Shown in pieces: positions 1 to 49,261 of a stretch of 49,261 nucleotides of DNA. Under the pieces are notes generated by a model, which made no database searches, was not told the DNA's origin, and saw only the letters and a program-made list of their open reading frames with translations. A program made the translations under genes and the position numbers. The stretch is from Prevotella sp. (GTDB lineage Bacteria > Bacteroidota > Bacteroidia > Bacteroidales > Bacteroidaceae): positions 1 through 49,261 of the forward strand of contig JAFSNG010000033.1 in NCBI GenBank assembly GCA_017447515.1, in the 5' to 3' direction. Position 1 is the stretch's first letter. The number at the start of each line of letters is the position of its first letter.

Positions 1-261
1 ACGAAGGCTGTCACGATAAGTGTCGGCATAATGGCATACTTCGCCGTTTGGCAGCGGATAGTCACCTGTTTCAGTAGAGATAATGTAAAATATGTCGGCT
101 GCAGCCTGACGGTTGGTGACATACCATTGGGTAGAATCGCTGTAGTCAGGTGCAATAGGAACACCACCAGTACTCTTTTTGCTTCCTGAAAAACAGGACA
201 CCATCGTCATTCCGCACAATGTCAGGATGGCGGCCAGCATCCATAGCTTTGCCTTATTCAT
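1..261 (-). CDS. DUF3089-like lipoprotein, N-terminal part only
   Basis: The frame is open from the ATG at 261 to the window edge, giving 87 residues of a longer protein. It begins with a signal peptide ending in MVSC, a plausible lipobox, so the product is probably an outer-membrane or periplasmic lipoprotein. After a short spacer comes TQWYVTNRQAAADIFYIIST and then GDYPLPNGEVCHYADTY, which I recognise as the start of the DUF3089 alpha/beta-hydrolase-like family. The active-site part lies outside the window. The start overlaps the stop of the upstream lipoprotein gene by 8 bp (ATGAATAA), so the two are translationally linked. The family call is from memory of family members. The substrate is unknown. 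Confidence 0.65.
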   Translation of the reverse strand, partial: MNKAKLWMLAAILTLCGMTMVSCFSGSKKSTGGVPIAPDYSDSTQWYVTNRQAAADIFYIISTETGDYPLPNGEVCHYADTYRDSLR

Positions 262-625
262 TTTTATCTATGTAACCAAATATATCAATTGTTCCTACAT
301 CGTTTCTGACATTAAGATTTGGAACATATTCTTCCATCCTTGTTGTACCACTAGTTTTATCGACATAGAAATTCACGAAAGCCCCTGTATAACTACGGAA
401 TACCACCTGATAGGCAGAATCGGAATCTTCGCCCATCTGCACTCCCATGATGTCGGGATTATCTTTGGCCATGCTCCAGTCATACTCGCTATGGCAGTAA
501 TTGTTTACTCCTTCTAAGGCCATTTCTGCCGTTATCTTGCTCTGTGATTCCTTGGTGCTTTTAGAGTTGCATGAGCATAGAAGCATGGTCGCCAGTAGGC
601 ATAAAAGTGCAATCTGTTTCATCAT
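254..625 (-). CDS. small hypothetical lipoprotein
   Basis: A 123-residue protein with a signal peptide ending in MLLCSC, a good lipobox, so it should be lipid-anchored. The mature part is short and soluble and contains YQVVFRSYTGAFVNFYVDKT. I do not recognise a named family. It sits between an exported nitroreductase (23 bp upstream) and a DUF3089-like lipoprotein that overlaps it by 8 bp, so the three are probably one minus-strand operon. Two adjacent ATG codons (625 and 622) could serve as start; neither changes the signal peptide materially. Confidence 0.6.
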   Translation of the reverse strand: MMKQIALLCLLATMLLCSCNSKSTKESQSKITAEMALEGVNNYCHSEYDWSMAKDNPDIMGVQMGEDSDSAYQVVFRSYTGAFVNFYVDKTSGTTRMEEYVPNLNVRNDVGTIDIFGYIDKNE

Positions 626-648
626 TCGTTATCTTTTGTTGTTATTCT

Positions 649-1266
649 TCACTTGATGTATTTTACCTTGCTTTCATCGCGGGGCTTTGCCTCTGGCTGT
701 TCATCGGGATAACCGATGGCAATGATGTAGTTCAGCTGATAGTCCTCTGGGATGTCAAGACGGTCAAGAAAGAACTTGGCTTCAGGATCGGTCTTGATGA
801 AACGCACTGGACCGCCTAAACAGCAGGTGCCGAGTCCAAGAGACTGTGCTGCCAGCATCATGTTCTCACCCAGCAGACCAGCATCCAGTTCGCCGCCACC
901 CTTTGCTGGAGTGCAGACACAGATAATGTTGGGCGCATTGCGGAACATGTTCTTGAAGTTTTTGTCGCGATTCACCATATCTGGGTTCTTAGCCTTGAAC
1001 ACCTCGGTTACATCGGCAATCAACTTTTGGTCTTCCACCACGCGGACAACCCAAGGCTGACGGTTCATGCCGCTGGGTGCATTGATACCACAACGGACAA
1101 CAGCCTCCAGCTTAGCATGTTCTACGGGCTTGTCCAGATACTTTCGGACAGAGCGACGCGCCATGATGGTGTTAATCACTTCGTTATTGATAGACTGTGC
1201 CGATGTGTCCACCATACACATTGTAGCCAATAGGCAAATTGTAATCAGTTTCTTCATTTTTTTCAT
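649..1266 (-). CDS. nitroreductase family protein with signal peptide
   Basis: FMN-dependent nitroreductase fold: IMARRSVRKYLDKPV near the N-terminus is the usual R-R-S-x-R FMN-phosphate-binding start, followed by APSGMNRQPWVVRVV and, later, GENMMLAAQSLGLGTCCLGG. These enzymes reduce nitro groups, quinones or related substrates with NAD(P)H. What is odd is a clear signal peptide (MKKLITICLLATMCMVDTSA) ahead of the domain. Most nitroreductases are cytoplasmic, but exported versions occur in Bacteroidales. I start at the ATG at 1266 (MKKMKKL); ATGs at 1275 and 1257 are alternatives. A TAACTTTG element at 1308-1301 lies upstream. It is the first gene of the three-gene minus operon at the window edge. 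Confidence 0.8.
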   Translation of the reverse strand: MKKMKKLITICLLATMCMVDTSAQSINNEVINTIMARRSVRKYLDKPVEHAKLEAVVRCGINAPSGMNRQPWVVRVVEDQKLIADVTEVFKAKNPDMVNRDKNFKNMFRNAPNIICVCTPAKGGGELDAGLLGENMMLAAQSLGLGTCCLGGPVRFIKTDPEAKFFLDRLDIPEDYQLNYIIAIGYPDEQPEAKPRDESKVKYIK

Positions 1267-1300
1267 CTCAATCATTAGACAATTCTCTTAAACAATGGTG

Positions 1301-1308
1301 CAAAGTTA
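1301..1308 (-). promoter_or_regulatory. -7 promoter element of the nitroreductase operon
   Basis: TAACTTTG on the minus strand matches the Bacteroidota -7 consensus TAnnTTTG and lies 35 bp before the likely start codon. No TTTG stands at the expected -33 distance, so this is a partial match. Confidence 0.45.
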
Positions 1309-1316
1309 CGAAAATA

Positions 1317-1348
1317 TTTGGATTCTTCCTCATTTTTTCGTAACTTTG
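1317..1348 (+). promoter_or_regulatory. promoter of the HU-like gene
   Basis: TTTG at 1317-1320, a 20-bp spacer and TAACTTTG at 1341-1348 match the Bacteroidota promoter exactly. The downstream ATG is at 1371. It diverges from the nitroreductase promoter. Confidence 0.7.
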
Positions 1349-1370
1349 CCTCAAATTAACGCAAGAAAAT

Positions 1371-1996
1371 ATGCCACGTAAGACTGACGGAATAGAATTT
1401 GAGATTCATCCGCGCCCAACGAAGGGTGAGGACGGCAAACCGCTGCTCTATGTGCGACCCGCAAAGGGACGCAAGAAGAGCTTCAAGCAACTGGAGGATT
1501 TCTGCAACAAGTACCGCAACCTGCGCACAGGAGAGTTGCAGATGGTAATGGACATAATGATGGACGTTGTTGGGCTTTGGTTGTCAGACGGCTATCGTGT
1601 GGAGACTCCCATCGGCTCGTTTGCGCCTAAGTTGAAACTGCTGGGGAACATACAGACCCCAAGACCATTCATGGCAGAGACATCGTTTATGCGGGCATTG
1701 AGTTCATCCCTTCCAAGGAGTTCGTCAGGGAAGGCGGCAAGAACCGCGAGGGCTATCGCAAGAGTGATGCTCAGGTGGGTAACAGCCAGATGTACGACGA
1801 GAAAGCAATGGACGAGGCTTTGCGACGTTGCATGAAGTTGGGTTATGCGACGATTCCAGAGTTCATGATATTCAGTGGTCTGAAGCGTGACTCAGCCAAA
1901 GCTTATCTCGATAGCCTCTGCAAGGGCGACCATCCGCGTCTGTGGAAGGTTCGTGAGAGCCGCCGTTGGCTCTACTTCCCCAAGGCTGCGATTTAG
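1371..1996 (+). pseudogene. HU-like DNA-binding protein, frameshifted
   Basis: The first frame starts at 1371 and reads like the Bacteroidetes HU-type DNA-binding proteins (lysine-rich N-terminus, LRTGELQMVMDIMMD, GYRVETPIGSFAPKLKL). At the run of four G at 1643-1646 the sense shifts to another frame, which continues with TDPKTIHGRDIVYAGIEFIP and runs to the stop at 1996. Restoring one G gives KLLGEHTDPK and a continuous protein of about 209 residues. The C-terminal part (EKAMDEALRRCMKLGYAT to the end) looks like a small winged-helix module. The promoter is intact, so inactivation is recent, or the missing G is a sequencing or assembly error. As written, translation leaves the correct frame at residue 92 and ends at 1835. 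Confidence 0.75.
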
Positions 1997-2109
1997 CGAG
2001 GGCAGATTGGAACTTGTTCCATCTCTGCCGAGCGTGAGCACGCTCGACCGAAGGTCAAATAGGATACTTCTATAGAATAAAACTCGGTTTCGACCGACCG
2101 CTCCAGCAT

Positions 2110-2175
2110 ATAAGGGCGGGTGCTCCAACACATATGGGCGCCCGCCCTTATTCATGCGGGTACCCGCCCGAATCG
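2110..2175. repeat. GC-rich palindromic units with 22-bp spacing
   Basis: Three consecutive 22-bp units start at 2110, 2132 and 2154 and share a GGGCGGG or GCGGGT-like core. The second has the palindrome GGGCGCCC and the third GCGGGTACCCGC. Units one and two also pair with each other as a 14-bp hairpin (ATAAGGGCGGGTGC with GCGCCCGCCCTTAT, one G-U pair). The 22-bp period matches better arrays at 4365-4466 and 47469-47556. Confidence 0.5.
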
Positions 2176-2217
2176 AGCAAGATGCCGTCTCGCTCCCTGT
2201 TACATGCCGAAGATCAT

Positions 2218-2385
2218 GGGGTCGGTTCTACTGATCACTTTTGAAGTTTTTGTATTACACATAGTTCCTGACCCCCTGTGCACTTCCATCGGTTCAATTG
2301 TTTTCAAATGCGAAGGTAAGAGATACGAACTTATTCTCGAACATCCAAATTATCAACATAAAAAATGATCAGTAGAACCGACCCC
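2218..2385. mobile_element. MITE-like or paired-REP-like element with 20-bp inverted ends
   Basis: GGGGTCGGTTCTACTGATCA at 2218-2237 and its exact reverse complement at 2366-2385 bound a 128-bp core. Similarity extends about 4 bp further out with one mismatch (ATCAT versus ATCAC). The core has no transposase. The size and perfect ends fit a non-autonomous miniature element or a pair of REP-like sequences. No obvious target-site duplication flanks it, so the exact class is open. Confidence 0.55.
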
Positions 2386-2567
2386 GTGATTATAGGACTT
2401 CAGGGCTCAGCTAAGAGGTGTTATTGACAAGAAATTCTTCATCTTCAGACTGGTCAAGATTTTCGGTTAATCCACGCGGTTATGCAGGTGACCCAGAAAA
2501 ATAAGAATAATAGCTTTCTTTTAATCGTTGTATTTTCATTGATTAAGTAATATTTTTGTGTTTTATC

Positions 2568-2598
2568 TTTGTATTTACAATTATTATTTGTATCTTTG
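2568..2598 (+). promoter_or_regulatory. hipBA promoter
   Basis: TTTG at 2568-2571, a 19-bp spacer and TATCTTTG at 2591-2598 form a full Bacteroidota promoter. The hipB ATG is at 2627. A second TATCTTTG at 2564-2571 overlaps the -33 element. As in other hipBA operons, HipB probably represses this promoter. Confidence 0.7.
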
Positions 2599-2626
2599 CA
2601 CCCAAAATATATAAGCCATTGATAAT

Positions 2627-2929
2627 ATGTGGACAGAACTAAGTGATACAGCTATACTGAAGAGGCTCGGGGCGAGGCTGAAAGCCTATCGCATAGCAAG
2701 AGGAATGAAACAGCAGGAACTAGCCGCCGAGTCTGGTGTTGGTGTGAGCACCATCGCCAAGATTGAGAATGGGCAATCCGTTGCCCTCTCGCTACTTGTC
2801 AGCGTTATGAGGACACTTGGATTACTTGAAAACCTCGACCTACTTGTGCCTGAGCAAAAAACCTCCCCCTTGGAGTTGTTGAGAACGCAAGGGAAACAAG
2901 CTAAACGTGTAAGAACCAAGAAAGAGTAA
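2627..2929 (+). CDS. hipB: HipB-like antitoxin, XRE-family repressor
   Basis: A 100-residue helix-turn-helix protein: LKAYRIARGMKQQELAAESG then VSTIAKIENGQSVALSLLVS is a standard Cro/C1 helix-turn-helix at about residues 15-70. It lies 3 bp upstream of a full-length HipA kinase gene and is in the position and of the size of HipB. In the E. coli system HipB binds and inhibits HipA and represses the operon; I infer the same here. A basic C-terminal tail (KQAKRVRTKKE) follows the DNA-binding domain. Confidence 0.85.
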   Translation: MWTELSDTAILKRLGARLKAYRIARGMKQQELAAESGVGVSTIAKIENGQSVALSLLVSVMRTLGLLENLDLLVPEQKTSPLELLRTQGKQAKRVRTKKE

Positions 2930-2932
2930 GAA

Positions 2933-4237
2933 ATGGAAGAGATACCAGTCATACAAATCTATCTGTGGGACAACCTTGTGGGAGCCATGTCGTGGGATGA
3001 TGGAAGAGGCTATGCAGATTTCCAGTTTGATGACCGTTTTCGCAGGTCTGGCTTGGACATAGCACCCCTGATGATGCCATTGGCAAGAACCCGTGGCGTT
3101 GTCTCGTTCCCCACCAATGCAAGAACGAAGTGTTTCAGCGGCCTTCCTGGTTTGATTGCCGATGCCCTGCCCGATAAGTTTGGTAGCCAACTCATCACGG
3201 AATGGTTTGCCCAGCAAGGTAAGACGGAGAGTATGATTACGCCGCTCGACCGATTGTGCTACGTTGGCAAACGAGCTATGGGAGCTTTGGAGTTTGTGCC
3301 CGCTGCCAATGTGGAGGGCGTAAACGAATCGACTGAAATCTACATTCGGGAACTGATGGCTCTGTCTGAGTCTATCTTCAAGGAACGGAGCCGATTTCAG
3401 GAACTGATCCGACAGAACGACAAGTCTATTCTCGACATCCTTAAAGTCGGAACGTCTGCTGGCGGTGCAAAGCCAAAGGCGATTATTGCCTTCAATGAAG
3501 AAACAGGAGAAGTGCGTTCAGGCCAGGTTCCTGCACCAGAAGGTTTTTCATATTGGCTGTTGAAGTTCGACGGGGGCACCTATAGTGAGCATCATGAGAT
3601 AACCGATAATCCGCAAGGTATCGGAAACATAGAATATGCCTACTACAAGATGGCTACAGCTTGCGGCATCACCATGTCGGAGTGCCGTTTGTTGCCGGAA
3701 GGTGACTGCAACCACTTTATGACCCGTCGTTTTGACAGGACAACGTCAGGAGAGAAAATTCACATGCAGACGGCAGCTGGCATCGCCCATTTGGACAGAG
3801 ACATGCGCCATTCATACGAAGAGCTTTTTGGCGTTTTGCGCCGACTGGGTTTGAACTACAAGGACTTCGAACAGCTGTATCGCCGAATGGTGTTCAATGT
3901 CATCGCACGCAACCACGATGACCACACCAAGAATTTCTCCTTCCTGATGGATAAGACGGGGCAATGGTCGTTTGCTCCTGCATACGACGTCTGCTACTCG
4001 TACAATCCTGCCGGACACTGGACAGGCCGTCACCAACTTTCACTCAACAGTAAGACCGACGACTTCACCCGGGAGGACTTGTTGGCTGTGGCACGGAACA
4101 TAGGCATACGCGACGCCAACCACATCATTGAGAAGATTCGTTCATCTGTCGCTTCTTGGTCTGATACAGCAAAAGACTGTGGGGTAAGGCCAGAGCATAT
4201 AGAGGCTATTAGCAAGACTCTCCTGCTGAAAATCTGA
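2933..4237 (+). CDS. hipA: HipA-type serine/threonine kinase toxin
   Basis: A 434-residue HipA, close to the usual length (about 440). The N-terminal domain has SFPTNARTKCFSGLPGLIAD and DALPDKFG. The kinase part has GTSAGGAKPKAI (the serine-containing ATP-loop near residue 168), HFMTRRFDR, the catalytic RNHDDHTKNF near residue 326 and the metal-binding PAYDVCYS near 349. All key residues are visible, so it should be active. HipA kinases phosphorylate targets such as glutamyl-tRNA synthetase and stop growth; the target here is unknown. It begins 3 bp after the hipB stop, so the pair is co-transcribed. The gene sits among mobile-element remnants, which fits horizontal transfer. Confidence 0.9.
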   Translation: MEEIPVIQIYLWDNLVGAMSWDDGRGYADFQFDDRFRRSGLDIAPLMMPLARTRGVVSFPTNARTKCFSGLPGLIADALPDKFGSQLITEWFAQQGKTESMITPLDRLCYVGKRAMGALEFVPAANVEGVNESTEIYIRELMALSESIFKERSRFQELIRQNDKSILDILKVGTSAGGAKPKAIIAFNEETGEVRSGQVPAPEGFSYWLLKFDGGTYSEHHEITDNPQGIGNIEYAYYKMATACGITMSECRLLPEGDCNHFMTRRFDRTTSGEKIHMQTAAGIAHLDRDMRHSYEELFGVLRRLGLNYKDFEQLYRRMVFNVIARNHDDHTKNFSFLMDKTGQWSFAPAYDVCYSYNPAGHWTGRHQLSLNSKTDDFTREDLLAVARNIGIRDANHIIEKIRSSVASWSDTAKDCGVRPEHIEAISKTLLLKI

Positions 4238-4364
4238 ATGACCTATGCCGGTGGGGATCTACATTGACTTTTAAAGCGCATTTCTCCTTCAGCCTTCATG
4301 AGAGCTGGAGGAGAATTGTTTGGGGCGGCAGGAGTGACGGATAGTGCCGAAACAGCGTGACTGT

Positions 4365-4466
4365 GCCCGCCAGTTGATGGCAGCTTGCCCGCCAATCGTC
4401 GGCAGAGAGCCGGTAGTAAACTGGCAACGAGCCGGTAGCAGACTGGCAGTCGGCCAGTAGTAAACT
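4365..4466. repeat. degenerate 22-bp tandem array with palindromic units
   Basis: Units begin at 4365, 4387, 4409, 4431 and 4453 (the last is partial), exactly 22 bp apart. Each opens with GCC and closes its core with GGC. Units three and four read GCCGGTAGTAAACTGGC and GCCGGTAGCAGACTGGC, imperfect palindromes with 5-bp joints. There are no unique spacers, so it is not a CRISPR array. Because 22 is not a multiple of three and the region is intergenic, it does not encode a peptide repeat. Confidence 0.7.
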
Positions 4467-4632
4467 AAAAAAGACATAAATGACCCTTCAACCTTCACAA
4501 AATTTGTATTATCTACCTTTTAATCAAATTTTTAGCATCAAAATATATTCTTACGAACATTCATAATCCTTCATCAACCTTCACACAACCATATGGAATC
4601 AGGAAAGTCAAATACATGAAGGTTAATGAATG

Positions 4633-4668
4633 ATAAGAGGCACTTATTTTCAGATAAGTGCCTCTTAT
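4633..4668. terminator. perfect 15-bp hairpin
   Basis: ATAAGAGGCACTTAT at 4633-4647 pairs perfectly with 4654-4668 around the loop TTTCAG. The outer bases are A/T-rich on both sides, so it could terminate from either direction. It lies between hipA and the vapE-like gene and may insulate them, although 400 bp separate it from hipA. An operator role cannot be excluded. Confidence 0.5.
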
Positions 4669-4731
4669 TCAGCAATAAATGCTACTTAATGAAGGATGAA
4701 GGTTAAGTATTATGAAATAATTTGATAATTA

Positions 4732-4763
4732 TTTGGTAATATGAAAGAAATATTGTATCTTTG
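4732..4763 (+). promoter_or_regulatory. promoter of the vapE-like gene
   Basis: TTTG at 4732-4735, a 20-bp spacer and TATCTTTG at 4756-4763 match the Bacteroidota consensus. The start codon at 4784 leaves a leader of about 15 nt. Confidence 0.7.
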
Positions 4764-4783
4764 TACCCTGTTTAATCGAATAT

Positions 4784-6958
4784 ATGCCAAAGATTATGAA
4801 GATAAGCGTTTTTAAGCCGAAAGGCAACAAGGAAACGGTTGTAAGAGAGGATATTGAAACCATTGTTCGCGAATTGGCAGAGGGTAAGTACATCGGAGCC
4901 GTGCATCAGTTGCGCGAGTACTACCATCTGATGAACCCCAAACGGACGGACGACGGAAGGATGGAAACAAACTTCCGATTCAAGATGACACTGCCCAGAC
5001 TCTGTTTCACGGCAGAGATGGACAAGTATAAGGATCATTGCCGTCTGTTGACCTATAACGGAATCATCGTTCTGGAGGCCAACAACCTGGCAGACTACGA
5101 CGAGGCCGTGCAGATTCGCAACAAGGCTGTCCGTCTGCCCCAGACGTTGATGGCATTCTTGGGGGCCAGCGGACGTAGCGTGAAGATCGTTTGCAGGGGC
5201 GAACTGTTGCCAGACAATGGCGGCGGACTGCCAAAGGAAGAAGATGCAGAGCGTTTTCACCAACTGCTGTACAAGATGGCGCGCAAGGCCTATAACGCCC
5301 AGCTCGACATCACGCTCGACACGTTGAAACCGCTGATTCACAGAACGATATACATGTCTGCCGACCCAGACATGAAGTACCGTCCGCAGGCCGTTCCCTT
5401 CTATGTGGACATGAACGAGGGCCAGGAGGTGCAGCAGCCCAAGGCTCCCGCCAACGACGAAGAGCGGATGGCGATGTGGCAGGAGAATCAGTTGCAGCAC
5501 TATCTGATGCCGGGCCGTAGCCTCAAGCGCACCTACTTCTTGGAGTTCCAGTTCGTCATGACGGAAGTACTGGGCCACTATTTCGAGTTGCCCGACGAGG
5601 AGCGCCAGCAGGAACTGCTGATGCTCGTTGCCGCCAAATGTCTGGAATCGTGCATTCCCCAGGAGATTGCCATGAAATACACCATGCTCCACCCGGTGTT
5701 CAATAGCGACACGTTGCTCGTGGAAAAGACCTTCGAGAGTGTCTATCAGGTGAAGAACATGGAGGATTATATGAAACGTAATCGCATGAAACCGCCGAAA
5801 TGCATTCCCGAGGACACGTTGCTGATGATGAAGACAGACATCTTCCTGCACACCCACTACAAGATGCGCAAGAATGTGATGACCGGTGTGGCGCAGTATC
5901 GCGAGAACAACGATGAGGACGACGACTTCCGCGACCTTGACGACGAGGCACGCAACGAGATGACCATGCGTGCCAAGGAGATGGGGCTGAAGACGTGGGA
6001 CAGGGATATTTCGCGTTTCATCGATTCGCCTCGTATTGAGAAGTTCGACCCCGTGAACACGTGGCTCGAAAGCCTCATGCCCTGGGACGGCCGGGACCGC
6101 ATAACAGACCTTGCCGCACGTGTACCCACCAACCAGCCTCATTGGAAGGAGTATCTGCATATTTGGCTCTTAGGCATGGTAGCCCACTGGCAGGGCAGGC
6201 AGTCGTTGACGGGTAACGCCCTCGTACCTTTATTAATTGGCCGTCAGGGCTGTGGTAAGTCGAGTTTCTGCCGCATCCTGCTGCCCAGGGAGTTGCGCGA
6301 CTACTACAATGACCGTATCAATTTCAAGAACGAGACGGACCTGAACCTCGGACTGACGTCGTTCGCGCTGATTAATATCGACGAGTTCGACAAGACCACC
6401 TCGCGCCAGCAGATTCTGTTGAAGTACCTGCTCTCGACGGCAGACGTAAAATTCCGACCGCCCTACGGCAAGGCGTATAAGCAATATCGCCGCTATGCCT
6501 CGTTCATCGGTACCACCAACCAGCCCAAGCCGCTTCAAGATCCTACGGGTTCGCGTCGTTTCGTCTGTGTGGAGATTACGGACATGATCAATTTCGAGGA
6601 TAATCTGGAGCACGCCCAGATTTTCGCCCAGCTGAAGCACGAGATTGCCGAGGGTGCCCGCTATTGGCTCACCGGTGAAGAAATCAACCGCCTTATAGAG
6701 GAAAACGAACGTTTCCAGCGTATCGACTCGCTGGCGGAAATGATAGCCGAACACTACCGTCTGCCTGAGGGTGACGAGAAGGGTAGCTGGTATTCGTCAG
6801 GCGAAATCTTCAACACCCTCCAGGCTCACTACGGCAAAGGCACCATGCAACGCTATAGCCCGGAGAAAATCGGCAACATCCTCACTGGTCGCCAATACGG
6901 TCTCAAACCCGAACACAAATACAAGGGCAACTGCTACCTACTCATCAAGAAATCATGA
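4784..6958 (+). CDS. VapE/VirE-type P-loop protein (BT4734-like)
   Basis: A 724-residue protein of the kind found on Bacteroidetes mobile elements. Residues 1-200 resemble the VirE N-terminal, primase-related domain (MTLPRLCFTAEMDKYK). A VapE-like helicase domain follows, with Walker A GRQGCGKS at about residue 486, the acidic strand ALINIDEFDK and the sensor-like SFIGTTNQPKPLQDPTGSRR. The C-terminal 90 residues look like the DUF3874-type tail. Such proteins resemble phage and plasmid replication primase-helicases, so a replication or defence role on an element is plausible. No integrase or relaxase is visible nearby, so it looks like a stranded cargo or core gene. The start at 4784 fits the promoter; ATG 4796 is an alternative. 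Confidence 0.8.
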   Translation: MPKIMKISVFKPKGNKETVVREDIETIVRELAEGKYIGAVHQLREYYHLMNPKRTDDGRMETNFRFKMTLPRLCFTAEMDKYKDHCRLLTYNGIIVLEANNLADYDEAVQIRNKAVRLPQTLMAFLGASGRSVKIVCRGELLPDNGGGLPKEEDAERFHQLLYKMARKAYNAQLDITLDTLKPLIHRTIYMSADPDMKYRPQAVPFYVDMNEGQEVQQPKAPANDEERMAMWQENQLQHYLMPGRSLKRTYFLEFQFVMTEVLGHYFELPDEERQQELLMLVAAKCLESCIPQEIAMKYTMLHPVFNSDTLLVEKTFESVYQVKNMEDYMKRNRMKPPKCIPEDTLLMMKTDIFLHTHYKMRKNVMTGVAQYRENNDEDDDFRDLDDEARNEMTMRAKEMGLKTWDRDISRFIDSPRIEKFDPVNTWLESLMPWDGRDRITDLAARVPTNQPHWKEYLHIWLLGMVAHWQGRQSLTGNALVPLLIGRQGCGKSSFCRILLPRELRDYYNDRINFKNETDLNLGLTSFALINIDEFDKTTSRQQILLKYLLSTADVKFRPPYGKAYKQYRRYASFIGTTNQPKPLQDPTGSRRFVCVEITDMINFEDNLEHAQIFAQLKHEIAEGARYWLTGEEINRLIEENERFQRIDSLAEMIAEHYRLPEGDEKGSWYSSGEIFNTLQAHYGKGTMQRYSPEKIGNILTGRQYGLKPEHKYKGNCYLLIKKS

Positions 6959-7055
6959 ACAAGGGCAGATAAAACAAAAAAATTAAAAACATGTAAAATC
7001 ATCGGTCGACATTCCCACGGATGAAACGTATTAAATGGTAGTGCCTTCGTAGCCA

Positions 7056-7145
7056 TCAGAAAAAGATTTGCTCAGCGTCATCCGCACCCTCGCGGTTGTC
7101 GATGTAGTCAATCAAGATATTGGTGTCAAGAAATATCCGTTTCAT
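7056..7145 (-). pseudogene. truncated VapC-like PIN-domain toxin
   Basis: The 29-codon frame starts MKRIFLDTNILIDYIDNREG, the standard opening of a VapC PIN-domain ribonuclease with its first catalytic aspartate (LDTN), and stops after EQIFF. Full PIN toxins are about 130 residues, so at least three of the four acidic active-site residues are missing and the toxin must be inactive. Its ATG overlaps the TGA of the preceding antitoxin-like frame (ATGA), the usual TA junction. This is a relic. Confidence 0.65.
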
Positions 7146-7233
7146 CGCTCCATGATGTGTGCTAAGTGTTCATCCTGTGCCATTTCTATGGAGCCATCGG
7201 TGTTTCCTTGATTCTCTGTGCTAATGTTGTCAT
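7142..7233 (-). pseudogene. degraded antitoxin-like gene before the PIN remnant
   Basis: An ATG at 7233, correctly placed after a promoter, opens MTTLAQRIKETPMAP and then hits a stop. Another frame carries IEMAQDEHLAHIMER and ends with a TGA overlapping the PIN toxin start. The two frames are one base out of register and together would give only about 30 residues, far short of a normal antitoxin (70-90). I infer an internal deletion plus frameshift in the cognate antitoxin. Confidence 0.4.
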
Positions 7234-7260
7234 AATCCTAACATCTTTGGTTTCTGGCTG

Positions 7261-7291
7261 CAAAAATACAAAAATAATTTGAAATAACAAA
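7261..7291 (-). promoter_or_regulatory. promoter of the dead vapBC-like locus
   Basis: On the minus strand, TTTG at 7291-7288, a 19-bp spacer and TATTTTTG at 7268-7261 match the consensus. It points at the antitoxin-like ATG at 7233, supporting the view that a real operon once stood here. Confidence 0.55.
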
Positions 7292-7371
7292 GATATAAAC
7301 GAAAATATAACAAGAATCCAGCCCGGGCGGTGAGCTCGGGCTGGAATAGTGATGTATGGTAACTGGAAGGG

Positions 7372-9492
7372 TTACTCCTGCTTGAAGCCGTAGCCGTTGG
7401 TGAAGCCACCATTGGCAAGGACGTTCGGCGTGAAGGGCCACAGGTAGATGGGAGCCTTGACGTAGCCGTAGTCGAGGAACAGGTTCTTCAGATACTCATC
7501 TTCAGCCTTGACGAGGTCGACAGCCCAGTTGGTCTTCTTATAGCCGTCGGCTTCGAGGGCAGCAATCTCACTCTCGGAGAGGCGCTTGAAGAGGCCCTTG
7601 ATAGCGAGGTTGGGCTTGTAGTCGTCGGGGATGACAAGACCGAACTTGCTCCAGTCGTTGTTGACGCCACGCCATCCGGGATAGAGCACGGGGTTGTCCT
7701 CGCTGCCGGCAGGGCACTGCTCGGTAAGGCGATGGCCTACCACTTCCTTTCCGTCGACATACTTGGTCCAGATGTAGTCAGAGATGGTGTTGCCGTTTTC
7801 GAAGGTGTAGTAGCCATTGGCCTTCAAACCGTCGAACATCTGCTTGGTCAGGTCCTTGATGTACTTGATCTTAGCAGGCAGCAGACCAGTGCGGATGAGG
7901 GTCCAGCGACGGTCGCCCTCGCCGGCAAACTCGAAGCCACGCTCCTGGATGATGGCATTGAGCAGCGAGCCTTCCTTGGCGATGAAGGCGTCGGTCTTGG
8001 CAGCAGCGGCAGAACCGAAGGCACGGTTGCGGATGATGTCGAGATACTGACGGGCTGAACTCTGGTCGTCCGTTGCAGCACATGCCTCTGCATAGCCGAG
8101 ATAGATTTCGGACATACGCATGTAAGGACCGTTGATGCCGGACTTACGCTGGTTGGCAACCCAGGGATTGTCCTGACGGTTCTCGTCCCACTTGTTGCAG
8201 GAAATACCGCCACCCTTGCCCTGTGAACCGGGCGTGAAGGGCAGGATAATCTCGGTACCGTCGGCACCCTTGGTACCAGTGACCGTGCAGCTGACGTCGC
8301 GACGCATGTCGGCAGGGTCGAAGACGCCATAGTAGAAGGCGGGATTGATACGTCCCTGGCCGTAGTTCTTACAGGGGTAGTTGTTCTTCGAAGCGCCGGT
8401 AGTCGGACGACCGAAGGAGTAAGGACGTGCGTCGTTGCCGCCACCCTGTGCAATAGAGTACTCGTAGATGCTCTCGTCGGCAAAGCTGTCGTCGTCGCCA
8501 TGCATCTGCTGGAAGAATACCTGATAGGGGTTCTTAACATCACGTGTGTCGTCGGTGATGAACTTGGCAGTGCCGGGATTATCGATAACGGCCTTGAAAT
8601 ACTCCTTGGCAATAGCGTAGTAAATCTTCCAGTCGCTACGACGGGCGTAGGTGGCACCGTTGTTCTCCTTGCTGCCAGGGAATTCTTCGAAGGTGATGGG
8701 GTCGCCATTGGCGTCGACACGGCGAATGTCGCCACGACGGGTCTGGTAGCCACCAGCCTCAAGAGCTATACGTCCGATGAGTCCCTCGACATAGGTGCGC
8801 GAGAAGTAGTTCTTGCCGGTAATACCGGGGATAGAACCGACGCGGTACATGACAGGAGCGGCGACCATAAGTTCCTCGAGGATGACATCGTAGATGGAGT
8901 CACGGCCTACGAGTCCGTCGTGGTCGGTGAGCTTACCACTGATATAGGGTACGTCGCCGAAGTACTTGATGAGCTCGCGATAGGCCGTAGCACGCAGGGC
9001 GACAGCCTCGCCGTAAAGCTGACCCATGGTGTTCTCGACACCAGCCTCAATCATCTCCTTGAAGCCCTCGGCGCCCTCGATAGCGGTAGCGACGATACTG
9101 GCCTTGGTGATGACGGCATAGAGCGAAGCATAGGTATCGTTCTCCTTCTGATAGCTCAGGAGGGTGTAGTCCTTGGCGTATTCACCATCCTGATAGAAAC
9201 ACTCGGGATAGTGACGTCCGGGCTGGTTGGCGAAGTTCTCGGGGTGACGCTCAATGTCGGAGCCTGCCACATCGGCGGCATAGAAGAGTCCGTCGCCGAA
9301 CACCTTGTTCTGAGCGGCGTCGGTCCATGAGGAATAGGCGCCCTCCAGAGCGGCACGTGCCGTCTCTTTGTAATAGAACACGAAAGCAGCATCGGCCTTT
9401 GACGGCGTATCGGTCTCCAAATAATCGCTGCACGAAGTGCCTGTGGACAGTGCAACAGCAGCAAATAATACTGAATATAATATCTTTTTCAT
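7372..9492 (-). CDS. SusD/RagB-family glycan-binding lipoprotein
   Basis: About 706 residues from the ATG at 9492 (MKKILYSVLFAAVALSTGTSC, a lipoprotein signal with the lipid-carrying Cys before SDYLETD). The body has SusD features: the early LEGAYSSWTDA helix, GEAVALRATAYRELIKYFGDVPY in the TPR-like helices, YLGYAEACAA and a C-terminal RGFEFAGEGDRRWTLIRTG. SusD-like proteins sit on the cell surface and form the lid over the SusC transporter. It lies 21 bp downstream of susC in the same operon. At about 706 residues it is longer than typical SusD (about 550). The adjacent pectinesterase suggests pectin-derived glycans as ligand (inference). I reject the earlier in-frame start at 9510 because the signal peptide begins at 9492. 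Confidence 0.92.
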   Translation of the reverse strand: MKKILYSVLFAAVALSTGTSCSDYLETDTPSKADAAFVFYYKETARAALEGAYSSWTDAAQNKVFGDGLFYAADVAGSDIERHPENFANQPGRHYPECFYQDGEYAKDYTLLSYQKENDTYASLYAVITKASIVATAIEGAEGFKEMIEAGVENTMGQLYGEAVALRATAYRELIKYFGDVPYISGKLTDHDGLVGRDSIYDVILEELMVAAPVMYRVGSIPGITGKNYFSRTYVEGLIGRIALEAGGYQTRRGDIRRVDANGDPITFEEFPGSKENNGATYARRSDWKIYYAIAKEYFKAVIDNPGTAKFITDDTRDVKNPYQVFFQQMHGDDDSFADESIYEYSIAQGGGNDARPYSFGRPTTGASKNNYPCKNYGQGRINPAFYYGVFDPADMRRDVSCTVTGTKGADGTEIILPFTPGSQGKGGGISCNKWDENRQDNPWVANQRKSGINGPYMRMSEIYLGYAEACAATDDQSSARQYLDIIRNRAFGSAAAAKTDAFIAKEGSLLNAIIQERGFEFAGEGDRRWTLIRTGLLPAKIKYIKDLTKQMFDGLKANGYYTFENGNTISDYIWTKYVDGKEVVGHRLTEQCPAGSEDNPVLYPGWRGVNNDWSKFGLVIPDDYKPNLAIKGLFKRLSESEIAALEADGYKKTNWAVDLVKAEDEYLKNLFLDYGYVKAPIYLWPFTPNVLANGGFTNGYGFKQE

Positions 9493-9513
9493 ATCTTTGT
9501 TTCCTCCCATATT

Positions 9514-12500
9514 TTAGAATGCTACATTAAGACCAAATGTGTAGGTTCTGGCGCGCGGATAGGCGTTCCAGTCGTAGTTAGGAGTGGGGAAGCCATTGTT
9601 GCCTCCAGGACGAGTGTTCACGTCGGGGTCGCTGCCGTCATAACCAGTGAGGCAGAAGAGGTTACCGCCGGTGAAGTAGACGCGCAGGTTAGAGATGCCA
9701 ACCTTCTTGGTAAGCTGATGAGGCAGCGTGTAACCCAGCGTCAGCGTGTTGAGACGCAGGTAGGAAGCATCCTCGACGAACTCAGAATTAACGAGACCAT
9801 ACTCGTAATAAGGCAGTGCATACTTGGCACCGGCATTGAGCTTGGCCAGAGCAGCAGGATCGGTAACAGCCACAAGGTTGCCGCTGCCATCAACGTCGTA
9901 CATCTTCCAGCAGTCGCTGACGATAGCCAGACGGTTCCAACCGAAGCTGGTGTCCTTGTTACCCATCATAGAGTGCATAGCGTTGGCGTTATAGACGTCG
10001 CCACCAATCTGATAGGTGAAGCCTGCCGAGAAGTCGAAGTTCTTGTAGTTGACATTGAAGTTGACACCACCAGTGTGCTCGGGCATGGTGTGACCAATGA
10101 CGCAAGCGTCGTCCTCAGTGATGACGCCGTCGCCGTCGGTATCCTGGAACTTAACCATACCGGGGCGAGCGACCTGCAGGGCGTTGCCGTCCTCGTCGGT
10201 GGGAACGGGATAGGTCTGCAGATAGCCGTTAGCATAGTTGGTGACGTTGGTACCCATGTCGGGAACTCCGGGCTTCAGCTTCCAGACGCCGTTCTCGACG
10301 GTGAAGTCGTCAACGGTATAGAAACCGGCGCTCTTGTAACCAAAGATAGTACCTACGGGCTCACCCTCGCGGATGATGTAGTCGTTATACGGGCGCTTCA
10401 TGGACGAACCCCAGTTGGTGTTGGTATCGGCATTGACGCCATCAACCACCTTCTCCACATTATTCTTATTATAGTTGTAAGTGGCATTGACGCTCACGTT
10501 GAGGTCCTTCGAACGGAAGATCTCGTAGAAGATAGAGAGTTCGAGACCCTTGTTGGAAGTCTCACCGACGTTCTGATACTGATAGCTGTGACCGGTAGAC
10601 TCGGCAACAGGCACGCGCATGAGGATGTCCTTCGTAGTGTTCCAGTAGAACTCGAGGGCACCACGCAGCTTACCATTCCAGAAACCGTAGTCGATACCGA
10701 TGTTACGCGAGATGGTGGTCTCCCACTTCAGGTCGGGATTAGCCAGCACGGCACCGGGCGAGAAGGTCACCTTGCGGATGCCGTTAGACCAGACGACTGA
10801 GGGAACCCAGTACTCCTTCCACAGCGAAGCATCGATATTGTCGTTACCAGAGGTACCATACGAGATACGGAGCTTCAGGTTGTCCAACCAGTCCTTAGCA
10901 GAGGCCATGAACGGCTCGTCGTTGATGCGCCAAGCGAAGGCGGCAGCGGGGAAGTAACCCCAGTGATTGTTGGGAGCGAAGTTGGAGCTACCATCGGCAC
11001 GGAACGTAGCGGTGAAGAGGTAGCGGCCCAAATAGCTGTAGTTGACACGACCGAACCATGACAAAGTGTGCTTGGGCTCACCGATGGTGTAGCTCATGTC
11101 GGAAATCTGTTGGGTCTGGTTGAGGTATTCCTCGTTCATATTGTACATATTGAACATACCGAATGCTGTCTCCTTCGTGAATCCATTAGGATAACCGGCA
11201 CCAATCATCGTGCTGGAATTGCTCTTGCTGGCCAATACCTCGTTACCGGCGAGGAACGACAGGCTGTGGTCTTCGCCAAGGCCCTGTACCTCGTAGAGCA
11301 GCGTCGTAGCCCAACGGACACCATAGCCGTCGCCCTGTGTGAGTGTTGCCTGGTTGTAAGGCTTGTCGGACCAACCGGCGTCCCAACCTTCCGTCTTGGT
11401 CCAGTTGCGGCTGAGCGAGAGCTCGGTCTTAGCCGTGAGACCCTTGATGATATTCCAGGTCAGAGTACCCAGACCGCTGACGCGCTGACGGTTAGTGACC
11501 TTTTGGTAGTTTTCAATGATGTACACAGGATTGTTGACTTCCTCGACGCTGGCACTACCCATACCTAAGTCGGCGGGATCGGCAGAACCCAACGGATTGT
11601 CGATGGGGCGATAGCCGTAAACGGCATTACCGGCAGCATAGTCGAACTTGTCGCCCTTGAACTGCATCTCACCATAGCGCAGGTCGGCGTCGAACGTCAG
11701 GGCCTTGTTGATCTTCTGCGAAATCTTGAAGTTGGCACCCCAACGTCTGGCACCGGTATTGATGCGGTTACCTTTGTCGTAGTTGTAGTTGACGCTGGCG
11801 TAGTACTTCGTGTTCTGGTTACCACCACTCAGCGACATGTCGTGGTTCCAGGCATGAGCGGTTTCCATCACGTCGTTCACATAGTTGTGAACACCGACGT
11901 TGCGGTAGTCGTTCAGGTGGTTGCCATACTCGCTGCCAAGACCGAAATATTTGGCAACACCGTCACCGTAGCTCTCGCCGTAAGCGGTAGCATAGCTCCA
12001 GTTGTGCAATGCATAGTCGTAGGCATTCTGCACGTCGGGGGTGTAGCTCGACTTCTTGATCTGGTAGTACATGTTGTACTTCACCTTCACGTGTCCTTCA
12101 CCCTTAGAATTCTTGGTGGTGATGAGGATAACACCGTTAGCACCGCGGGCACCGTAGATGGCCGTAGAGGCAGCGTCCTTCAACACGTCGATCGTCTCGA
12201 TGTTGTCGGCAGGAACGTCTTCAATAGTACTTACCTGAACACCGTCAACAATGTAGAGGGGGTCGTTCGACTGGGTGATAGAACCACCGCCACGAACGCG
12301 AATGCTCATCGTTGCACCGGGGCGGCCGTCCTGAGCGACGACGCTGACACCAGGCAGCTGGCCCTGCAGGGCCTGAGCAATGTTCGACACGGGGTTCTTG
12401 GCCAGCGTCTCACCACTGACGGATGCCACAGCACCGGTCAGGTCGCGACGCTTCATCGTACCGTAACCCACAACGACGACGTCTTCCAACGTAGTGTTGT

Positions 12501-12777
12501 CTTCTTCAAGCGTAATGTTCATGTTGCCAGAGCCTTTCACTGTCTGCGGCTTGTAGCCGACATACGACAGCTTAATGGAAGTACCAGCAGGAGCATTGAC
12601 AGAGAAGTTACCGTCAATGTCGGTCACTGTACCCTGGCCGTTACCATAGGTAACGCTCACACCAATCAGGGGTTCGCCGGTCTTGTCCTTGACGGTACCC
12701 GTGATTGCATTCTGGGCGAAGCCCGTTAGCCATAATGCACACAGCAAAAGGGCTAAGAGTAGTCTTCTTTTTTGCAT
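9514..12777 (-). CDS. SusC/RagA-family TonB-dependent transporter
   Basis: 1087 residues from the ATG at 12777 (MQKRRLLLALLLCALWLTGFA, signal peptide). A carboxypeptidase-regulatory-like domain follows (ITGTVKDKTGEPLIGVSVTY, TVTDIDGNFSV), then the family hallmark LEDVVVVGYGTMKRRDLTGA, the plug (ALQGQLPGVSVV, DPLYIVDGVQV, DAASTAIYGARGANGVILIT) and a long beta-barrel ending in TYTFGLNVAF with the terminal aromatic expected of an outer-membrane barrel. It imports oligosaccharides across the outer membrane using TonB energy, together with the SusD encoded 21 bp downstream. A matching promoter lies upstream. The upstream in-frame TTG at 12834 falls within the promoter and is not the start. Confidence 0.95.
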   Translation of the reverse strand: MQKRRLLLALLLCALWLTGFAQNAITGTVKDKTGEPLIGVSVTYGNGQGTVTDIDGNFSVNAPAGTSIKLSYVGYKPQTVKGSGNMNITLEEDNTTLEDVVVVGYGTMKRRDLTGAVASVSGETLAKNPVSNIAQALQGQLPGVSVVAQDGRPGATMSIRVRGGGSITQSNDPLYIVDGVQVSTIEDVPADNIETIDVLKDAASTAIYGARGANGVILITTKNSKGEGHVKVKYNMYYQIKKSSYTPDVQNAYDYALHNWSYATAYGESYGDGVAKYFGLGSEYGNHLNDYRNVGVHNYVNDVMETAHAWNHDMSLSGGNQNTKYYASVNYNYDKGNRINTGARRWGANFKISQKINKALTFDADLRYGEMQFKGDKFDYAAGNAVYGYRPIDNPLGSADPADLGMGSASVEEVNNPVYIIENYQKVTNRQRVSGLGTLTWNIIKGLTAKTELSLSRNWTKTEGWDAGWSDKPYNQATLTQGDGYGVRWATTLLYEVQGLGEDHSLSFLAGNEVLASKSNSSTMIGAGYPNGFTKETAFGMFNMYNMNEEYLNQTQQISDMSYTIGEPKHTLSWFGRVNYSYLGRYLFTATFRADGSSNFAPNNHWGYFPAAAFAWRINDEPFMASAKDWLDNLKLRISYGTSGNDNIDASLWKEYWVPSVVWSNGIRKVTFSPGAVLANPDLKWETTISRNIGIDYGFWNGKLRGALEFYWNTTKDILMRVPVAESTGHSYQYQNVGETSNKGLELSIFYEIFRSKDLNVSVNATYNYNKNNVEKVVDGVNADTNTNWGSSMKRPYNDYIIREGEPVGTIFGYKSAGFYTVDDFTVENGVWKLKPGVPDMGTNVTNYANGYLQTYPVPTDEDGNALQVARPGMVKFQDTDGDGVITEDDACVIGHTMPEHTGGVNFNVNYKNFDFSAGFTYQIGGDVYNANAMHSMMGNKDTSFGWNRLAIVSDCWKMYDVDGSGNLVAVTDPAALAKLNAGAKYALPYYEYGLVNSEFVEDASYLRLNTLTLGYTLPHQLTKKVGISNLRVYFTGGNLFCLTGYDGSDPDVNTRPGGNNGFPTPNYDWNAYPRARTYTFGLNVAF

Positions 12778-12831
12778 GTTAATTAGTTGTTTTGTTTGTT
12801 TTATATAAAAGTAGTTGTTGTAAAATTGCTG

Positions 12832-12863
12832 CAAAATTAATGCTTTTTATTGAATTATGCAAA
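12832..12863 (-). promoter_or_regulatory. susCD promoter
   Basis: On the minus strand, TTTG at 12863-12860, a 20-bp spacer and TAATTTTG at 12839-12832 match the consensus fully. Transcription would start about 50 bp before the susC ATG. Confidence 0.75.
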
Positions 12864-12872
12864 TTTTTAAAG

Positions 12873-12908
12873 AAAAAAAAGGGCGGAACACCGAATAATC
12901 CGCCCTTT
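12873..12908 (-). terminator. terminator of the pectinesterase gene
   Basis: Read on the minus strand, a 10-bp stem AAAGGGCGGA/TCCGCCCTTT (12908-12899 with 12887-12878) with an 11-nt loop is followed by a T-run, a standard intrinsic terminator 10 bp past the pectinesterase stop. It separates that gene from the susCD promoter, so susCD is an independent unit. Confidence 0.85.
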
Positions 12909-12917
12909 TTCAGTTGT

Positions 12918-15900
12918 TTACTTCATTACAATAACTTTACCATTTATAATGTATAAACCCTTTGTTGCTTTTTCAACGCGGACACCCTGCAAGGTGTAGA
13001 TGACATCGGCACCCTGCTTGTTCGCACGAATGGCGTCAACACCGGTGGTTCCAGCGACGTGACCCTCTGGGCCGAGACCACCCATTCTGTTGGCAGTGCG
13101 GATGGTGAGCTTGTCCTGTTCGGGATCGATGACGATATCGAAACTGCCGTCGGCAGAGATTCCAACGAATTCACCGTTCTTGAAGATGGCAGCACCAATC
13201 ATACCGTTATCAGCCACACCGAAGGTTACCTTGCCGTCGGCATACTTCGCATCGGCGGGAGCGTCGAGCTGAAGAGCGAGGAGAGCGGGATCCCAGTCGG
13301 TGAACATCTTGTCGTAGGCAAAGCCGGCAGCCTGCTCGGCAGTGAGGACGGTCTCAAGGTCGAAGGTGTACGAGTGGATAACGTTGCTCTCAGGTGTGAT
13401 ATTGTTGCCGGCAGCGTCCTTCGTGCCATACTCACCAAACACCTTCGGGTCTTTGTTGTTCATACCCTTCTCCGTCCAACGCGTTGCGACGAGCGTGTTC
13501 CTGGCATTGTCGTCCAGCGTGGTGTTCAGATAGACGGTGATAGGCTCGTTCTGCCACGTGCGTCCAAGGTTCCAGTCGCCCTTGCCCTCAGCGAGGTCAA
13601 CAACCGTACAACCGTCGAAGACATAGCCGAAGTCAGTGCTTGTGGTAGGAGCAACGACGGTGCGACCGCCACTGCCGTTGGTGTTGCGTGGCTCCAGCGA
13701 GATGGTAGTATTCTGGAATCGGACGTCACCACCGCCGCAAATGAAGTCTACAGTACCGTGGATGTCGCAGTTCTCCCAGTAAGCCTGTTGCTTGCCGTTC
13801 GAGCTATAGTAGGTGTCCTGATAAGATAGCATACGAACGTTCTTACCAATGGTGCGCGTTCCGGCATCCCTCAGCACGGGAGCACGTCCGGCCGAGCCGG
13901 CGTTGTAGTAGTCCAGTGCGTTCTGCAGGGTCAGATCTTGCAGATAGAGGTTCGAGCCGCTGTTGTCGAAGAGGTCGGCCTTGCCCAGACCCTCCAGACT
14001 GACGTCTGGCTTGGTGACGATGATGGTGTTGTCCATCGATTGTCCGACAATCGAGATGTTATGACCAGTGATGGCCGTCTTCACGGTAGCGTCGAGGTCG
14101 TATGTGCCGTTGGGCAGGAAGATGATGGAGCGTTCGGCATCATTGTCGGCATTCTTGGCGTTCACCACGTCAAGCACGTCGAGGAGACTGCTTGCGTCGC
14201 CAGCCTTCACGAAATACCAGTTGTCCTGATTGTCGTAACTAGTCTCGGCAGTATTCACAATCTTCACGGCGTGGATGTACATCTCGCCGCCACACTGCAT
14301 CTCCAACGTCAACGTGCCTGATTCGCCTTCGTAGTTGTAGACTGCCGTGCCACCATCGCCATCAGCAATACCGGGTAGTGTAGCCAAGACTTCGTCGCCC
14401 TTCTTCACAGCGATACCCGTGCCTGAGCCATACTGACACAGTGTCACGACGATGGAAGCCTTCGGACCTACAAGTAGGTCGATGGTATTTCCGTTCTTGA
14501 ATGCCCATCCGTGCTGTGCGTCGTGCCAGTAGTAGCCTTCACCAGCGGGATTGAATGCCTCATGGTCCTCAGCGTAGAAGAACTTGTCGGCCAGGTCGAA
14601 GAAATACTTCTTGTAGGTGCTGGCAGTTTCAATCTCAGTTTCGATGGAATAGAGCTTGGTGTCGGCGGTAATGACATCAGCGGTGGTGAACTTCTCACCA
14701 AGCACAGCCGTCTTGAACCAGCCGCGGGCCTTGTAGCCGTACTTCGACGTAGGTGCCTTTTCAATGTCGTAGGCAAACTCACCGATAGTGGCATCCTCCT
14801 CAACCTGCTGTGTCGTCAGCACGTTGCCAAATACGTCGATATAGCTCAGCGTGTAGTCGGGCTTGAAGATGACGTTCAGCACGTAGTTCATCTGTGTGTC
14901 GCCAGCAGTCATCGGAATGGTCACCGTGCAGGCGTCTTCCTGCTCGTCGTAGGTAATCTCACCTATGGTACCGCTCGTAGCTACAACATCGGTCAGAGGA
15001 TTTGCCTTGCTGACCATCTTCTCAGCCTTCGGCAGCTTCAGCGTAGCCTCATACTGCTCGCCGAACACGTCCTCAACGGCATACGTGTTGCCGTTCACCT
15101 TGAACGAAGCCAGCACGGGAACGTCCTTCTCGGTACCGTTCATAATACCTTCAATGACGATGTCGCACACGCCGAACTGCTTCGTCTCCTGCAAGCTATA
15201 CAGGTGGAGCAGCAGTGTCTGTGCACCCTCGGTAACAGGACCGTCGGTGATGTCGTACGACAGCTTGCTGATGTTGGGTACCTTGTTGTTGCGCTCAGGC
15301 TTCACAGCAGTTGCCAGCACGAGGTTCTCACCGTTGGCTACCTCCCAAGTGACATCTATCAAACCATTGTCCGTGCCGAAACGGCTGGCCTTCAGCGCCA
15401 CCTTCGTAGGCTGGAAGGTAAAGCCAGGCTTCGGGGTAAACGTAAAGCGTACGGCACTGGCCTCGTCGGGATTGTCCAATTTCGTAGCGGGCTCAAAGCG
15501 CGTCATTGTCACGTTCTCCTCCGTCTCGGCATCCTTCAGTGTATTCTTATCCTTCAGCGTCAGATTGCTGCCGTAAGTCACCTTGCTCGACAGGAAGTAG
15601 TCGGCATTCGAAAACGTAGCCTTCTGGCCCTCGGTACCCTCGTTGAAGGGGAATCCGGCGGTAGCAGCCACGTTGTCAAGGGTAATCTTCTCCTTCGGTG
15701 CATACTGCACGACGGAGATGACCTTGTAGTAGTTATTGTCGTTTGTTGACGTCACTGCCACGTAACCAGCCTCAGCGTCGCTGATCTTAGCCTTGTACGT
15801 GTTGTCGTCTTTCAGTTCCTCGGTGCTATTACCAATGGTATAATAAGAGTAACCGGGATAGCCGTTGACGGTAATCAAGTCGCCGGCATTCTTCACAGGA

Positions 15901-16172
15901 ATCTTGAAGACAGCGCCAGAGCGCACCTGCATGTTGTCACCATTGATGCGGAAAGAAGCGCCATTAGCTTCTACCGTCATCTTCAGACCGTTTTTCTCGA
16001 TAGTTTCCACTTCGCCAGCCTCGCTACTACCCGAGAAGACCATCAGAGCCTCCTGCAACTCGGCATTTCCGAAGTTCCACGTTCCGGTCACATCTTCGAC
16101 CTGCGCCTTGCCTACAATAGCCATCATGGCCAGCAGACAGAGCGTACTGAATCTAAGTAAATGTTTCTTCAT
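12918..16172 (-). CDS. large secreted pectinesterase (CE8 family)
   Basis: A 1084-residue exported enzyme that removes methyl esters from pectin. After a signal peptide (ends VGKA) come beta-sandwich-like modules that may bind carbohydrate (about 25-160 and 530-640) and cell-surface-type repeats between them. The catalytic beta-helix spans about 650-920. It shows the pectinesterase hallmarks YQDTYY (near 786, oxyanion Gln), GTVDFICG (near 807, catalytic Asp) and LGRTW (near 871, substrate Arg). The tail (TLQGVRVEKATKGLYIINGK) is the C-terminal form common on exported Prevotella proteins and may be a sorting signal. It precedes susC and susD on the same strand but has its own terminator. Family calls are from motifs; the module calls are tentative. 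Confidence 0.88.
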   Translation of the reverse strand: MKKHLLRFSTLCLLAMMAIVGKAQVEDVTGTWNFGNAELQEALMVFSGSSEAGEVETIEKNGLKMTVEANGASFRINGDNMQVRSGAVFKIPVKNAGDLITVNGYPGYSYYTIGNSTEELKDDNTYKAKISDAEAGYVAVTSTNDNNYYKVISVVQYAPKEKITLDNVAATAGFPFNEGTEGQKATFSNADYFLSSKVTYGSNLTLKDKNTLKDAETEENVTMTRFEPATKLDNPDEASAVRFTFTPKPGFTFQPTKVALKASRFGTDNGLIDVTWEVANGENLVLATAVKPERNNKVPNISKLSYDITDGPVTEGAQTLLLHLYSLQETKQFGVCDIVIEGIMNGTEKDVPVLASFKVNGNTYAVEDVFGEQYEATLKLPKAEKMVSKANPLTDVVATSGTIGEITYDEQEDACTVTIPMTAGDTQMNYVLNVIFKPDYTLSYIDVFGNVLTTQQVEEDATIGEFAYDIEKAPTSKYGYKARGWFKTAVLGEKFTTADVITADTKLYSIETEIETASTYKKYFFDLADKFFYAEDHEAFNPAGEGYYWHDAQHGWAFKNGNTIDLLVGPKASIVVTLCQYGSGTGIAVKKGDEVLATLPGIADGDGGTAVYNYEGESGTLTLEMQCGGEMYIHAVKIVNTAETSYDNQDNWYFVKAGDASSLLDVLDVVNAKNADNDAERSIIFLPNGTYDLDATVKTAITGHNISIVGQSMDNTIIVTKPDVSLEGLGKADLFDNSGSNLYLQDLTLQNALDYYNAGSAGRAPVLRDAGTRTIGKNVRMLSYQDTYYSSNGKQQAYWENCDIHGTVDFICGGGDVRFQNTTISLEPRNTNGSGGRTVVAPTTSTDFGYVFDGCTVVDLAEGKGDWNLGRTWQNEPITVYLNTTLDDNARNTLVATRWTEKGMNNKDPKVFGEYGTKDAAGNNITPESNVIHSYTFDLETVLTAEQAAGFAYDKMFTDWDPALLALQLDAPADAKYADGKVTFGVADNGMIGAAIFKNGEFVGISADGSFDIVIDPEQDKLTIRTANRMGGLGPEGHVAGTTGVDAIRANKQGADVIYTLQGVRVEKATKGLYIINGKVIVMK

Positions 16173-16249
16173 ACGAATTAAGTTTTATGATAATATAATA
16201 ATGTTCGCGTATAGGTTTGAACGCTCCCGCACAAGTCGGAATCGTGCGA

Positions 16250-16257
16250 CAAAGGTA
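16250..16257 (-). promoter_or_regulatory. -7 promoter element of the pectinesterase gene
   Basis: TACCTTTG on the minus strand fits TAnnTTTG and lies about 78 bp before the start codon. No clear TTTG stands at -33. A longer leader of this kind could hold regulation, but I see no recognisable motif. Confidence 0.45.
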
Positions 16258-16365
16258 CGAAAAAACGCGCACGATGCCGTAACAAGCGCAATAATTCTTC
16301 TCAAAAAATACGAAATCGTTTACGCTATCAGTCCATGCATGCATGACACATTTTCGTAGGTTTCT

Positions 16366-16396
16366 TTTGTCATGTGAAATAAAATTTGTAATTTTG
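16366..16396 (+). promoter_or_regulatory. metG promoter
   Basis: TTTG at 16366-16369, a 19-bp spacer and TAATTTTG at 16389-16396 match the consensus. The metG ATG follows at 16424. Confidence 0.75.
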
Positions 16397-16423
16397 CAGG
16401 CAAATTGAAAAAAGAGCAAAAAA

Positions 16424-18502
16424 ATGTCAGAGAAAAAGTTTAAGAGAACAACGGTGACCTCTGCCCTGCCCTACGCTAATGGCGGTGTACATATCGGTCA
16501 CTTGGCAGGCGTCTACGTGCCGGCAGATATCTACGTGCGCTACCTGCGCCTGAAGAAAGAAGAGGTATTGTTTATTGGCGGAAGCGACGAGCACGGTGTA
16601 CCTATTACAGTTCGTGCGCGCAAGGAGGGGGTCACCCCACAGGACGTGGTGGACCGTTATCATAAGATGATCAAGGACTCGTTTGCGGAGTTCGGCATCT
16701 CGTTTGACATTTACAGTCGCACCACAAGTGCGACCCACCATCAATTCGCCGCAGAGTGGTTCCGTAAGTTATACGACGAGGGCAAGCTGGTGGAGGAAAC
16801 TACTGAGCAGCTGTACGACGAGGAGGCGAAGCAGTTCCTGGCTGACCGTTATGTGACGGGCGAGTGCCCGCACTGTCATAACGAGGGTGCCTACGGCGAC
16901 CAGTGTGAAAAGTGCGGTCGCGACCTGAGTCCTACGGAACTCATCAATCCGAAGTCAACCATCAGTGGTTCGACACCTGTGCTGAAGAAGACGAAGAACT
17001 GGTATTTGCCGCTAAACGAATATCAGGAGTGGCTGAAGGAGTGGATTCTGGAGGGTCACAAGGAGTGGCGCCCGAATGTGTATGGACAATGCAAATCGTG
17101 GCTGGAGATGGATCTGCAGCCGCGCGCTATGACCCGCGACCTGAACTGGGGAATCCCTGTGCCTGTAGAGGGTGCTGAGGGAAAAGTGCTCTATGTATGG
17201 TTTGACGCGCCTATCGGCTATGTGTCGAACACGGTAGAACTGTGTGCGAAAGAGCCCGAGAAGTGGGGTTCGTGGCAGAAGTGGTGGCAGGACGAGGACA
17301 CGCGTCTGGTGCATTTTATCGGCAAGGACAACATCGTGTTCCACTGCATCATCTTCCCCGTGATGATGAAGGCGCACGGCAAGTACATCATGCCTGACAA
17401 CGTACCCAGCAACGAGTTTCTGAACTTGGAAAACGACAAGATTTCAACCTCGCGCAACTGGGCTGTATGGCTGCACGAATACCTCGTAGACATGCCTGGC
17501 AAACAGGACGTGCTGCGCTATGTGCTGACGGCCAATGCGCCTGAGACCAAGGACAACAACTTCACGTGGAAAGACTTTCAAGACCGCAATAACAACGAGC
17601 TGGTAGCCGTTTACGGTAACTTTGTAAATCGCGCCTTGCAGTTGACGAAGAAATACTGGGACGGCGTGGTGCCGGCCTGTGGTGAACTGACGGACGTAGA
17701 CAAGGCTGCTCTGAAGGAGTTCAAGGACGTGAAGCAGAAGGTGGAATCGCTGCTCGACCAGTTTAAGTTCCGCGACGCTCAGTTTGAGGCCATGAACCTG
17801 GCACGTATCGGTAACCGTTATATCACGGAGTGCGAGCCTTGGAAGGTGTGGAAGACAGACCAGAAGCGTTGCGAAACCATTCTGAACATCTGCTTGCAGC
17901 TGACGGCCAACCTGGCTATTGCCTTCGAACCGTTCCTGCCGTTCTCAAGCAAGAAACTGCGCGAGATGCTGAATATGGACTCGTTCGAATGGGACCAGTT
18001 GGGAAGCACCGACCTGCTGAAGGCCGGTCACAAGCTGGGCGAGGCATCGTTGCTGTTTGAGAAGATTGAGGACGAAACCATCCAGAAACAGTTGGACAAG
18101 CTGGAGGCCACGAAGAAGGCCAACCAGGCTGCCGCTGCTGCTGCCGAAGCAGAGCCCGCCGCCATCAAGCCCACCGTAAGTTTTGACGACTTCGAAAAGT
18201 TGGACATCCGTGTAGGACTCATCAAGGACTGCCAGCGTGTGCCGAAGAGCAAGAAGCTGTTGCAGTTCACTATCGATGACGGCACAGGTACCGACCGTAC
18301 CATCCTCAGCGGTATTGCTGCGTTCTACGAAGACCCCAGCGTCTTGGTGGGCAAACGCATCCTCTTTGTGGCCAACTTCGAGCCGCGCAAGATGATGGGT
18401 ATCGAGAGTCAGGGCATGATTCTCTCGGCTGTTGACTTCGACGAGAGCCTCAGTGTAGTGACAACGACGAAGGACGTGAAACCAGGAAGCCAAGTTGGTT
18501 AA
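16424..18502 (+). CDS. metG: methionyl-tRNA synthetase with C-terminal tRNA-binding domain
   Basis: 692 residues, close to E. coli MetG (677). It charges tRNA-Met in the cytoplasm. Visible motifs: [14 protein letters not shown] (class I HIGH signature, near residue 15), a zinc-knuckle [18 protein letters not shown] (near 147), [14 protein letters not shown] (the KMSKS loop, here KISTS, near 340), and an anticodon-binding helical domain. The last 110 residues are the EMAP/Trbp111-like dimerising tRNA-binding domain ([20 protein letters not shown]). The domains are joined by an alanine-rich linker. The stop codon lies within a heptad repeat (18497-18524) that fills the gap to the next gene. Confidence 0.97.
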
Positions 18503-18524
18503 AGGTTAATGGTTAAAGGTTAAA
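18497..18524 (+). repeat. four 7-bp repeats (GGTTAAA) between metG and the next gene
   Basis: GGTTAAA, GGTTAAT, GGTTAAA, GGTTAAA run without a break from 18497 to 18524. The first unit contains the metG stop codon, and the array ends 3 bp before the next ATG (18528), so it takes up the whole ribosome-binding region. Confidence 0.85.
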
Positions 18525-18527
18525 GAG

Positions 18528-20390
18528 ATGCAGGCGATTATATTAGCAGCGGGAATGGGTCGCAGATTAGGCGACTATACGAAGAACAATACAAAATGTA
18601 TGGTTCCAGTAAATGGTGTGCGACTCATCGACCGTCTGTTAGGCCAGTTGGCCAAGCAGCAGCTAAGCCGCATCATCATCGTCGTGGGATATAAGGGTAA
18701 GGAACTGCGCGAATATATTGAGAAGACATACCTCTCACCTCATACCTCTCACCTCTCACCTCTGAACATTGAATTTGCCGAGAACCCCGTCTACGACAAG
18801 ACCAACAACATCTATTCGCTGGCACTGGTGAAGGACAAGTTGCAGGAGGATGACACGCTGCTTATTGAGAGCGACCTCATTTTCAGCGACCGCATCATCC
18901 CGATGATAGCGGACAACCCCCACCCCAACCTCGCACTCGTGGCTAAATACGAGACGTGGATGGACGGCACAATGGTGCGGTTGGATGACGAGCAGAACAT
19001 CGTGAACTTCATCTCAAAGGATGCGTTCGACTATAACGAGGTGGGCTCGTACTACAAGACGGTGAACATCTACAAGTTGTCGAAGGAGTTCTCGCAGCAA
19101 AAGTACGTGCCGTTCCTCGACGCTTATACGAAGGCCGTAGGCAACAACGAATACTACGAGAACGTGTTGCGCATCATATCGCTATTGAATAACCACGACA
19201 TGAAGGCATTGCCCATCGGACAGGAGAAGTGGTACGAGATTGACGACAAGCAAGACCTCGACATTGCCGAAGCACTGTTTGCCGACGAGCAGGACGTGTT
19301 GCGCAAATACTACGGTCGTTATGGCGGATTCTGGCGATTCCCACAAATGCTCGACTATTGCTACTTGGTGAATCCCTATTTCCCCAGTCGCAGGTTGAAG
19401 GACGAACTACGTGCCAACTTCGACACGCTGCTGACGGAATATCCCTCGGGCATGAAGGTAAACACGCTGATTGCCAGCAAAAGTTTTGGCGTGAGCGAAG
19501 AGTATATCGTGCCAGGCAACGGTGCCGCAGAATTGATTAAGATTCTGATGGAAGACGCTTCAGACCTCAGACCTCAGACCTCAGACTTCAAAATAGGTTT
19601 CATCCGTCCGACATTTGAGGAATATCCCAACCGATATGACAAGGACGCGCAGGTGACTTTCGTGCCTGAGGACGAGGACTACCGCTACAGTGCCGACGAC
19701 CTGATGGCATTCTTTGACGACAAGGACATCAAGCAGTTGATGGTCATCAACCCCGATAATCCCTCGGGCAACTTCATTCCCAAGAGCGACATCCTGCGCT
19801 TGGCGCAATGGTGCGAGGAACGTGCTATCCGCCTGGTGGTCGATGAGTCGTTCGTGGACTTCAGCGAGGACTATGCCACGAATTCGTTGTTGAGCGATGA
19901 GATACTCGAAGCTTATCCCCACATGGCGGTGATGAAGAGCATCTCGAAGAGTTTTGGTGTGCCGGGCTTGCGTCTGGGCATTCTCTGTTCTGCGGACAAG
20001 GGCCTTATTGCGCGCATCAAGAAAGAGGTGAGCATCTGGAATCTCAACTCGTTTGCCGAGTTCTTCATGCAGATTTACAACAAGCACGAGAAGGACTACC
20101 AGCGCGCCTGCGCAAAGTTCGTGGCAGAGCGTGCCGATTTCGAGCGCCAGTTGCGCACCGTTCCTTATCTGCGTGTGATGCCAACTCAGGCAAACTACTT
20201 CCTCTGCGAGGTTTTGCCTCCTTACAAAGCCAGCGAGATAGTCATCTATATGCTCAAGCAGCACAACATCCTGACACGCGACTGCAGTCTGAAGCCAGGT
20301 CTCGACCCCAAGAAGCAGTATATGCGCATTGCCGTTCGCAACCATAAGGACAACACCCGACTCATTGAAGGACTCAAAACACTAAAATAG
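18528..20390 (+). CDS. fusion of a LicC-like nucleotidyltransferase and a CobD/HisC-like aminotransferase
   Basis: 620 residues in two domains. Residues 1-245 are a sugar-phosphate/choline-phosphate nucleotidyltransferase: AIILAAGMGRRLGDYTKNN is the NTP-binding loop, NPVYDKTNNIYSLA and LLIESDLIF fit LicC-type CTP:phosphocholine cytidylyltransferases. Residues 260-620 are a fold-type I PLP enzyme with PGNGAAELIKIL, VINPDNPSGNF, VVDESFVDF and SISKSFGVPGLRLG (the PLP lysine), closest in feel to CobD threonine-phosphate decarboxylase or HisC. I infer that one domain makes a phospho-amino alcohol and the other activates it with CTP. An ornithine-cyclodeaminase-like gene follows after 4 bp and a licD gene converges beyond. 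Two heptad arrays lie inside the gene, in segments that look like surface loops. Confidence 0.8.
   Translation: MQAIILAAGMGRRLGDYTKNNTKCMVPVNGVRLIDRLLGQLAKQQLSRIIIVVGYKGKELREYIEKTYLSPHTSHLSPLNIEFAENPVYDKTNNIYSLALVKDKLQEDDTLLIESDLIFSDRIIPMIADNPHPNLALVAKYETWMDGTMVRLDDEQNIVNFISKDAFDYNEVGSYYKTVNIYKLSKEFSQQKYVPFLDAYTKAVGNNEYYENVLRIISLLNNHDMKALPIGQEKWYEIDDKQDLDIAEALFADEQDVLRKYYGRYGGFWRFPQMLDYCYLVNPYFPSRRLKDELRANFDTLLTEYPSGMKVNTLIASKSFGVSEEYIVPGNGAAELIKILMEDASDLRPQTSDFKIGFIRPTFEEYPNRYDKDAQVTFVPEDEDYRYSADDLMAFFDDKDIKQLMVINPDNPSGNFIPKSDILRLAQWCEERAIRLVVDESFVDFSEDYATNSLLSDEILEAYPHMAVMKSISKSFGVPGLRLGILCSADKGLIARIKKEVSIWNLNSFAEFFMQIYNKHEKDYQRACAKFVAERADFERQLRTVPYLRVMPTQANYFLCEVLPPYKASEIVIYMLKQHNILTRDCSLKPGLDPKKQYMRIAVRNHKDNTRLIEGLKTLK
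18730..18764 (+). repeat. five 7-bp repeats (ACCTCTC) inside the nucleotidyltransferase domain
   Basis: Units at 18730, 18737, 18744, 18751 and 18758 read ACCTCTC, ACCTCAT, ACCTCTC, ACCTCTC, ACCTCTG. They encode the segment YLSPHTSHLSPLN, which looks like an insertion between the helix after VVGYKGKELREYIEK and the strand IEFAENP. Confidence 0.85.
19561..19588 (+). repeat. four 7-bp repeats (CAGACCT) inside the aminotransferase domain
   Basis: CAGACCT three times then CAGACTT, at 19561, 19568, 19575 and 19582. They encode ASDLRPQTSDFK between a helix (AAELIKILMED) and a strand (IGFIRPTFEEY), a likely loop. Confidence 0.85.
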
Positions 20391-20394
20391 AGGT

Positions 20395-21351
20395 ATGGTT
20401 TCCATCATCCAACAGCAACAAATAGATGCACTAAACATTAGTCCAAAAGAGTGCATTGAATGGGTCAAACAAGGCTTCCTGATGAAAGACGATGCCCAGA
20501 TGCCCGCTAAACTCAGTGTTCATCCACAAGGAGAAGACTTTATGACCTCTATGCCATGTCTTTTGCCTAAATACAATGGTAGAAAGTATTTTGGTCTGAA
20601 ACTGGTGAGTCGCATTGAGGGACAAATACCTATGCTGAAGAGCGACATCACGCTCTATGATGCGGAGACAGGACAGCTCTTAGCCATCATGGATGGTGAC
20701 TGGATTACAGCCATGCGGACGGGGGCCGTAGCAGCTTTAGCTGCAAGAACGTTTCAGCGCAAAGACGTTGACACCTATTCGATGATTGGCTTAGGCAACA
20801 TCGCACGTGCCGTAGCCCTCTGTCTCATTGCAGATAACGCAGATCGTCACATCACCATCCGCTTAATGCGTTATAAAGATCAGGCCGAGATGTTCATTGA
20901 ACGCTTCAAGGCCTACGACAATGTGACATTTGAGATTATCGACAATCCTACAGTATTTCTCTCAGAAGCCGATGTCGTGATATCATGCGTCACCGTAGCC
21001 ACAGAATTGCTCTTCCCTGACAACAGCCTATATAAAAAAGGTGTGACGGTGATTCCTGTCCATGTACGCGGCTTCCAGAATTGCGACCTCTTCTTCGACA
21101 AGGTCTTTGGCGACGATACAGGACAAATTCAGACGTGGAAATACTTCAATCAGTTCCACGAATACGATGAGATTCACCACGTACTGCAAGGAAAGAATCC
21201 TGGTCGTACTAATGATGATGAACGTATTCTTAGCTACAATTACGGTCTAGCTCTCCATGACATTGTATTCGCCTCAAAGATATACGAGAAAGCCAGCAAA
21301 ACCTCACAAGGTTTTGAATACCAAAAGCAGGACAAGAAAATCTGGGTATAG
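20395..21351 (+). CDS. ornithine cyclodeaminase / mu-crystallin family protein
   Basis: 318 residues with the family features: MPAKLSVHPQGEDFMTSMPC, KLVSRIEGQIPMLKSDITLY, WITAMRTGAVAALAARTF (the conserved R-T-G-A) and the Rossmann loop MIGLGNIARAVALC near residue 128. Members are NAD(P)-dependent and act on amino acids or imines (ornithine cyclodeaminase, SbnB-type opine-cleaving enzymes, ketimine reductases). It starts 4 bp after the fusion gene, so the two are co-transcribed and it probably supplies or interconverts an amino acid used by the aminotransferase domain. The substrate cannot be read from sequence. Its stop directly abuts the stop of the convergent licD gene. Confidence 0.82.
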   Translation: MVSIIQQQQIDALNISPKECIEWVKQGFLMKDDAQMPAKLSVHPQGEDFMTSMPCLLPKYNGRKYFGLKLVSRIEGQIPMLKSDITLYDAETGQLLAIMDGDWITAMRTGAVAALAARTFQRKDVDTYSMIGLGNIARAVALCLIADNADRHITIRLMRYKDQAEMFIERFKAYDNVTFEIIDNPTVFLSEADVVISCVTVATELLFPDNSLYKKGVTVIPVHVRGFQNCDLFFDKVFGDDTGQIQTWKYFNQFHEYDEIHHVLQGKNPGRTNDDERILSYNYGLALHDIVFASKIYEKASKTSQGFEYQKQDKKIWV

Positions 21352-22134
21352 TTACAGCCGATACGCCTCAAAATGATGCGTGACACGTTGCTCTACAGGG
21401 GGTAACGTCATATAGTCGCCATAGGTGCGCTCCAGATAGTCCTTGTAGCCCACCATCGTCTTATACTGTTTCCCTTCGAATTCAATATCTACTGACGAGG
21501 CGATATCCTCTGCAGGGAAACATCCTTTGATACTTGGGCCAGCCTCTGTCATATTGCAGACGGTACACGTCGGCTCCGTCAATACTATCAACTTCCGAAT
21601 CTTACGTTCTATCTGACCGACACTCATAGGCCAATGTTTATAGACATAATAGGCGAGACGTGAACGCAGATAGTTGTTTTTCGAAATCTTGCATCTCCTA
21701 ATCTTATAAAGCAACTTTTTCTTTTTAAAGATACGTTCGCGCTCCTGCAAGTCATCCGTCACATAGTCTACTGGGAAGATATCCATATAGACACCGATTT
21801 CGTATCCAGCCGTTTCCTTCTCCACCATCCGCGTACGGACGTCAACGACCTTGGCAAAGGTATAATAATAGTGTTGCTCCGTCTGAGGATTAATAACTCG
21901 ATAATGCCCAGAATCAGAAGTATAAGTCTGGAGGAAACCCTCATAGTCCTTGCGAGGCATATAGATATCTATGTCGTCATCCCATGGAATATATCCCTTA
22001 TGACGCACCGCACCGATAAGTGTGCCGCTCGACAGGAAATAGCGCAGGCCGTGGGCCTCACAAAAGCAATGGACCTCGTCGAGAATGCCCATCTGTATCT
22101 GGCGTAGTTCCTGAATATCTTCAATCTTTCTCAT
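21352..22134 (-). CDS. licD: LicD-family phosphotransferase
   Basis: 260 residues with LicD hallmarks: LRQIQMGILDEVHCFCEAHG, YFLSSGTLIGAVRHKGYIPW and DDDIDIYMPRKDYEGF (metal-binding DDDID) in the first 75 residues. LicD proteins transfer phosphocholine or a similar group from a CDP carrier onto surface glycans or teichoic acids. The convergent neighbour encodes a LicC-like nucleotidyltransferase fused to a PLP enzyme, so here the transferred group may be a phospho-amino alcohol made in the cell (inference). It is the last gene of the acyltransferase-uraA-licD group, starting 11 bp after the uraA stop. Confidence 0.88.
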   Translation of the reverse strand: MRKIEDIQELRQIQMGILDEVHCFCEAHGLRYFLSSGTLIGAVRHKGYIPWDDDIDIYMPRKDYEGFLQTYTSDSGHYRVINPQTEQHYYYTFAKVVDVRTRMVEKETAGYEIGVYMDIFPVDYVTDDLQERERIFKKKKLLYKIRRCKISKNNYLRSRLAYYVYKHWPMSVGQIERKIRKLIVLTEPTCTVCNMTEAGPSIKGCFPAEDIASSVDIEFEGKQYKTMVGYKDYLERTYGDYMTLPPVEQRVTHHFEAYRL

Positions 22135-22145
22135 TACGCGAAAGA

Positions 22146-23477
22146 TTAGTTGCCGGGCTTCTCCTTGCCGTGAACGCTCTTCACCTTCAAACCCAACTTA
22201 CCAGGAAGGATGGCGTTGAGAATGATACCCACGAGGGCAGACAACGCCAAGCCGGAGAAATGAATGGGACCAACGCTCACATTGTCATCGGCACCATATT
22301 TCACACCGATGGCAATGACAAGTATCAAGGCTGCTACAAAGACGTTGCGCGAAGAGTTGAAATCCACACCGTCTTCCACCAGATTGCGCACACCGACAGC
22401 TGATATCATACCGTAGAGGATGAGGCTCACGCCACCGATGGTGGCTGCGGGCATCAGACCTATCAGACACGCAAACTTCGGACAGAACGACAACAGGATA
22501 GCCAAGACGGCAGCTAGACGAATGACAGCAGGGTCGAAGACCTTGGTGAGGTTCAGCACACCAGTATTCTCGCCGTATGTCGTGTTGGCAGGGGCTCCGA
22601 AGAGCGAAGCCAGTGCCGTTGCCAGACCGTCGCCCATCAGCGTGCGATGCAATCCGGGTTCCTTCAGGAAGTCCTTGCCTACGGTTGACGAAATGGCACA
22701 CATATCACCAATATGTTCCATGATGGTGGCAATGGCAATAGGCATGATGGCAATGATGGTAGAGACGAGGAACGAGGTGTCGAGGTTGTTCATAACTGCC
22801 AGCACGGTCTGCTCGCTGCTAATGGGCCATCCAATCCATGCTGCTTCTTCTAATGCCGCAAAATTCACTTCGCCTGTTACTGCTGCGAGGGTATAGCTGA
22901 CCAACACGCCTAATAAAATGGGAATAATCTTGATGATACCCTTGCCCCATACGCTGGTACAGATGACCGTCACAATAGCCACAATAGCCAGCAGCCAGTT
23001 GGTGGTGCAGTTCTGAATGGCACTGCCCGAGAGTACCAGACCGATGGCTATAATCATGGGACCCGTCACCACAGGCGGGAAATAGCGCAAAATCTTTTCC
23101 AAGCCGAACGACTTGATGAGACCGGCCATCACGAAATAGCACAAGCCGGCAAAGAACACACCCACGCAGGCATAGTCTAAGGCCAGCGTCTCGCTCATTC
23201 CCTGTTCCACGCCCAGCGTCTTCACCGAGAGATAACCTCCGAGGAAGGCAAATGAGGAACCGAGGAATGCCGGTACTTTGAATTTGCTGACGCAATGGAA
23301 GACCAATGTGCCGATACCGGCAAACAGCAGGGTTGACGACACGGAAAGACCGGTAAGCACGGGTACCAATACGGTGGCACCGAACATGGCAAACAAGTGC
23401 TGAACACCTAACACGGCATACTTGGGGTAGCCTAATTGTCTGGCATCTGTGATGCCTTCTTTGGGAGTAACTTGCAT
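22146..23477 (-). CDS. uraA: uracil/xanthine permease (NCS2 family)
   Basis: About 443 residues, mostly transmembrane, as in UraA (429). Visible family segments: YPKYAVLGVQHLFAMFGAT, VPVLTGLSVSSTLLFAGIG, VPAFLGSSFAFLGG, the motif APANTTYGENTGVLNLTKV (the conserved N-x-G-x-x-x-x-T region), and PAATIGGVSLILYGMISAVG. It imports uracil by proton symport across the inner membrane. I start at the ATG at 23477 (MQVTPKEG), 11 bp after the acyltransferase stop. The longer frame to 23510 overlaps the acyltransferase gene and is less likely. Confidence 0.88.
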   Translation of the reverse strand: MQVTPKEGITDARQLGYPKYAVLGVQHLFAMFGATVLVPVLTGLSVSSTLLFAGIGTLVFHCVSKFKVPAFLGSSFAFLGGYLSVKTLGVEQGMSETLALDYACVGVFFAGLCYFVMAGLIKSFGLEKILRYFPPVVTGPMIIAIGLVLSGSAIQNCTTNWLLAIVAIVTVICTSVWGKGIIKIIPILLGVLVSYTLAAVTGEVNFAALEEAAWIGWPISSEQTVLAVMNNLDTSFLVSTIIAIMPIAIATIMEHIGDMCAISSTVGKDFLKEPGLHRTLMGDGLATALASLFGAPANTTYGENTGVLNLTKVFDPAVIRLAAVLAILLSFCPKFACLIGLMPAATIGGVSLILYGMISAVGVRNLVEDGVDFNSSRNVFVAALILVIAIGVKYGADDNVSVGPIHFSGLALSALVGIILNAILPGKLGLKVKSVHGKEKPGN

Positions 23478-23488
23478 AAGTAAAATAT

Positions 23489-24574
23489 TTAACTTCGTCC
23501 AAACAGCCATTTCTTGAAGAACGGGCTGATGCGAAGGATGTTTGACGTGATAATACTGAAACCGATGATGACCAAACCGACGAGGATAGACAGTGTGGTG
23601 TCGACAATGAAGTTATGCGAATGGGCATTGAAGAACGCACCGATGTGCGGCAGATCCGGCATAAAGAGGAAATGTATGAGGTAGATGTCTAACGTGCGGC
23701 GGCCTATGTATTGCAACGTCGCACCCATCACAGTGAACTTCGTGAAATACTGCTGATAGGTGCGGAAGTACATAAACACGATGGTCAGCAGCAGGAACTT
23801 CGCCAGCGTCAGTGGAACGATGGCCCAGGTCATTCGCATGTAGTGCCACTTCAGTGCATCAAGTGTGCAGAAGATGACGATGACGATAAGCAACGGGAAG
23901 AACCACTTCGAGTCCATGACACGCTGCGCCTTCTGCCAATAGCGATGCACGATGTTTCCGTAAAGAAAGAAGGGGAAGTAGAGGAATACCTGGCTGAGAC
24001 TGGTGTACATGAGGAAATTGCACAATTCCGTCTTCGCGCCGCGATAGCCCTGCGCCCACGAGAAATATTTCGGCTGATAGCAGCTCTCGTAAAGCACCAA
24101 GGAGATGAGAAACAGCACGACGATGGGCAGCCACGAAGCGTGCTTCATCTTACTCTCCAAATAAGCGATGGGATAGTAAATGAGAAACATCCATAGCAGA
24201 GCCACCGTAAACCAGTAGCCTCCCTTGAGCGGAGACATCAGCTCCTCTTCGACCGACGGCCAGAAGTTCTTGTAGAGCAACGCGATAGCAAGCAGGAAGA
24301 ACACGGCGGTGGGGATGAGTTGCACGCGCAACTTCTTCAAGACCAGCGTGCCGAGATTGCGGAGATTCCACACCTGCGATGCCTTGTACGCCAGAAATCC
24401 GCTGACGAAGAAAAACAGCGGCATACGGAAAAGGATAAGGAAAGGCATGGACGAAGAATTTCGCCACGACTCCCCGAATCCGCTCTGTGCGACATGGTAG
24501 GCAACCACGAGAATCATGGTGAATCCTCGTAGTGCGTCGAGCCATTCCAGACGGGGTTTCTTTGTCGTTGACAT
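23489..24574 (-). CDS. membrane acyltransferase (acyltransferase 3 family)
   Basis: About 361 residues with ten or so membrane segments. The N-terminus RLEWLDALRGFTMILVVAYH has the family's L-D-x-L-R-G and the catalytic His, and RMPLFFFVSGFLAYKA has the second signature. These enzymes O-acetylate or otherwise acylate surface glycans (OatA- and NodX-like). It leads a minus operon with uraA and licD, which may point to glycan decoration. The promoter (TAACTTTG, 24596-24589) lies so close that transcription begins at or next to the ATG at 24583; I use the ATG at 24574 (MSTTKK). The leader is therefore very short. Confidence 0.85.
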   Translation of the reverse strand: MSTTKKPRLEWLDALRGFTMILVVAYHVAQSGFGESWRNSSSMPFLILFRMPLFFFVSGFLAYKASQVWNLRNLGTLVLKKLRVQLIPTAVFFLLAIALLYKNFWPSVEEELMSPLKGGYWFTVALLWMFLIYYPIAYLESKMKHASWLPIVVLFLISLVLYESCYQPKYFSWAQGYRGAKTELCNFLMYTSLSQVFLYFPFFLYGNIVHRYWQKAQRVMDSKWFFPLLIVIVIFCTLDALKWHYMRMTWAIVPLTLAKFLLLTIVFMYFRTYQQYFTKFTVMGATLQYIGRRTLDIYLIHFLFMPDLPHIGAFFNAHSHNFIVDTTLSILVGLVIIGFSIITSNILRISPFFKKWLFGRS

Positions 24575-24588
24575 TTCATTCATGGGGA

Positions 24589-24619
24589 CAAAGTTACGAA
24601 ATTTCTTCAAATGAACAAA
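24589..24619 (-). promoter_or_regulatory. promoter of the acyltransferase-uraA-licD operon
   Basis: On the minus strand, TTTG at 24619-24616, a 19-bp spacer and TAACTTTG at 24596-24589. With a start 4-8 nt downstream, the message is nearly leaderless for either ATG (24583 or 24574). Confidence 0.65.
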
Positions 24620-24635
24620 GAAAAATCCGATTATC

Positions 24636-24667
24636 TTTGGTATTTTGTTTGCTTTTTCGTACCTTCG
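24636..24667 (+). promoter_or_regulatory. pepT promoter
   Basis: TTTG at 24636-24639, a 20-bp spacer and TACCTTCG at 24660-24667, one base off TAnnTTTG. The ATG is at 24696. A full TATCTTTG at 24632-24639 is an alternative -7 with no clear -33. Confidence 0.55.
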
Positions 24668-24695
24668 CAGGCAGAAATCAGCTTAAAACAGAAAA

Positions 24696-25922
24696 ATGAA
24701 TATCACAGAACGATTTTTGAACTACACGAAGTTCGACACGCAGTCAAGCGAAGAGAGCGAGACTGTACCCAGTACAAGCAAGCAGCTGTTGTTTGCAGAA
24801 TACCTGAAGAAAGAGTTGGAGCGCGAGGGCCTGGACGATGTGGAAATGGACGACAAAGGTTACATTTACGCCACACTGAAGGCCAACACGAAGGACAACG
24901 TGCCTGTCATTGGCTTCATCTCGCATTACGACACCAGCCCCGACTGTAGCGGAACTGACATCAAACCCCAAATCGTGCGCAACTACGACGGTAGCGACAT
25001 CCTGCTATCAGAAGGCATCGTGTCGAGCCCGAAGAAGTTTCCAGAACTGTTGCAGCACGTTGGTGAAGATCTCATCGTGACCGACGGTACGACACTATTG
25101 GGCGCCGACGATAAGGCCGGCATTGCCGAAATCGTACAGGCCATGGTGTATTTGCAGGAACACAAGGACATCAAACACGGCAAAATCCGCGTGGCGTTCA
25201 ATCCCGACGAGGAAATTGGTATGGGCGCTCACCATTTCGACGTCGAGAAGTTCGGCTGCGAGTGGGCTTACACAATGGATGGCGGCGACGTGGGTGAACT
25301 GGAGTTTGAGAACTTCAATGCCGCGTCAGCTAAAATCACTATCAAGGGCGTCAGCGTTCACCCAGGCTATGCGAAAGGAAAGATGGTCAATGCCAACGCG
25401 CTGGCTGCAGAGTTTGCGAAGATGCTGCCAGATGACGAGACTCCCGAGACCACCGAGGGCTATCAGGGCTTCTATCATCTACTTGGCATCACGTCGAACA
25501 TCGAGCAGGCGAAGCTGTCGTACATCATTCGCGATCACGACCGCGACAAATTCGAAGATCGCAAACGGTTCATCGCGCGCTGCGCCGAGCAGATGAACGA
25601 GAAATACGGCGCGGGGACGGTAGAATGCGTGCTAAGCGACCAATATTATAATATGAAGGAGAAGATTGAGCCCGACGCCATGCACGTCATCGATTTGGTA
25701 CTGAAAGCTATGCAGGACTGCGGCGTGGCGCCGAAGGTGAAGCCCATCCGCGGCGGCACGGACGGCGCACAGTTGTCGTTCAAGGGTCTCCCCTGCCCCA
25801 ACATCTTCGCCGGCGGCATCAACTTCCACGGGCCGTACGAGTTCGTACCCATCCAATCGATGGAAAAAGCTATGCAGGTCATAGTGAAGATTTGCGAGCT
25901 CACGGCAGGATACAATAAATAG
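24696..25922 (+). CDS. pepT: peptidase T (tripeptidase, M20B)
   Basis: 408 residues, the same length as E. coli PepT (408). It removes N-terminal residues from tripeptides in the cytoplasm with two zinc ions. Visible metal and catalytic residues: [14 protein letters not shown] (zinc His and Asp), [20 protein letters not shown] (bridging Asp), [17 protein letters not shown] (catalytic Glu pair), [16 protein letters not shown] and [20 protein letters not shown]. It stands alone between divergent promoters and a convergent ABC permease, whose stop is 10 bp away. Confidence 0.96.
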
Positions 25923-25932
25923 ACGTACCCCG

Positions 25933-27132
25933 TCAAAGTTTAATGCGGCTGGCGCGGTAGATTTGGAAGCGATAGACGCAGAGAGTTATAAGGAAATAAC
26001 AGCCAACATGAATCCATAGGATGCGGAGCTCGGTGAGAACATCGCCGAGACTTGCTCCCATGGAGTTGAGGCGTACAAAGGCACGGGCTCCGAACGTAGA
26101 GGGGAACAGCCATGAGACGCCCTGCCACATACCGGGGATGTTAGACTGCGGCCACGAAACACCCGTAAGGAACAATAGTGGAACGGAGACAAACACCATA
26201 AGCAACATGACGTTCTCACGGTATTTCACCATACACGACACCACCATGCCAAAGAAGATGCAGGCCAGGGTGTAAGGAATCATCAATGCGAGCAAGGTGG
26301 TCCACTCAGCTAATTGTGGGAAATGGAACAGACGCGGAACTGCTGCAACAAGCCATGTTCCCATAACCCCATAAATCATAAGATAACATGCAGCCTTGCC
26401 GAAGACGATAGGCAGTGTAGCGCGATAGTGGGGGTCTCTAAAAGGAATAAGGCATCGACCTATATTCTCGTCGCGAGAAGTACCGGCAGAAAGTCCGATG
26501 CCAAGGGCGAGCGTCTGTTGCAGAATGAGCATCAGCACTGCAGGCAGGACAAAGGAACCATAACCTCCCTGTGGATTGAAGATGGGCACATCGGCGTAGT
26601 CCAATGGTCGTGCGGCAATTACCTCTTCGCGCGCTGTATAATGACCACCCAGCTTCGTCTGAATCTCTTTGCCCATCTCCAGCGTGACGAGCTGTACCGT
26701 CTGGAAGATGGCCTTGTAAGTGAGCATCAGACTCATGTCACAATACACGCTGACTGTCCCCTGCTCCATTCGCAGAATATTCGTCTCGAAATCACTGGGA
26801 ATCAGGTAAACGCCCTTAACCAACTGACGACTGACCAGTGACTTTGCCTCATCGAGATCCTGTGCATAATACGCCACGCGTACGTCTGCCGAAGCATCAA
26901 CCATGTGGATGAACTGTCGCGATAGTGAAGAATGCGACTGGTCAACAACACATACAGGTACATCATGCACTGTCTCGTTATTATATATCCAGGAATAAAG
27001 GATTGGATAAATCAACGGCACAAGGATAAAGAAGATGAGCACTCCCTCGTCCTTCATCACTTGAGTCATCTCTTTGCGCCAGATGAAGCAGGTGTTCACA
27101 ATACCTTCGTATATGTTATGGAATATAGACAT
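25933..27132 (-). CDS. ABC-2 type transporter permease (second of two)
   Basis: About 399 residues, with one N-terminal membrane helix, a large periplasmic domain and five more helices near the C-terminus, the ABC-2 permease plan of YhhJ/YbhR-like efflux systems. FIWRKEMTQVMKDEGVLIFF is the N-terminal amphipathic and first helix; GRCLIPFRDPHY and FLTGVSWPQSNIPGMWQGV are typical of the C-terminal part. It partners the homologous permease encoded directly upstream (17-bp overlap). I start at ATG 27132 (MSIFHNIYEG); ATG 27147 is possible. It closes a five-gene operon for export. Confidence 0.85.
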   Translation of the reverse strand: MSIFHNIYEGIVNTCFIWRKEMTQVMKDEGVLIFFILVPLIYPILYSWIYNNETVHDVPVCVVDQSHSSLSRQFIHMVDASADVRVAYYAQDLDEAKSLVSRQLVKGVYLIPSDFETNILRMEQGTVSVYCDMSLMLTYKAIFQTVQLVTLEMGKEIQTKLGGHYTAREEVIAARPLDYADVPIFNPQGGYGSFVLPAVLMLILQQTLALGIGLSAGTSRDENIGRCLIPFRDPHYRATLPIVFGKAACYLMIYGVMGTWLVAAVPRLFHFPQLAEWTTLLALMIPYTLACIFFGMVVSCMVKYRENVMLLMVFVSVPLLFLTGVSWPQSNIPGMWQGVSWLFPSTFGARAFVRLNSMGASLGDVLTELRILWIHVGCYFLITLCVYRFQIYRASRIKL

Positions 27133-28285
27133 AGGTGAGCATAGCATTCTTAATCTTCTTTACAACGAGCCAAGGCAGGAGCATAAAGGCTGCAAGGGCT
27201 GCGAAATGGAACCACGCCTCAATAAGCGGGAATCCGTTGAAGACACAAATTTGATAAATCATGTAGTAATGACGCAGCGGGAACAGCCACGACAACGACT
27301 GCAACGCACCGTCCATACCCATAACAGGGAAAGCAGAGCCGGCCATCGAGATGCTAAGCACCGCCCACAGCGAACAGACACTCATCGACATACGCAGTGA
27401 AGGCATCAGTCCGAAGGCGAAGATGCCAAAGCCCTGACAGGCAAGCACCTGCATCAGGCCGAGCAGAACCAACATCCAAGGACTACCCAGATGCGGGAAC
27501 TGCAACACGTAGAACACATAGTATTCATAGCCGTAAACAATAGCCAACCAGATGAGCATCTGCGGCAGGAATTTACCCAGCAGTGCCGTCATGATATGGT
27601 TATCGGCCATTTCCAACCAGCGTTTCGACGAACCGAACTTCAGTTCCGCACCTAACGAATAGGCCGAGATGAGGAAGATAAACAGCATAATCATGCCCGG
27701 CACAATCATCGTCGAGAGGTAGGCGTTATAGCTGGTCCAAGGATTGGCAATCTGGTGCAAGTCCACCTTAACAGGTTGCAGGAATGCCTGAATCTGGCGG
27801 TCGGTATAACCTTTGGCACGCATGGTTGCCTGTCCTACAGCAGCAGAGCCCAACGTGGAGATGGTCTTCAAATCCTTCATCAACAAAGCACCAGCAGCCA
27901 GCGTCGTATAGGAATAATAATAGGAGATTTTCGGTTGACGCGAAGCCATCAGCTTTTCCGTCGTACCTTTCGGAATATAGAGAAATCCGTAGATTTCGTT
28001 GCGTTGGATGGCCTTGCGCGCCTCTGTAACATTGGGATAATGAGCAACGATACGCGACATCTGGAAACCGTCCAGTCGTTGCGACAGCGAACGCGACGTC
28101 GAAGTATTGTCCAAGTCAACGATGCCAACTGGCATACTCGTAGGCAGACCGTCATCCATCAGTGAGGTGAAGAAGAAAATCACCACCACAGGGAAGAGTA
28201 CCATGCAGAAGCGATAGATGTGATTCTTGCGCAGAATCAACAACTCTCGCATCATGATTTCGTATATCTGCCTCAGCCTTTCCAA
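27116..28285 (-). CDS. ABC-2 type transporter permease (first of two)
   Basis: About 389 residues with the same layout as its downstream partner: IYEIMMRELLILRKNHIYRF then FPVVVIFFFTSLMDDGLPTS, a periplasmic domain, and C-terminal helices with GFGIFAFGLMPSLRMSMSVC and SGSAFPVMGMDG-like sequence (AGSAFPVMGMDG). No ATG stands at the full-length start: the frame opens with TTG at 28285, which lies in a heptad repeat. ATGs at 28255 and 28252 would delete about ten residues of the N-terminal helix conserved with the partner. No ATPase gene lies in the cluster. Confidence 0.83.
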   Translation of the reverse strand: MERLRQIYEIMMRELLILRKNHIYRFCMVLFPVVVIFFFTSLMDDGLPTSMPVGIVDLDNTSTSRSLSQRLDGFQMSRIVAHYPNVTEARKAIQRNEIYGFLYIPKGTTEKLMASRQPKISYYYSYTTLAAGALLMKDLKTISTLGSAAVGQATMRAKGYTDRQIQAFLQPVKVDLHQIANPWTSYNAYLSTMIVPGMIMLFIFLISAYSLGAELKFGSSKRWLEMADNHIMTALLGKFLPQMLIWLAIVYGYEYYVFYVLQFPHLGSPWMLVLLGLMQVLACQGFGIFAFGLMPSLRMSMSVCSLWAVLSISMAGSAFPVMGMDGALQSLSWLFPLRHYYMIYQICVFNGFPLIEAWFHFAALAAFMLLPWLVVKKIKNAMLTYVYIP

Positions 28286-28303
28286 TTGTCAATTATCAAT
28301 TAT
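28283..28303 (-). repeat. three 7-bp repeats (CAATTAT) between hlyD-like and permease genes
   Basis: CAATTGT, CAATTAT, CAATTAT at 28283, 28290 and 28297 fill the 14-bp gap. The array holds both the HlyD stop codon (28300-28302) and the possible TTG start of the permease (28285). Confidence 0.75.
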
Positions 28304-29289
28304 TTCACGATAAGTGACATCCCCGGACGCAAGCCGTCGAACTTCTCCGTCGGACGGGCTCTGACCTCGAAGGTCTTCAGGTCATACTGGCCATTGGCCT
28401 TGGTGGCCTTCCAAACAGCATACGAACCCTGGTCCTTCATATAATAGACTTTCATTTCTACCTCTTTACTAAAAGCAGGCACAAAAGCCTTGAAAGTCTT
28501 TCCGACCTCCATGCCATTCAGCTGGTCTTCACGAACATTGAAAGAGCCCCACATATCCTGCATCATCGAGATGGTCATAATAGGTGAACCAGTTCCCACC
28601 AGTTCTCCTACCTTTGGATAGATACTGCTAACTTCACCCTCCATCTGAGCAATTTGTACAGTCTCGTGAATATAGCTGTTTACCTCTTGCACAGCACCGC
28701 GAGCGCGTCCTACCTGAGCGGCAGCAGCCAGCTTATCCTCACGGCGAGCACCGTTCTGAGCCATCTGATACTGACTCTCGGCAGCCTTACACTGCGCCTC
28801 CATAGCCTTGAAGTTAGCATACACCTCATCACGCTTCTGGGCCGATACCACACCTTCGTCGAACAGACGCTGGATGCGTTGATACGACTTCTCGGCAATC
28901 TCCAGTCCTGCCTTAGCCTGTTGCCACACTTGGTAAGCACCTTGGATTTGCTCCTGACGCGCACCGTTTTGTGCCTTCAATTCCAATGCCGCAGCGGCAT
29001 TCTCCGCGCTCTGAGCCTGTTCCATCTTAGCACGGACTTCCGGGGCATCCAGAATGGCCAGCGTATCACCAACCTTGACATAGTCGCCTTCCTTTACTCT
29101 GATTTCCAAAATACGTCCGGGAACCTTACTCGATACGCGGTATTCGCTGACTTCCACCTGTCCCTGAATCAGTTCAGGGTCACGTCCCAATGCAAAGAAA
29201 CCTATTAGGGCCACGATAATGACGACCACTGCAAATCCTAGGATTGCAAACAGAATATTATTATGTTGTTCTTTAGCCTGGTTTGACAT
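28300..29289 (-). CDS. HlyD/EmrA-type membrane fusion protein
   Basis: 329 residues. One N-terminal membrane anchor (FAILGFAVVVIIVALIGFFA), then a lipoyl-like half (VSSKVPGRILEIRVKEGDYV, KVGDTLAILDAPEVRAKMEQ), a coiled-coil hairpin (about 85-200, with AQNGARQEQIQGAYQ and its echo AQNGARREDKLAAAA), the second lipoyl half (GEVSSIYPKVGELVGTGSP) and a beta-barrel. It links inner-membrane pump to outer-membrane channel. The neighbours, TolC upstream and two ABC-2 permeases downstream, make this a tripartite exporter. Spacing to TolC is 67 bp and includes a heptad array. Confidence 0.9.
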   Translation of the reverse strand: MSNQAKEQHNNILFAILGFAVVVIIVALIGFFALGRDPELIQGQVEVSEYRVSSKVPGRILEIRVKEGDYVKVGDTLAILDAPEVRAKMEQAQSAENAAAALELKAQNGARQEQIQGAYQVWQQAKAGLEIAEKSYQRIQRLFDEGVVSAQKRDEVYANFKAMEAQCKAAESQYQMAQNGARREDKLAAAAQVGRARGAVQEVNSYIHETVQIAQMEGEVSSIYPKVGELVGTGSPIMTISMMQDMWGSFNVREDQLNGMEVGKTFKAFVPAFSKEVEMKVYYMKDQGSYAVWKATKANGQYDLKTFEVRARPTEKFDGLRPGMSLIVK

Positions 29290-29299
29290 AATCTTTTAT

Positions 29300-29320
29300 A
29301 CTTTAAACTTTCTACTTTCT
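29300..29320 (-). repeat. three 7-bp repeats (ACTTTCT) between TolC and HlyD genes
   Basis: ACTTTAA, ACTTTCT, ACTTTCT at 29300, 29307 and 29314, directly upstream of the HlyD start codon (29289) in the minus direction. It lies where a ribosome-binding site would be. Confidence 0.7.
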
Positions 29321-29356
29321 AATCGTTTCTTTAGTACGCTTGCCTTAGCAAGAACT

Positions 29357-30862
29357 TTATTCTAAAGTGCCAAGGGCCTTCTGCAGGTTCACCTGACTGA
29401 GCTTGACATCTATCTCTGCATCTATCTTCTGCGACTGAGCCTGCAGCCATGCCGTCTGAGCCTCCATGACGGTAGTAGTCGAAATGACACCCTCACGGAA
29501 ACCGAGATTGGCCGTACGCAAGTTCTCGTCGGCTTTCTGAATGTTGACCTTGGCCATCTCCAGTTTCTTGTTAGCCTCCTGCACCCGGAAATTGCTTTGG
29601 TTCACCTGTAGGGTAATCTTTTCACGTGCGTCGTCCATCTTCAGTCGAGCAATGGTCGTCGCGCCTTTCGAGGCACGCACCTTATAGGCCACGTCACCCC
29701 AGTTCCAAATGGGGACACGTACCATGACGCCCACATTCCACATTCCTCCAAACTTGCGCTGGAAGCTATTGAATAGATTGGGGTTCGACACCATATAGCC
29801 ACCCATCAACATCACCTGCGGCAGATTACCAGCCTTCAGGATGTTGGTCATCTGCTTACTCATATCTACCATATTCTGCAGTTGTCTCAACTCCGGACGA
29901 TTCTCCAAAGCCTGTTCCACTTCCATCTGTGGCGTTACTTCCACTGCATCCAGCGTTTCGTTCTCCTCGTCAGTCAGTACAATCTGCTCGTCAATCGGCA
30001 TTCCGCATAACTGACAGAGCAACATCTTCGACAGCACCAGTCCGTCGTTCACCTTGGTAAGCATCATCTCCGCCTCGTTGACTTTCACGCTGACGCTCAA
30101 TCCTTCGCTGCGCGTAGCCACACCTTCCTGAATCATTTTCTGCACGTCGCCGTCCAGCTTTTTCACCAGGTCGAGATAGCCCTCTGCCAACTTCTGCTTG
30201 TGACGCAACGACACCACCTGCCAGTAAGTCTGGTCAATGCTATACAGCGTCTGCTGTCTTGTCTGTTCAGCAGAATTACAGGCAAGTTCCTCACCAAGAT
30301 CTGCCATCTTGTTCATGGCGATAATGGCACCGCCCATAAACACAGGCTGCGTTACCACCACTGCTCCGGCAAATATGTTGCGCGTATCGGTATGGAACGC
30401 ATCCACGATGCCCTGACCAACACCATTTAGAGAAGTGGCTAATCCACTCGACATCGATGTTATCCTGCCTGCAACGGCCTCTGGCGTGATACCTATCATA
30501 TTCAACAGCTGCTGAACCCCCGTAGGCAAGTTTCCCAAAGCCTGACCTGCCTGTCCAGCAATACCCGCGGTCAGCGAGGTTCCCAAATTCGAGAGCGTCT
30601 CCTTCTGATCATCGCTGAGCAGCGAGATTTCTCTGCTGGTCCATTCGTAGCCACCCAGCGCACTGACATGCGGCAAGTACTTGGTACGTGCCGACTTGCG
30701 CACATTGGCAGCCACATCCTGCTTTACACGCGAGATGCTGAGCTCCTTGTTGTTGCGAAGCGCCATGGCCCTGCAACTGTCCAGCGAGAGCATCCGCTGT
30801 GCGTCTGCCTCTTGGTTCAGCCCTATCGTAAGCAGTATAAAAGCAATGAGTTTGTTCTTCAT
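29357..30862 (-). CDS. TolC-family outer-membrane efflux protein
   Basis: 501 residues with a signal peptide (KLIAFILLTIGLNQEADA) and the two-repeat TolC architecture: LDSCRAMALRNNKELSISRV near the start and LENRPELRQLQNMVDMSKQM at the start of the second half, long helices, and strands such as VVVTQPVFMGGAI and VMVRVPIWNWGDVAYKVRAS. An unusual insertion at about 85-150 is rich in Gly, Leu and Thr (GTSLTAGIAGQAGQALGNLP). It forms the outer-membrane duct for the HlyD and permease proteins. It follows the coiled-coil gene by 3 bp, so the whole set is one operon read from about 31760. Confidence 0.92.
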   Translation of the reverse strand: MKNKLIAFILLTIGLNQEADAQRMLSLDSCRAMALRNNKELSISRVKQDVAANVRKSARTKYLPHVSALGGYEWTSREISLLSDDQKETLSNLGTSLTAGIAGQAGQALGNLPTGVQQLLNMIGITPEAVAGRITSMSSGLATSLNGVGQGIVDAFHTDTRNIFAGAVVVTQPVFMGGAIIAMNKMADLGEELACNSAEQTRQQTLYSIDQTYWQVVSLRHKQKLAEGYLDLVKKLDGDVQKMIQEGVATRSEGLSVSVKVNEAEMMLTKVNDGLVLSKMLLCQLCGMPIDEQIVLTDEENETLDAVEVTPQMEVEQALENRPELRQLQNMVDMSKQMTNILKAGNLPQVMLMGGYMVSNPNLFNSFQRKFGGMWNVGVMVRVPIWNWGDVAYKVRASKGATTIARLKMDDAREKITLQVNQSNFRVQEANKKLEMAKVNIQKADENLRTANLGFREGVISTTTVMEAQTAWLQAQSQKIDAEIDVKLSQVNLQKALGTLE

Positions 30863-30865
30863 TCC

Positions 30866-31747
30866 TTATTTTTCAAAAGTAAAGTTTCTTGATCCAATAG
30901 CCTGACCGTCGCAGAAGATGCTGACGTTGTACTGTCCGCCGCCCAGATATTCGTTCACCGTCCAATAAAGGGTCAGCGGCGTTTCTTCACCAGTATATTC
31001 GATGCTCTTCTTCATAGACCATGCCATCTGCTTGCCACTATATTCAAACGTTCCTCCGCCATTGAGCACCTCACCCTCTGGCGTCATCACGCGCACATAG
31101 ACCTGTCGTGTGCCGTTCGTGGCGGTGACATTCTTCGTGATGACAAACGACACACCCAGCGTCTTGGCATCCTTCATCTTCTTCGCTGCCTTGCCATTCT
31201 TTTTAAGCGGAGTCAGCGAAATGTTCGTTGCATCCAACTGGGCGGCAATAGCCACCTTCTCCGACAGCGACGCCTTCTCCGTCGTCAGCGTCTGGTTCTG
31301 CTGGTTGCTCTGCTCCAGTTCTGAGCGCACACGGTCGTTTTCTGTCATCAGATCCTGATTCAGGCGGTTCAGCGAGTCAATCTGCAACACGTACGAGCGC
31401 AACACGGCCCGCACGGTAGCCAGTTCCTTTTTCAGTCGCGTAATCTCTGCTGCATCACTGGCGTGTGTACGTTTCAGTTCTTCCAGCAGTTTCTGCGTGC
31501 GTTCCTGCTCCTGAGTCAGTTCGGCAATGATGGAGTCGTTCTTGATATACGTCTTCATCTCGCTATACTGCATGGCGAAGTTCTGATATTCCTTCTCCAT
31601 TTCCTGCTTGTCCAGCTCTGCCAGCTGTTGCATATCCTGATTGGTCTGTTTCTCCTGCATGAGGCTATAGCCCAGCCAACCGATAACGGCCAGCAAAGCA
31701 ACGATAATTACGCCCACAAGGATGCGACTAAATGCTCTTTTTTCCAT
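30866..31747 (-). CDS. membrane-anchored coiled-coil protein of the efflux operon
   Basis: 293 residues. Residues 9-29 form a membrane helix (ILVGVIIVALLAVIGWLGYS). Residues 30-165 are almost all helical coiled coil, rich in E, Q, K and L (QEQERTQKLLEELKRTHASD). The last 110 residues form a globular beta-rich domain with VSFVITKNVTATNGTRQVYV and YLGGGQYNVSIFCDG. I do not recognise a named family. It is the first gene of the exporter operon, 3 bp before tolC, and could brace the inner membrane part against the periplasm. Function is inferred only from position and shape. Confidence 0.7.
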   Translation of the reverse strand: MEKRAFSRILVGVIIVALLAVIGWLGYSLMQEKQTNQDMQQLAELDKQEMEKEYQNFAMQYSEMKTYIKNDSIIAELTQEQERTQKLLEELKRTHASDAAEITRLKKELATVRAVLRSYVLQIDSLNRLNQDLMTENDRVRSELEQSNQQNQTLTTEKASLSEKVAIAAQLDATNISLTPLKKNGKAAKKMKDAKTLGVSFVITKNVTATNGTRQVYVRVMTPEGEVLNGGGTFEYSGKQMAWSMKKSIEYTGEETPLTLYWTVNEYLGGGQYNVSIFCDGQAIGSRNFTFEK

Positions 31748-31766
31748 ATTTTTTTAAATTTGGCTG

Positions 31767-31799
31767 CAAATTTAGTATTTTTCTACGAAAAAACACAAA
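31767..31799 (-). promoter_or_regulatory. promoter of the exporter operon
   Basis: On the minus strand, TTTG at 31799-31796, a 21-bp spacer and TAAATTTG at 31774-31767. It lies 20 bp before the first start codon at 31747. Confidence 0.65.
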
Positions 31800-31828
31800 G
31801 AAAAGTTGGTTGTTTTCATTTTATTCAC

Positions 31829-31836
31829 TATATTTG
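31829..31836 (+). promoter_or_regulatory. -7 promoter element of the cyd operon
   Basis: TATATTTG fits TAnnTTTG. GTTG at 31805-31808, 20 bp upstream, is a three-of-four match to the -33 TTTG. The first gene starts at 31882. Confidence 0.5.
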
Positions 31837-31881
31837 CACCATTATTAACGTTCTGAGCAGCGAAAGCCACTATACTTGCAT

Positions 31882-32106
31882 ATGAAAAAAACGGGCTTTT
31901 TCTATCGCGTGTTCGACCTATACTACGACGGTTTCCGCTCCATGACGCTTGGGCGGACGCTGTGGGTCGTCATCCTCATCAAACTATTTGTCATTTTCGT
32001 CGTCTTGAAGCTATTTTTCTTTCCCAACTTCCTGAAGACCCATGCTGCCGAGGGCGAGGAACCCGATTTCGTCGCTTCCGAAATGATGGACCGCGCCTCA
32101 CCCTGA
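31882..32106 (+). CDS. DUF4492 small membrane protein of the cyd operon
   Basis: 74 residues from ATG 31882 (MKKTGFFYRVFDLYYDGFRS). One membrane helix (LWVVILIKLFVIFVVLKLFF) follows a basic amphipathic segment, and the C-terminus is acidic. I recognise the DUF4492 protein that precedes cydA in many Bacteroidetes. By analogy with CydX it may stabilise the cytochrome bd complex, but that is inference. The spacing to cydA is 53 bp with no terminator. An in-frame TTG at 31876 is possible but less likely. Confidence 0.82.
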   Translation: MKKTGFFYRVFDLYYDGFRSMTLGRTLWVVILIKLFVIFVVLKLFFFPNFLKTHAAEGEEPDFVASEMMDRASP

Positions 32107-32159
32107 CTGCCCCCTACCCTCCCTGACAAAAAAAACAATCCCTAATAAAACCTAACAAT

Positions 32160-33812
32160 ATGAATGATTTACTTTTAAACATCGACGCCGGCTCCATCAA
32201 CTGGGCAAGAGCACAATTCGCACTGACAGCCATCTACCATTGGCTGTTCGTTCCGCTGACCCTCGGACTGGCTGTCATCATGGGTATCTGCGAGACCATC
32301 TGGTATCGCAAGCGTGACGTCTTCTGGCGTAACTGCGCAAAGTTCTGGCAAAAACTCTTCGGCATCAATTTCGCCATGGGTGTTGCCACAGGTATCATCC
32401 TTGAGTTTGAGTTCGGCACCAACTGGTCGAACTACTCTTGGTTCGTAGGCGATATCTTCGGCGCACCACTGGCCGTCGAGGGCATCGTGGCATTCTTTAT
32501 GGAATCCACCTTCGTGGCCGTGATGTTCTTCGGATGGAAAAAGGTCTCTCCCGGCTTCCACCTCGCCTCTACGTGGCTCACAGGCTTGGGCGCAACGATT
32601 TCCGCGTGGTGGATTCTGGTGGCCAACGCCTGGATGCAGTATCCCGTTGGCTGCGAGTTCAATCCTGACACCATGCGCAACGAGATGGTATCGTTCTTCG
32701 ACGTGGCCCTCTCGCCGTTTGCCATCGACAAGTTCTGCCATACGGTCATCTCCGCCTGGATCATCGGAGCCATCTTCGTCGTAGCCGTTTCGTGCTGGTA
32801 TCTCATGCAGAAACGCGAGACGAAACTGGCCATTGAGAGCATCAAGATTGGTGCCATCGTAGGACTCATCGCCTCGCTGGGTGCTGCCATGACGGGACAT
32901 AAGTCGGCACAGAGCGTTGCCGAGGTTCAGCCCATGAAACTGGCAGCTATGGAGGCACTCTACAATGGCGGCACCGACGTTGGTCTCACCGCTGTGGCTT
33001 GGGTGAATCCCTTCGTCCAGCCCGACTATCTGAGTGAAGAGTCCGCTCCGCTGAAGATTGAGATGCCTTACGCACTGTCGTTCATGGCTACTAACGACAT
33101 CCACGGCTACGTGCCTGGCATCAACGACATCCTCAATGGCTACACGAAGCCCGATGGCACACGCGAGCCGTCCGTTGACGAGAAGATAGCGCGCGGCAAA
33201 CAGGCCATCAGCGCCCTTGCTGCCTACCGCAAGGCAAAGAGCGAAGGTGCCGACGAAGCCACGCTGAACGCTCAACTCACGACAATAAAAGAGAACATGC
33301 CTTACTTCGGTTATGGTTACGTCAAGGACAAGGCCGACCTCGTGCCTTACGTCCCTGTCAATTTCTGGGCATTCCGCATCATGGTGGGACTGGGCTGCAT
33401 CTTCATCCTCTACTTTGCCATCCTACTGCTCATGACCGTCCGCATCCCTTGGCTGTCAGCCATCACCCGACGACTGCTGGCCATCGTCTGCATACTGCCA
33501 GAGACGGAAGCCGACGACCGCTGCACCATCGCGACACTGCCAAAATGGCATTATTGGGTACCTATCATCCTTGTGCCGCTGGCCTATATCGCCTCCGAGA
33601 GCGGCTGGCTGGTAGCTGAGTTCGGTCGTCAGCCCTGGACCATTCAGGACATGCTTCCCACATGGGTAGGCGTCAGCGACGTCGACGGTTTCAGCGTCGC
33701 GCTGACGTTCATCCTCTTCCTTATCCTCTTCACCACCATGCTGGCCGTCGAAATCAGCATCATGCTGAAGCAGATCAAAAAGGGGCCGGAATCTTCTTCT
33801 AACTCCCTCTAA
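32160..33812 (+). CDS. cydA: cytochrome bd ubiquinol oxidase subunit I
   Basis: 550 residues with nine or so membrane helices. FALTAIYHWLFVPLTLGLAV carries the N-terminal haem-ligand His, GINFAMGVATGIILEFEFGT and FMESTFVAVMFFGW are conserved, and NFWAFRIMVGLGC holds the haem b558 Met. The periplasmic Q-loop region (about 270-390) differs from that of E. coli and includes a charged helical stretch. It reduces oxygen to water with quinol at high affinity, useful for an anaerobe facing traces of oxygen. Paired with cydB 30 bp downstream. The last codons (SSSNSL) run into a repeat array at 33801-33840. Confidence 0.95.
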   Translation: MNDLLLNIDAGSINWARAQFALTAIYHWLFVPLTLGLAVIMGICETIWYRKRDVFWRNCAKFWQKLFGINFAMGVATGIILEFEFGTNWSNYSWFVGDIFGAPLAVEGIVAFFMESTFVAVMFFGWKKVSPGFHLASTWLTGLGATISAWWILVANAWMQYPVGCEFNPDTMRNEMVSFFDVALSPFAIDKFCHTVISAWIIGAIFVVAVSCWYLMQKRETKLAIESIKIGAIVGLIASLGAAMTGHKSAQSVAEVQPMKLAAMEALYNGGTDVGLTAVAWVNPFVQPDYLSEESAPLKIEMPYALSFMATNDIHGYVPGINDILNGYTKPDGTREPSVDEKIARGKQAISALAAYRKAKSEGADEATLNAQLTTIKENMPYFGYGYVKDKADLVPYVPVNFWAFRIMVGLGCIFILYFAILLLMTVRIPWLSAITRRLLAIVCILPETEADDRCTIATLPKWHYWVPIILVPLAYIASESGWLVAEFGRQPWTIQDMLPTWVGVSDVDGFSVALTFILFLILFTTMLAVEISIMLKQIKKGPESSSNSL

Positions 33813-33840
33813 CTTCTTCTAACTACTTTAACTACTTGAT
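33801..33840 (+). repeat. short direct repeats of about 10 bp between cydA and cydB
   Basis: AACTCCCTCT, AACTTCTTCT, AACTACTTTA and ACTACTTGAT follow each other at 10-bp spacing from 33801. The array contains the cydA stop codon (33810-33812) and reaches to 3 bp before the cydB ATG. It is related in placement to the 7-bp arrays, but its period is longer. Confidence 0.65.
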
Positions 33841-33842
33841 AT

Positions 33843-34988
33843 ATGACATACGATTTCTTACAGCACTACTGGTGCTTCCTGGTATCACTCCTTGGCGCTC
33901 TGCTGGTTTTCCTATTGTTCGTCCAGGGTGCCAACTCGATGGTGCGCTCGTTGGGCTATACCGACGAGGGTCGCCGCCTTATCATCAATTCCACAGGCCG
34001 TAAGTGGGAGTTCACGTTCACCACGCTGGTCACCTTCGGCGGAGCGTTCTTTGCCTCGTTCCCGCTGTTCTATAGCACCTCGTTCGGCGGAGCCTACTGG
34101 CTGTGGATGATCATCCTCTTCACCTTCGTCGTCCAGGCTGTCAGCTACGAGTTCCAAAACAAGTTGGGCAACTTCCTCGGTCCAAAGACTTTCCAGATGT
34201 GTCTGGTCGTCAACGGATTATTAGGTCCGTTGCTCCTTGGCGGTGCGGTGGCCACATTCTTCGAGGGCTCCAACTTCATTGTCGCCAAAGAGAATCTGGT
34301 CAACACCGGTGCCATCACTCCCGTCATCAGCCAGTGGGCCAACGCCTCTCACGGTCTCGACGCCCTGCTCAATCCCTGGGTGCTGGTATTTGGACTGGCT
34401 GTCATGTTCCTGGCTCGCGTGTTGGGCATCCTCTATATTATTAATAATGTAGACGACGAGGACATCCGTTCGCGTGCCAGCGTCCGACTCATCGGAGCTG
34501 CCGTTCCCTTCGTCGTGCTGTTCGTGGCATATCTGGTCCACCTGCTGTTGAAGGACGGCTATGCCTACGACGACACAGGGCTCATCTCGATTGTGCCTTA
34601 CAAGTATCTCGACAATTTCCTCACGCTATGGCCCCTCACCATTCTCTTCCTCATTGGCGTGGTGCTGGTGCTTTTTGCCATTGGCAAGACCATTGTGTCG
34701 AAAGATTACATCGGTGGCATCTGGCCTGCGGGCATTGGCGTCGTACTCGTCGTACTGCCCCTGCTGCTCATGTCAGCGTGGAATGGTACGGCCTACTATC
34801 CCTCCACGGCCGACCTGCAGTCGTCGCTGACCATTGCCAACTCGTGCAGCAGCGAGTTCACCCTGCGCACCATGTTCTACGTCAGTCTCATCATTCCCTT
34901 CGTCTTGGCCTACATCGTTTATGCATGGTGGACTATCGACAAGAAAAAGCTCGACAAGCAGGAGATTGCCGACGATCATGCGTATTGA
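33843..34988 (+). CDS. cydB: cytochrome bd ubiquinol oxidase subunit II
   Basis: 381 residues, eight or nine membrane helices, equal in length to E. coli CydB (379). It reads FLQHYWCFLVSLLGALLVFL at the N-terminus, and YWLWMIILFTFVVQAVSYEF and FGLAVMFLARVLGILYIINN inside, as in CydB. It forms the oxidase with CydA, encoded 30 bp upstream. The C-terminus is short and charged (WTIDKKKLDKQEIADDHAY). The alpha/beta hydrolase gene begins 7 bp after the stop. Confidence 0.95.
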   Translation: MTYDFLQHYWCFLVSLLGALLVFLLFVQGANSMVRSLGYTDEGRRLIINSTGRKWEFTFTTLVTFGGAFFASFPLFYSTSFGGAYWLWMIILFTFVVQAVSYEFQNKLGNFLGPKTFQMCLVVNGLLGPLLLGGAVATFFEGSNFIVAKENLVNTGAITPVISQWANASHGLDALLNPWVLVFGLAVMFLARVLGILYIINNVDDEDIRSRASVRLIGAAVPFVVLFVAYLVHLLLKDGYAYDDTGLISIVPYKYLDNFLTLWPLTILFLIGVVLVLFAIGKTIVSKDYIGGIWPAGIGVVLVVLPLLLMSAWNGTAYYPSTADLQSSLTIANSCSSEFTLRTMFYVSLIIPFVLAYIVYAWWTIDKKKLDKQEIADDHAY

Positions 34989-35000
34989 ATGGAGAATGGT
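34987..35000 (+). repeat. two 7-bp repeats (GAATGGA) at the hydrolase start
   Basis: GAATGGA then GAATGGT at 34987 and 34994, followed by GATTAGA. The cydB stop (34986-34988) and the hydrolase ATG (34996) are both inside. Only two clear units, so it is weaker than the others. Confidence 0.5.
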
Positions 35001-36150
35001 GATTAGAAAAATATTGTTCTGTGTTATCTGTGCTTCCTATGTGACCTTGACGGCGAACGCGCAGAAACGCGAAAGATACGAGTTCAGCCGCAATCTGCCC
35101 GTTTATGCCGATTCGTTGCTGAACGACCTCACTTATCCGTTGGCATGGGGCCATAGCGACATCCGCGATTTCCGTGAGTGGAAACGTGTGGCCCGACAGA
35201 AGGTCTTCGAATGTATGCTCCCTGCCCCACCCCCCGGCGACTGTTCCTCAAAAGTCCTTTTTGAGGAACAGCGCGACGGTTATAAGGCGCGCAAACTCGA
35301 AATCCGTCTCTCGCGCTATTACACCGTCCCTGCCTACATGCTCATCCCTGACGGCAAGGGACCCTTCCCTGCCATCAATGCGCTGCACGACCACGGAGCC
35401 CACCTATTCATCGGCAAGGAGAAAATGATTCGTCCGTTGGCTTGCGAGGACTCGACGGTCATTCGCGATGCCGAAGAATGGTCTGTCGGCTACGAGGGGC
35501 AGTTCTTTGGCGACTATCTGGCCAAGAACGGTTTCGTAGTGCTCTCCACCGATGCGCCCATGTGGGGCGAGCGTGGCCAGCAGGAAGGTGCCCGCCGCGA
35601 CCGTTACGACATGATTGCCGGCAACATGATGATGTACGGCATCGACCTCTCGGCCTATATGACCTACGATGATATTGCCGCTACCGAATGGCTCGCCCGC
35701 CAGCCTGAGGTCGACGCCCAGCGCATCGGCTGCACGGGCTGGTCGATGGGGGCCTACCGCTCGTGGATGCTCGCAGCACTCTCAAACCATATCCGCGCGG
35801 CAGTTCCCGTCTGTTGGCTTACTACAACGGACGAACAGATGTCGTTCAAGTACCAGCGCACGGAGAATGGCGGTTTCGCCAATTGCTTCCCAGGCTTGCG
35901 CCGCTGGCTGGACTATCCCCACGTTGCCAGCATCGCCTGCCCCTGCGCCATGCTGTTCATCAACGGCTCACAGGACAAGCTTTTCCCCGTTGCAGGCGTC
36001 CAGAAGGCTTTCAGCATCATGCACGATGTCTGGCGCAGTCAGGGGGTCGACGAACGCCTGATAACAGAGATTTGGGACATGCCCCATAGCTGTCCGCGCG
36101 AAGCCCAGCGCCGCGCCCTCGAATTCTTCCAAAAATACTTAGGGAAATAG
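34996..36150 (+). CDS. exported alpha/beta hydrolase (acetyl-xylan-esterase-like)
   Basis: 384 residues from ATG 34996, with a signal peptide (KILFCVICASYVTLTANA). The nucleophile motif is GWSMGAYRSW near residue 248, the acid is in NGSQDKLFPV, and the catalytic His in DMPHSCPREA. FPAINALHDHGAHLFIGKEK and TDAPMWGERGQQEGARRDRY match the large Bacteroidetes Abhydrolase_7-type esterases that deacetylate plant polysaccharides; that assignment is from memory. It may act on acetylated pectin or xylan in the periplasm. Its position after cydB with 7-bp spacing suggests co-transcription. The frame extends upstream inside cydB but no signal peptide lies there. Confidence 0.8.
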   Translation: MVIRKILFCVICASYVTLTANAQKRERYEFSRNLPVYADSLLNDLTYPLAWGHSDIRDFREWKRVARQKVFECMLPAPPPGDCSSKVLFEEQRDGYKARKLEIRLSRYYTVPAYMLIPDGKGPFPAINALHDHGAHLFIGKEKMIRPLACEDSTVIRDAEEWSVGYEGQFFGDYLAKNGFVVLSTDAPMWGERGQQEGARRDRYDMIAGNMMMYGIDLSAYMTYDDIAATEWLARQPEVDAQRIGCTGWSMGAYRSWMLAALSNHIRAAVPVCWLTTTDEQMSFKYQRTENGGFANCFPGLRRWLDYPHVASIACPCAMLFINGSQDKLFPVAGVQKAFSIMHDVWRSQGVDERLITEIWDMPHSCPREAQRRALEFFQKYLGK

Positions 36151-36164
36151 TTACATTACTCTCC

Positions 36165-37058
36165 CTAAATATCCAAAGCAGCGTGATAGGCCTCGTAGAT
36201 GGCCTTGGTAATGTTGGCAGGACGGACGCAGTCACCTACCTCACGGACAAACGGGGCGCAACTGCGGAGAGCATCCACATCGGCACGGTTGGCACGCTGG
36301 CCAAGGGCGCAGATGACGGTCTTGCCAGGAACGAGCACCTCACGGCCGTCCTTATCCTTGCAGATGACACCGTCGGCAGTAATTCGCTGACCTGTATATT
36401 CGGTATGAGCCGTTGAGAACTCCGCCACCTTACGCATCAGGATGGGACGTTGGCGGATGTTGCAGTCGGCAGCCAGGGTGTCGCGCATCTTTTTCAGACT
36501 GTCTTCTGGCTGAATATCATCAAGTGGCTTGAACGTCATACCGCGTTCTTTTGCTCTATTGATGCAAACCAAATCAATGGGGGTACTAGTAATGCCCATT
36601 TCGGGATGTTTTTGTATTGCCTGCATAGTAAACATCAGACTAAAAGAGCTGGTCAGCACAGCAGGCTGATAGTTCCATACGGCTTTCATCAGCGAGTCGG
36701 TGATGTTTACCTGAAACATCTCCTTGAATCGGGTATTAAGCAACTCGATTTGCTCCTTGTTCATCACGTCGAAGATGGTCTTACCGTCAGGCAGCGATAC
36801 TGCCTGCTGTCCTGCAGTCTGAATCTGAGCCATCGCCTGCTGACTGCTGATGTCATATTCGGCATAGAGTTGACTACACTTCTTCTCTGCCTCAAGAAAC
36901 TCTGGGATGCTATCCAGCAAAGAGCCGGGCAGCGTATGGACAGAGCCAAGGATATACGAGGGTTCTTTTACTTTGTTGCCGCTGATATGGAACAGGAACT
37001 GCGCATTGGCAAATACGGTAGCCAAAGCGAGGGTTAGGGTTAGAATGATTTTTTTCAT
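36165..37058 (-). CDS. TraB/GumN-family protein fused to an enoate-reductase C-terminus
   Basis: 297 residues of mixed origin. Residues 1-190 are a TraB/GumN protein with signal peptide (IILTLTLALATVFANA) and the family motif YILGSVHTLPGSLLDS, ending near PIDLVCINRAKERGMTFKPL. From about residue 195 the sequence is instead the end of an old-yellow-enzyme FAD/NAD domain: LAADCNIRQRPIL, GKTVICALGQRANRADVDAL and APFVREVGDCVRPANITKAI. The FAD-binding G-D motif near the end is typical of 2,4-dienoyl-CoA reductases and does not belong in TraB. TraB proteins keep their own C-terminal motifs, which are absent here, so this is probably a deletion fusion of two neighbouring genes, or an assembly join. 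Function as a TraB protein is doubtful. Confidence 0.75.
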   Translation of the reverse strand: MKKIILTLTLALATVFANAQFLFHISGNKVKEPSYILGSVHTLPGSLLDSIPEFLEAEKKCSQLYAEYDISSQQAMAQIQTAGQQAVSLPDGKTIFDVMNKEQIELLNTRFKEMFQVNITDSLMKAVWNYQPAVLTSSFSLMFTMQAIQKHPEMGITSTPIDLVCINRAKERGMTFKPLDDIQPEDSLKKMRDTLAADCNIRQRPILMRKVAEFSTAHTEYTGQRITADGVICKDKDGREVLVPGKTVICALGQRANRADVDALRSCAPFVREVGDCVRPANITKAIYEAYHAALDI

Positions 37059-37360
37059 TGTTTTGTCATTGCTTGGATTAATTTCTTATTCAACAGACTG
37101 AGCAGTTGCTGGGGCTTGATGTCCAAAGTGCGAGTAGGTATCAAGTAAGGACAGCCAGGGGCATCCTGGTTTTTCAGGCGCTCTATACCTTCTTCCTCTA
37201 TCTCGTCATTGGGACGCCAGTTCTCGTGGTCCTTCTTATAGCGGATGCCAATCAGGGTATTGCCATGAAGTTTGGTGAGATAGAACTCCTCCACATCGCG
37301 GAAGCAGACAGTCCACTTATATTCGCTGTTCACCTCGAAGTACTCGTCGTAGATAGTCAT
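37055..37360 (-). CDS. conserved protein resembling the C-terminal half of STM3941-type proteins
   Basis: 101 residues. TIYDEYFEVNSEYKWTVCFR and VEEFYLTKLHGNTLIGIRYK look like the PH-like C-terminal half of STM3941-family membrane proteins. The frame upstream of the ATG (NGRNIFKWTR) would also fit that family but has no start codon and runs into a stop, so the gene is probably missing its N-terminal membrane half. It overlaps the TraB-like start by 4 bp and follows the Cro/C1 regulator. The family match is from memory and not certain. Confidence 0.5.
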   Translation of the reverse strand: MTIYDEYFEVNSEYKWTVCFRDVEEFYLTKLHGNTLIGIRYKKDHENWRPNDEIEEEGIERLKNQDAPGCPYLIPTRTLDIKPQQLLSLLNKKLIQAMTKQ

Positions 37361-37403
37361 ACGAGTCCACTTAAAGATGTTGCGACCATTTAGAAGAAGC
37401 TAT

Positions 37404-37613
37404 TTATTCGTCTCTATATTCAAGGATATCGCCGGGTTGGCAACCTAATTCGCGGCAGATGGCTTCGAGGGTGGTGAAGCGCACGGCCTTGGCCTTACCC
37501 GTCTTTAGGATTGAGAGGTTGGCGAGCGTCAGACCAACTCGGTCTGCCAGTTCGCTCAGCGACATTTTGCGCTTAGCCATCTCAACATCAAGATTTACAA
37601 TGATTTTTCCCAT
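37404..37613 (-). CDS. small Cro/C1-type transcriptional regulator (YozG-like)
   Basis: About 69 residues from ATG 37613 (MGKIIVNLDVEMAKRKMSLS), almost all a helix-turn-helix: LSELADRVGLTLANLSILKT and VRFTTLEAICRELGCQPGDI. These small regulators usually sit next to a DUF2975 membrane protein, and do so here, 5 bp after the second DUF2975 stop. It may bind the TCGATAAA-type palindromes near the operon promoter (38639-38651, 38693-38708) and regulate its own operon; that is inference. A GTG at 37619 in frame would overlap the DUF2975 stop. Confidence 0.85.
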   Translation of the reverse strand: MGKIIVNLDVEMAKRKMSLSELADRVGLTLANLSILKTGKAKAVRFTTLEAICRELGCQPGDILEYRDE

Positions 37614-37618
37614 AGGCA

Positions 37619-38083
37619 CTATATCGTTAATTCCTGTTCTTCCTTCAGTTTCAAACCAATGGCGAATGCCTCGGCTACAATCAGATTAAACACACTGAAA
37701 ATCATCAATCCTATAGTTTCGTCGAATGCTACGGCAAAATTCTCACCTTCCCACAAAGTGGGACAAAGAATGAACACTGTGATAATCAGCAGTCCGATAC
37801 CAGTGAGTCGGAGCAAGTTGACATTTTCTCCAGTGAGCACGCTGTTTTGGTTCACGTTGAGAATGAAACGCAAGAAGCAGACGAACGATACGATGGCAGC
37901 CAAAATCACCGCAATACCGAAGAGGAAACCAATTAATGCAGTCCAACCACTTGTGGCTTGATCGGATGCGCCTTTCTGCCAACCTTCTTGGAAGGCATCG
38001 GCACCCATTACAAACGTCGTAACTACCTGTGCTACCATTAGCAGTAGCATCAGCACACAAAATAAATTCAGTTTCTTTTTCAT
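37619..38083 (-). CDS. DUF2975 membrane protein (second copy)
   Basis: 154 residues with four predicted membrane helices (LFCVLMLLLMVAQVVTTFVM; ALIGFLFGIAVILAAIVSFV; LLRLTGIGLLIITVFILC; GLMIFSVFNLIVAEAFAIGL). It ends in LKLKEEQELTI, nearly identical to the end of the upstream DUF2975 protein. Next to a YozG-like regulator, as usual for this family. Function unknown; such pairs are thought to be sensors or stress modules. Confidence 0.8.
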   Translation of the reverse strand: MKKKLNLFCVLMLLLMVAQVVTTFVMGADAFQEGWQKGASDQATSGWTALIGFLFGIAVILAAIVSFVCFLRFILNVNQNSVLTGENVNLLRLTGIGLLIITVFILCPTLWEGENFAVAFDETIGLMIFSVFNLIVAEAFAIGLKLKEEQELTI

Positions 38084-38103
38084 ATTTCATTGTTTTATTA
38101 TTG

Positions 38104-38589
38104 TTATACAGTGAGTTCTTGTTCTTCTTTCAGCTTCATGGTGTCCTTGATGAACCTGGGTATGAGGAAGAATACGATGGTAATCCAGTAGACGGCTCCT
38201 GAGAATACTCTCTTAGCCATCGAGGGCAGGTGGTCCATGTACTGGCTTTCAACATGATGGTAAACATAGCGAAACATCAAGCCTGCTATGAAAAATTTTA
38301 CGAATACCGACACTCCCAACGCATAAAACAGCCAGATGCTCCACTTGGAATACTGCTTATTAATATAAGTAAGGTAATACATGATGAAGAAGATGGCCAT
38401 GAAATAGCAGACACAGATGTTCTCGAACAAATAGCAGAGACTTTGGCAATAGTCGTAGCCTGTCGTGGCAGAGCGCATGTCCTGAATGTTGCCATAGATG
38501 ACAACTGCCATTACAATGGTTACAACCACAAGGACAACCGTGGTGAACGGATTCTTTACTGCATTGCGAAACAAATTAATTGTACCCAT
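38104..38589 (-). CDS. DUF2975-like membrane protein (first copy)
   Basis: 161 residues with four membrane helices (TTVVLVVVTIVMAVVIYG; FMAIFFIMYYLTYI; SIWLFYALGVSVFVKFFIAG; YWITIVFFLIPRFI) and the tail MKLKEEQELTV. The tail matches the next gene's, although the two proteins otherwise differ much, so they appear to be ancient paralogues that kept the same C-terminus. First gene of an operon read from the promoter at about 38683; the next gene starts 20 bp after the stop. Confidence 0.75.
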   Translation of the reverse strand: MGTINLFRNAVKNPFTTVVLVVVTIVMAVVIYGNIQDMRSATTGYDYCQSLCYLFENICVCYFMAIFFIMYYLTYINKQYSKWSIWLFYALGVSVFVKFFIAGLMFRYVYHHVESQYMDHLPSMAKRVFSGAVYWITIVFFLIPRFIKDTMKLKEEQELTV

Positions 38590-38638
38590 AATTTTTATTG
38601 TTTTATTGATGTTATTTATTGATTTCGTTTACATATTT

Positions 38639-38708
38639 ATCGAATTTCGATGTGCAAAAGTAGGAACTATTTTTCATTCCACCAAACAAATTCGATAAAA
38701 CTTTATCG
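38639..38708. promoter_or_regulatory. candidate operators around the DUF2975 operon promoter
   Basis: ATCGAA-T-TTCGAT at 38639-38651 and CGATAAA-AC-TTTATCG at 38693-38708 are perfect palindromes sharing the core TCGA/CGAT. They bracket the promoter (38655-38686), one at the start of the transcript and one just upstream of -33. This placement fits autoregulation by the small Cro/C1 protein of the operon. Another TTTCGATA lies at about 38711. Confidence 0.55.
38655..38686 (-). promoter_or_regulatory. promoter of the DUF2975 operon
   Basis: On the minus strand, TTTG at 38686-38683, a 20-bp spacer and TACTTTTG at 38662-38655, a full match. The first start codon is at 38589. Confidence 0.7.
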
Positions 38709-38805
38709 TTTTTCGATATATTTAACATTTGGACAAAGATTTCGAAACGGCAGAGGATTTGGAAAGTTTTTCGTTGTAAATGAAGCGTAATTAAGAAATA
38801 ATCAC

Positions 38806-38813
38806 TATCTTTG
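38806..38813 (+). promoter_or_regulatory. -7 promoter element of the TlpA-topB operon
   Basis: TATCTTTG matches TAnnTTTG and lies 25 bp before the ATG at 38839. I see no good -33 TTTG at the expected distance. Confidence 0.5.
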
Positions 38814-38838
38814 TGGCCGAAATTGAATAGATATGATT

Positions 38839-39921
38839 ATGAAGAAAGTATTATTGATAGCAGCAATGGTGGCTGCGGTGATGCCGGCAATGGCACAACA
38901 GACGAAGTATTCCGTCAGCGGAATCAGTAGCGACAATGGTAGAATGGTGTATCTGACAAACCAGAACAACAGTCAGTTTCTCGACAGCACGGTGGTGGCC
39001 AACGGGAAGTTTGCGTTCGCAGGTGCTGTGGACAAGGACGCCCTGCTGTCTGTGAGAGTGAAGAATGTGGATTGGGAGACGTCTTTCTTTAACGACGGTA
39101 CACCTATCACCATCAATACGAACGACAGCACGGTGAAGGGGTCTGCGCTGAACGAGAAGTTGAATGCCTACGACCTGCAGATGAACCAGCCGTTGAAAGA
39201 TTTTAGGGCAAGGCTCGCAGGAATGTCGGAGACTGAGATAAAGGAGCATGCCGAGGAACTGAATAAAGAGATGGATAAGCTCCTCAGCGAATATACGGCC
39301 TCCATCAATAAGTTATTTGTGGACGAGCGTAACACCCTGATTCCTGTGGCCTTTGCCGAAATGTATTTCTACGACAACGGACTGAGGGCTTACGACAAGC
39401 TGGTAGCGGAGAAGGTGGTCTTTGCCAACCATCCTGCGCTGAAGCATACAAGAGACATCGTGGCCTTCAGGCTGGCTCCTGCCGAAAAGACGGCTTTCAT
39501 CGGGCAGCAGTTCACGGATTTGGAAATGGCCGACACCGATGGGAAGATGCACAAACTCAGCGAGTTGACAGGTACCGGCAAGTGGGTGCTCGTAGATTTC
39601 TGGGCTTCGTGGTGTGGTCCCTGCCGTGCGGAGATGCCTAACGTGTTGGATGCCTACAACAAATATCACGCCAAGGGTTTCGAGGTGGTTGGTGTCTCGT
39701 TCGACAACAAGAAAGAGGCTTGGGTGAAAGGTGTCGAACAGCTGAAGTTGCCCTGGCTGCAGATTTCCGACCTGAAGGGATGGCAGTGTGCCGCTGCATC
39801 CATTTATAAGATTGACGGCATCCCCGACAATATTCTTATCGACCCGCAGGGAAAGATTATCGATCGCGCCCTTCGCGGCAAAGCCCTGCAAAGTCGTCTG
39901 CAGGAAATCTTCGGAGAGTAA
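38839..39921 (+). CDS. TlpA-like thiol-disulfide oxidoreductase with N-terminal DUF4369-like domain
   Basis: 361 residues from ATG 38839 (MKKVLLIAAMVAAVMPAMA, signal peptide). Residues 25-110 resemble the DUF4369 beta-domain (YSVSGISSDNGRMVYL, FLDSTVVANGKFAFAG). A helical stretch follows, then a thioredoxin fold with FWASWCGPCRAEMPNVLDAY (CxxC near residue 255) and the cis-proline loop KIDGIPDNILIDPQGKI. It reduces or isomerises disulfides in the periplasm. It precedes topB by 12 bp. Confidence 0.9.
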   Translation: MKKVLLIAAMVAAVMPAMAQQTKYSVSGISSDNGRMVYLTNQNNSQFLDSTVVANGKFAFAGAVDKDALLSVRVKNVDWETSFFNDGTPITINTNDSTVKGSALNEKLNAYDLQMNQPLKDFRARLAGMSETEIKEHAEELNKEMDKLLSEYTASINKLFVDERNTLIPVAFAEMYFYDNGLRAYDKLVAEKVVFANHPALKHTRDIVAFRLAPAEKTAFIGQQFTDLEMADTDGKMHKLSELTGTGKWVLVDFWASWCGPCRAEMPNVLDAYNKYHAKGFEVVGVSFDNKKEAWVKGVEQLKLPWLQISDLKGWQCAAASIYKIDGIPDNILIDPQGKIIDRALRGKALQSRLQEIFGE

Positions 39922-39933
39922 TCGCAAAGAACG

Positions 39934-41844
39934 ATGATAGTATGTATCGCTGAGAAACCCAGTGTGGCGAGGGATATTGCACGGATTATCGGTGCGACGA
40001 CGAGCCACGACGGGTATATGGAAGGTAACGGTTTTCAGGTGACATGGACGTTCGGCCACCTGTGTACGCTGAAGGAGCCGCACGACTATACGCCGATGTG
40101 GAAGGCGTGGAGCCTGACGTCGCTGCCGATGATTCCTGAGCGTTTCGGCATCAAGCTGATTGACGATAACGGCATCAAGAAGCAGTTCGCGATTATCGAG
40201 GGACTGATGCAGAAGGCCGAGCGCATCGTGAACTGCGGTGATGCGGGACAGGAGGGTGAACTCATCCAGCGGTGGGTGATGCAGAAAGCTGGGGCGAAGT
40301 GTCCTGTAAGCAGACTGTGGATATCGTCGATGACGGACGAAGCCATCCGCGAGGGTTTTTCCAATCTGAAAGACCAAGCCGACTACCAGCCGTTGTATCT
40401 GGCCGGACTGTCGAGAGCCATCGGCGACTGGTTGCTGGGCATGAACGCCACGCGACTGTATACGTTGAGGTACGGCCAGAACCGCCAGGTGCTCTCGATA
40501 GGTCGCGTGCAGACCCCTACCCTCGCGCTCATCGTGAATCGCCAGAAAGAGATTGACACGTTCAAGCCTGAGCCGTATTGGGTATTGGCAACGGTCTATC
40601 GCGACACGACATTTACGGCTACGTCGGGTAAGTTTACGTCGAAGGAGGAAGGCGAAAAGGCCTTTGCCACCATCGAGAGCAAGCCGTTTACGGTGACGAA
40701 GGTGGAGAAGAAAGAGGGCAAGGAACAGCCGCCGCAGTTGTACGACCTGACGTCGTTGCAGGTGGACTGCAACAGGAAGTTCGGCTACTCGGCAGAGATG
40801 ACGCTGAACCTCATCCAGGCACTCTATGAGAAGAAATATACGACCTATCCGCGTGTGGATACGCAATACCTGTCGGACGACATCTATCCGAAATGTCCAC
40901 AGACAATGAACGGCCTGTATCAGACGAAGTTTCAGGGCGTTGCGCCGTATGCCGAGCTCATCAAGCCCATTGGCGGCAAGGCTCTAAAGAAGTCGAAGCG
41001 CGTGTTCGACTCGTCGAAGGTCACCGATCACCACGCCATCATTCCTACGGGGGTGATTCCGCAGAACCTGAGCGATGTCGAGCAGAAGGTGTTCGACCTC
41101 GTGGCAAGGCGGTTTATCGGAGTGTTTCTGCCGGATTGCAAGTTTTCCACAACGACGGTGCTGGGCGAAGTGGGCATCGGTTCCCCCGATGCCGTTGAGT
41201 TCAAAGTAACCGGTAAGGAGATCCTTGACCCAGGCTGGCGCGTGGTGAGGGACAAAACCCCGGAACCCGCGGAAAATACAGAACAGACGGACAATTCAGA
41301 TAATCCGGAGAAAAAAGAAGCTGACGAGGAGCGCACGCTGCCCACCTTCGTCAAAGGCGAGAGCGGTGACCACCAGCCCACGCTGACGGAGAAATGGACC
41401 ACACCACCACCTTATTATACGGAGGCTACCCTATTGCGCGCCATGGAAACGGCAGGTAAGTTCGTGGAAGACGAGACCCTGCGTGCCGCCATGAAAGAAA
41501 ACGGCATCGGACGGCCGTCGAGTCGTGCGGGAATCATCGAGACGCTGTTCAAACGCCATTACATCCGCCGTGAACGCAAGCGTCTGGTGGCCACGCCGAC
41601 AGGTATCGAACTCATCGACCTGATTCGCGAAGACCTGTTGAAGAGCTGCGAGCTGACGGGTATCTGGGAAAAGAAATTGCGCGATATTGAGGCGAAGAAA
41701 TACGACCCGAAGCAGTTTATCGACGAACTGAAGCAACAGGTAACCGACATCGTTCACGACGTGATGAGCGACCCCACTAACCGGCGCATCACCGTGATGC
41801 CCGCAGAGGAAGAAAAAAAGAAGAAAGGCAATAAAAAGGGGTGA
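39934..41844 (+). CDS. topB: DNA topoisomerase III (type IA)
   Basis: 636 residues, similar to E. coli TopB (653). The Toprim domain is at the N-terminus (IVCIAEKPSVARDIARIIG; the acidic motif is CGDAGQEGELIQ). SIGRVQTPTLALIVNRQKEI is conserved, and YTTYPRVDTQYLSDDI holds the catalytic Tyr near residue 306. The segment at 435-475 (EPAENTEQTDNSDNPEKKEA) is an acidic insertion. The basic C-terminus (EEKKKKGNKKG) lacks zinc fingers, as in other TopB. It decatenates DNA. The next gene starts 20 bp after the stop. Confidence 0.95.
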   Translation: MIVCIAEKPSVARDIARIIGATTSHDGYMEGNGFQVTWTFGHLCTLKEPHDYTPMWKAWSLTSLPMIPERFGIKLIDDNGIKKQFAIIEGLMQKAERIVNCGDAGQEGELIQRWVMQKAGAKCPVSRLWISSMTDEAIREGFSNLKDQADYQPLYLAGLSRAIGDWLLGMNATRLYTLRYGQNRQVLSIGRVQTPTLALIVNRQKEIDTFKPEPYWVLATVYRDTTFTATSGKFTSKEEGEKAFATIESKPFTVTKVEKKEGKEQPPQLYDLTSLQVDCNRKFGYSAEMTLNLIQALYEKKYTTYPRVDTQYLSDDIYPKCPQTMNGLYQTKFQGVAPYAELIKPIGGKALKKSKRVFDSSKVTDHHAIIPTGVIPQNLSDVEQKVFDLVARRFIGVFLPDCKFSTTTVLGEVGIGSPDAVEFKVTGKEILDPGWRVVRDKTPEPAENTEQTDNSDNPEKKEADEERTLPTFVKGESGDHQPTLTEKWTTPPPYYTEATLLRAMETAGKFVEDETLRAAMKENGIGRPSSRAGIIETLFKRHYIRRERKRLVATPTGIELIDLIREDLLKSCELTGIWEKKLRDIEAKKYDPKQFIDELKQQVTDIVHDVMSDPTNRRITVMPAEEEKKKKGNKKG

Positions 41845-41864
41845 AACTGCGTTATATAGTCAGT

Positions 41865-43907
41865 ATGAAGAATTATTGGCTGTTGGCTGTTGGCTGTTGC
41901 TTGTTAGCACTCATGACTGGTTGCACGAGTGCTGATCAGGCCGTGAAGAAGGGTGATAAGTTCTACGCCCTGGGCGAATATTTTGATGCTGCCAACCAAT
42001 ACAAGAAGGCCTATTCGCAGACACCGCCCAAGCAGCGCGCCCAGCGTGGACAGCGGGCATTGAAGATGGCCGAATGCTATCGGCGCATCAACTATACGCA
42101 GAAGGCTATTGCTGCTTACAACAATGCCATCCGCTATAAGCAGGAGGACTCGCTGATGCACCTGTATCTGGGTCAGCAACTGATGAAAAACGGCAGTTAC
42201 AAGGAAGCCGCCAAGGCATTCCAAACATTCTTGGACTCGGCAGGGAATTATAAATTCACGGATTCAGAGAATTATGAACTGCTGGCTCGCACGGGACTGC
42301 GCTCAGCAAAGCTGGCTCCAGCGTGGAAGCAGGAGGGCTCGGCCTATACCGTCAAGCGCGAGAATTTTTTCAATTCGCGACGGGCCGAGTATTCTCCCAT
42401 GTTGGCTGGCGAAGAGAACAACCAGCTGTTCTTCACCTCCACACGTAATCAGGCCAAAGGCGACGATTTGAGCGGTATCACAGGAACCAAGAACGGCGAT
42501 ATCTTTATGTCGCAAAAAGACGATAAAGGCAAGTGGCAACGACCGGAAGTCATCGACAGCGAACTGAATTCGGAGTTCGACGAGGGTGCCTGCTCGTTTA
42601 CGCCTGACGGTCGGACGATGTATCTGACCCAGTGTAAGACCGACCCCGACTACCCGCGCTATGCCATCATTGCCACATCGAGCCGCAGTGATGCATCCTG
42701 GAGCAAACCTACGGAACTGAAACTGACCAACGACACATTGTCGGCCTACGCCCACCCTGCCGTTTCGCCTGACGGAGAGTGGCTCTACTTCACCAGCAAT
42801 ATGCCTGGCGGGCAGGGCGGTTACGACATTTGGCGTGTGCGCCTGACCACCAGCGGTTTGGGCGGTGTCGAGAATCTGGGTGCCCCCATCAACACGCCTG
42901 GCGACGAGATGTTCCCGACGTTCCGACCCAATGGCGACCTCTACTTCTCGTCGGACGGCCACGAGGGCTTGGGTGGACTGGACATCTATATTGCCAAACC
43001 TACTGAGAATCACGACAATATTTCGGAAACCTCACAACTCTACGAGCTGGAGCATCCTGGCTATCCGCTGAACTCGCAAGGCGACGACTTCGGAATGACC
43101 TTCGAAGGACTGAACAATCAAGGATTTTTCTCGTCGAATCGCGGCGACGGCAAAGGCTGGGACCACATCTACTCGTTCTACAACCCCGAAATCATTCAGA
43201 CGGTGACGGGCTGGGTATACGAACAGGACGGCTACGAGCTGCCTGCAGGTCAAGTATATATGGTGGGCAACGACGGCACAAACCTCAAACTGAGCGTCAA
43301 GGGCGACGGTTCGTTTACCCAACAGATCAAGCCGGGCGTGGATTACGTGTTCTTAGGAACGTGTAAGGGTTTCCTGAATCACCAGGAACAGTTGCGCGTA
43401 GAGCCTGTGACGGAATCGGAGGACTACGTCTTGCAGTTCCCGTTGGCTAACATTATGGCACCCGTGCTGATTGACAACATCTTCTACGATTTCGACAAGG
43501 CCACGCTGCGCCCGGAATCGGCAGCAGCACTGGACGATTTGGTCAAATTGCTGAACGAGAATCCCAATATCACCATTGAACTCTCGGCACATACCGACTA
43601 CAAGGGTTCGGCAGAGTATAACAAACGCCTGAGCCAGCGCCGTGCGGAGTCGGTGGTGAACTATCTGATAGAGCACGGTATTGCGGCAGACCGTCTGACA
43701 CCAGTGGGTTACGGCAAGGAGAACCCCAAGAAGATTCGCAGGAAGGTGGCAGAGAAGTATCCTTTCCTAAAAGAAAACGACGTCTTGACGGAAGAATTCA
43801 TCAAGACGCTGGAGAACGAGGAACAGCAGGAGGAATGCAACCAGCTGAACCGTCGTACGGAGTTTAAGGTGCTGAGAACTACCTACGGGCTCTTTCCGAA
43901 GAAATAA
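41865..43907 (+). CDS. OmpA-family lipoprotein with TPR and PD40 repeats (PorE-like)
   Basis: 680 residues from ATG 41865; the GTG at 41841 overlaps the topB stop and would leave the signal peptide inside. Signal peptide ends LMTGC (lipobox). Residues 25-140 have TPR-like repeats (YFDAANQYKKAY, KAIAAYNNAIRY). Residues 170-420 form a PD40-like propeller (SPMLAGEENNQLFFTSTRNQ; DIWRVRLTTSGLGGVENLG; GGLDIYIAKP). A carboxypeptidase-regulatory-like domain follows, and the OmpA domain ends it (NIFYDFDKATLRPESAAALD, LSQRRAESVVNYL). This is the layout of PorE of the type IX secretion system, anchoring to peptidoglycan. PD40-OmpA proteins of other roles look similar. A heptad array encodes part of the signal peptide. 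Confidence 0.82.
   Translation: MKNYWLLAVGCCLLALMTGCTSADQAVKKGDKFYALGEYFDAANQYKKAYSQTPPKQRAQRGQRALKMAECYRRINYTQKAIAAYNNAIRYKQEDSLMHLYLGQQLMKNGSYKEAAKAFQTFLDSAGNYKFTDSENYELLARTGLRSAKLAPAWKQEGSAYTVKRENFFNSRRAEYSPMLAGEENNQLFFTSTRNQAKGDDLSGITGTKNGDIFMSQKDDKGKWQRPEVIDSELNSEFDEGACSFTPDGRTMYLTQCKTDPDYPRYAIIATSSRSDASWSKPTELKLTNDTLSAYAHPAVSPDGEWLYFTSNMPGGQGGYDIWRVRLTTSGLGGVENLGAPINTPGDEMFPTFRPNGDLYFSSDGHEGLGGLDIYIAKPTENHDNISETSQLYELEHPGYPLNSQGDDFGMTFEGLNNQGFFSSNRGDGKGWDHIYSFYNPEIIQTVTGWVYEQDGYELPAGQVYMVGNDGTNLKLSVKGDGSFTQQIKPGVDYVFLGTCKGFLNHQEQLRVEPVTESEDYVLQFPLANIMAPVLIDNIFYDFDKATLRPESAAALDDLVKLLNENPNITIELSAHTDYKGSAEYNKRLSQRRAESVVNYLIEHGIAADRLTPVGYGKENPKKIRRKVAEKYPFLKENDVLTEEFIKTLENEEQQEECNQLNRRTEFKVLRTTYGLFPKK
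41876..41903 (+). repeat. four 7-bp repeats (TTGGCTG) within a signal peptide
   Basis: TTGGCTG at 41876, 41883 and 41890, then TTGCTTG at 41897. Because 7 is not a multiple of 3 the encoded residues differ between units: WLLAVGCCLLA. They make up much of the hydrophobic core of the lipoprotein signal peptide. Confidence 0.8.
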
Positions 43908-44241
43908 CCTCCCCCGCACCCACCAGCAATAATCCGAAAACGACAGAGAATATCATCATCAGATTGATGCTGAACGATTGTGTAGCCAATGTACGCAACA
44001 TCACTTCGAAGTGTACAGCCAGCAATTCCCATCCGCGGAACACAATGAACAACACCACGAAAGTAGTGATGCAGAAGACGCTCCACAGACGGTTAAACGT
44101 CTGAAGTCTGACGTTTGAGGTCTGAAGCTTACCTTCGGCCTCAATGCGTTGCATCACGCGCTCCGTGAATCCGTTGTCGTCTATCTGCTGACGGGCAGCG
44201 TCGCTGAAAAACTGCTGTAGCAAGCGTTCGTTATCTTCCAT
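43879..44241 (-). CDS. DUF5056-like membrane protein, downstream of ECF sigma factor
   Basis: About 120 residues from ATG 44241 (MEDNERLLQQFFSDAARQQI). An acidic N-terminal helix of the form DDNGFTERVMQRIE, a linker built from heptad repeats, and two membrane helices (FCITTFVVLFIVF; INLMMIFSVVFGLLLVGAG). I recognise DUF5056. It follows the ECF sigma gene with an 11-20-bp overlap, the usual place for an anti-sigma or small membrane partner; that role is inferred. Its stop runs 29 bp into the end of the convergent OmpA gene. Confidence 0.7.
   Translation of the reverse strand: MEDNERLLQQFFSDAARQQIDDNGFTERVMQRIEAEGKLQTSNVRLQTFNRLWSVFCITTFVVLFIVFRGWELLAVHFEVMLRTLATQSFSINLMMIFSVVFGLLLVGAGEVISSERARR
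44092..44126 (-). repeat. five 7-bp repeats (GTCTGAA) in the DUF5056-like gene
   Basis: On the plus strand: GTTAAAC, GTCTGAA, GTCTGAC, GTTTGAG, GTCTGAA at 44092, 44099, 44106, 44113 and 44120. They encode KLQTSNVRLQTFNRL in the linker between the N-terminal helix and the first membrane helix. The word is close to the CAGACCT word at 19561 (on the other strand). Confidence 0.8.
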
Positions 44242-44773
44242 CATATCCATTCTTTCTTAAATAGTTAACTAATTTCTCTTTGCCTCTGGACAGGTGTGAC
44301 TTCACCGTGCCTTCTTTGAGGCCTGTAATCTTGGCAACACCTGCAATGTCATATCCGTCAATGAGTTGCAGGGTGATACATGTGCGTTCGTCTGGTTTCA
44401 ATAGCGCCAAAGCAGCGTAGAGGTCCATTTTTAATGGCTGTTGGCTATTGGCTGTTGGCTGTTGGCTTTCTGCTAATTGCCAATCGCTAACCGCTAACTG
44501 CCGTTTGCGCGTATAATCGTAAAACACGTTGTAGGCAATGCGCATAATCCACGTTTGGAAGGAGGCCAGCCCACGGAAAGAGACAATATTCGTATAGGCT
44601 TTGAGAAACGTGTCCTGAGCCAGATCTTCGCTCAACTGACTATCGCCCAACGTTTGATGCAGGAAAAACCTGCGAACGGGTGACTGATACCGGCGCACGA
44701 GCTCGTCGAAAGCCCGTCGATTGCCCGATATAGCCACCTGCGCAACGAGGGAGATGTCAGTAAGGGAAGCCAT
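44231..44773 (-). CDS. ECF-type RNA polymerase sigma factor
   Basis: 180 residues. Region 2: NRRAFDELVRRYQSPVRRFF, LSEDLAQDTFLKAYTNI and FQTWIMRIAYNVFYDYTR (-10 recognition). Region 4: ALLKPDERTCITLQLIDG and ITGLKEGTVKSHLSRGKEKL (helix-turn-helix for -35). The linker between them (QLAVSDWQLAESQQPTANSQ) is encoded by ten heptad repeats. It follows PspC without any gap (TAA then ATG) and precedes a DUF5056-type membrane protein. The operon of head-GIN, PspC and sigma factor points to envelope stress. Confidence 0.92.
   Translation of the reverse strand: MASLTDISLVAQVAISGNRRAFDELVRRYQSPVRRFFLHQTLGDSQLSEDLAQDTFLKAYTNIVSFRGLASFQTWIMRIAYNVFYDYTRKRQLAVSDWQLAESQQPTANSQQPLKMDLYAALALLKPDERTCITLQLIDGYDIAGVAKITGLKEGTVKSHLSRGKEKLVNYLRKNGYDGR
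44435..44505 (-). repeat. ten 7-bp repeats in the sigma factor linker
   Basis: On the plus strand five TGGCTGT-type units (44435, 44442, 44449, 44456, 44463: TGGCTGT, TGGCTAT, TGGCTGT, TGGCTGT, TGGCTTT), a 1-bp break, then TGCTAAT, TGCCAAT, CGCTAAC, CGCTAAC, TGCCGTT from 44471. The first word is the same as TTGGCTG in the OmpA gene at 41876, rotated. The two words are related by few changes. Confidence 0.85.
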
Positions 44774-44974
44774 TTACTGTCGTGTCAAAGCATTTTTCTC
44801 AGGAATGATGATCCACGCTACGATGTAGAAGGGAATGCCTGCGAAAGCTGTGAACAGCGTCAAAGCGGCGTAACCCAAACGTACTGCAACTGGGTCGAAA
44901 TCCATATACTCTGCAAATCCTGCGCAGACGCCGCCCAATACGCGGTCGTTGCTGCGTTGTAGTTTCTTAGTCAT
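44774..44974 (-). CDS. PspC-domain membrane protein
   Basis: 66 residues. KKLQRSNDRVLGGVCAGFAE, YMDFDPVAVRLGYAALTLFT and GIPFYIVAWIIIPEKN are the standard PspC domain, with one or two membrane helices. PspC proteins sense or buffer inner-membrane stress. Its stop is directly followed by the sigma factor ATG, so the two are tightly coupled. It follows the DUF6249-like gene by 12 bp. Confidence 0.93.
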   Translation of the reverse strand: MTKKLQRSNDRVLGGVCAGFAEYMDFDPVAVRLGYAALTLFTAFAGIPFYIVAWIIIPEKNALTRQ

Positions 44975-44986
44975 AATCTTTATTGT

Positions 44987-45691
44987 TTAAATGTTGTTGT
45001 TATCGTTTTTGTATAAATCTCTGTCGTTGTTTCTGCGAGCCGTGCGCGAGGCGAACACCTTACCCAGTCCGATGCAGAACACCAGTGCGCCGATGCCGAA
45101 GCCGACCTGTCCGGCTGCATAGCCCAGGAATATCATCAAGCCCACACCTACGAAACACTGACGCATTCCCTTCTGATATTCATTGTCACTGTCTATCGGC
45201 TTGTCTTCCAACAACTGGTCGGGAATGGGCTGACCCTGTTGCATAGCCATCTGTGCGAGTTTCATCTTCTGCTTGCGGTTCTTGTTGATGAAGTAGAACA
45301 GCGCAATGATAATCACTAACGGAGCCAGTACGAAAAGAATGAGCAGGACACCCAGCACGAAGAACATACCTGTTACGTCTTTAGCATCCATATTACTGAA
45401 CACGTGGTGCATCATGCTTCCAAAGTCTTCGTCGTCAACCTCATAGGTCGTCGAATTGCTACTCCAGGGAGAGGTCGGATAAGTGACGGTAACTGTCCCC
45501 TTATGCTTCGTGACTGATGATGTAGCTGTTGCCGTATCCATACTCGTCGTATCGGAATAAACCTCTACAGCATCCTTGCTCGTCGAGTCCACCAGTTCGC
45601 TCTGTGGTGTGTGACGGTGCTTCTGAGCTGCTGCCTGTGCGCCCATTCCGAGCGTCAGCAGCATGGCCAATGTTATTAGAACCTTTTTCAT
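44987..45691 (-). CDS. membrane protein with signal peptide, DUF6249-like
   Basis: About 234 residues from ATG 45691 (MKKVLITLAMLLTLGMGAQA). A periplasmic Ser/Thr-rich stretch with many Asp follows, then a membrane helix (FFVLGVLLILFVLAPLVIII), a basic cytoplasmic loop (NKNRKQKMKLAQMAMQQGQP) and two more helices (VGLMIFLGYAAGQVGFGIGA). I think it is DUF6249-like, but am not sure. It sits between a head-GIN lipoprotein and PspC in the presumed stress operon. The longer frame to 45730 overlaps the previous gene's end and lacks a signal peptide start. Confidence 0.65.
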   Translation of the reverse strand: MKKVLITLAMLLTLGMGAQAAAQKHRHTPQSELVDSTSKDAVEVYSDTTSMDTATATSSVTKHKGTVTVTYPTSPWSSNSTTYEVDDEDFGSMMHHVFSNMDAKDVTGMFFVLGVLLILFVLAPLVIIIALFYFINKNRKQKMKLAQMAMQQGQPIPDQLLEDKPIDSDNEYQKGMRQCFVGVGLMIFLGYAAGQVGFGIGALVFCIGLGKVFASRTARRNNDRDLYKNDNNNI

Positions 45692-45719
45692 ATTCTTTGT
45701 TGTTTTGGTATTTATCGTT

Positions 45720-46427
45720 TTACTTTCCAATAGTTAGGCCTGAAGTATTCATATCGCCAGACCCGCGAACATTATACTTATAGTCTTTGACGTTGCCAGA
45801 GAGCGTAATGTCGCCAGAGCCTATCACGTTGGCATCCACAGCACCGCTGTCGTCAAGCCTCATCTTGACATCGCCAGAGCCAACGAGTTGCACGCCAGCC
45901 CACTGGGTCTTCACATGTTTCACATCTACGTCACCAGAACCCACCAGCGACACATTGACGCGGTCGCAAATGATGTCGTCGAACTTGATGTCACCTGAGC
46001 CGCTCAGCGTGATATCGAGGTTGTCGGTATCAACGAGACCGTTACTCTCGAAGTCGCCAGAGCCCTTCAGTTCAATGCCGAGAAAATCGGGAGAGGTCAC
46101 AAAGACCGTAACATCGTCAGCATCAGACACGCCTAGGTTGATGATATTACCTTCACCCTTCATTTTAACCACCAGCTTGTTGCCGGTCACATAAGTCTCT
46201 ACGTCGTTGAGAACCTTTACGGGAGCATCAACGCGAACAGAGAACGAGTCGGCTTGAGCGTACTTTACGTCTAACGAACCCAGCAGTTCTACGCGCTCAA
46301 AGCCCTTCAAATCACGTTCATGCACTCCGTGCGGATCGGTTTTGGAGTAATGCACCTTCAATCCGCTACATGCACAGGATGTCAACATCCCCAGAGTCAC
46401 AACTGATAATAATAAAAACTTTTTCAT
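45720..46427 (-). CDS. DUF2807 head-GIN lipoprotein
   Basis: 235 residues with a lipobox in MLTSCACSG. The mature part is a right-handed beta-helix of the head-GIN (DUF2807) type: VELLGSLDVKYAQADSFSVR, then repeating LKGSGDFES, LSGSGDIKF, LVGSGDVDV, LVGSGDVKM, VIGSGDITL and VRGSGDMNT at about 20-residue steps, each GSGD at a turn. Such proteins face the periplasm or outer membrane. First gene of the operon with DUF6249-like, PspC, sigma factor and DUF5056; I infer a role in envelope homeostasis. Confidence 0.9.
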   Translation of the reverse strand: MKKFLLLSVVTLGMLTSCACSGLKVHYSKTDPHGVHERDLKGFERVELLGSLDVKYAQADSFSVRVDAPVKVLNDVETYVTGNKLVVKMKGEGNIINLGVSDADDVTVFVTSPDFLGIELKGSGDFESNGLVDTDNLDITLSGSGDIKFDDIICDRVNVSLVGSGDVDVKHVKTQWAGVQLVGSGDVKMRLDDSGAVDANVIGSGDITLSGNVKDYKYNVRGSGDMNTSGLTIGK

Positions 46428-46486
46428 AACTTCGTCGTTTTTGTTTCTTTTTTATCCGTTAGACGTAATAAATCCATAATTAGTTG

Positions 46487-46518
46487 CAAAGGTACGAAAA
46501 AAATTGTATCTTTGCAAA
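46487..46518 (-). promoter_or_regulatory. promoter of the head-GIN/PspC/sigma operon
   Basis: On the minus strand, TTTG at 46518-46515, a 20-bp spacer and TACCTTTG at 46494-46487. Its -33 directly abuts the -7 of the divergent methyltransferase promoter (46507-46514), so the two promoters overlap. Confidence 0.65.
46507..46514 (+). promoter_or_regulatory. -7 promoter element of the methyltransferase-thyA-folA operon
   Basis: TATCTTTG fits TAnnTTTG, with GTTG (three of four) 20 bp upstream at 46483-46486. The ATG at 46523 lies 8 bp downstream, so the message would be almost leaderless. This rules out the longer in-frame start at 46484. Confidence 0.55.
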
Positions 46519-46522
46519 CGAA

Positions 46523-47800
46523 ATGGCAAATTTACCTGCGGAATTCACCGAATACACGCGCCAATTGATGGGCGAGGAGCGCTTCGGACGATACCTGAAA
46601 TCGTTTGAAGAAGAGCCTCCTGTGAGCATCCGACCGAACCCGATGAAGATAAAAACGGACAGATGGCAGGTGGTTGATGCAGAGCCTGTGCCTTGGTGCA
46701 GGAATGCCTACTATTTGAAGAAGCGTCCCAATTTTACCTTTGACCCATTGTTCCATGCAGGTTGTTACTACGTGCAGGAAGCCGCGTCGATGTTCCTCGA
46801 CGAGGTATTGCGCCAATCTCTCACCTCTCACCTCTTCTCTGCCAAGCAGAGTGTGGCGTTGCGAATCCCTCTCACCTCTTTGGACCTCTGTGCTGCCCCT
46901 GGTGGCAAGTCTACCCTACTCCGCTCGGCATTGCCTGATGACTGCGTGCTCTATTCCAACGAGCCCATCCGCAATCGCGCGAACATTTTATTAGAAAACG
47001 TCACCAAATGGGGCTATCCAAACCACTACGTCACCAATGTTTATCCTGAGGCTTATCGTAAGTCGAAGATGAAGTTCGACGTCATTCTCTGCGACGTCCC
47101 CTGCTCTGGTGAAGGGATGTTCCGCAAGGACGAAGCGACCATCCATGAGTGGAGCCCCCAACAGGTAGAAAAGTGCTGGCAACTGCAACGGGACATCATG
47201 ACGGACGCGTGGGCTTGTCTGAACGACGGAGGCCTCTTTATTTATAGTACGTGTACCTTTAACACAAAGGAAAACGAGGAGAATATCCGTTGGATGTTAG
47301 AGACCTTCGAAGACGCTAACGTACTGGAAATCAATACAAAACCAGAGTGGAATATCACTGGTTCCCTGCTCGAAGGATTCCGCGAACCTGTCTATCGTTT
47401 CATTCCTGGCGTCTCGCGTAGTGAAGGTCTCTTTGTTTGCGTCATACGCAAAGGAAGCAGACTGGCAATCCCCAAGGAGCAAACTAAAAATTCCCATGCT
47501 GGGAACAAAAGATTCCCACGGAGGGAACAATCCATTCCCACGCTGGGAACAATTGCCCTGCACGTAGACGGTCCCCAGGTTGAGCTAACCTACCAGCAGG
47601 CAATGGCGTACCTGCGCCACGAAGCACTCGTACTACCCGAGGACACACCGCGCGGATTGGTCAACGTCGCTTTCCAGGGCTTCCCTCTTGGTCCTGCCAA
47701 AAACATCGGCCCGCGCGCCAACAACCTCTACCCCAAAGAATGGAAAATCAAAACGACACATATACCCAACGATTACGAACCCATACTTAAACGATTATGA
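46523..47800 (+). CDS. rRNA m5C methyltransferase (RsmF/RsmB-like)
   Basis: 425 residues. It has the SAM motif [39 protein letters not shown] (motif IV with the catalytic Cys) and [16 protein letters not shown] (motif VI with the second Cys), and an N-terminal [20 protein letters not shown]. It methylates a cytosine in 16S rRNA; the C-terminal PUA-like region and length resemble RsmF. Two kinds of repeats disrupt it: heptads (46818-46882) in a segment before the SAM motif and a 22-bp palindromic array (47469-47556) in the linker after the catalytic domain. The frame is kept through both. The ATG 46523 fits the promoter. It overlaps thyA by 4 bp. Confidence 0.88.
46818..46882 (+). repeat. 7-bp repeats (CTCTCAC) in two places in the methyltransferase gene
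   Basis: CTCTCAC at 46818 and 46825 then CTCTTCT at 46832; and CTCTCAC at 46869 followed by CTCTTTG at 46876. The word is identical (by rotation) to ACCTCTC at 18730 in an unrelated gene. They encode SLTSHLFSA and PLTSL, in a stretch that looks inserted between [13 protein letters not shown] and LDLCAAPGG. Confidence 0.75.
47469..47556 (+). repeat. 22-bp palindromic array in the methyltransferase gene
   Basis: Three clear units begin at 47491, 47513 and 47535. Each is a palindrome TTCCCAnnnTGGGAA, or close to it (unit two has CGGAG in the middle), plus a 7-bp joint. A decayed copy (TCCCCAAGGAG core) precedes at 47469. It encodes [20 protein letters not shown], a flexible linker. Unit length and palindrome plan match the intergenic array at 4365-4466, but the sequence differs. 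Confidence 0.85.
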
Positions 47801-48591
47801 AACAATACTTAGACATACTAAACCGCATCCTCACAGAAGGAACGGAGAAGGGCGACCGTACAGGCACAGGTACCATCAGTATTTTTGGCACCCAGAGCCG
47901 ATATAACCTTGACGACGGATTCCCCCTGTTGACAACAAAGAAACTGCACCTGAAGAGTATCATTTACGAACTGCTTTGGTTCCTGAATGGCGACACAAAT
48001 GTGAAGTACCTGCAGGAGCACGGTGTGCGCATCTGGAACGAATGGGCTGACGGAAACGGCGAACTGGGGCCCGTCTATGGTCACCAATGGCGCTCGTGGC
48101 CTGACTACAACGGAGGGGTGATTGACCAGATTCAATACGTCGTTGACCAGTTGAAGACCAATCCCAATTCGCGTCGTATGATTGTTTCCGCATGGAATGT
48201 CGCTGAGGTCAACAAGATGGCATTGCCCCCTTGTCACACCATCTTCCAGTTCTACGTCGCAGGAGATCGCCTGTCGTTGCAACTCTACCAGCGTTCGGCC
48301 GATACGTTCTTGGGCGTACCGTTTAACATTGCCTCGTATGCGCTGTTGTTGCAGATGATGGCTCAGGTGACAGGCTTCAAACCTGGCGATTTTATCCATA
48401 CGACAGGTGATACGCACCTCTATCTGAACCACATCGAACAGGCTAAGTTGCAGTTGACACGCGAACCTCGTCCCCTGCCCACGATGAAGATTAACCCTGA
48501 CGTCAAGAGCATCTTCGACTTCCACTACGAGGACTTCGAGCTCGTTGGTTACGACCCACATCCACATATCAAGGCGGAGGTAAGCGTATGA
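47797..48591 (+). CDS. thyA: thymidylate synthase
   Basis: 264 residues, the same as E. coli ThyA (264). It makes dTMP from dUMP with methylene-tetrahydrofolate. Visible: [43 protein letters not shown], the catalytic [33 protein letters not shown] and [15 protein letters not shown]. All expected residues are present. It overlaps the preceding methyltransferase and the following folA by 4 bp (ATGA) each, so the three are co-translated. Confidence 0.98.
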
Positions 48592-49067
48592 TTAGTATTA
48601 TAGCTGCGGTGGCGAAGAATCGCGCCATTGGTTTCGAGAATAAACTGATTTATTGGTTGCCCAACGACCTGAAACGCTTCAAGGCACTGACAACGGGGCA
48701 TACAATAGTGATGGGGCGAAACACCTACGACTCATTGCCGAAAGGTGCTCTGCCCAATCGTAGAAACGTCGTACTATCGCGCACAACGAAGGAACTGCCA
48801 GGCTGTGACGTCTACCCTTCGTTGGAGAAAGCCCTGAAGAGCTGTAAGCCTGACGAGGACATCTATATCATAGGTGGCGCGCGCGTTTATGAACAGGCAT
48901 TGCCCTTTGCTGATCGTCTGTGTCTGACGGAGGTTGACGATACGCCAGAGAATGCTGACGCTTTCTTCCCTGACTATAGCGACTGGCAAGTAGCCCAGAA
49001 AGAAGTGCACGAGAAGGACGAGAAGCACGCCTTTAATTATGCTTTTGTGGATTATATAAAAGGGTAA
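48588..49067 (+). CDS. folA: dihydrofolate reductase
   Basis: 159 residues, the usual length. It reduces dihydrofolate, recycling the product of ThyA encoded just upstream. [20 protein letters not shown] and [20 protein letters not shown] hold the substrate-binding residues (WLPxD), with [20 protein letters not shown] and [20 protein letters not shown]. The ATG overlaps the thyA stop. A strong terminator follows 18 bp after the stop. Confidence 0.97.
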
Positions 49068-49085
49068 CGTTTTTTGGAAGATATA

Positions 49086-49113
49086 AAAAAGGTAACGCTT
49101 TCGTTACCTTTTT
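49086..49113 (+). terminator. terminator after folA
   Basis: AAAAAGGTAACG at 49086-49097 pairs perfectly with CGTTACCTTTTT at 49102-49113 around CTTT, and a T-run follows the GC part. Intrinsic terminator for the methyltransferase-thyA-folA operon; symmetrical, so it may also stop transcripts from the right. Confidence 0.9.
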
Positions 49114-49144
49114 GTTTTATCCTAAAATCCGCAACTAATTTGTA

Positions 49145-49261
49145 TTAGTACTCTTTCGCTCTCGTACAGCGGTAAGCAGGTGCCTGTAAGTTCACACGGC
49201 CATATGGGTTGTTACGCTGTGTACATCATCCCCTTACCCCGTATGGCCAAGAGGCATAGGC
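49145..49261 (-). pseudogene. possible 3' end of a protein-coding gene with in-frame stop
   Basis: On the minus strand the frame ending at TAA (49147-49145) reads CTQRNNPYGRVNLQAPAYRC then TRAKEY, which looks protein-like and faintly resembles SUMF1/GldJ-type C-termini. But a TGA stands in frame at 49228-49226, and the 11 codons beyond it (AYASWPYGVRG) cannot be connected without readthrough or a frameshift. A long-range pairing GGCCATA/TATGGCC (49198-49204, 49242-49248) also exists, so a structured RNA is possible. Too little is in the window to decide. Confidence 0.2.

Follow-up and report, generated by a model that had tools for sequence, protein, structure and literature searches.

Heptad-repeat arrays in a Prevotella genome and its relatives: dispersed elements possibly copied or rewritten in place

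In a window of 49,261 nucleotides (the whole stretch of Prevotella DNA that was analysed), short arrays of 7-base words lie within genes and between them (Table 1). They are tentatively regarded here as belonging to a family of dispersed heptad elements that spans the genus and persists through copying or in-place rewriting, not through local slippage alone, a reading to which we give a probability of about 0.45. The arrays have a preferred size, draw on words of limited chemistry that are common to loci and species, turn over at fixed places and, at one and the same place, carry different words at equal length.

Table 1. Array sites of the window and the genes that hold them (strand: +, -, or. 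where unassigned)
Feature	Position	Strand	Context
metG, methionyl-tRNA synthetase gene	16424-18502		stop codon within the GGTTAAA-type array
GGTTAAA-type array, four boxes, 29 bases	18497..18525	+	spans metG stop, then gap to next start
Site A, five-box 32-nt element, word ACCTCTC	18732..18763	+	in frame, NTP-transferase/aminotransferase fusion gene
Site B, five-box 32-nt element, word CAGACCT	19559..19590	+	in frame, same fusion gene as site A
Three AATT boxes (CAATTAT/CAATTGT)	28284..28301	-	junction of genes 27116-28285 and efflux adaptor 28300-29289
Short ACTTTCT array	29300..29321	-	between efflux genes
Period-10 array CTTCTAACTA	33796..33837	+	over cydA stop
TTGGCTG element	41876..41907	+	signal peptide of PorE-family gene
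GTCTGAA array, imperfect, four boxes	44100..44124	.	
TTGGCTG element, five boxes (GGCT)	44436..44467	.	inside sigma-factor gene 44231-44773 (minus strand)
Second five-box tract, imperfect, GCYA boxes	44472..44503	.	inverted vs. 44436..44467; read by eye
Three CTCTCAC boxes	46818..46835	+	RsmF-like methyltransferase gene 46484-47800
Two more CTCTCAC boxes	46869..46879	+	33 bases beyond the previous three; five boxes in all

The first-pass annotation of this DNA had held that period 7 stands out at twelve sites or more, in 2-10 uninterrupted units. The excess stands, in the window as in unpicked stretches, but several sites are mere doublets (13 bases at 4286, 4485 and 34987, 14 bases at 4690) and the unit number was set too high, the longest exact array of the window reaching 3.9 copies. 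Within the window, period 7 has 5 exact match runs of at least 10, and none of the remaining periods between 2 and 13 has more than 1. Over 388,494 bases sampled from this genome (G000), part of which were chosen because array-bearing and 200,962 (about 201 kb) of which were unpicked, sites with at least two exact period-7 copies amounted to 85 vs. 20 in order-2 Markov controls, and period-7 runs of at least 12 to 17 vs. 0.3; the unpicked bases gave 37 two-copy sites vs. 15 and 5 runs of 12 or more matches vs. 0. These controls preserve trinucleotide make-up, not codons, and the scans cover sampled stretches of the genomes. Since, by the controls, between a quarter and two fifths of the doublets in the own-genome samples are expected by chance, lone doublets prove little. 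Among relatives, the excess extends to sampled stretches of G241, G009, G394, G007 and G277, and in unpicked stretches it is present in G000, G241, G303, G394 and G277; however, period 7 does no more than equal period 9 in the sampled stretches of G303, those of G016 show no period-7 excess, and periods 8, 9 and 11 are likewise above controls in sampled stretches of some genomes.

As to location, in 6/6 genomes long ORFs hold fewer arrays than random placement would give, those inside ORFs of 200 or more codons being 21/30 in G000, 10/14 in G394 and 2/20 in G009. No replication-strand bias was found in G277, where in each skew half the C-rich strand occurs in both orientations (7:9 and 7:6). 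Within the window, the coding arrays lie in open frames, as had been claimed; their placement in loops, linkers or a signal peptide, claimed together with it, was compared with solved homologues at 19561 and 46818, where the site B array coincides with an alignment gap of solved homologues and the RsmF-like array lies in or beside such a gap of a solved homologue. Periodicity is 21/25 at site A (reached by 0/500 shuffles) and 23/25 at site B, and the 10-base version of the pattern reported at cydA/cydB (33801) was confirmed.

The foremost alternative, which is a serious one though we hold it for less probable than not by some way, is ordinary polymerase slippage with a built-in 7-base step preference, arrays growing locally from chance A-B-A seeds and only certain G-poor words expanding. 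Heptamers were the most abundant class of long simple sequence repeats in most surveyed genomes (Mrazek 2007, as cited in PMC4679880 and PMC4692102); the Prevotella arrays resemble them in heptanucleotide abundance, and that survey, as presented in PMC4679880, treats such repeats as slippage products. Slippage nevertheless predicts no length peak, and one is observed: arrays of 30-34 nt account for 44/112, vs. 11 in the class of 25-29 nt and 17 in that of 35-39 nt (p 2e-6), and in unpicked stretches for 23/62, against 8 and 9 in the flanking classes (p 0.002), most arrays (68/112) falling outside 30-34 nt. The commonest form, of about 31-32 nt, consists of five 4-nt boxes and four 3-nt linkers, i.e. 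about 4.5 turns of the 7-base word, in a box-linker reading made partly by eye; the form itself, A(BA)n, follows from expansion of any A-B-A seed and is thus expected from slippage as well. ACCTCTC arrays end on one base in 39/97 and start on one base in 33/97, vs. about 14 if uniform, a few loci being counted twice in this tally.

The words had been described as unrelated from site to site, which does not hold: TTGGCTG is common to 41876 and 44435, and ACCTCTC, in rotation, to 18730, 46818 and 46869. Beyond the window, ACCTCTC arrays are present in 118/398 genomes of the genus. Same-word pairs reach 96/1830 in unpicked stretches vs. an expectation of 8 (none of 300 letter-shuffled sets exceeding 19), 30 vs. 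4 (maximum 9) there once ACCTCTC is left out, and 295/6216 vs. 24 in all samples. Word chemistry is narrow, 115/115 sampled words having at most one G on one strand (71% of random 7-mers) and 71% of the 115 having none on one strand (25% of random 7-mers). Such a restriction could make words recur under slippage, but letter-shuffled words of equal make-up share far less than the observed ones.

Word sharing within genomes goes beyond that between genomes in all samples (p 0.008), but at p 0.11 in unpicked stretches, a weakness that favours slippage, that has lowered our confidence in the main reading and because of which the notion of genome-preferred words leans on counts made post hoc. In these counts, those of G093, G192 and G369 including site B itself, TCAAACC arrays occur in 9/30 genomes, and all 4 genomes whose site-B word is of the TCAAAC type are among them; GCCAAHA arrays reach their highest numbers in G305, G270 and G369, and two of these three bear GCCAAHA at site B. 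In G000 and G261, whose word at site B is CAGACCT, no further copy of that pattern occurs in the genome; G100, which has the most TCAAACC, nevertheless bears ACCTCTC at sites A and B alike, and G270, rich in GCCAAHA, is yet empty at site B. Block copying of whole tracts, as judged from a shared order of unit variants, was considered and set aside: z values up to 4.7 had come from pairs picked by observed identity, and pairs picked by word alone gave 1.7 within genomes (reached by 12/200 nulls) and 2.1 between them. As unit-variant order is not clearly common to arrays in these unbiased pairs, no copying of whole tracts is claimed, and the result sits well with slippage.

Four gene sites were traced in 30 species each, one genome standing for each species, so that the comparison is one of species and not of strains. 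The same protein loops hold arrays of differing words, often at equal length and frame, and are empty, eroded or different in other relatives; across relatives, the arrays do not persist unaltered at the same places. At site B, arrays were found in 10 of the 30 species, all 10 periodic beyond 500 shuffles, and 9 of them exceed the 16 empty species by exactly 24 nt; their words are of the CAGACCT, TCAAACC, TCAAACA, GCCAAAA and CAGCCCT kinds, and relatives on the gene tree differ. One place in the RsmF loop bears ACCTCTC, TTCACTC, CAATTGT, TCAACTC or CATCAGC across species, besides eroded tracts. The same loops also host unrelated inverted-repeat elements. As for the relative G007, it has a degenerate tract at the place of the metG stop array, is 17 nt longer at the AATT junction array (five boxes being readable by eye), has a longer period-10 array at cydA, aligns without gaps but without a clean array at the PorE-family signal peptide, and lacks the TTGGCTG element of the sigma-factor gene. 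A single CCTCTCA stands in G007 where G000 holds an array, as local growth by slippage would have it, but slippage predicts net changes in steps of 7, and the four genic sites compared between G000 and G007 differ in length by 0, 9, 24 and 30.

Copying or rewriting fits better than slippage alone because words are common to many loci, the preferred length lies near 32 nt and different words occupy one loop at constant length. The earlier proposal that slippage cannot explain the arrays, and that a process writes or copies 7-bp units, is supported to that extent. Under rewriting, an element may arise or insert once in a tolerant site, and its word may later be replaced in situ by one in use at other loci of that genome, through a short-patch, template-directed route between arrays, either by ectopic gene conversion or by annealing of single strands of the arrays. 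Slippage would change unit number outside genes, and selection would retain only in-frame results within them; the arrays that survive in genes are in frame and occupy protein loops that tolerate them, a gene junction or a signal peptide, and others lie between genes. Gene exchange between species could be a point against rewriting.

A genuine mobile element some 32 nt long, with a transposase-like enzyme, preferred targets and repeated independent insertions into the same loops, appears quite improbable. It would account for preferred size and ends, for the empty sites of relatives and for the inverted-repeat elements harboured by the same loops, but the equal length of 9/10 site-B arrays with differing words is not readily given by independent insertions, and no target duplications were noticed in the alignments. 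Neither Y1 transposases (10/20 array-rich vs. 11/20 array-poor genomes) nor RVT_1 reverse transcriptases (9/20 vs. 11/20) track array load over these 40 genomes, array-poor being judged by zero matches of the ACCTCTC word alone, and both were rejected as the writer. Very unlikely is a telomerase-like reverse transcriptase of the DRT10 type, with an A-B-A' template, whose tandem-repeat DNA would be built into the genome. DRT10 is described as making tandem-repeat cDNA (PMC12632851), and the elements often open and close on an identical box, which is what templated A-B-A' repeat addition would produce; however, many words per genome would demand many templates, and at E 1e-5, a threshold at which very divergent enzymes could be missed, RVT_1 was found neither in G241, the array-richest genome (99% completeness), nor in the incomplete G000. 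An assembly or binning artefact is of negligible probability: the window comes from a genome assembled in 78 contigs with 61% completeness, but arrays of the same kind occur in G277 (two contigs, the main one of 3.56 Mb) and ACCTCTC matches in the single-contig G129.

It had also been stated that no described element behaves in this way, which was too broad, heptamer excess being known elsewhere (PMC4692102; PMC4679880). Tandem heptanucleotides of the cyanobacteria Calothrix and Nostoc and GGGAATC heptamers of Xanthomonas are, like the Prevotella arrays, tandem 7-base words, dispersed and above chance, and vary in length between relatives; as described in PMC4692102, those of Xanthomonas and Nostoc are G-rich, of one word type per genome and noted intergenically, with 2-26 units in Xanthomonas, whereas the Prevotella words are many and poor in G, and their arrays tend to a size near 32 nt and often lie inside genes. 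TAACTGA direct repeats, reported from Beggiatoaceae, Cyanobacteria and some Bacteroidetes, are dispersed and suspected of mobility without a mechanism; by that account (PMC4679880) only one word is involved, lying mainly between genes and ahead of start codons, and heptamers related to it are rare, whereas several related words coexist in Prevotella, within protein loops, and TAACTGA is not among the array words listed for the stretches sampled from seven genomes. Rickettsia palindromic elements are short repeats that occur as in-frame insertions across many unrelated genes, and in-frame placement within unrelated genes is seen here too; they are given as about 150 bp, palindromic and with a conserved coded peptide (PMC10969869), whereas the Prevotella arrays are most often about 32 nt, are heptad direct repeats (inverted pairs occurring at some places only, e.g. 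44436-44503) and code for a peptide that differs with the word. No report of heptad arrays in Prevotella appeared among the papers listed by searches of CC-licensed PMC text. Relative to the known heptamer repeats, the size preference, the mixed words and the turnover inside genes look new.

In a bolder and rather unlikely version of the rewriting hypothesis, the genus would possess a system that writes heptad elements of some 32 nt across the whole genome, through an enzyme or a single-stranded DNA route, which would maintain a per-genome stock of G-poor words and rewrite in place at constant length in working reading frames, giving concerted evolution of scattered loci and rapid loop remodelling. 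If array words are indeed rewritten in place from other arrays, concerted evolution would act on scattered 32-nt tracts inside bacterial protein genes, and rewriting would be a source of loop diversity as well as a test case for the spread of short repeats without a known transposase. With hundreds of species in the genus and the same loops in different states, the dominance of heptamers among bacterial simple repeats becomes testable.

The first-pass annotation had noted that direct-repeat arrays scattered through the window keep to a period of 7, and this stands insofar as period 7 leads, clearly in most genomes, yet other periods exceed too. In the window, five exact match runs of at least 10 have period 7 and every other period from 2 to 13 gives at most one. 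The genome itself comprises 78 contigs (61% complete, the window being contig 70), and the product of the window's cydA has its closest relative, within a plasmid collection, in Prevotella nigrescens (66% identity). A 388-kb sample of this genome, i.e. the window plus 20 stretches, partly picked through earlier TTGGCTG array matches (contigs 3, 7, 9, 24, 27, 32 and 78), holds 85 two-copy sites of period 7 against 20 expected and 17 runs of at least 12 against 0.3, with an excess also at periods 6, 8 and 9; the corresponding counts in 201 kb of unpicked stretches, not chosen for holding arrays, are 37 against 15 and 5 against 0. Among relatives, the genus group being treated as Prevotella sensu lato, 200-kb samples gave 22 (G241), 15 (G009), 10 (G394), 8 (G007), 5 (G303) and 0 (G016) period-7 runs of at least 12, several G009 and G007 stretches having been picked because arrays were already found there; period-9 runs were as many in G303. 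In 720 unpicked kb of G277, such runs numbered 8, 6, 5 and 2 at periods 7, 11, 9 and 8, respectively, against none in one control, and no replication-strand bias of arrays was seen in this genome.

The words, initially considered unrelated between sites, proved to be shared in part. Across 61 arrays in unpicked stretches of five genomes, 96 of 1830 pairs have the same word against a mean of 8 after letter shuffling (maximum 19, 300 sets), or 30 against 4 (maximum 9) without ACCTCTC, whose share is raised because G241, G303 and G394 were selected for many ACCTCTC matches; all samples (six genomes, 112 arrays) give 295 of 6216 pairs against 24 (maximum 39). Regarding composition, each of the 115 array words has a strand with no more than one G, and in 71% that strand has none, against 25% of random 7-mers, while TCA occurs in 54% vs. 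19% and CpG in 3% vs. 41%. By reasoning rather than by count, TCA-containing words are expected in one orientation only inside genes, because the opposite one yields stop codons. Of 398 same-genus genomes, 118 contain the pattern ACCTCTCACCTCTCACCTC, one of them as many as 87 times; its backward control is rare, yet occurs in some genomes, in which it could be an array word in its own right. A scan of the GTDB contig collection matched the 24-base pattern to at least 118 stretches and, among the 80 matches listed, Prevotella, Prevotellaceae or Bacteroidales account for more than half, many from rumen, besides other Bacteroidota, Verrucomicrobia, Chloroflexi and others.

The arrays also have a preferred size. 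Seven genomes yielded 112 arrays, of which 44 measure 30-34 nt, against 11 of 25-29 nt and 17 of 35-39 nt (p 2e-6), and 13 exceed 60 nt; in unpicked stretches the figures are 23 of 62, 8 and 9 (p 0.002), and no clear length peak was found among period-8 (n=23) or period-9 (n=25) arrays. Many elements can be read as five 4-base boxes and four 3-base linkers (CTCT-cac, AATT-atc, AACT-atg, CAGC-taa, CTCA-aac). The ends are preferred too, since 39 of 97 ACCTCTC arrays end and 33 start on the same base, a set that takes in the GTDB loci among the matches listed and counts at least one locus double. Among those GTDB matches, three unlabelled loci left out, ACCTCTC arrays of 30-34 nt make up 15/43 in Prevotella/Bacteroidales, 4/15 in other Bacteroidota and 1/18 outside Bacteroidota (p 0.024 for the first against the last).

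Features of the window and of two other stretches (L020, L021)
Feature	Position	Observation
HipA-like gene adjoining VapE/BT4734-like gene	2933-6958	CCTTCA/TGAAGG doublets in the gap separating both
22-bp-unit arrays	4364-4466; 47482-47552; 47768-47811	no relation to heptads
Methionyl-tRNA synthetase gene		array site
NTP-transferase/aminotransferase fusion gene	18732-18763; 19559-19590	array sites A and B
Efflux genes		array sites
PorE-family gene	41876	array in signal peptide
TTGGCTG-family arrays	44436-44503; L021 14256-14330; L020 13309-13392	at times inverted pairs with short spacer (by eye)
Sigma factor gene		array site
RsmF-like methyltransferase gene	46818 on	array in loop
33-base stretch in RsmF array	46836-46868	splits array into three and two boxes; apparent inverted repeat

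The fusion gene has a match in 126 genomes, and its sites A and B were compared in 30 of them. Site B holds arrays in 10 species, is empty in 16, has a single copy in 1 and an inverted-repeat element instead in 3 (stretches L250, L254 and L265). In nine of the ten array species the loop equals the empty form plus exactly 24 nt, with words of the CAGACCT, TCAAACC, TCAAACA, GCCAAAA and CAGCCCT kinds; the remaining array species, G100 with ACCTCTC, exceeds these nine by a further 9 nt. Of 15 species tested, only the ten with arrays beat 500 shuffles. Site A, tested likewise in 12 of the 30, shows ACCTCTC in 4, TCAARCC in 1, CCAACAG in 1, GCTAAC-type in 10, degenerate tracts in 3 and nothing in 11. 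A gene tree built without both sites places close relatives in different states, e.g. G261/G305 (support 0.92) and G093/G338/G086 (0.94), its remaining branches being weakly supported.

The RsmF loop, compared in 30 of the 50 matching genomes, holds clear arrays of four word types in six (G000, i.e. the window's genome, G254, G344, G338, G302 and G047), the CATCAGC type in 8, eroded 7-periodic tracts in 3 and other inserts or short loops in 13, several with inverted repeats (L300, L306, L307 and others). Among 11 tested, five clear arrays, one CATCAGC type and three eroded tracts exceeded 500 shuffles, and G045 and G231 did not. Despite different words or erosion, the loop length is equal (69) in G254, G007, G407, G093 and G047. 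In the PorE signal peptide, TTGGCTG-like units were seen by eye in about 9 of 30 species (118 with a match), and start to lipobox measures 60 nt in the four counted (G000, G210, G086, G007).

Slippage of an A-B-A seed would also generate the A(BA)n succession of boxes and linkers; it does not predict the 30-34-nt peak, however, and since its 7-base steps break the reading frame, it would hardly change a word within a gene while keeping the length constant. Array-site lengths differ from those of G007 by 0, 9, 24 and 30 at four intragenic sites. We infer instead that the word would be rewritten in place from other arrays, with length constant and reading frame kept, which would explain both the changed words and the shared ones; a copied order of variant units between arrays could not be shown. 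Certain genomes may prefer certain words. Nine of the 30 species contain TCAAACC arrays, among them all four in which site B carries a TCAAAC-type word, as a single copy in one case (126/27405, by hand and post hoc), and GCCAAHA arrays are most frequent in G270, G305 and G369, the latter two having that word at site B; the counts of G093, G192 and G369 include site B itself. Against genome-preferred words, G100, richest in TCAAACC, holds ACCTCTC at sites A and B, site B of G270 is empty, and for CAGACCT, the site B word of G000 and G261, neither genome has another copy of the pattern. The within-genome excess of word sharing reaches p 0.11 in unpicked stretches and p 0.008 in all samples. As for the agent, neither RVT_1 nor Y1_Tnp was associated with array load over 20 array-rich and 20 array-poor genomes, the latter being those with zero ACCTCTC matches. 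Two adjacent reverse-transcriptase genes were noticed in G344 (contig 22), G041 (contig 135) and G088 (contig 1); side-by-side genes of this kind resemble paired defence systems.

Heptamer excess with a slippage proposal is already published (PMC4692102, PMC4679880), as are single-word families in Xanthomonas and Nostoc (PMC4692102) and Beggiatoaceae (PMC4679880), and palindromic elements inserted in frame in Rickettsia (PMC10969869); none of the excerpts of these papers or of PMC12632851 joins multiple words with a preferred size of 32 nt and intragenic turnover. When aligned with solved homologues, the arrays at 19559 and 46818 lie within or next to gaps, so that loop tolerance can explain where arrays survive. 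Protein loops with heptad arrays in some species carry inverted-repeat elements in others, which makes them hot spots for small repeats of different kinds.
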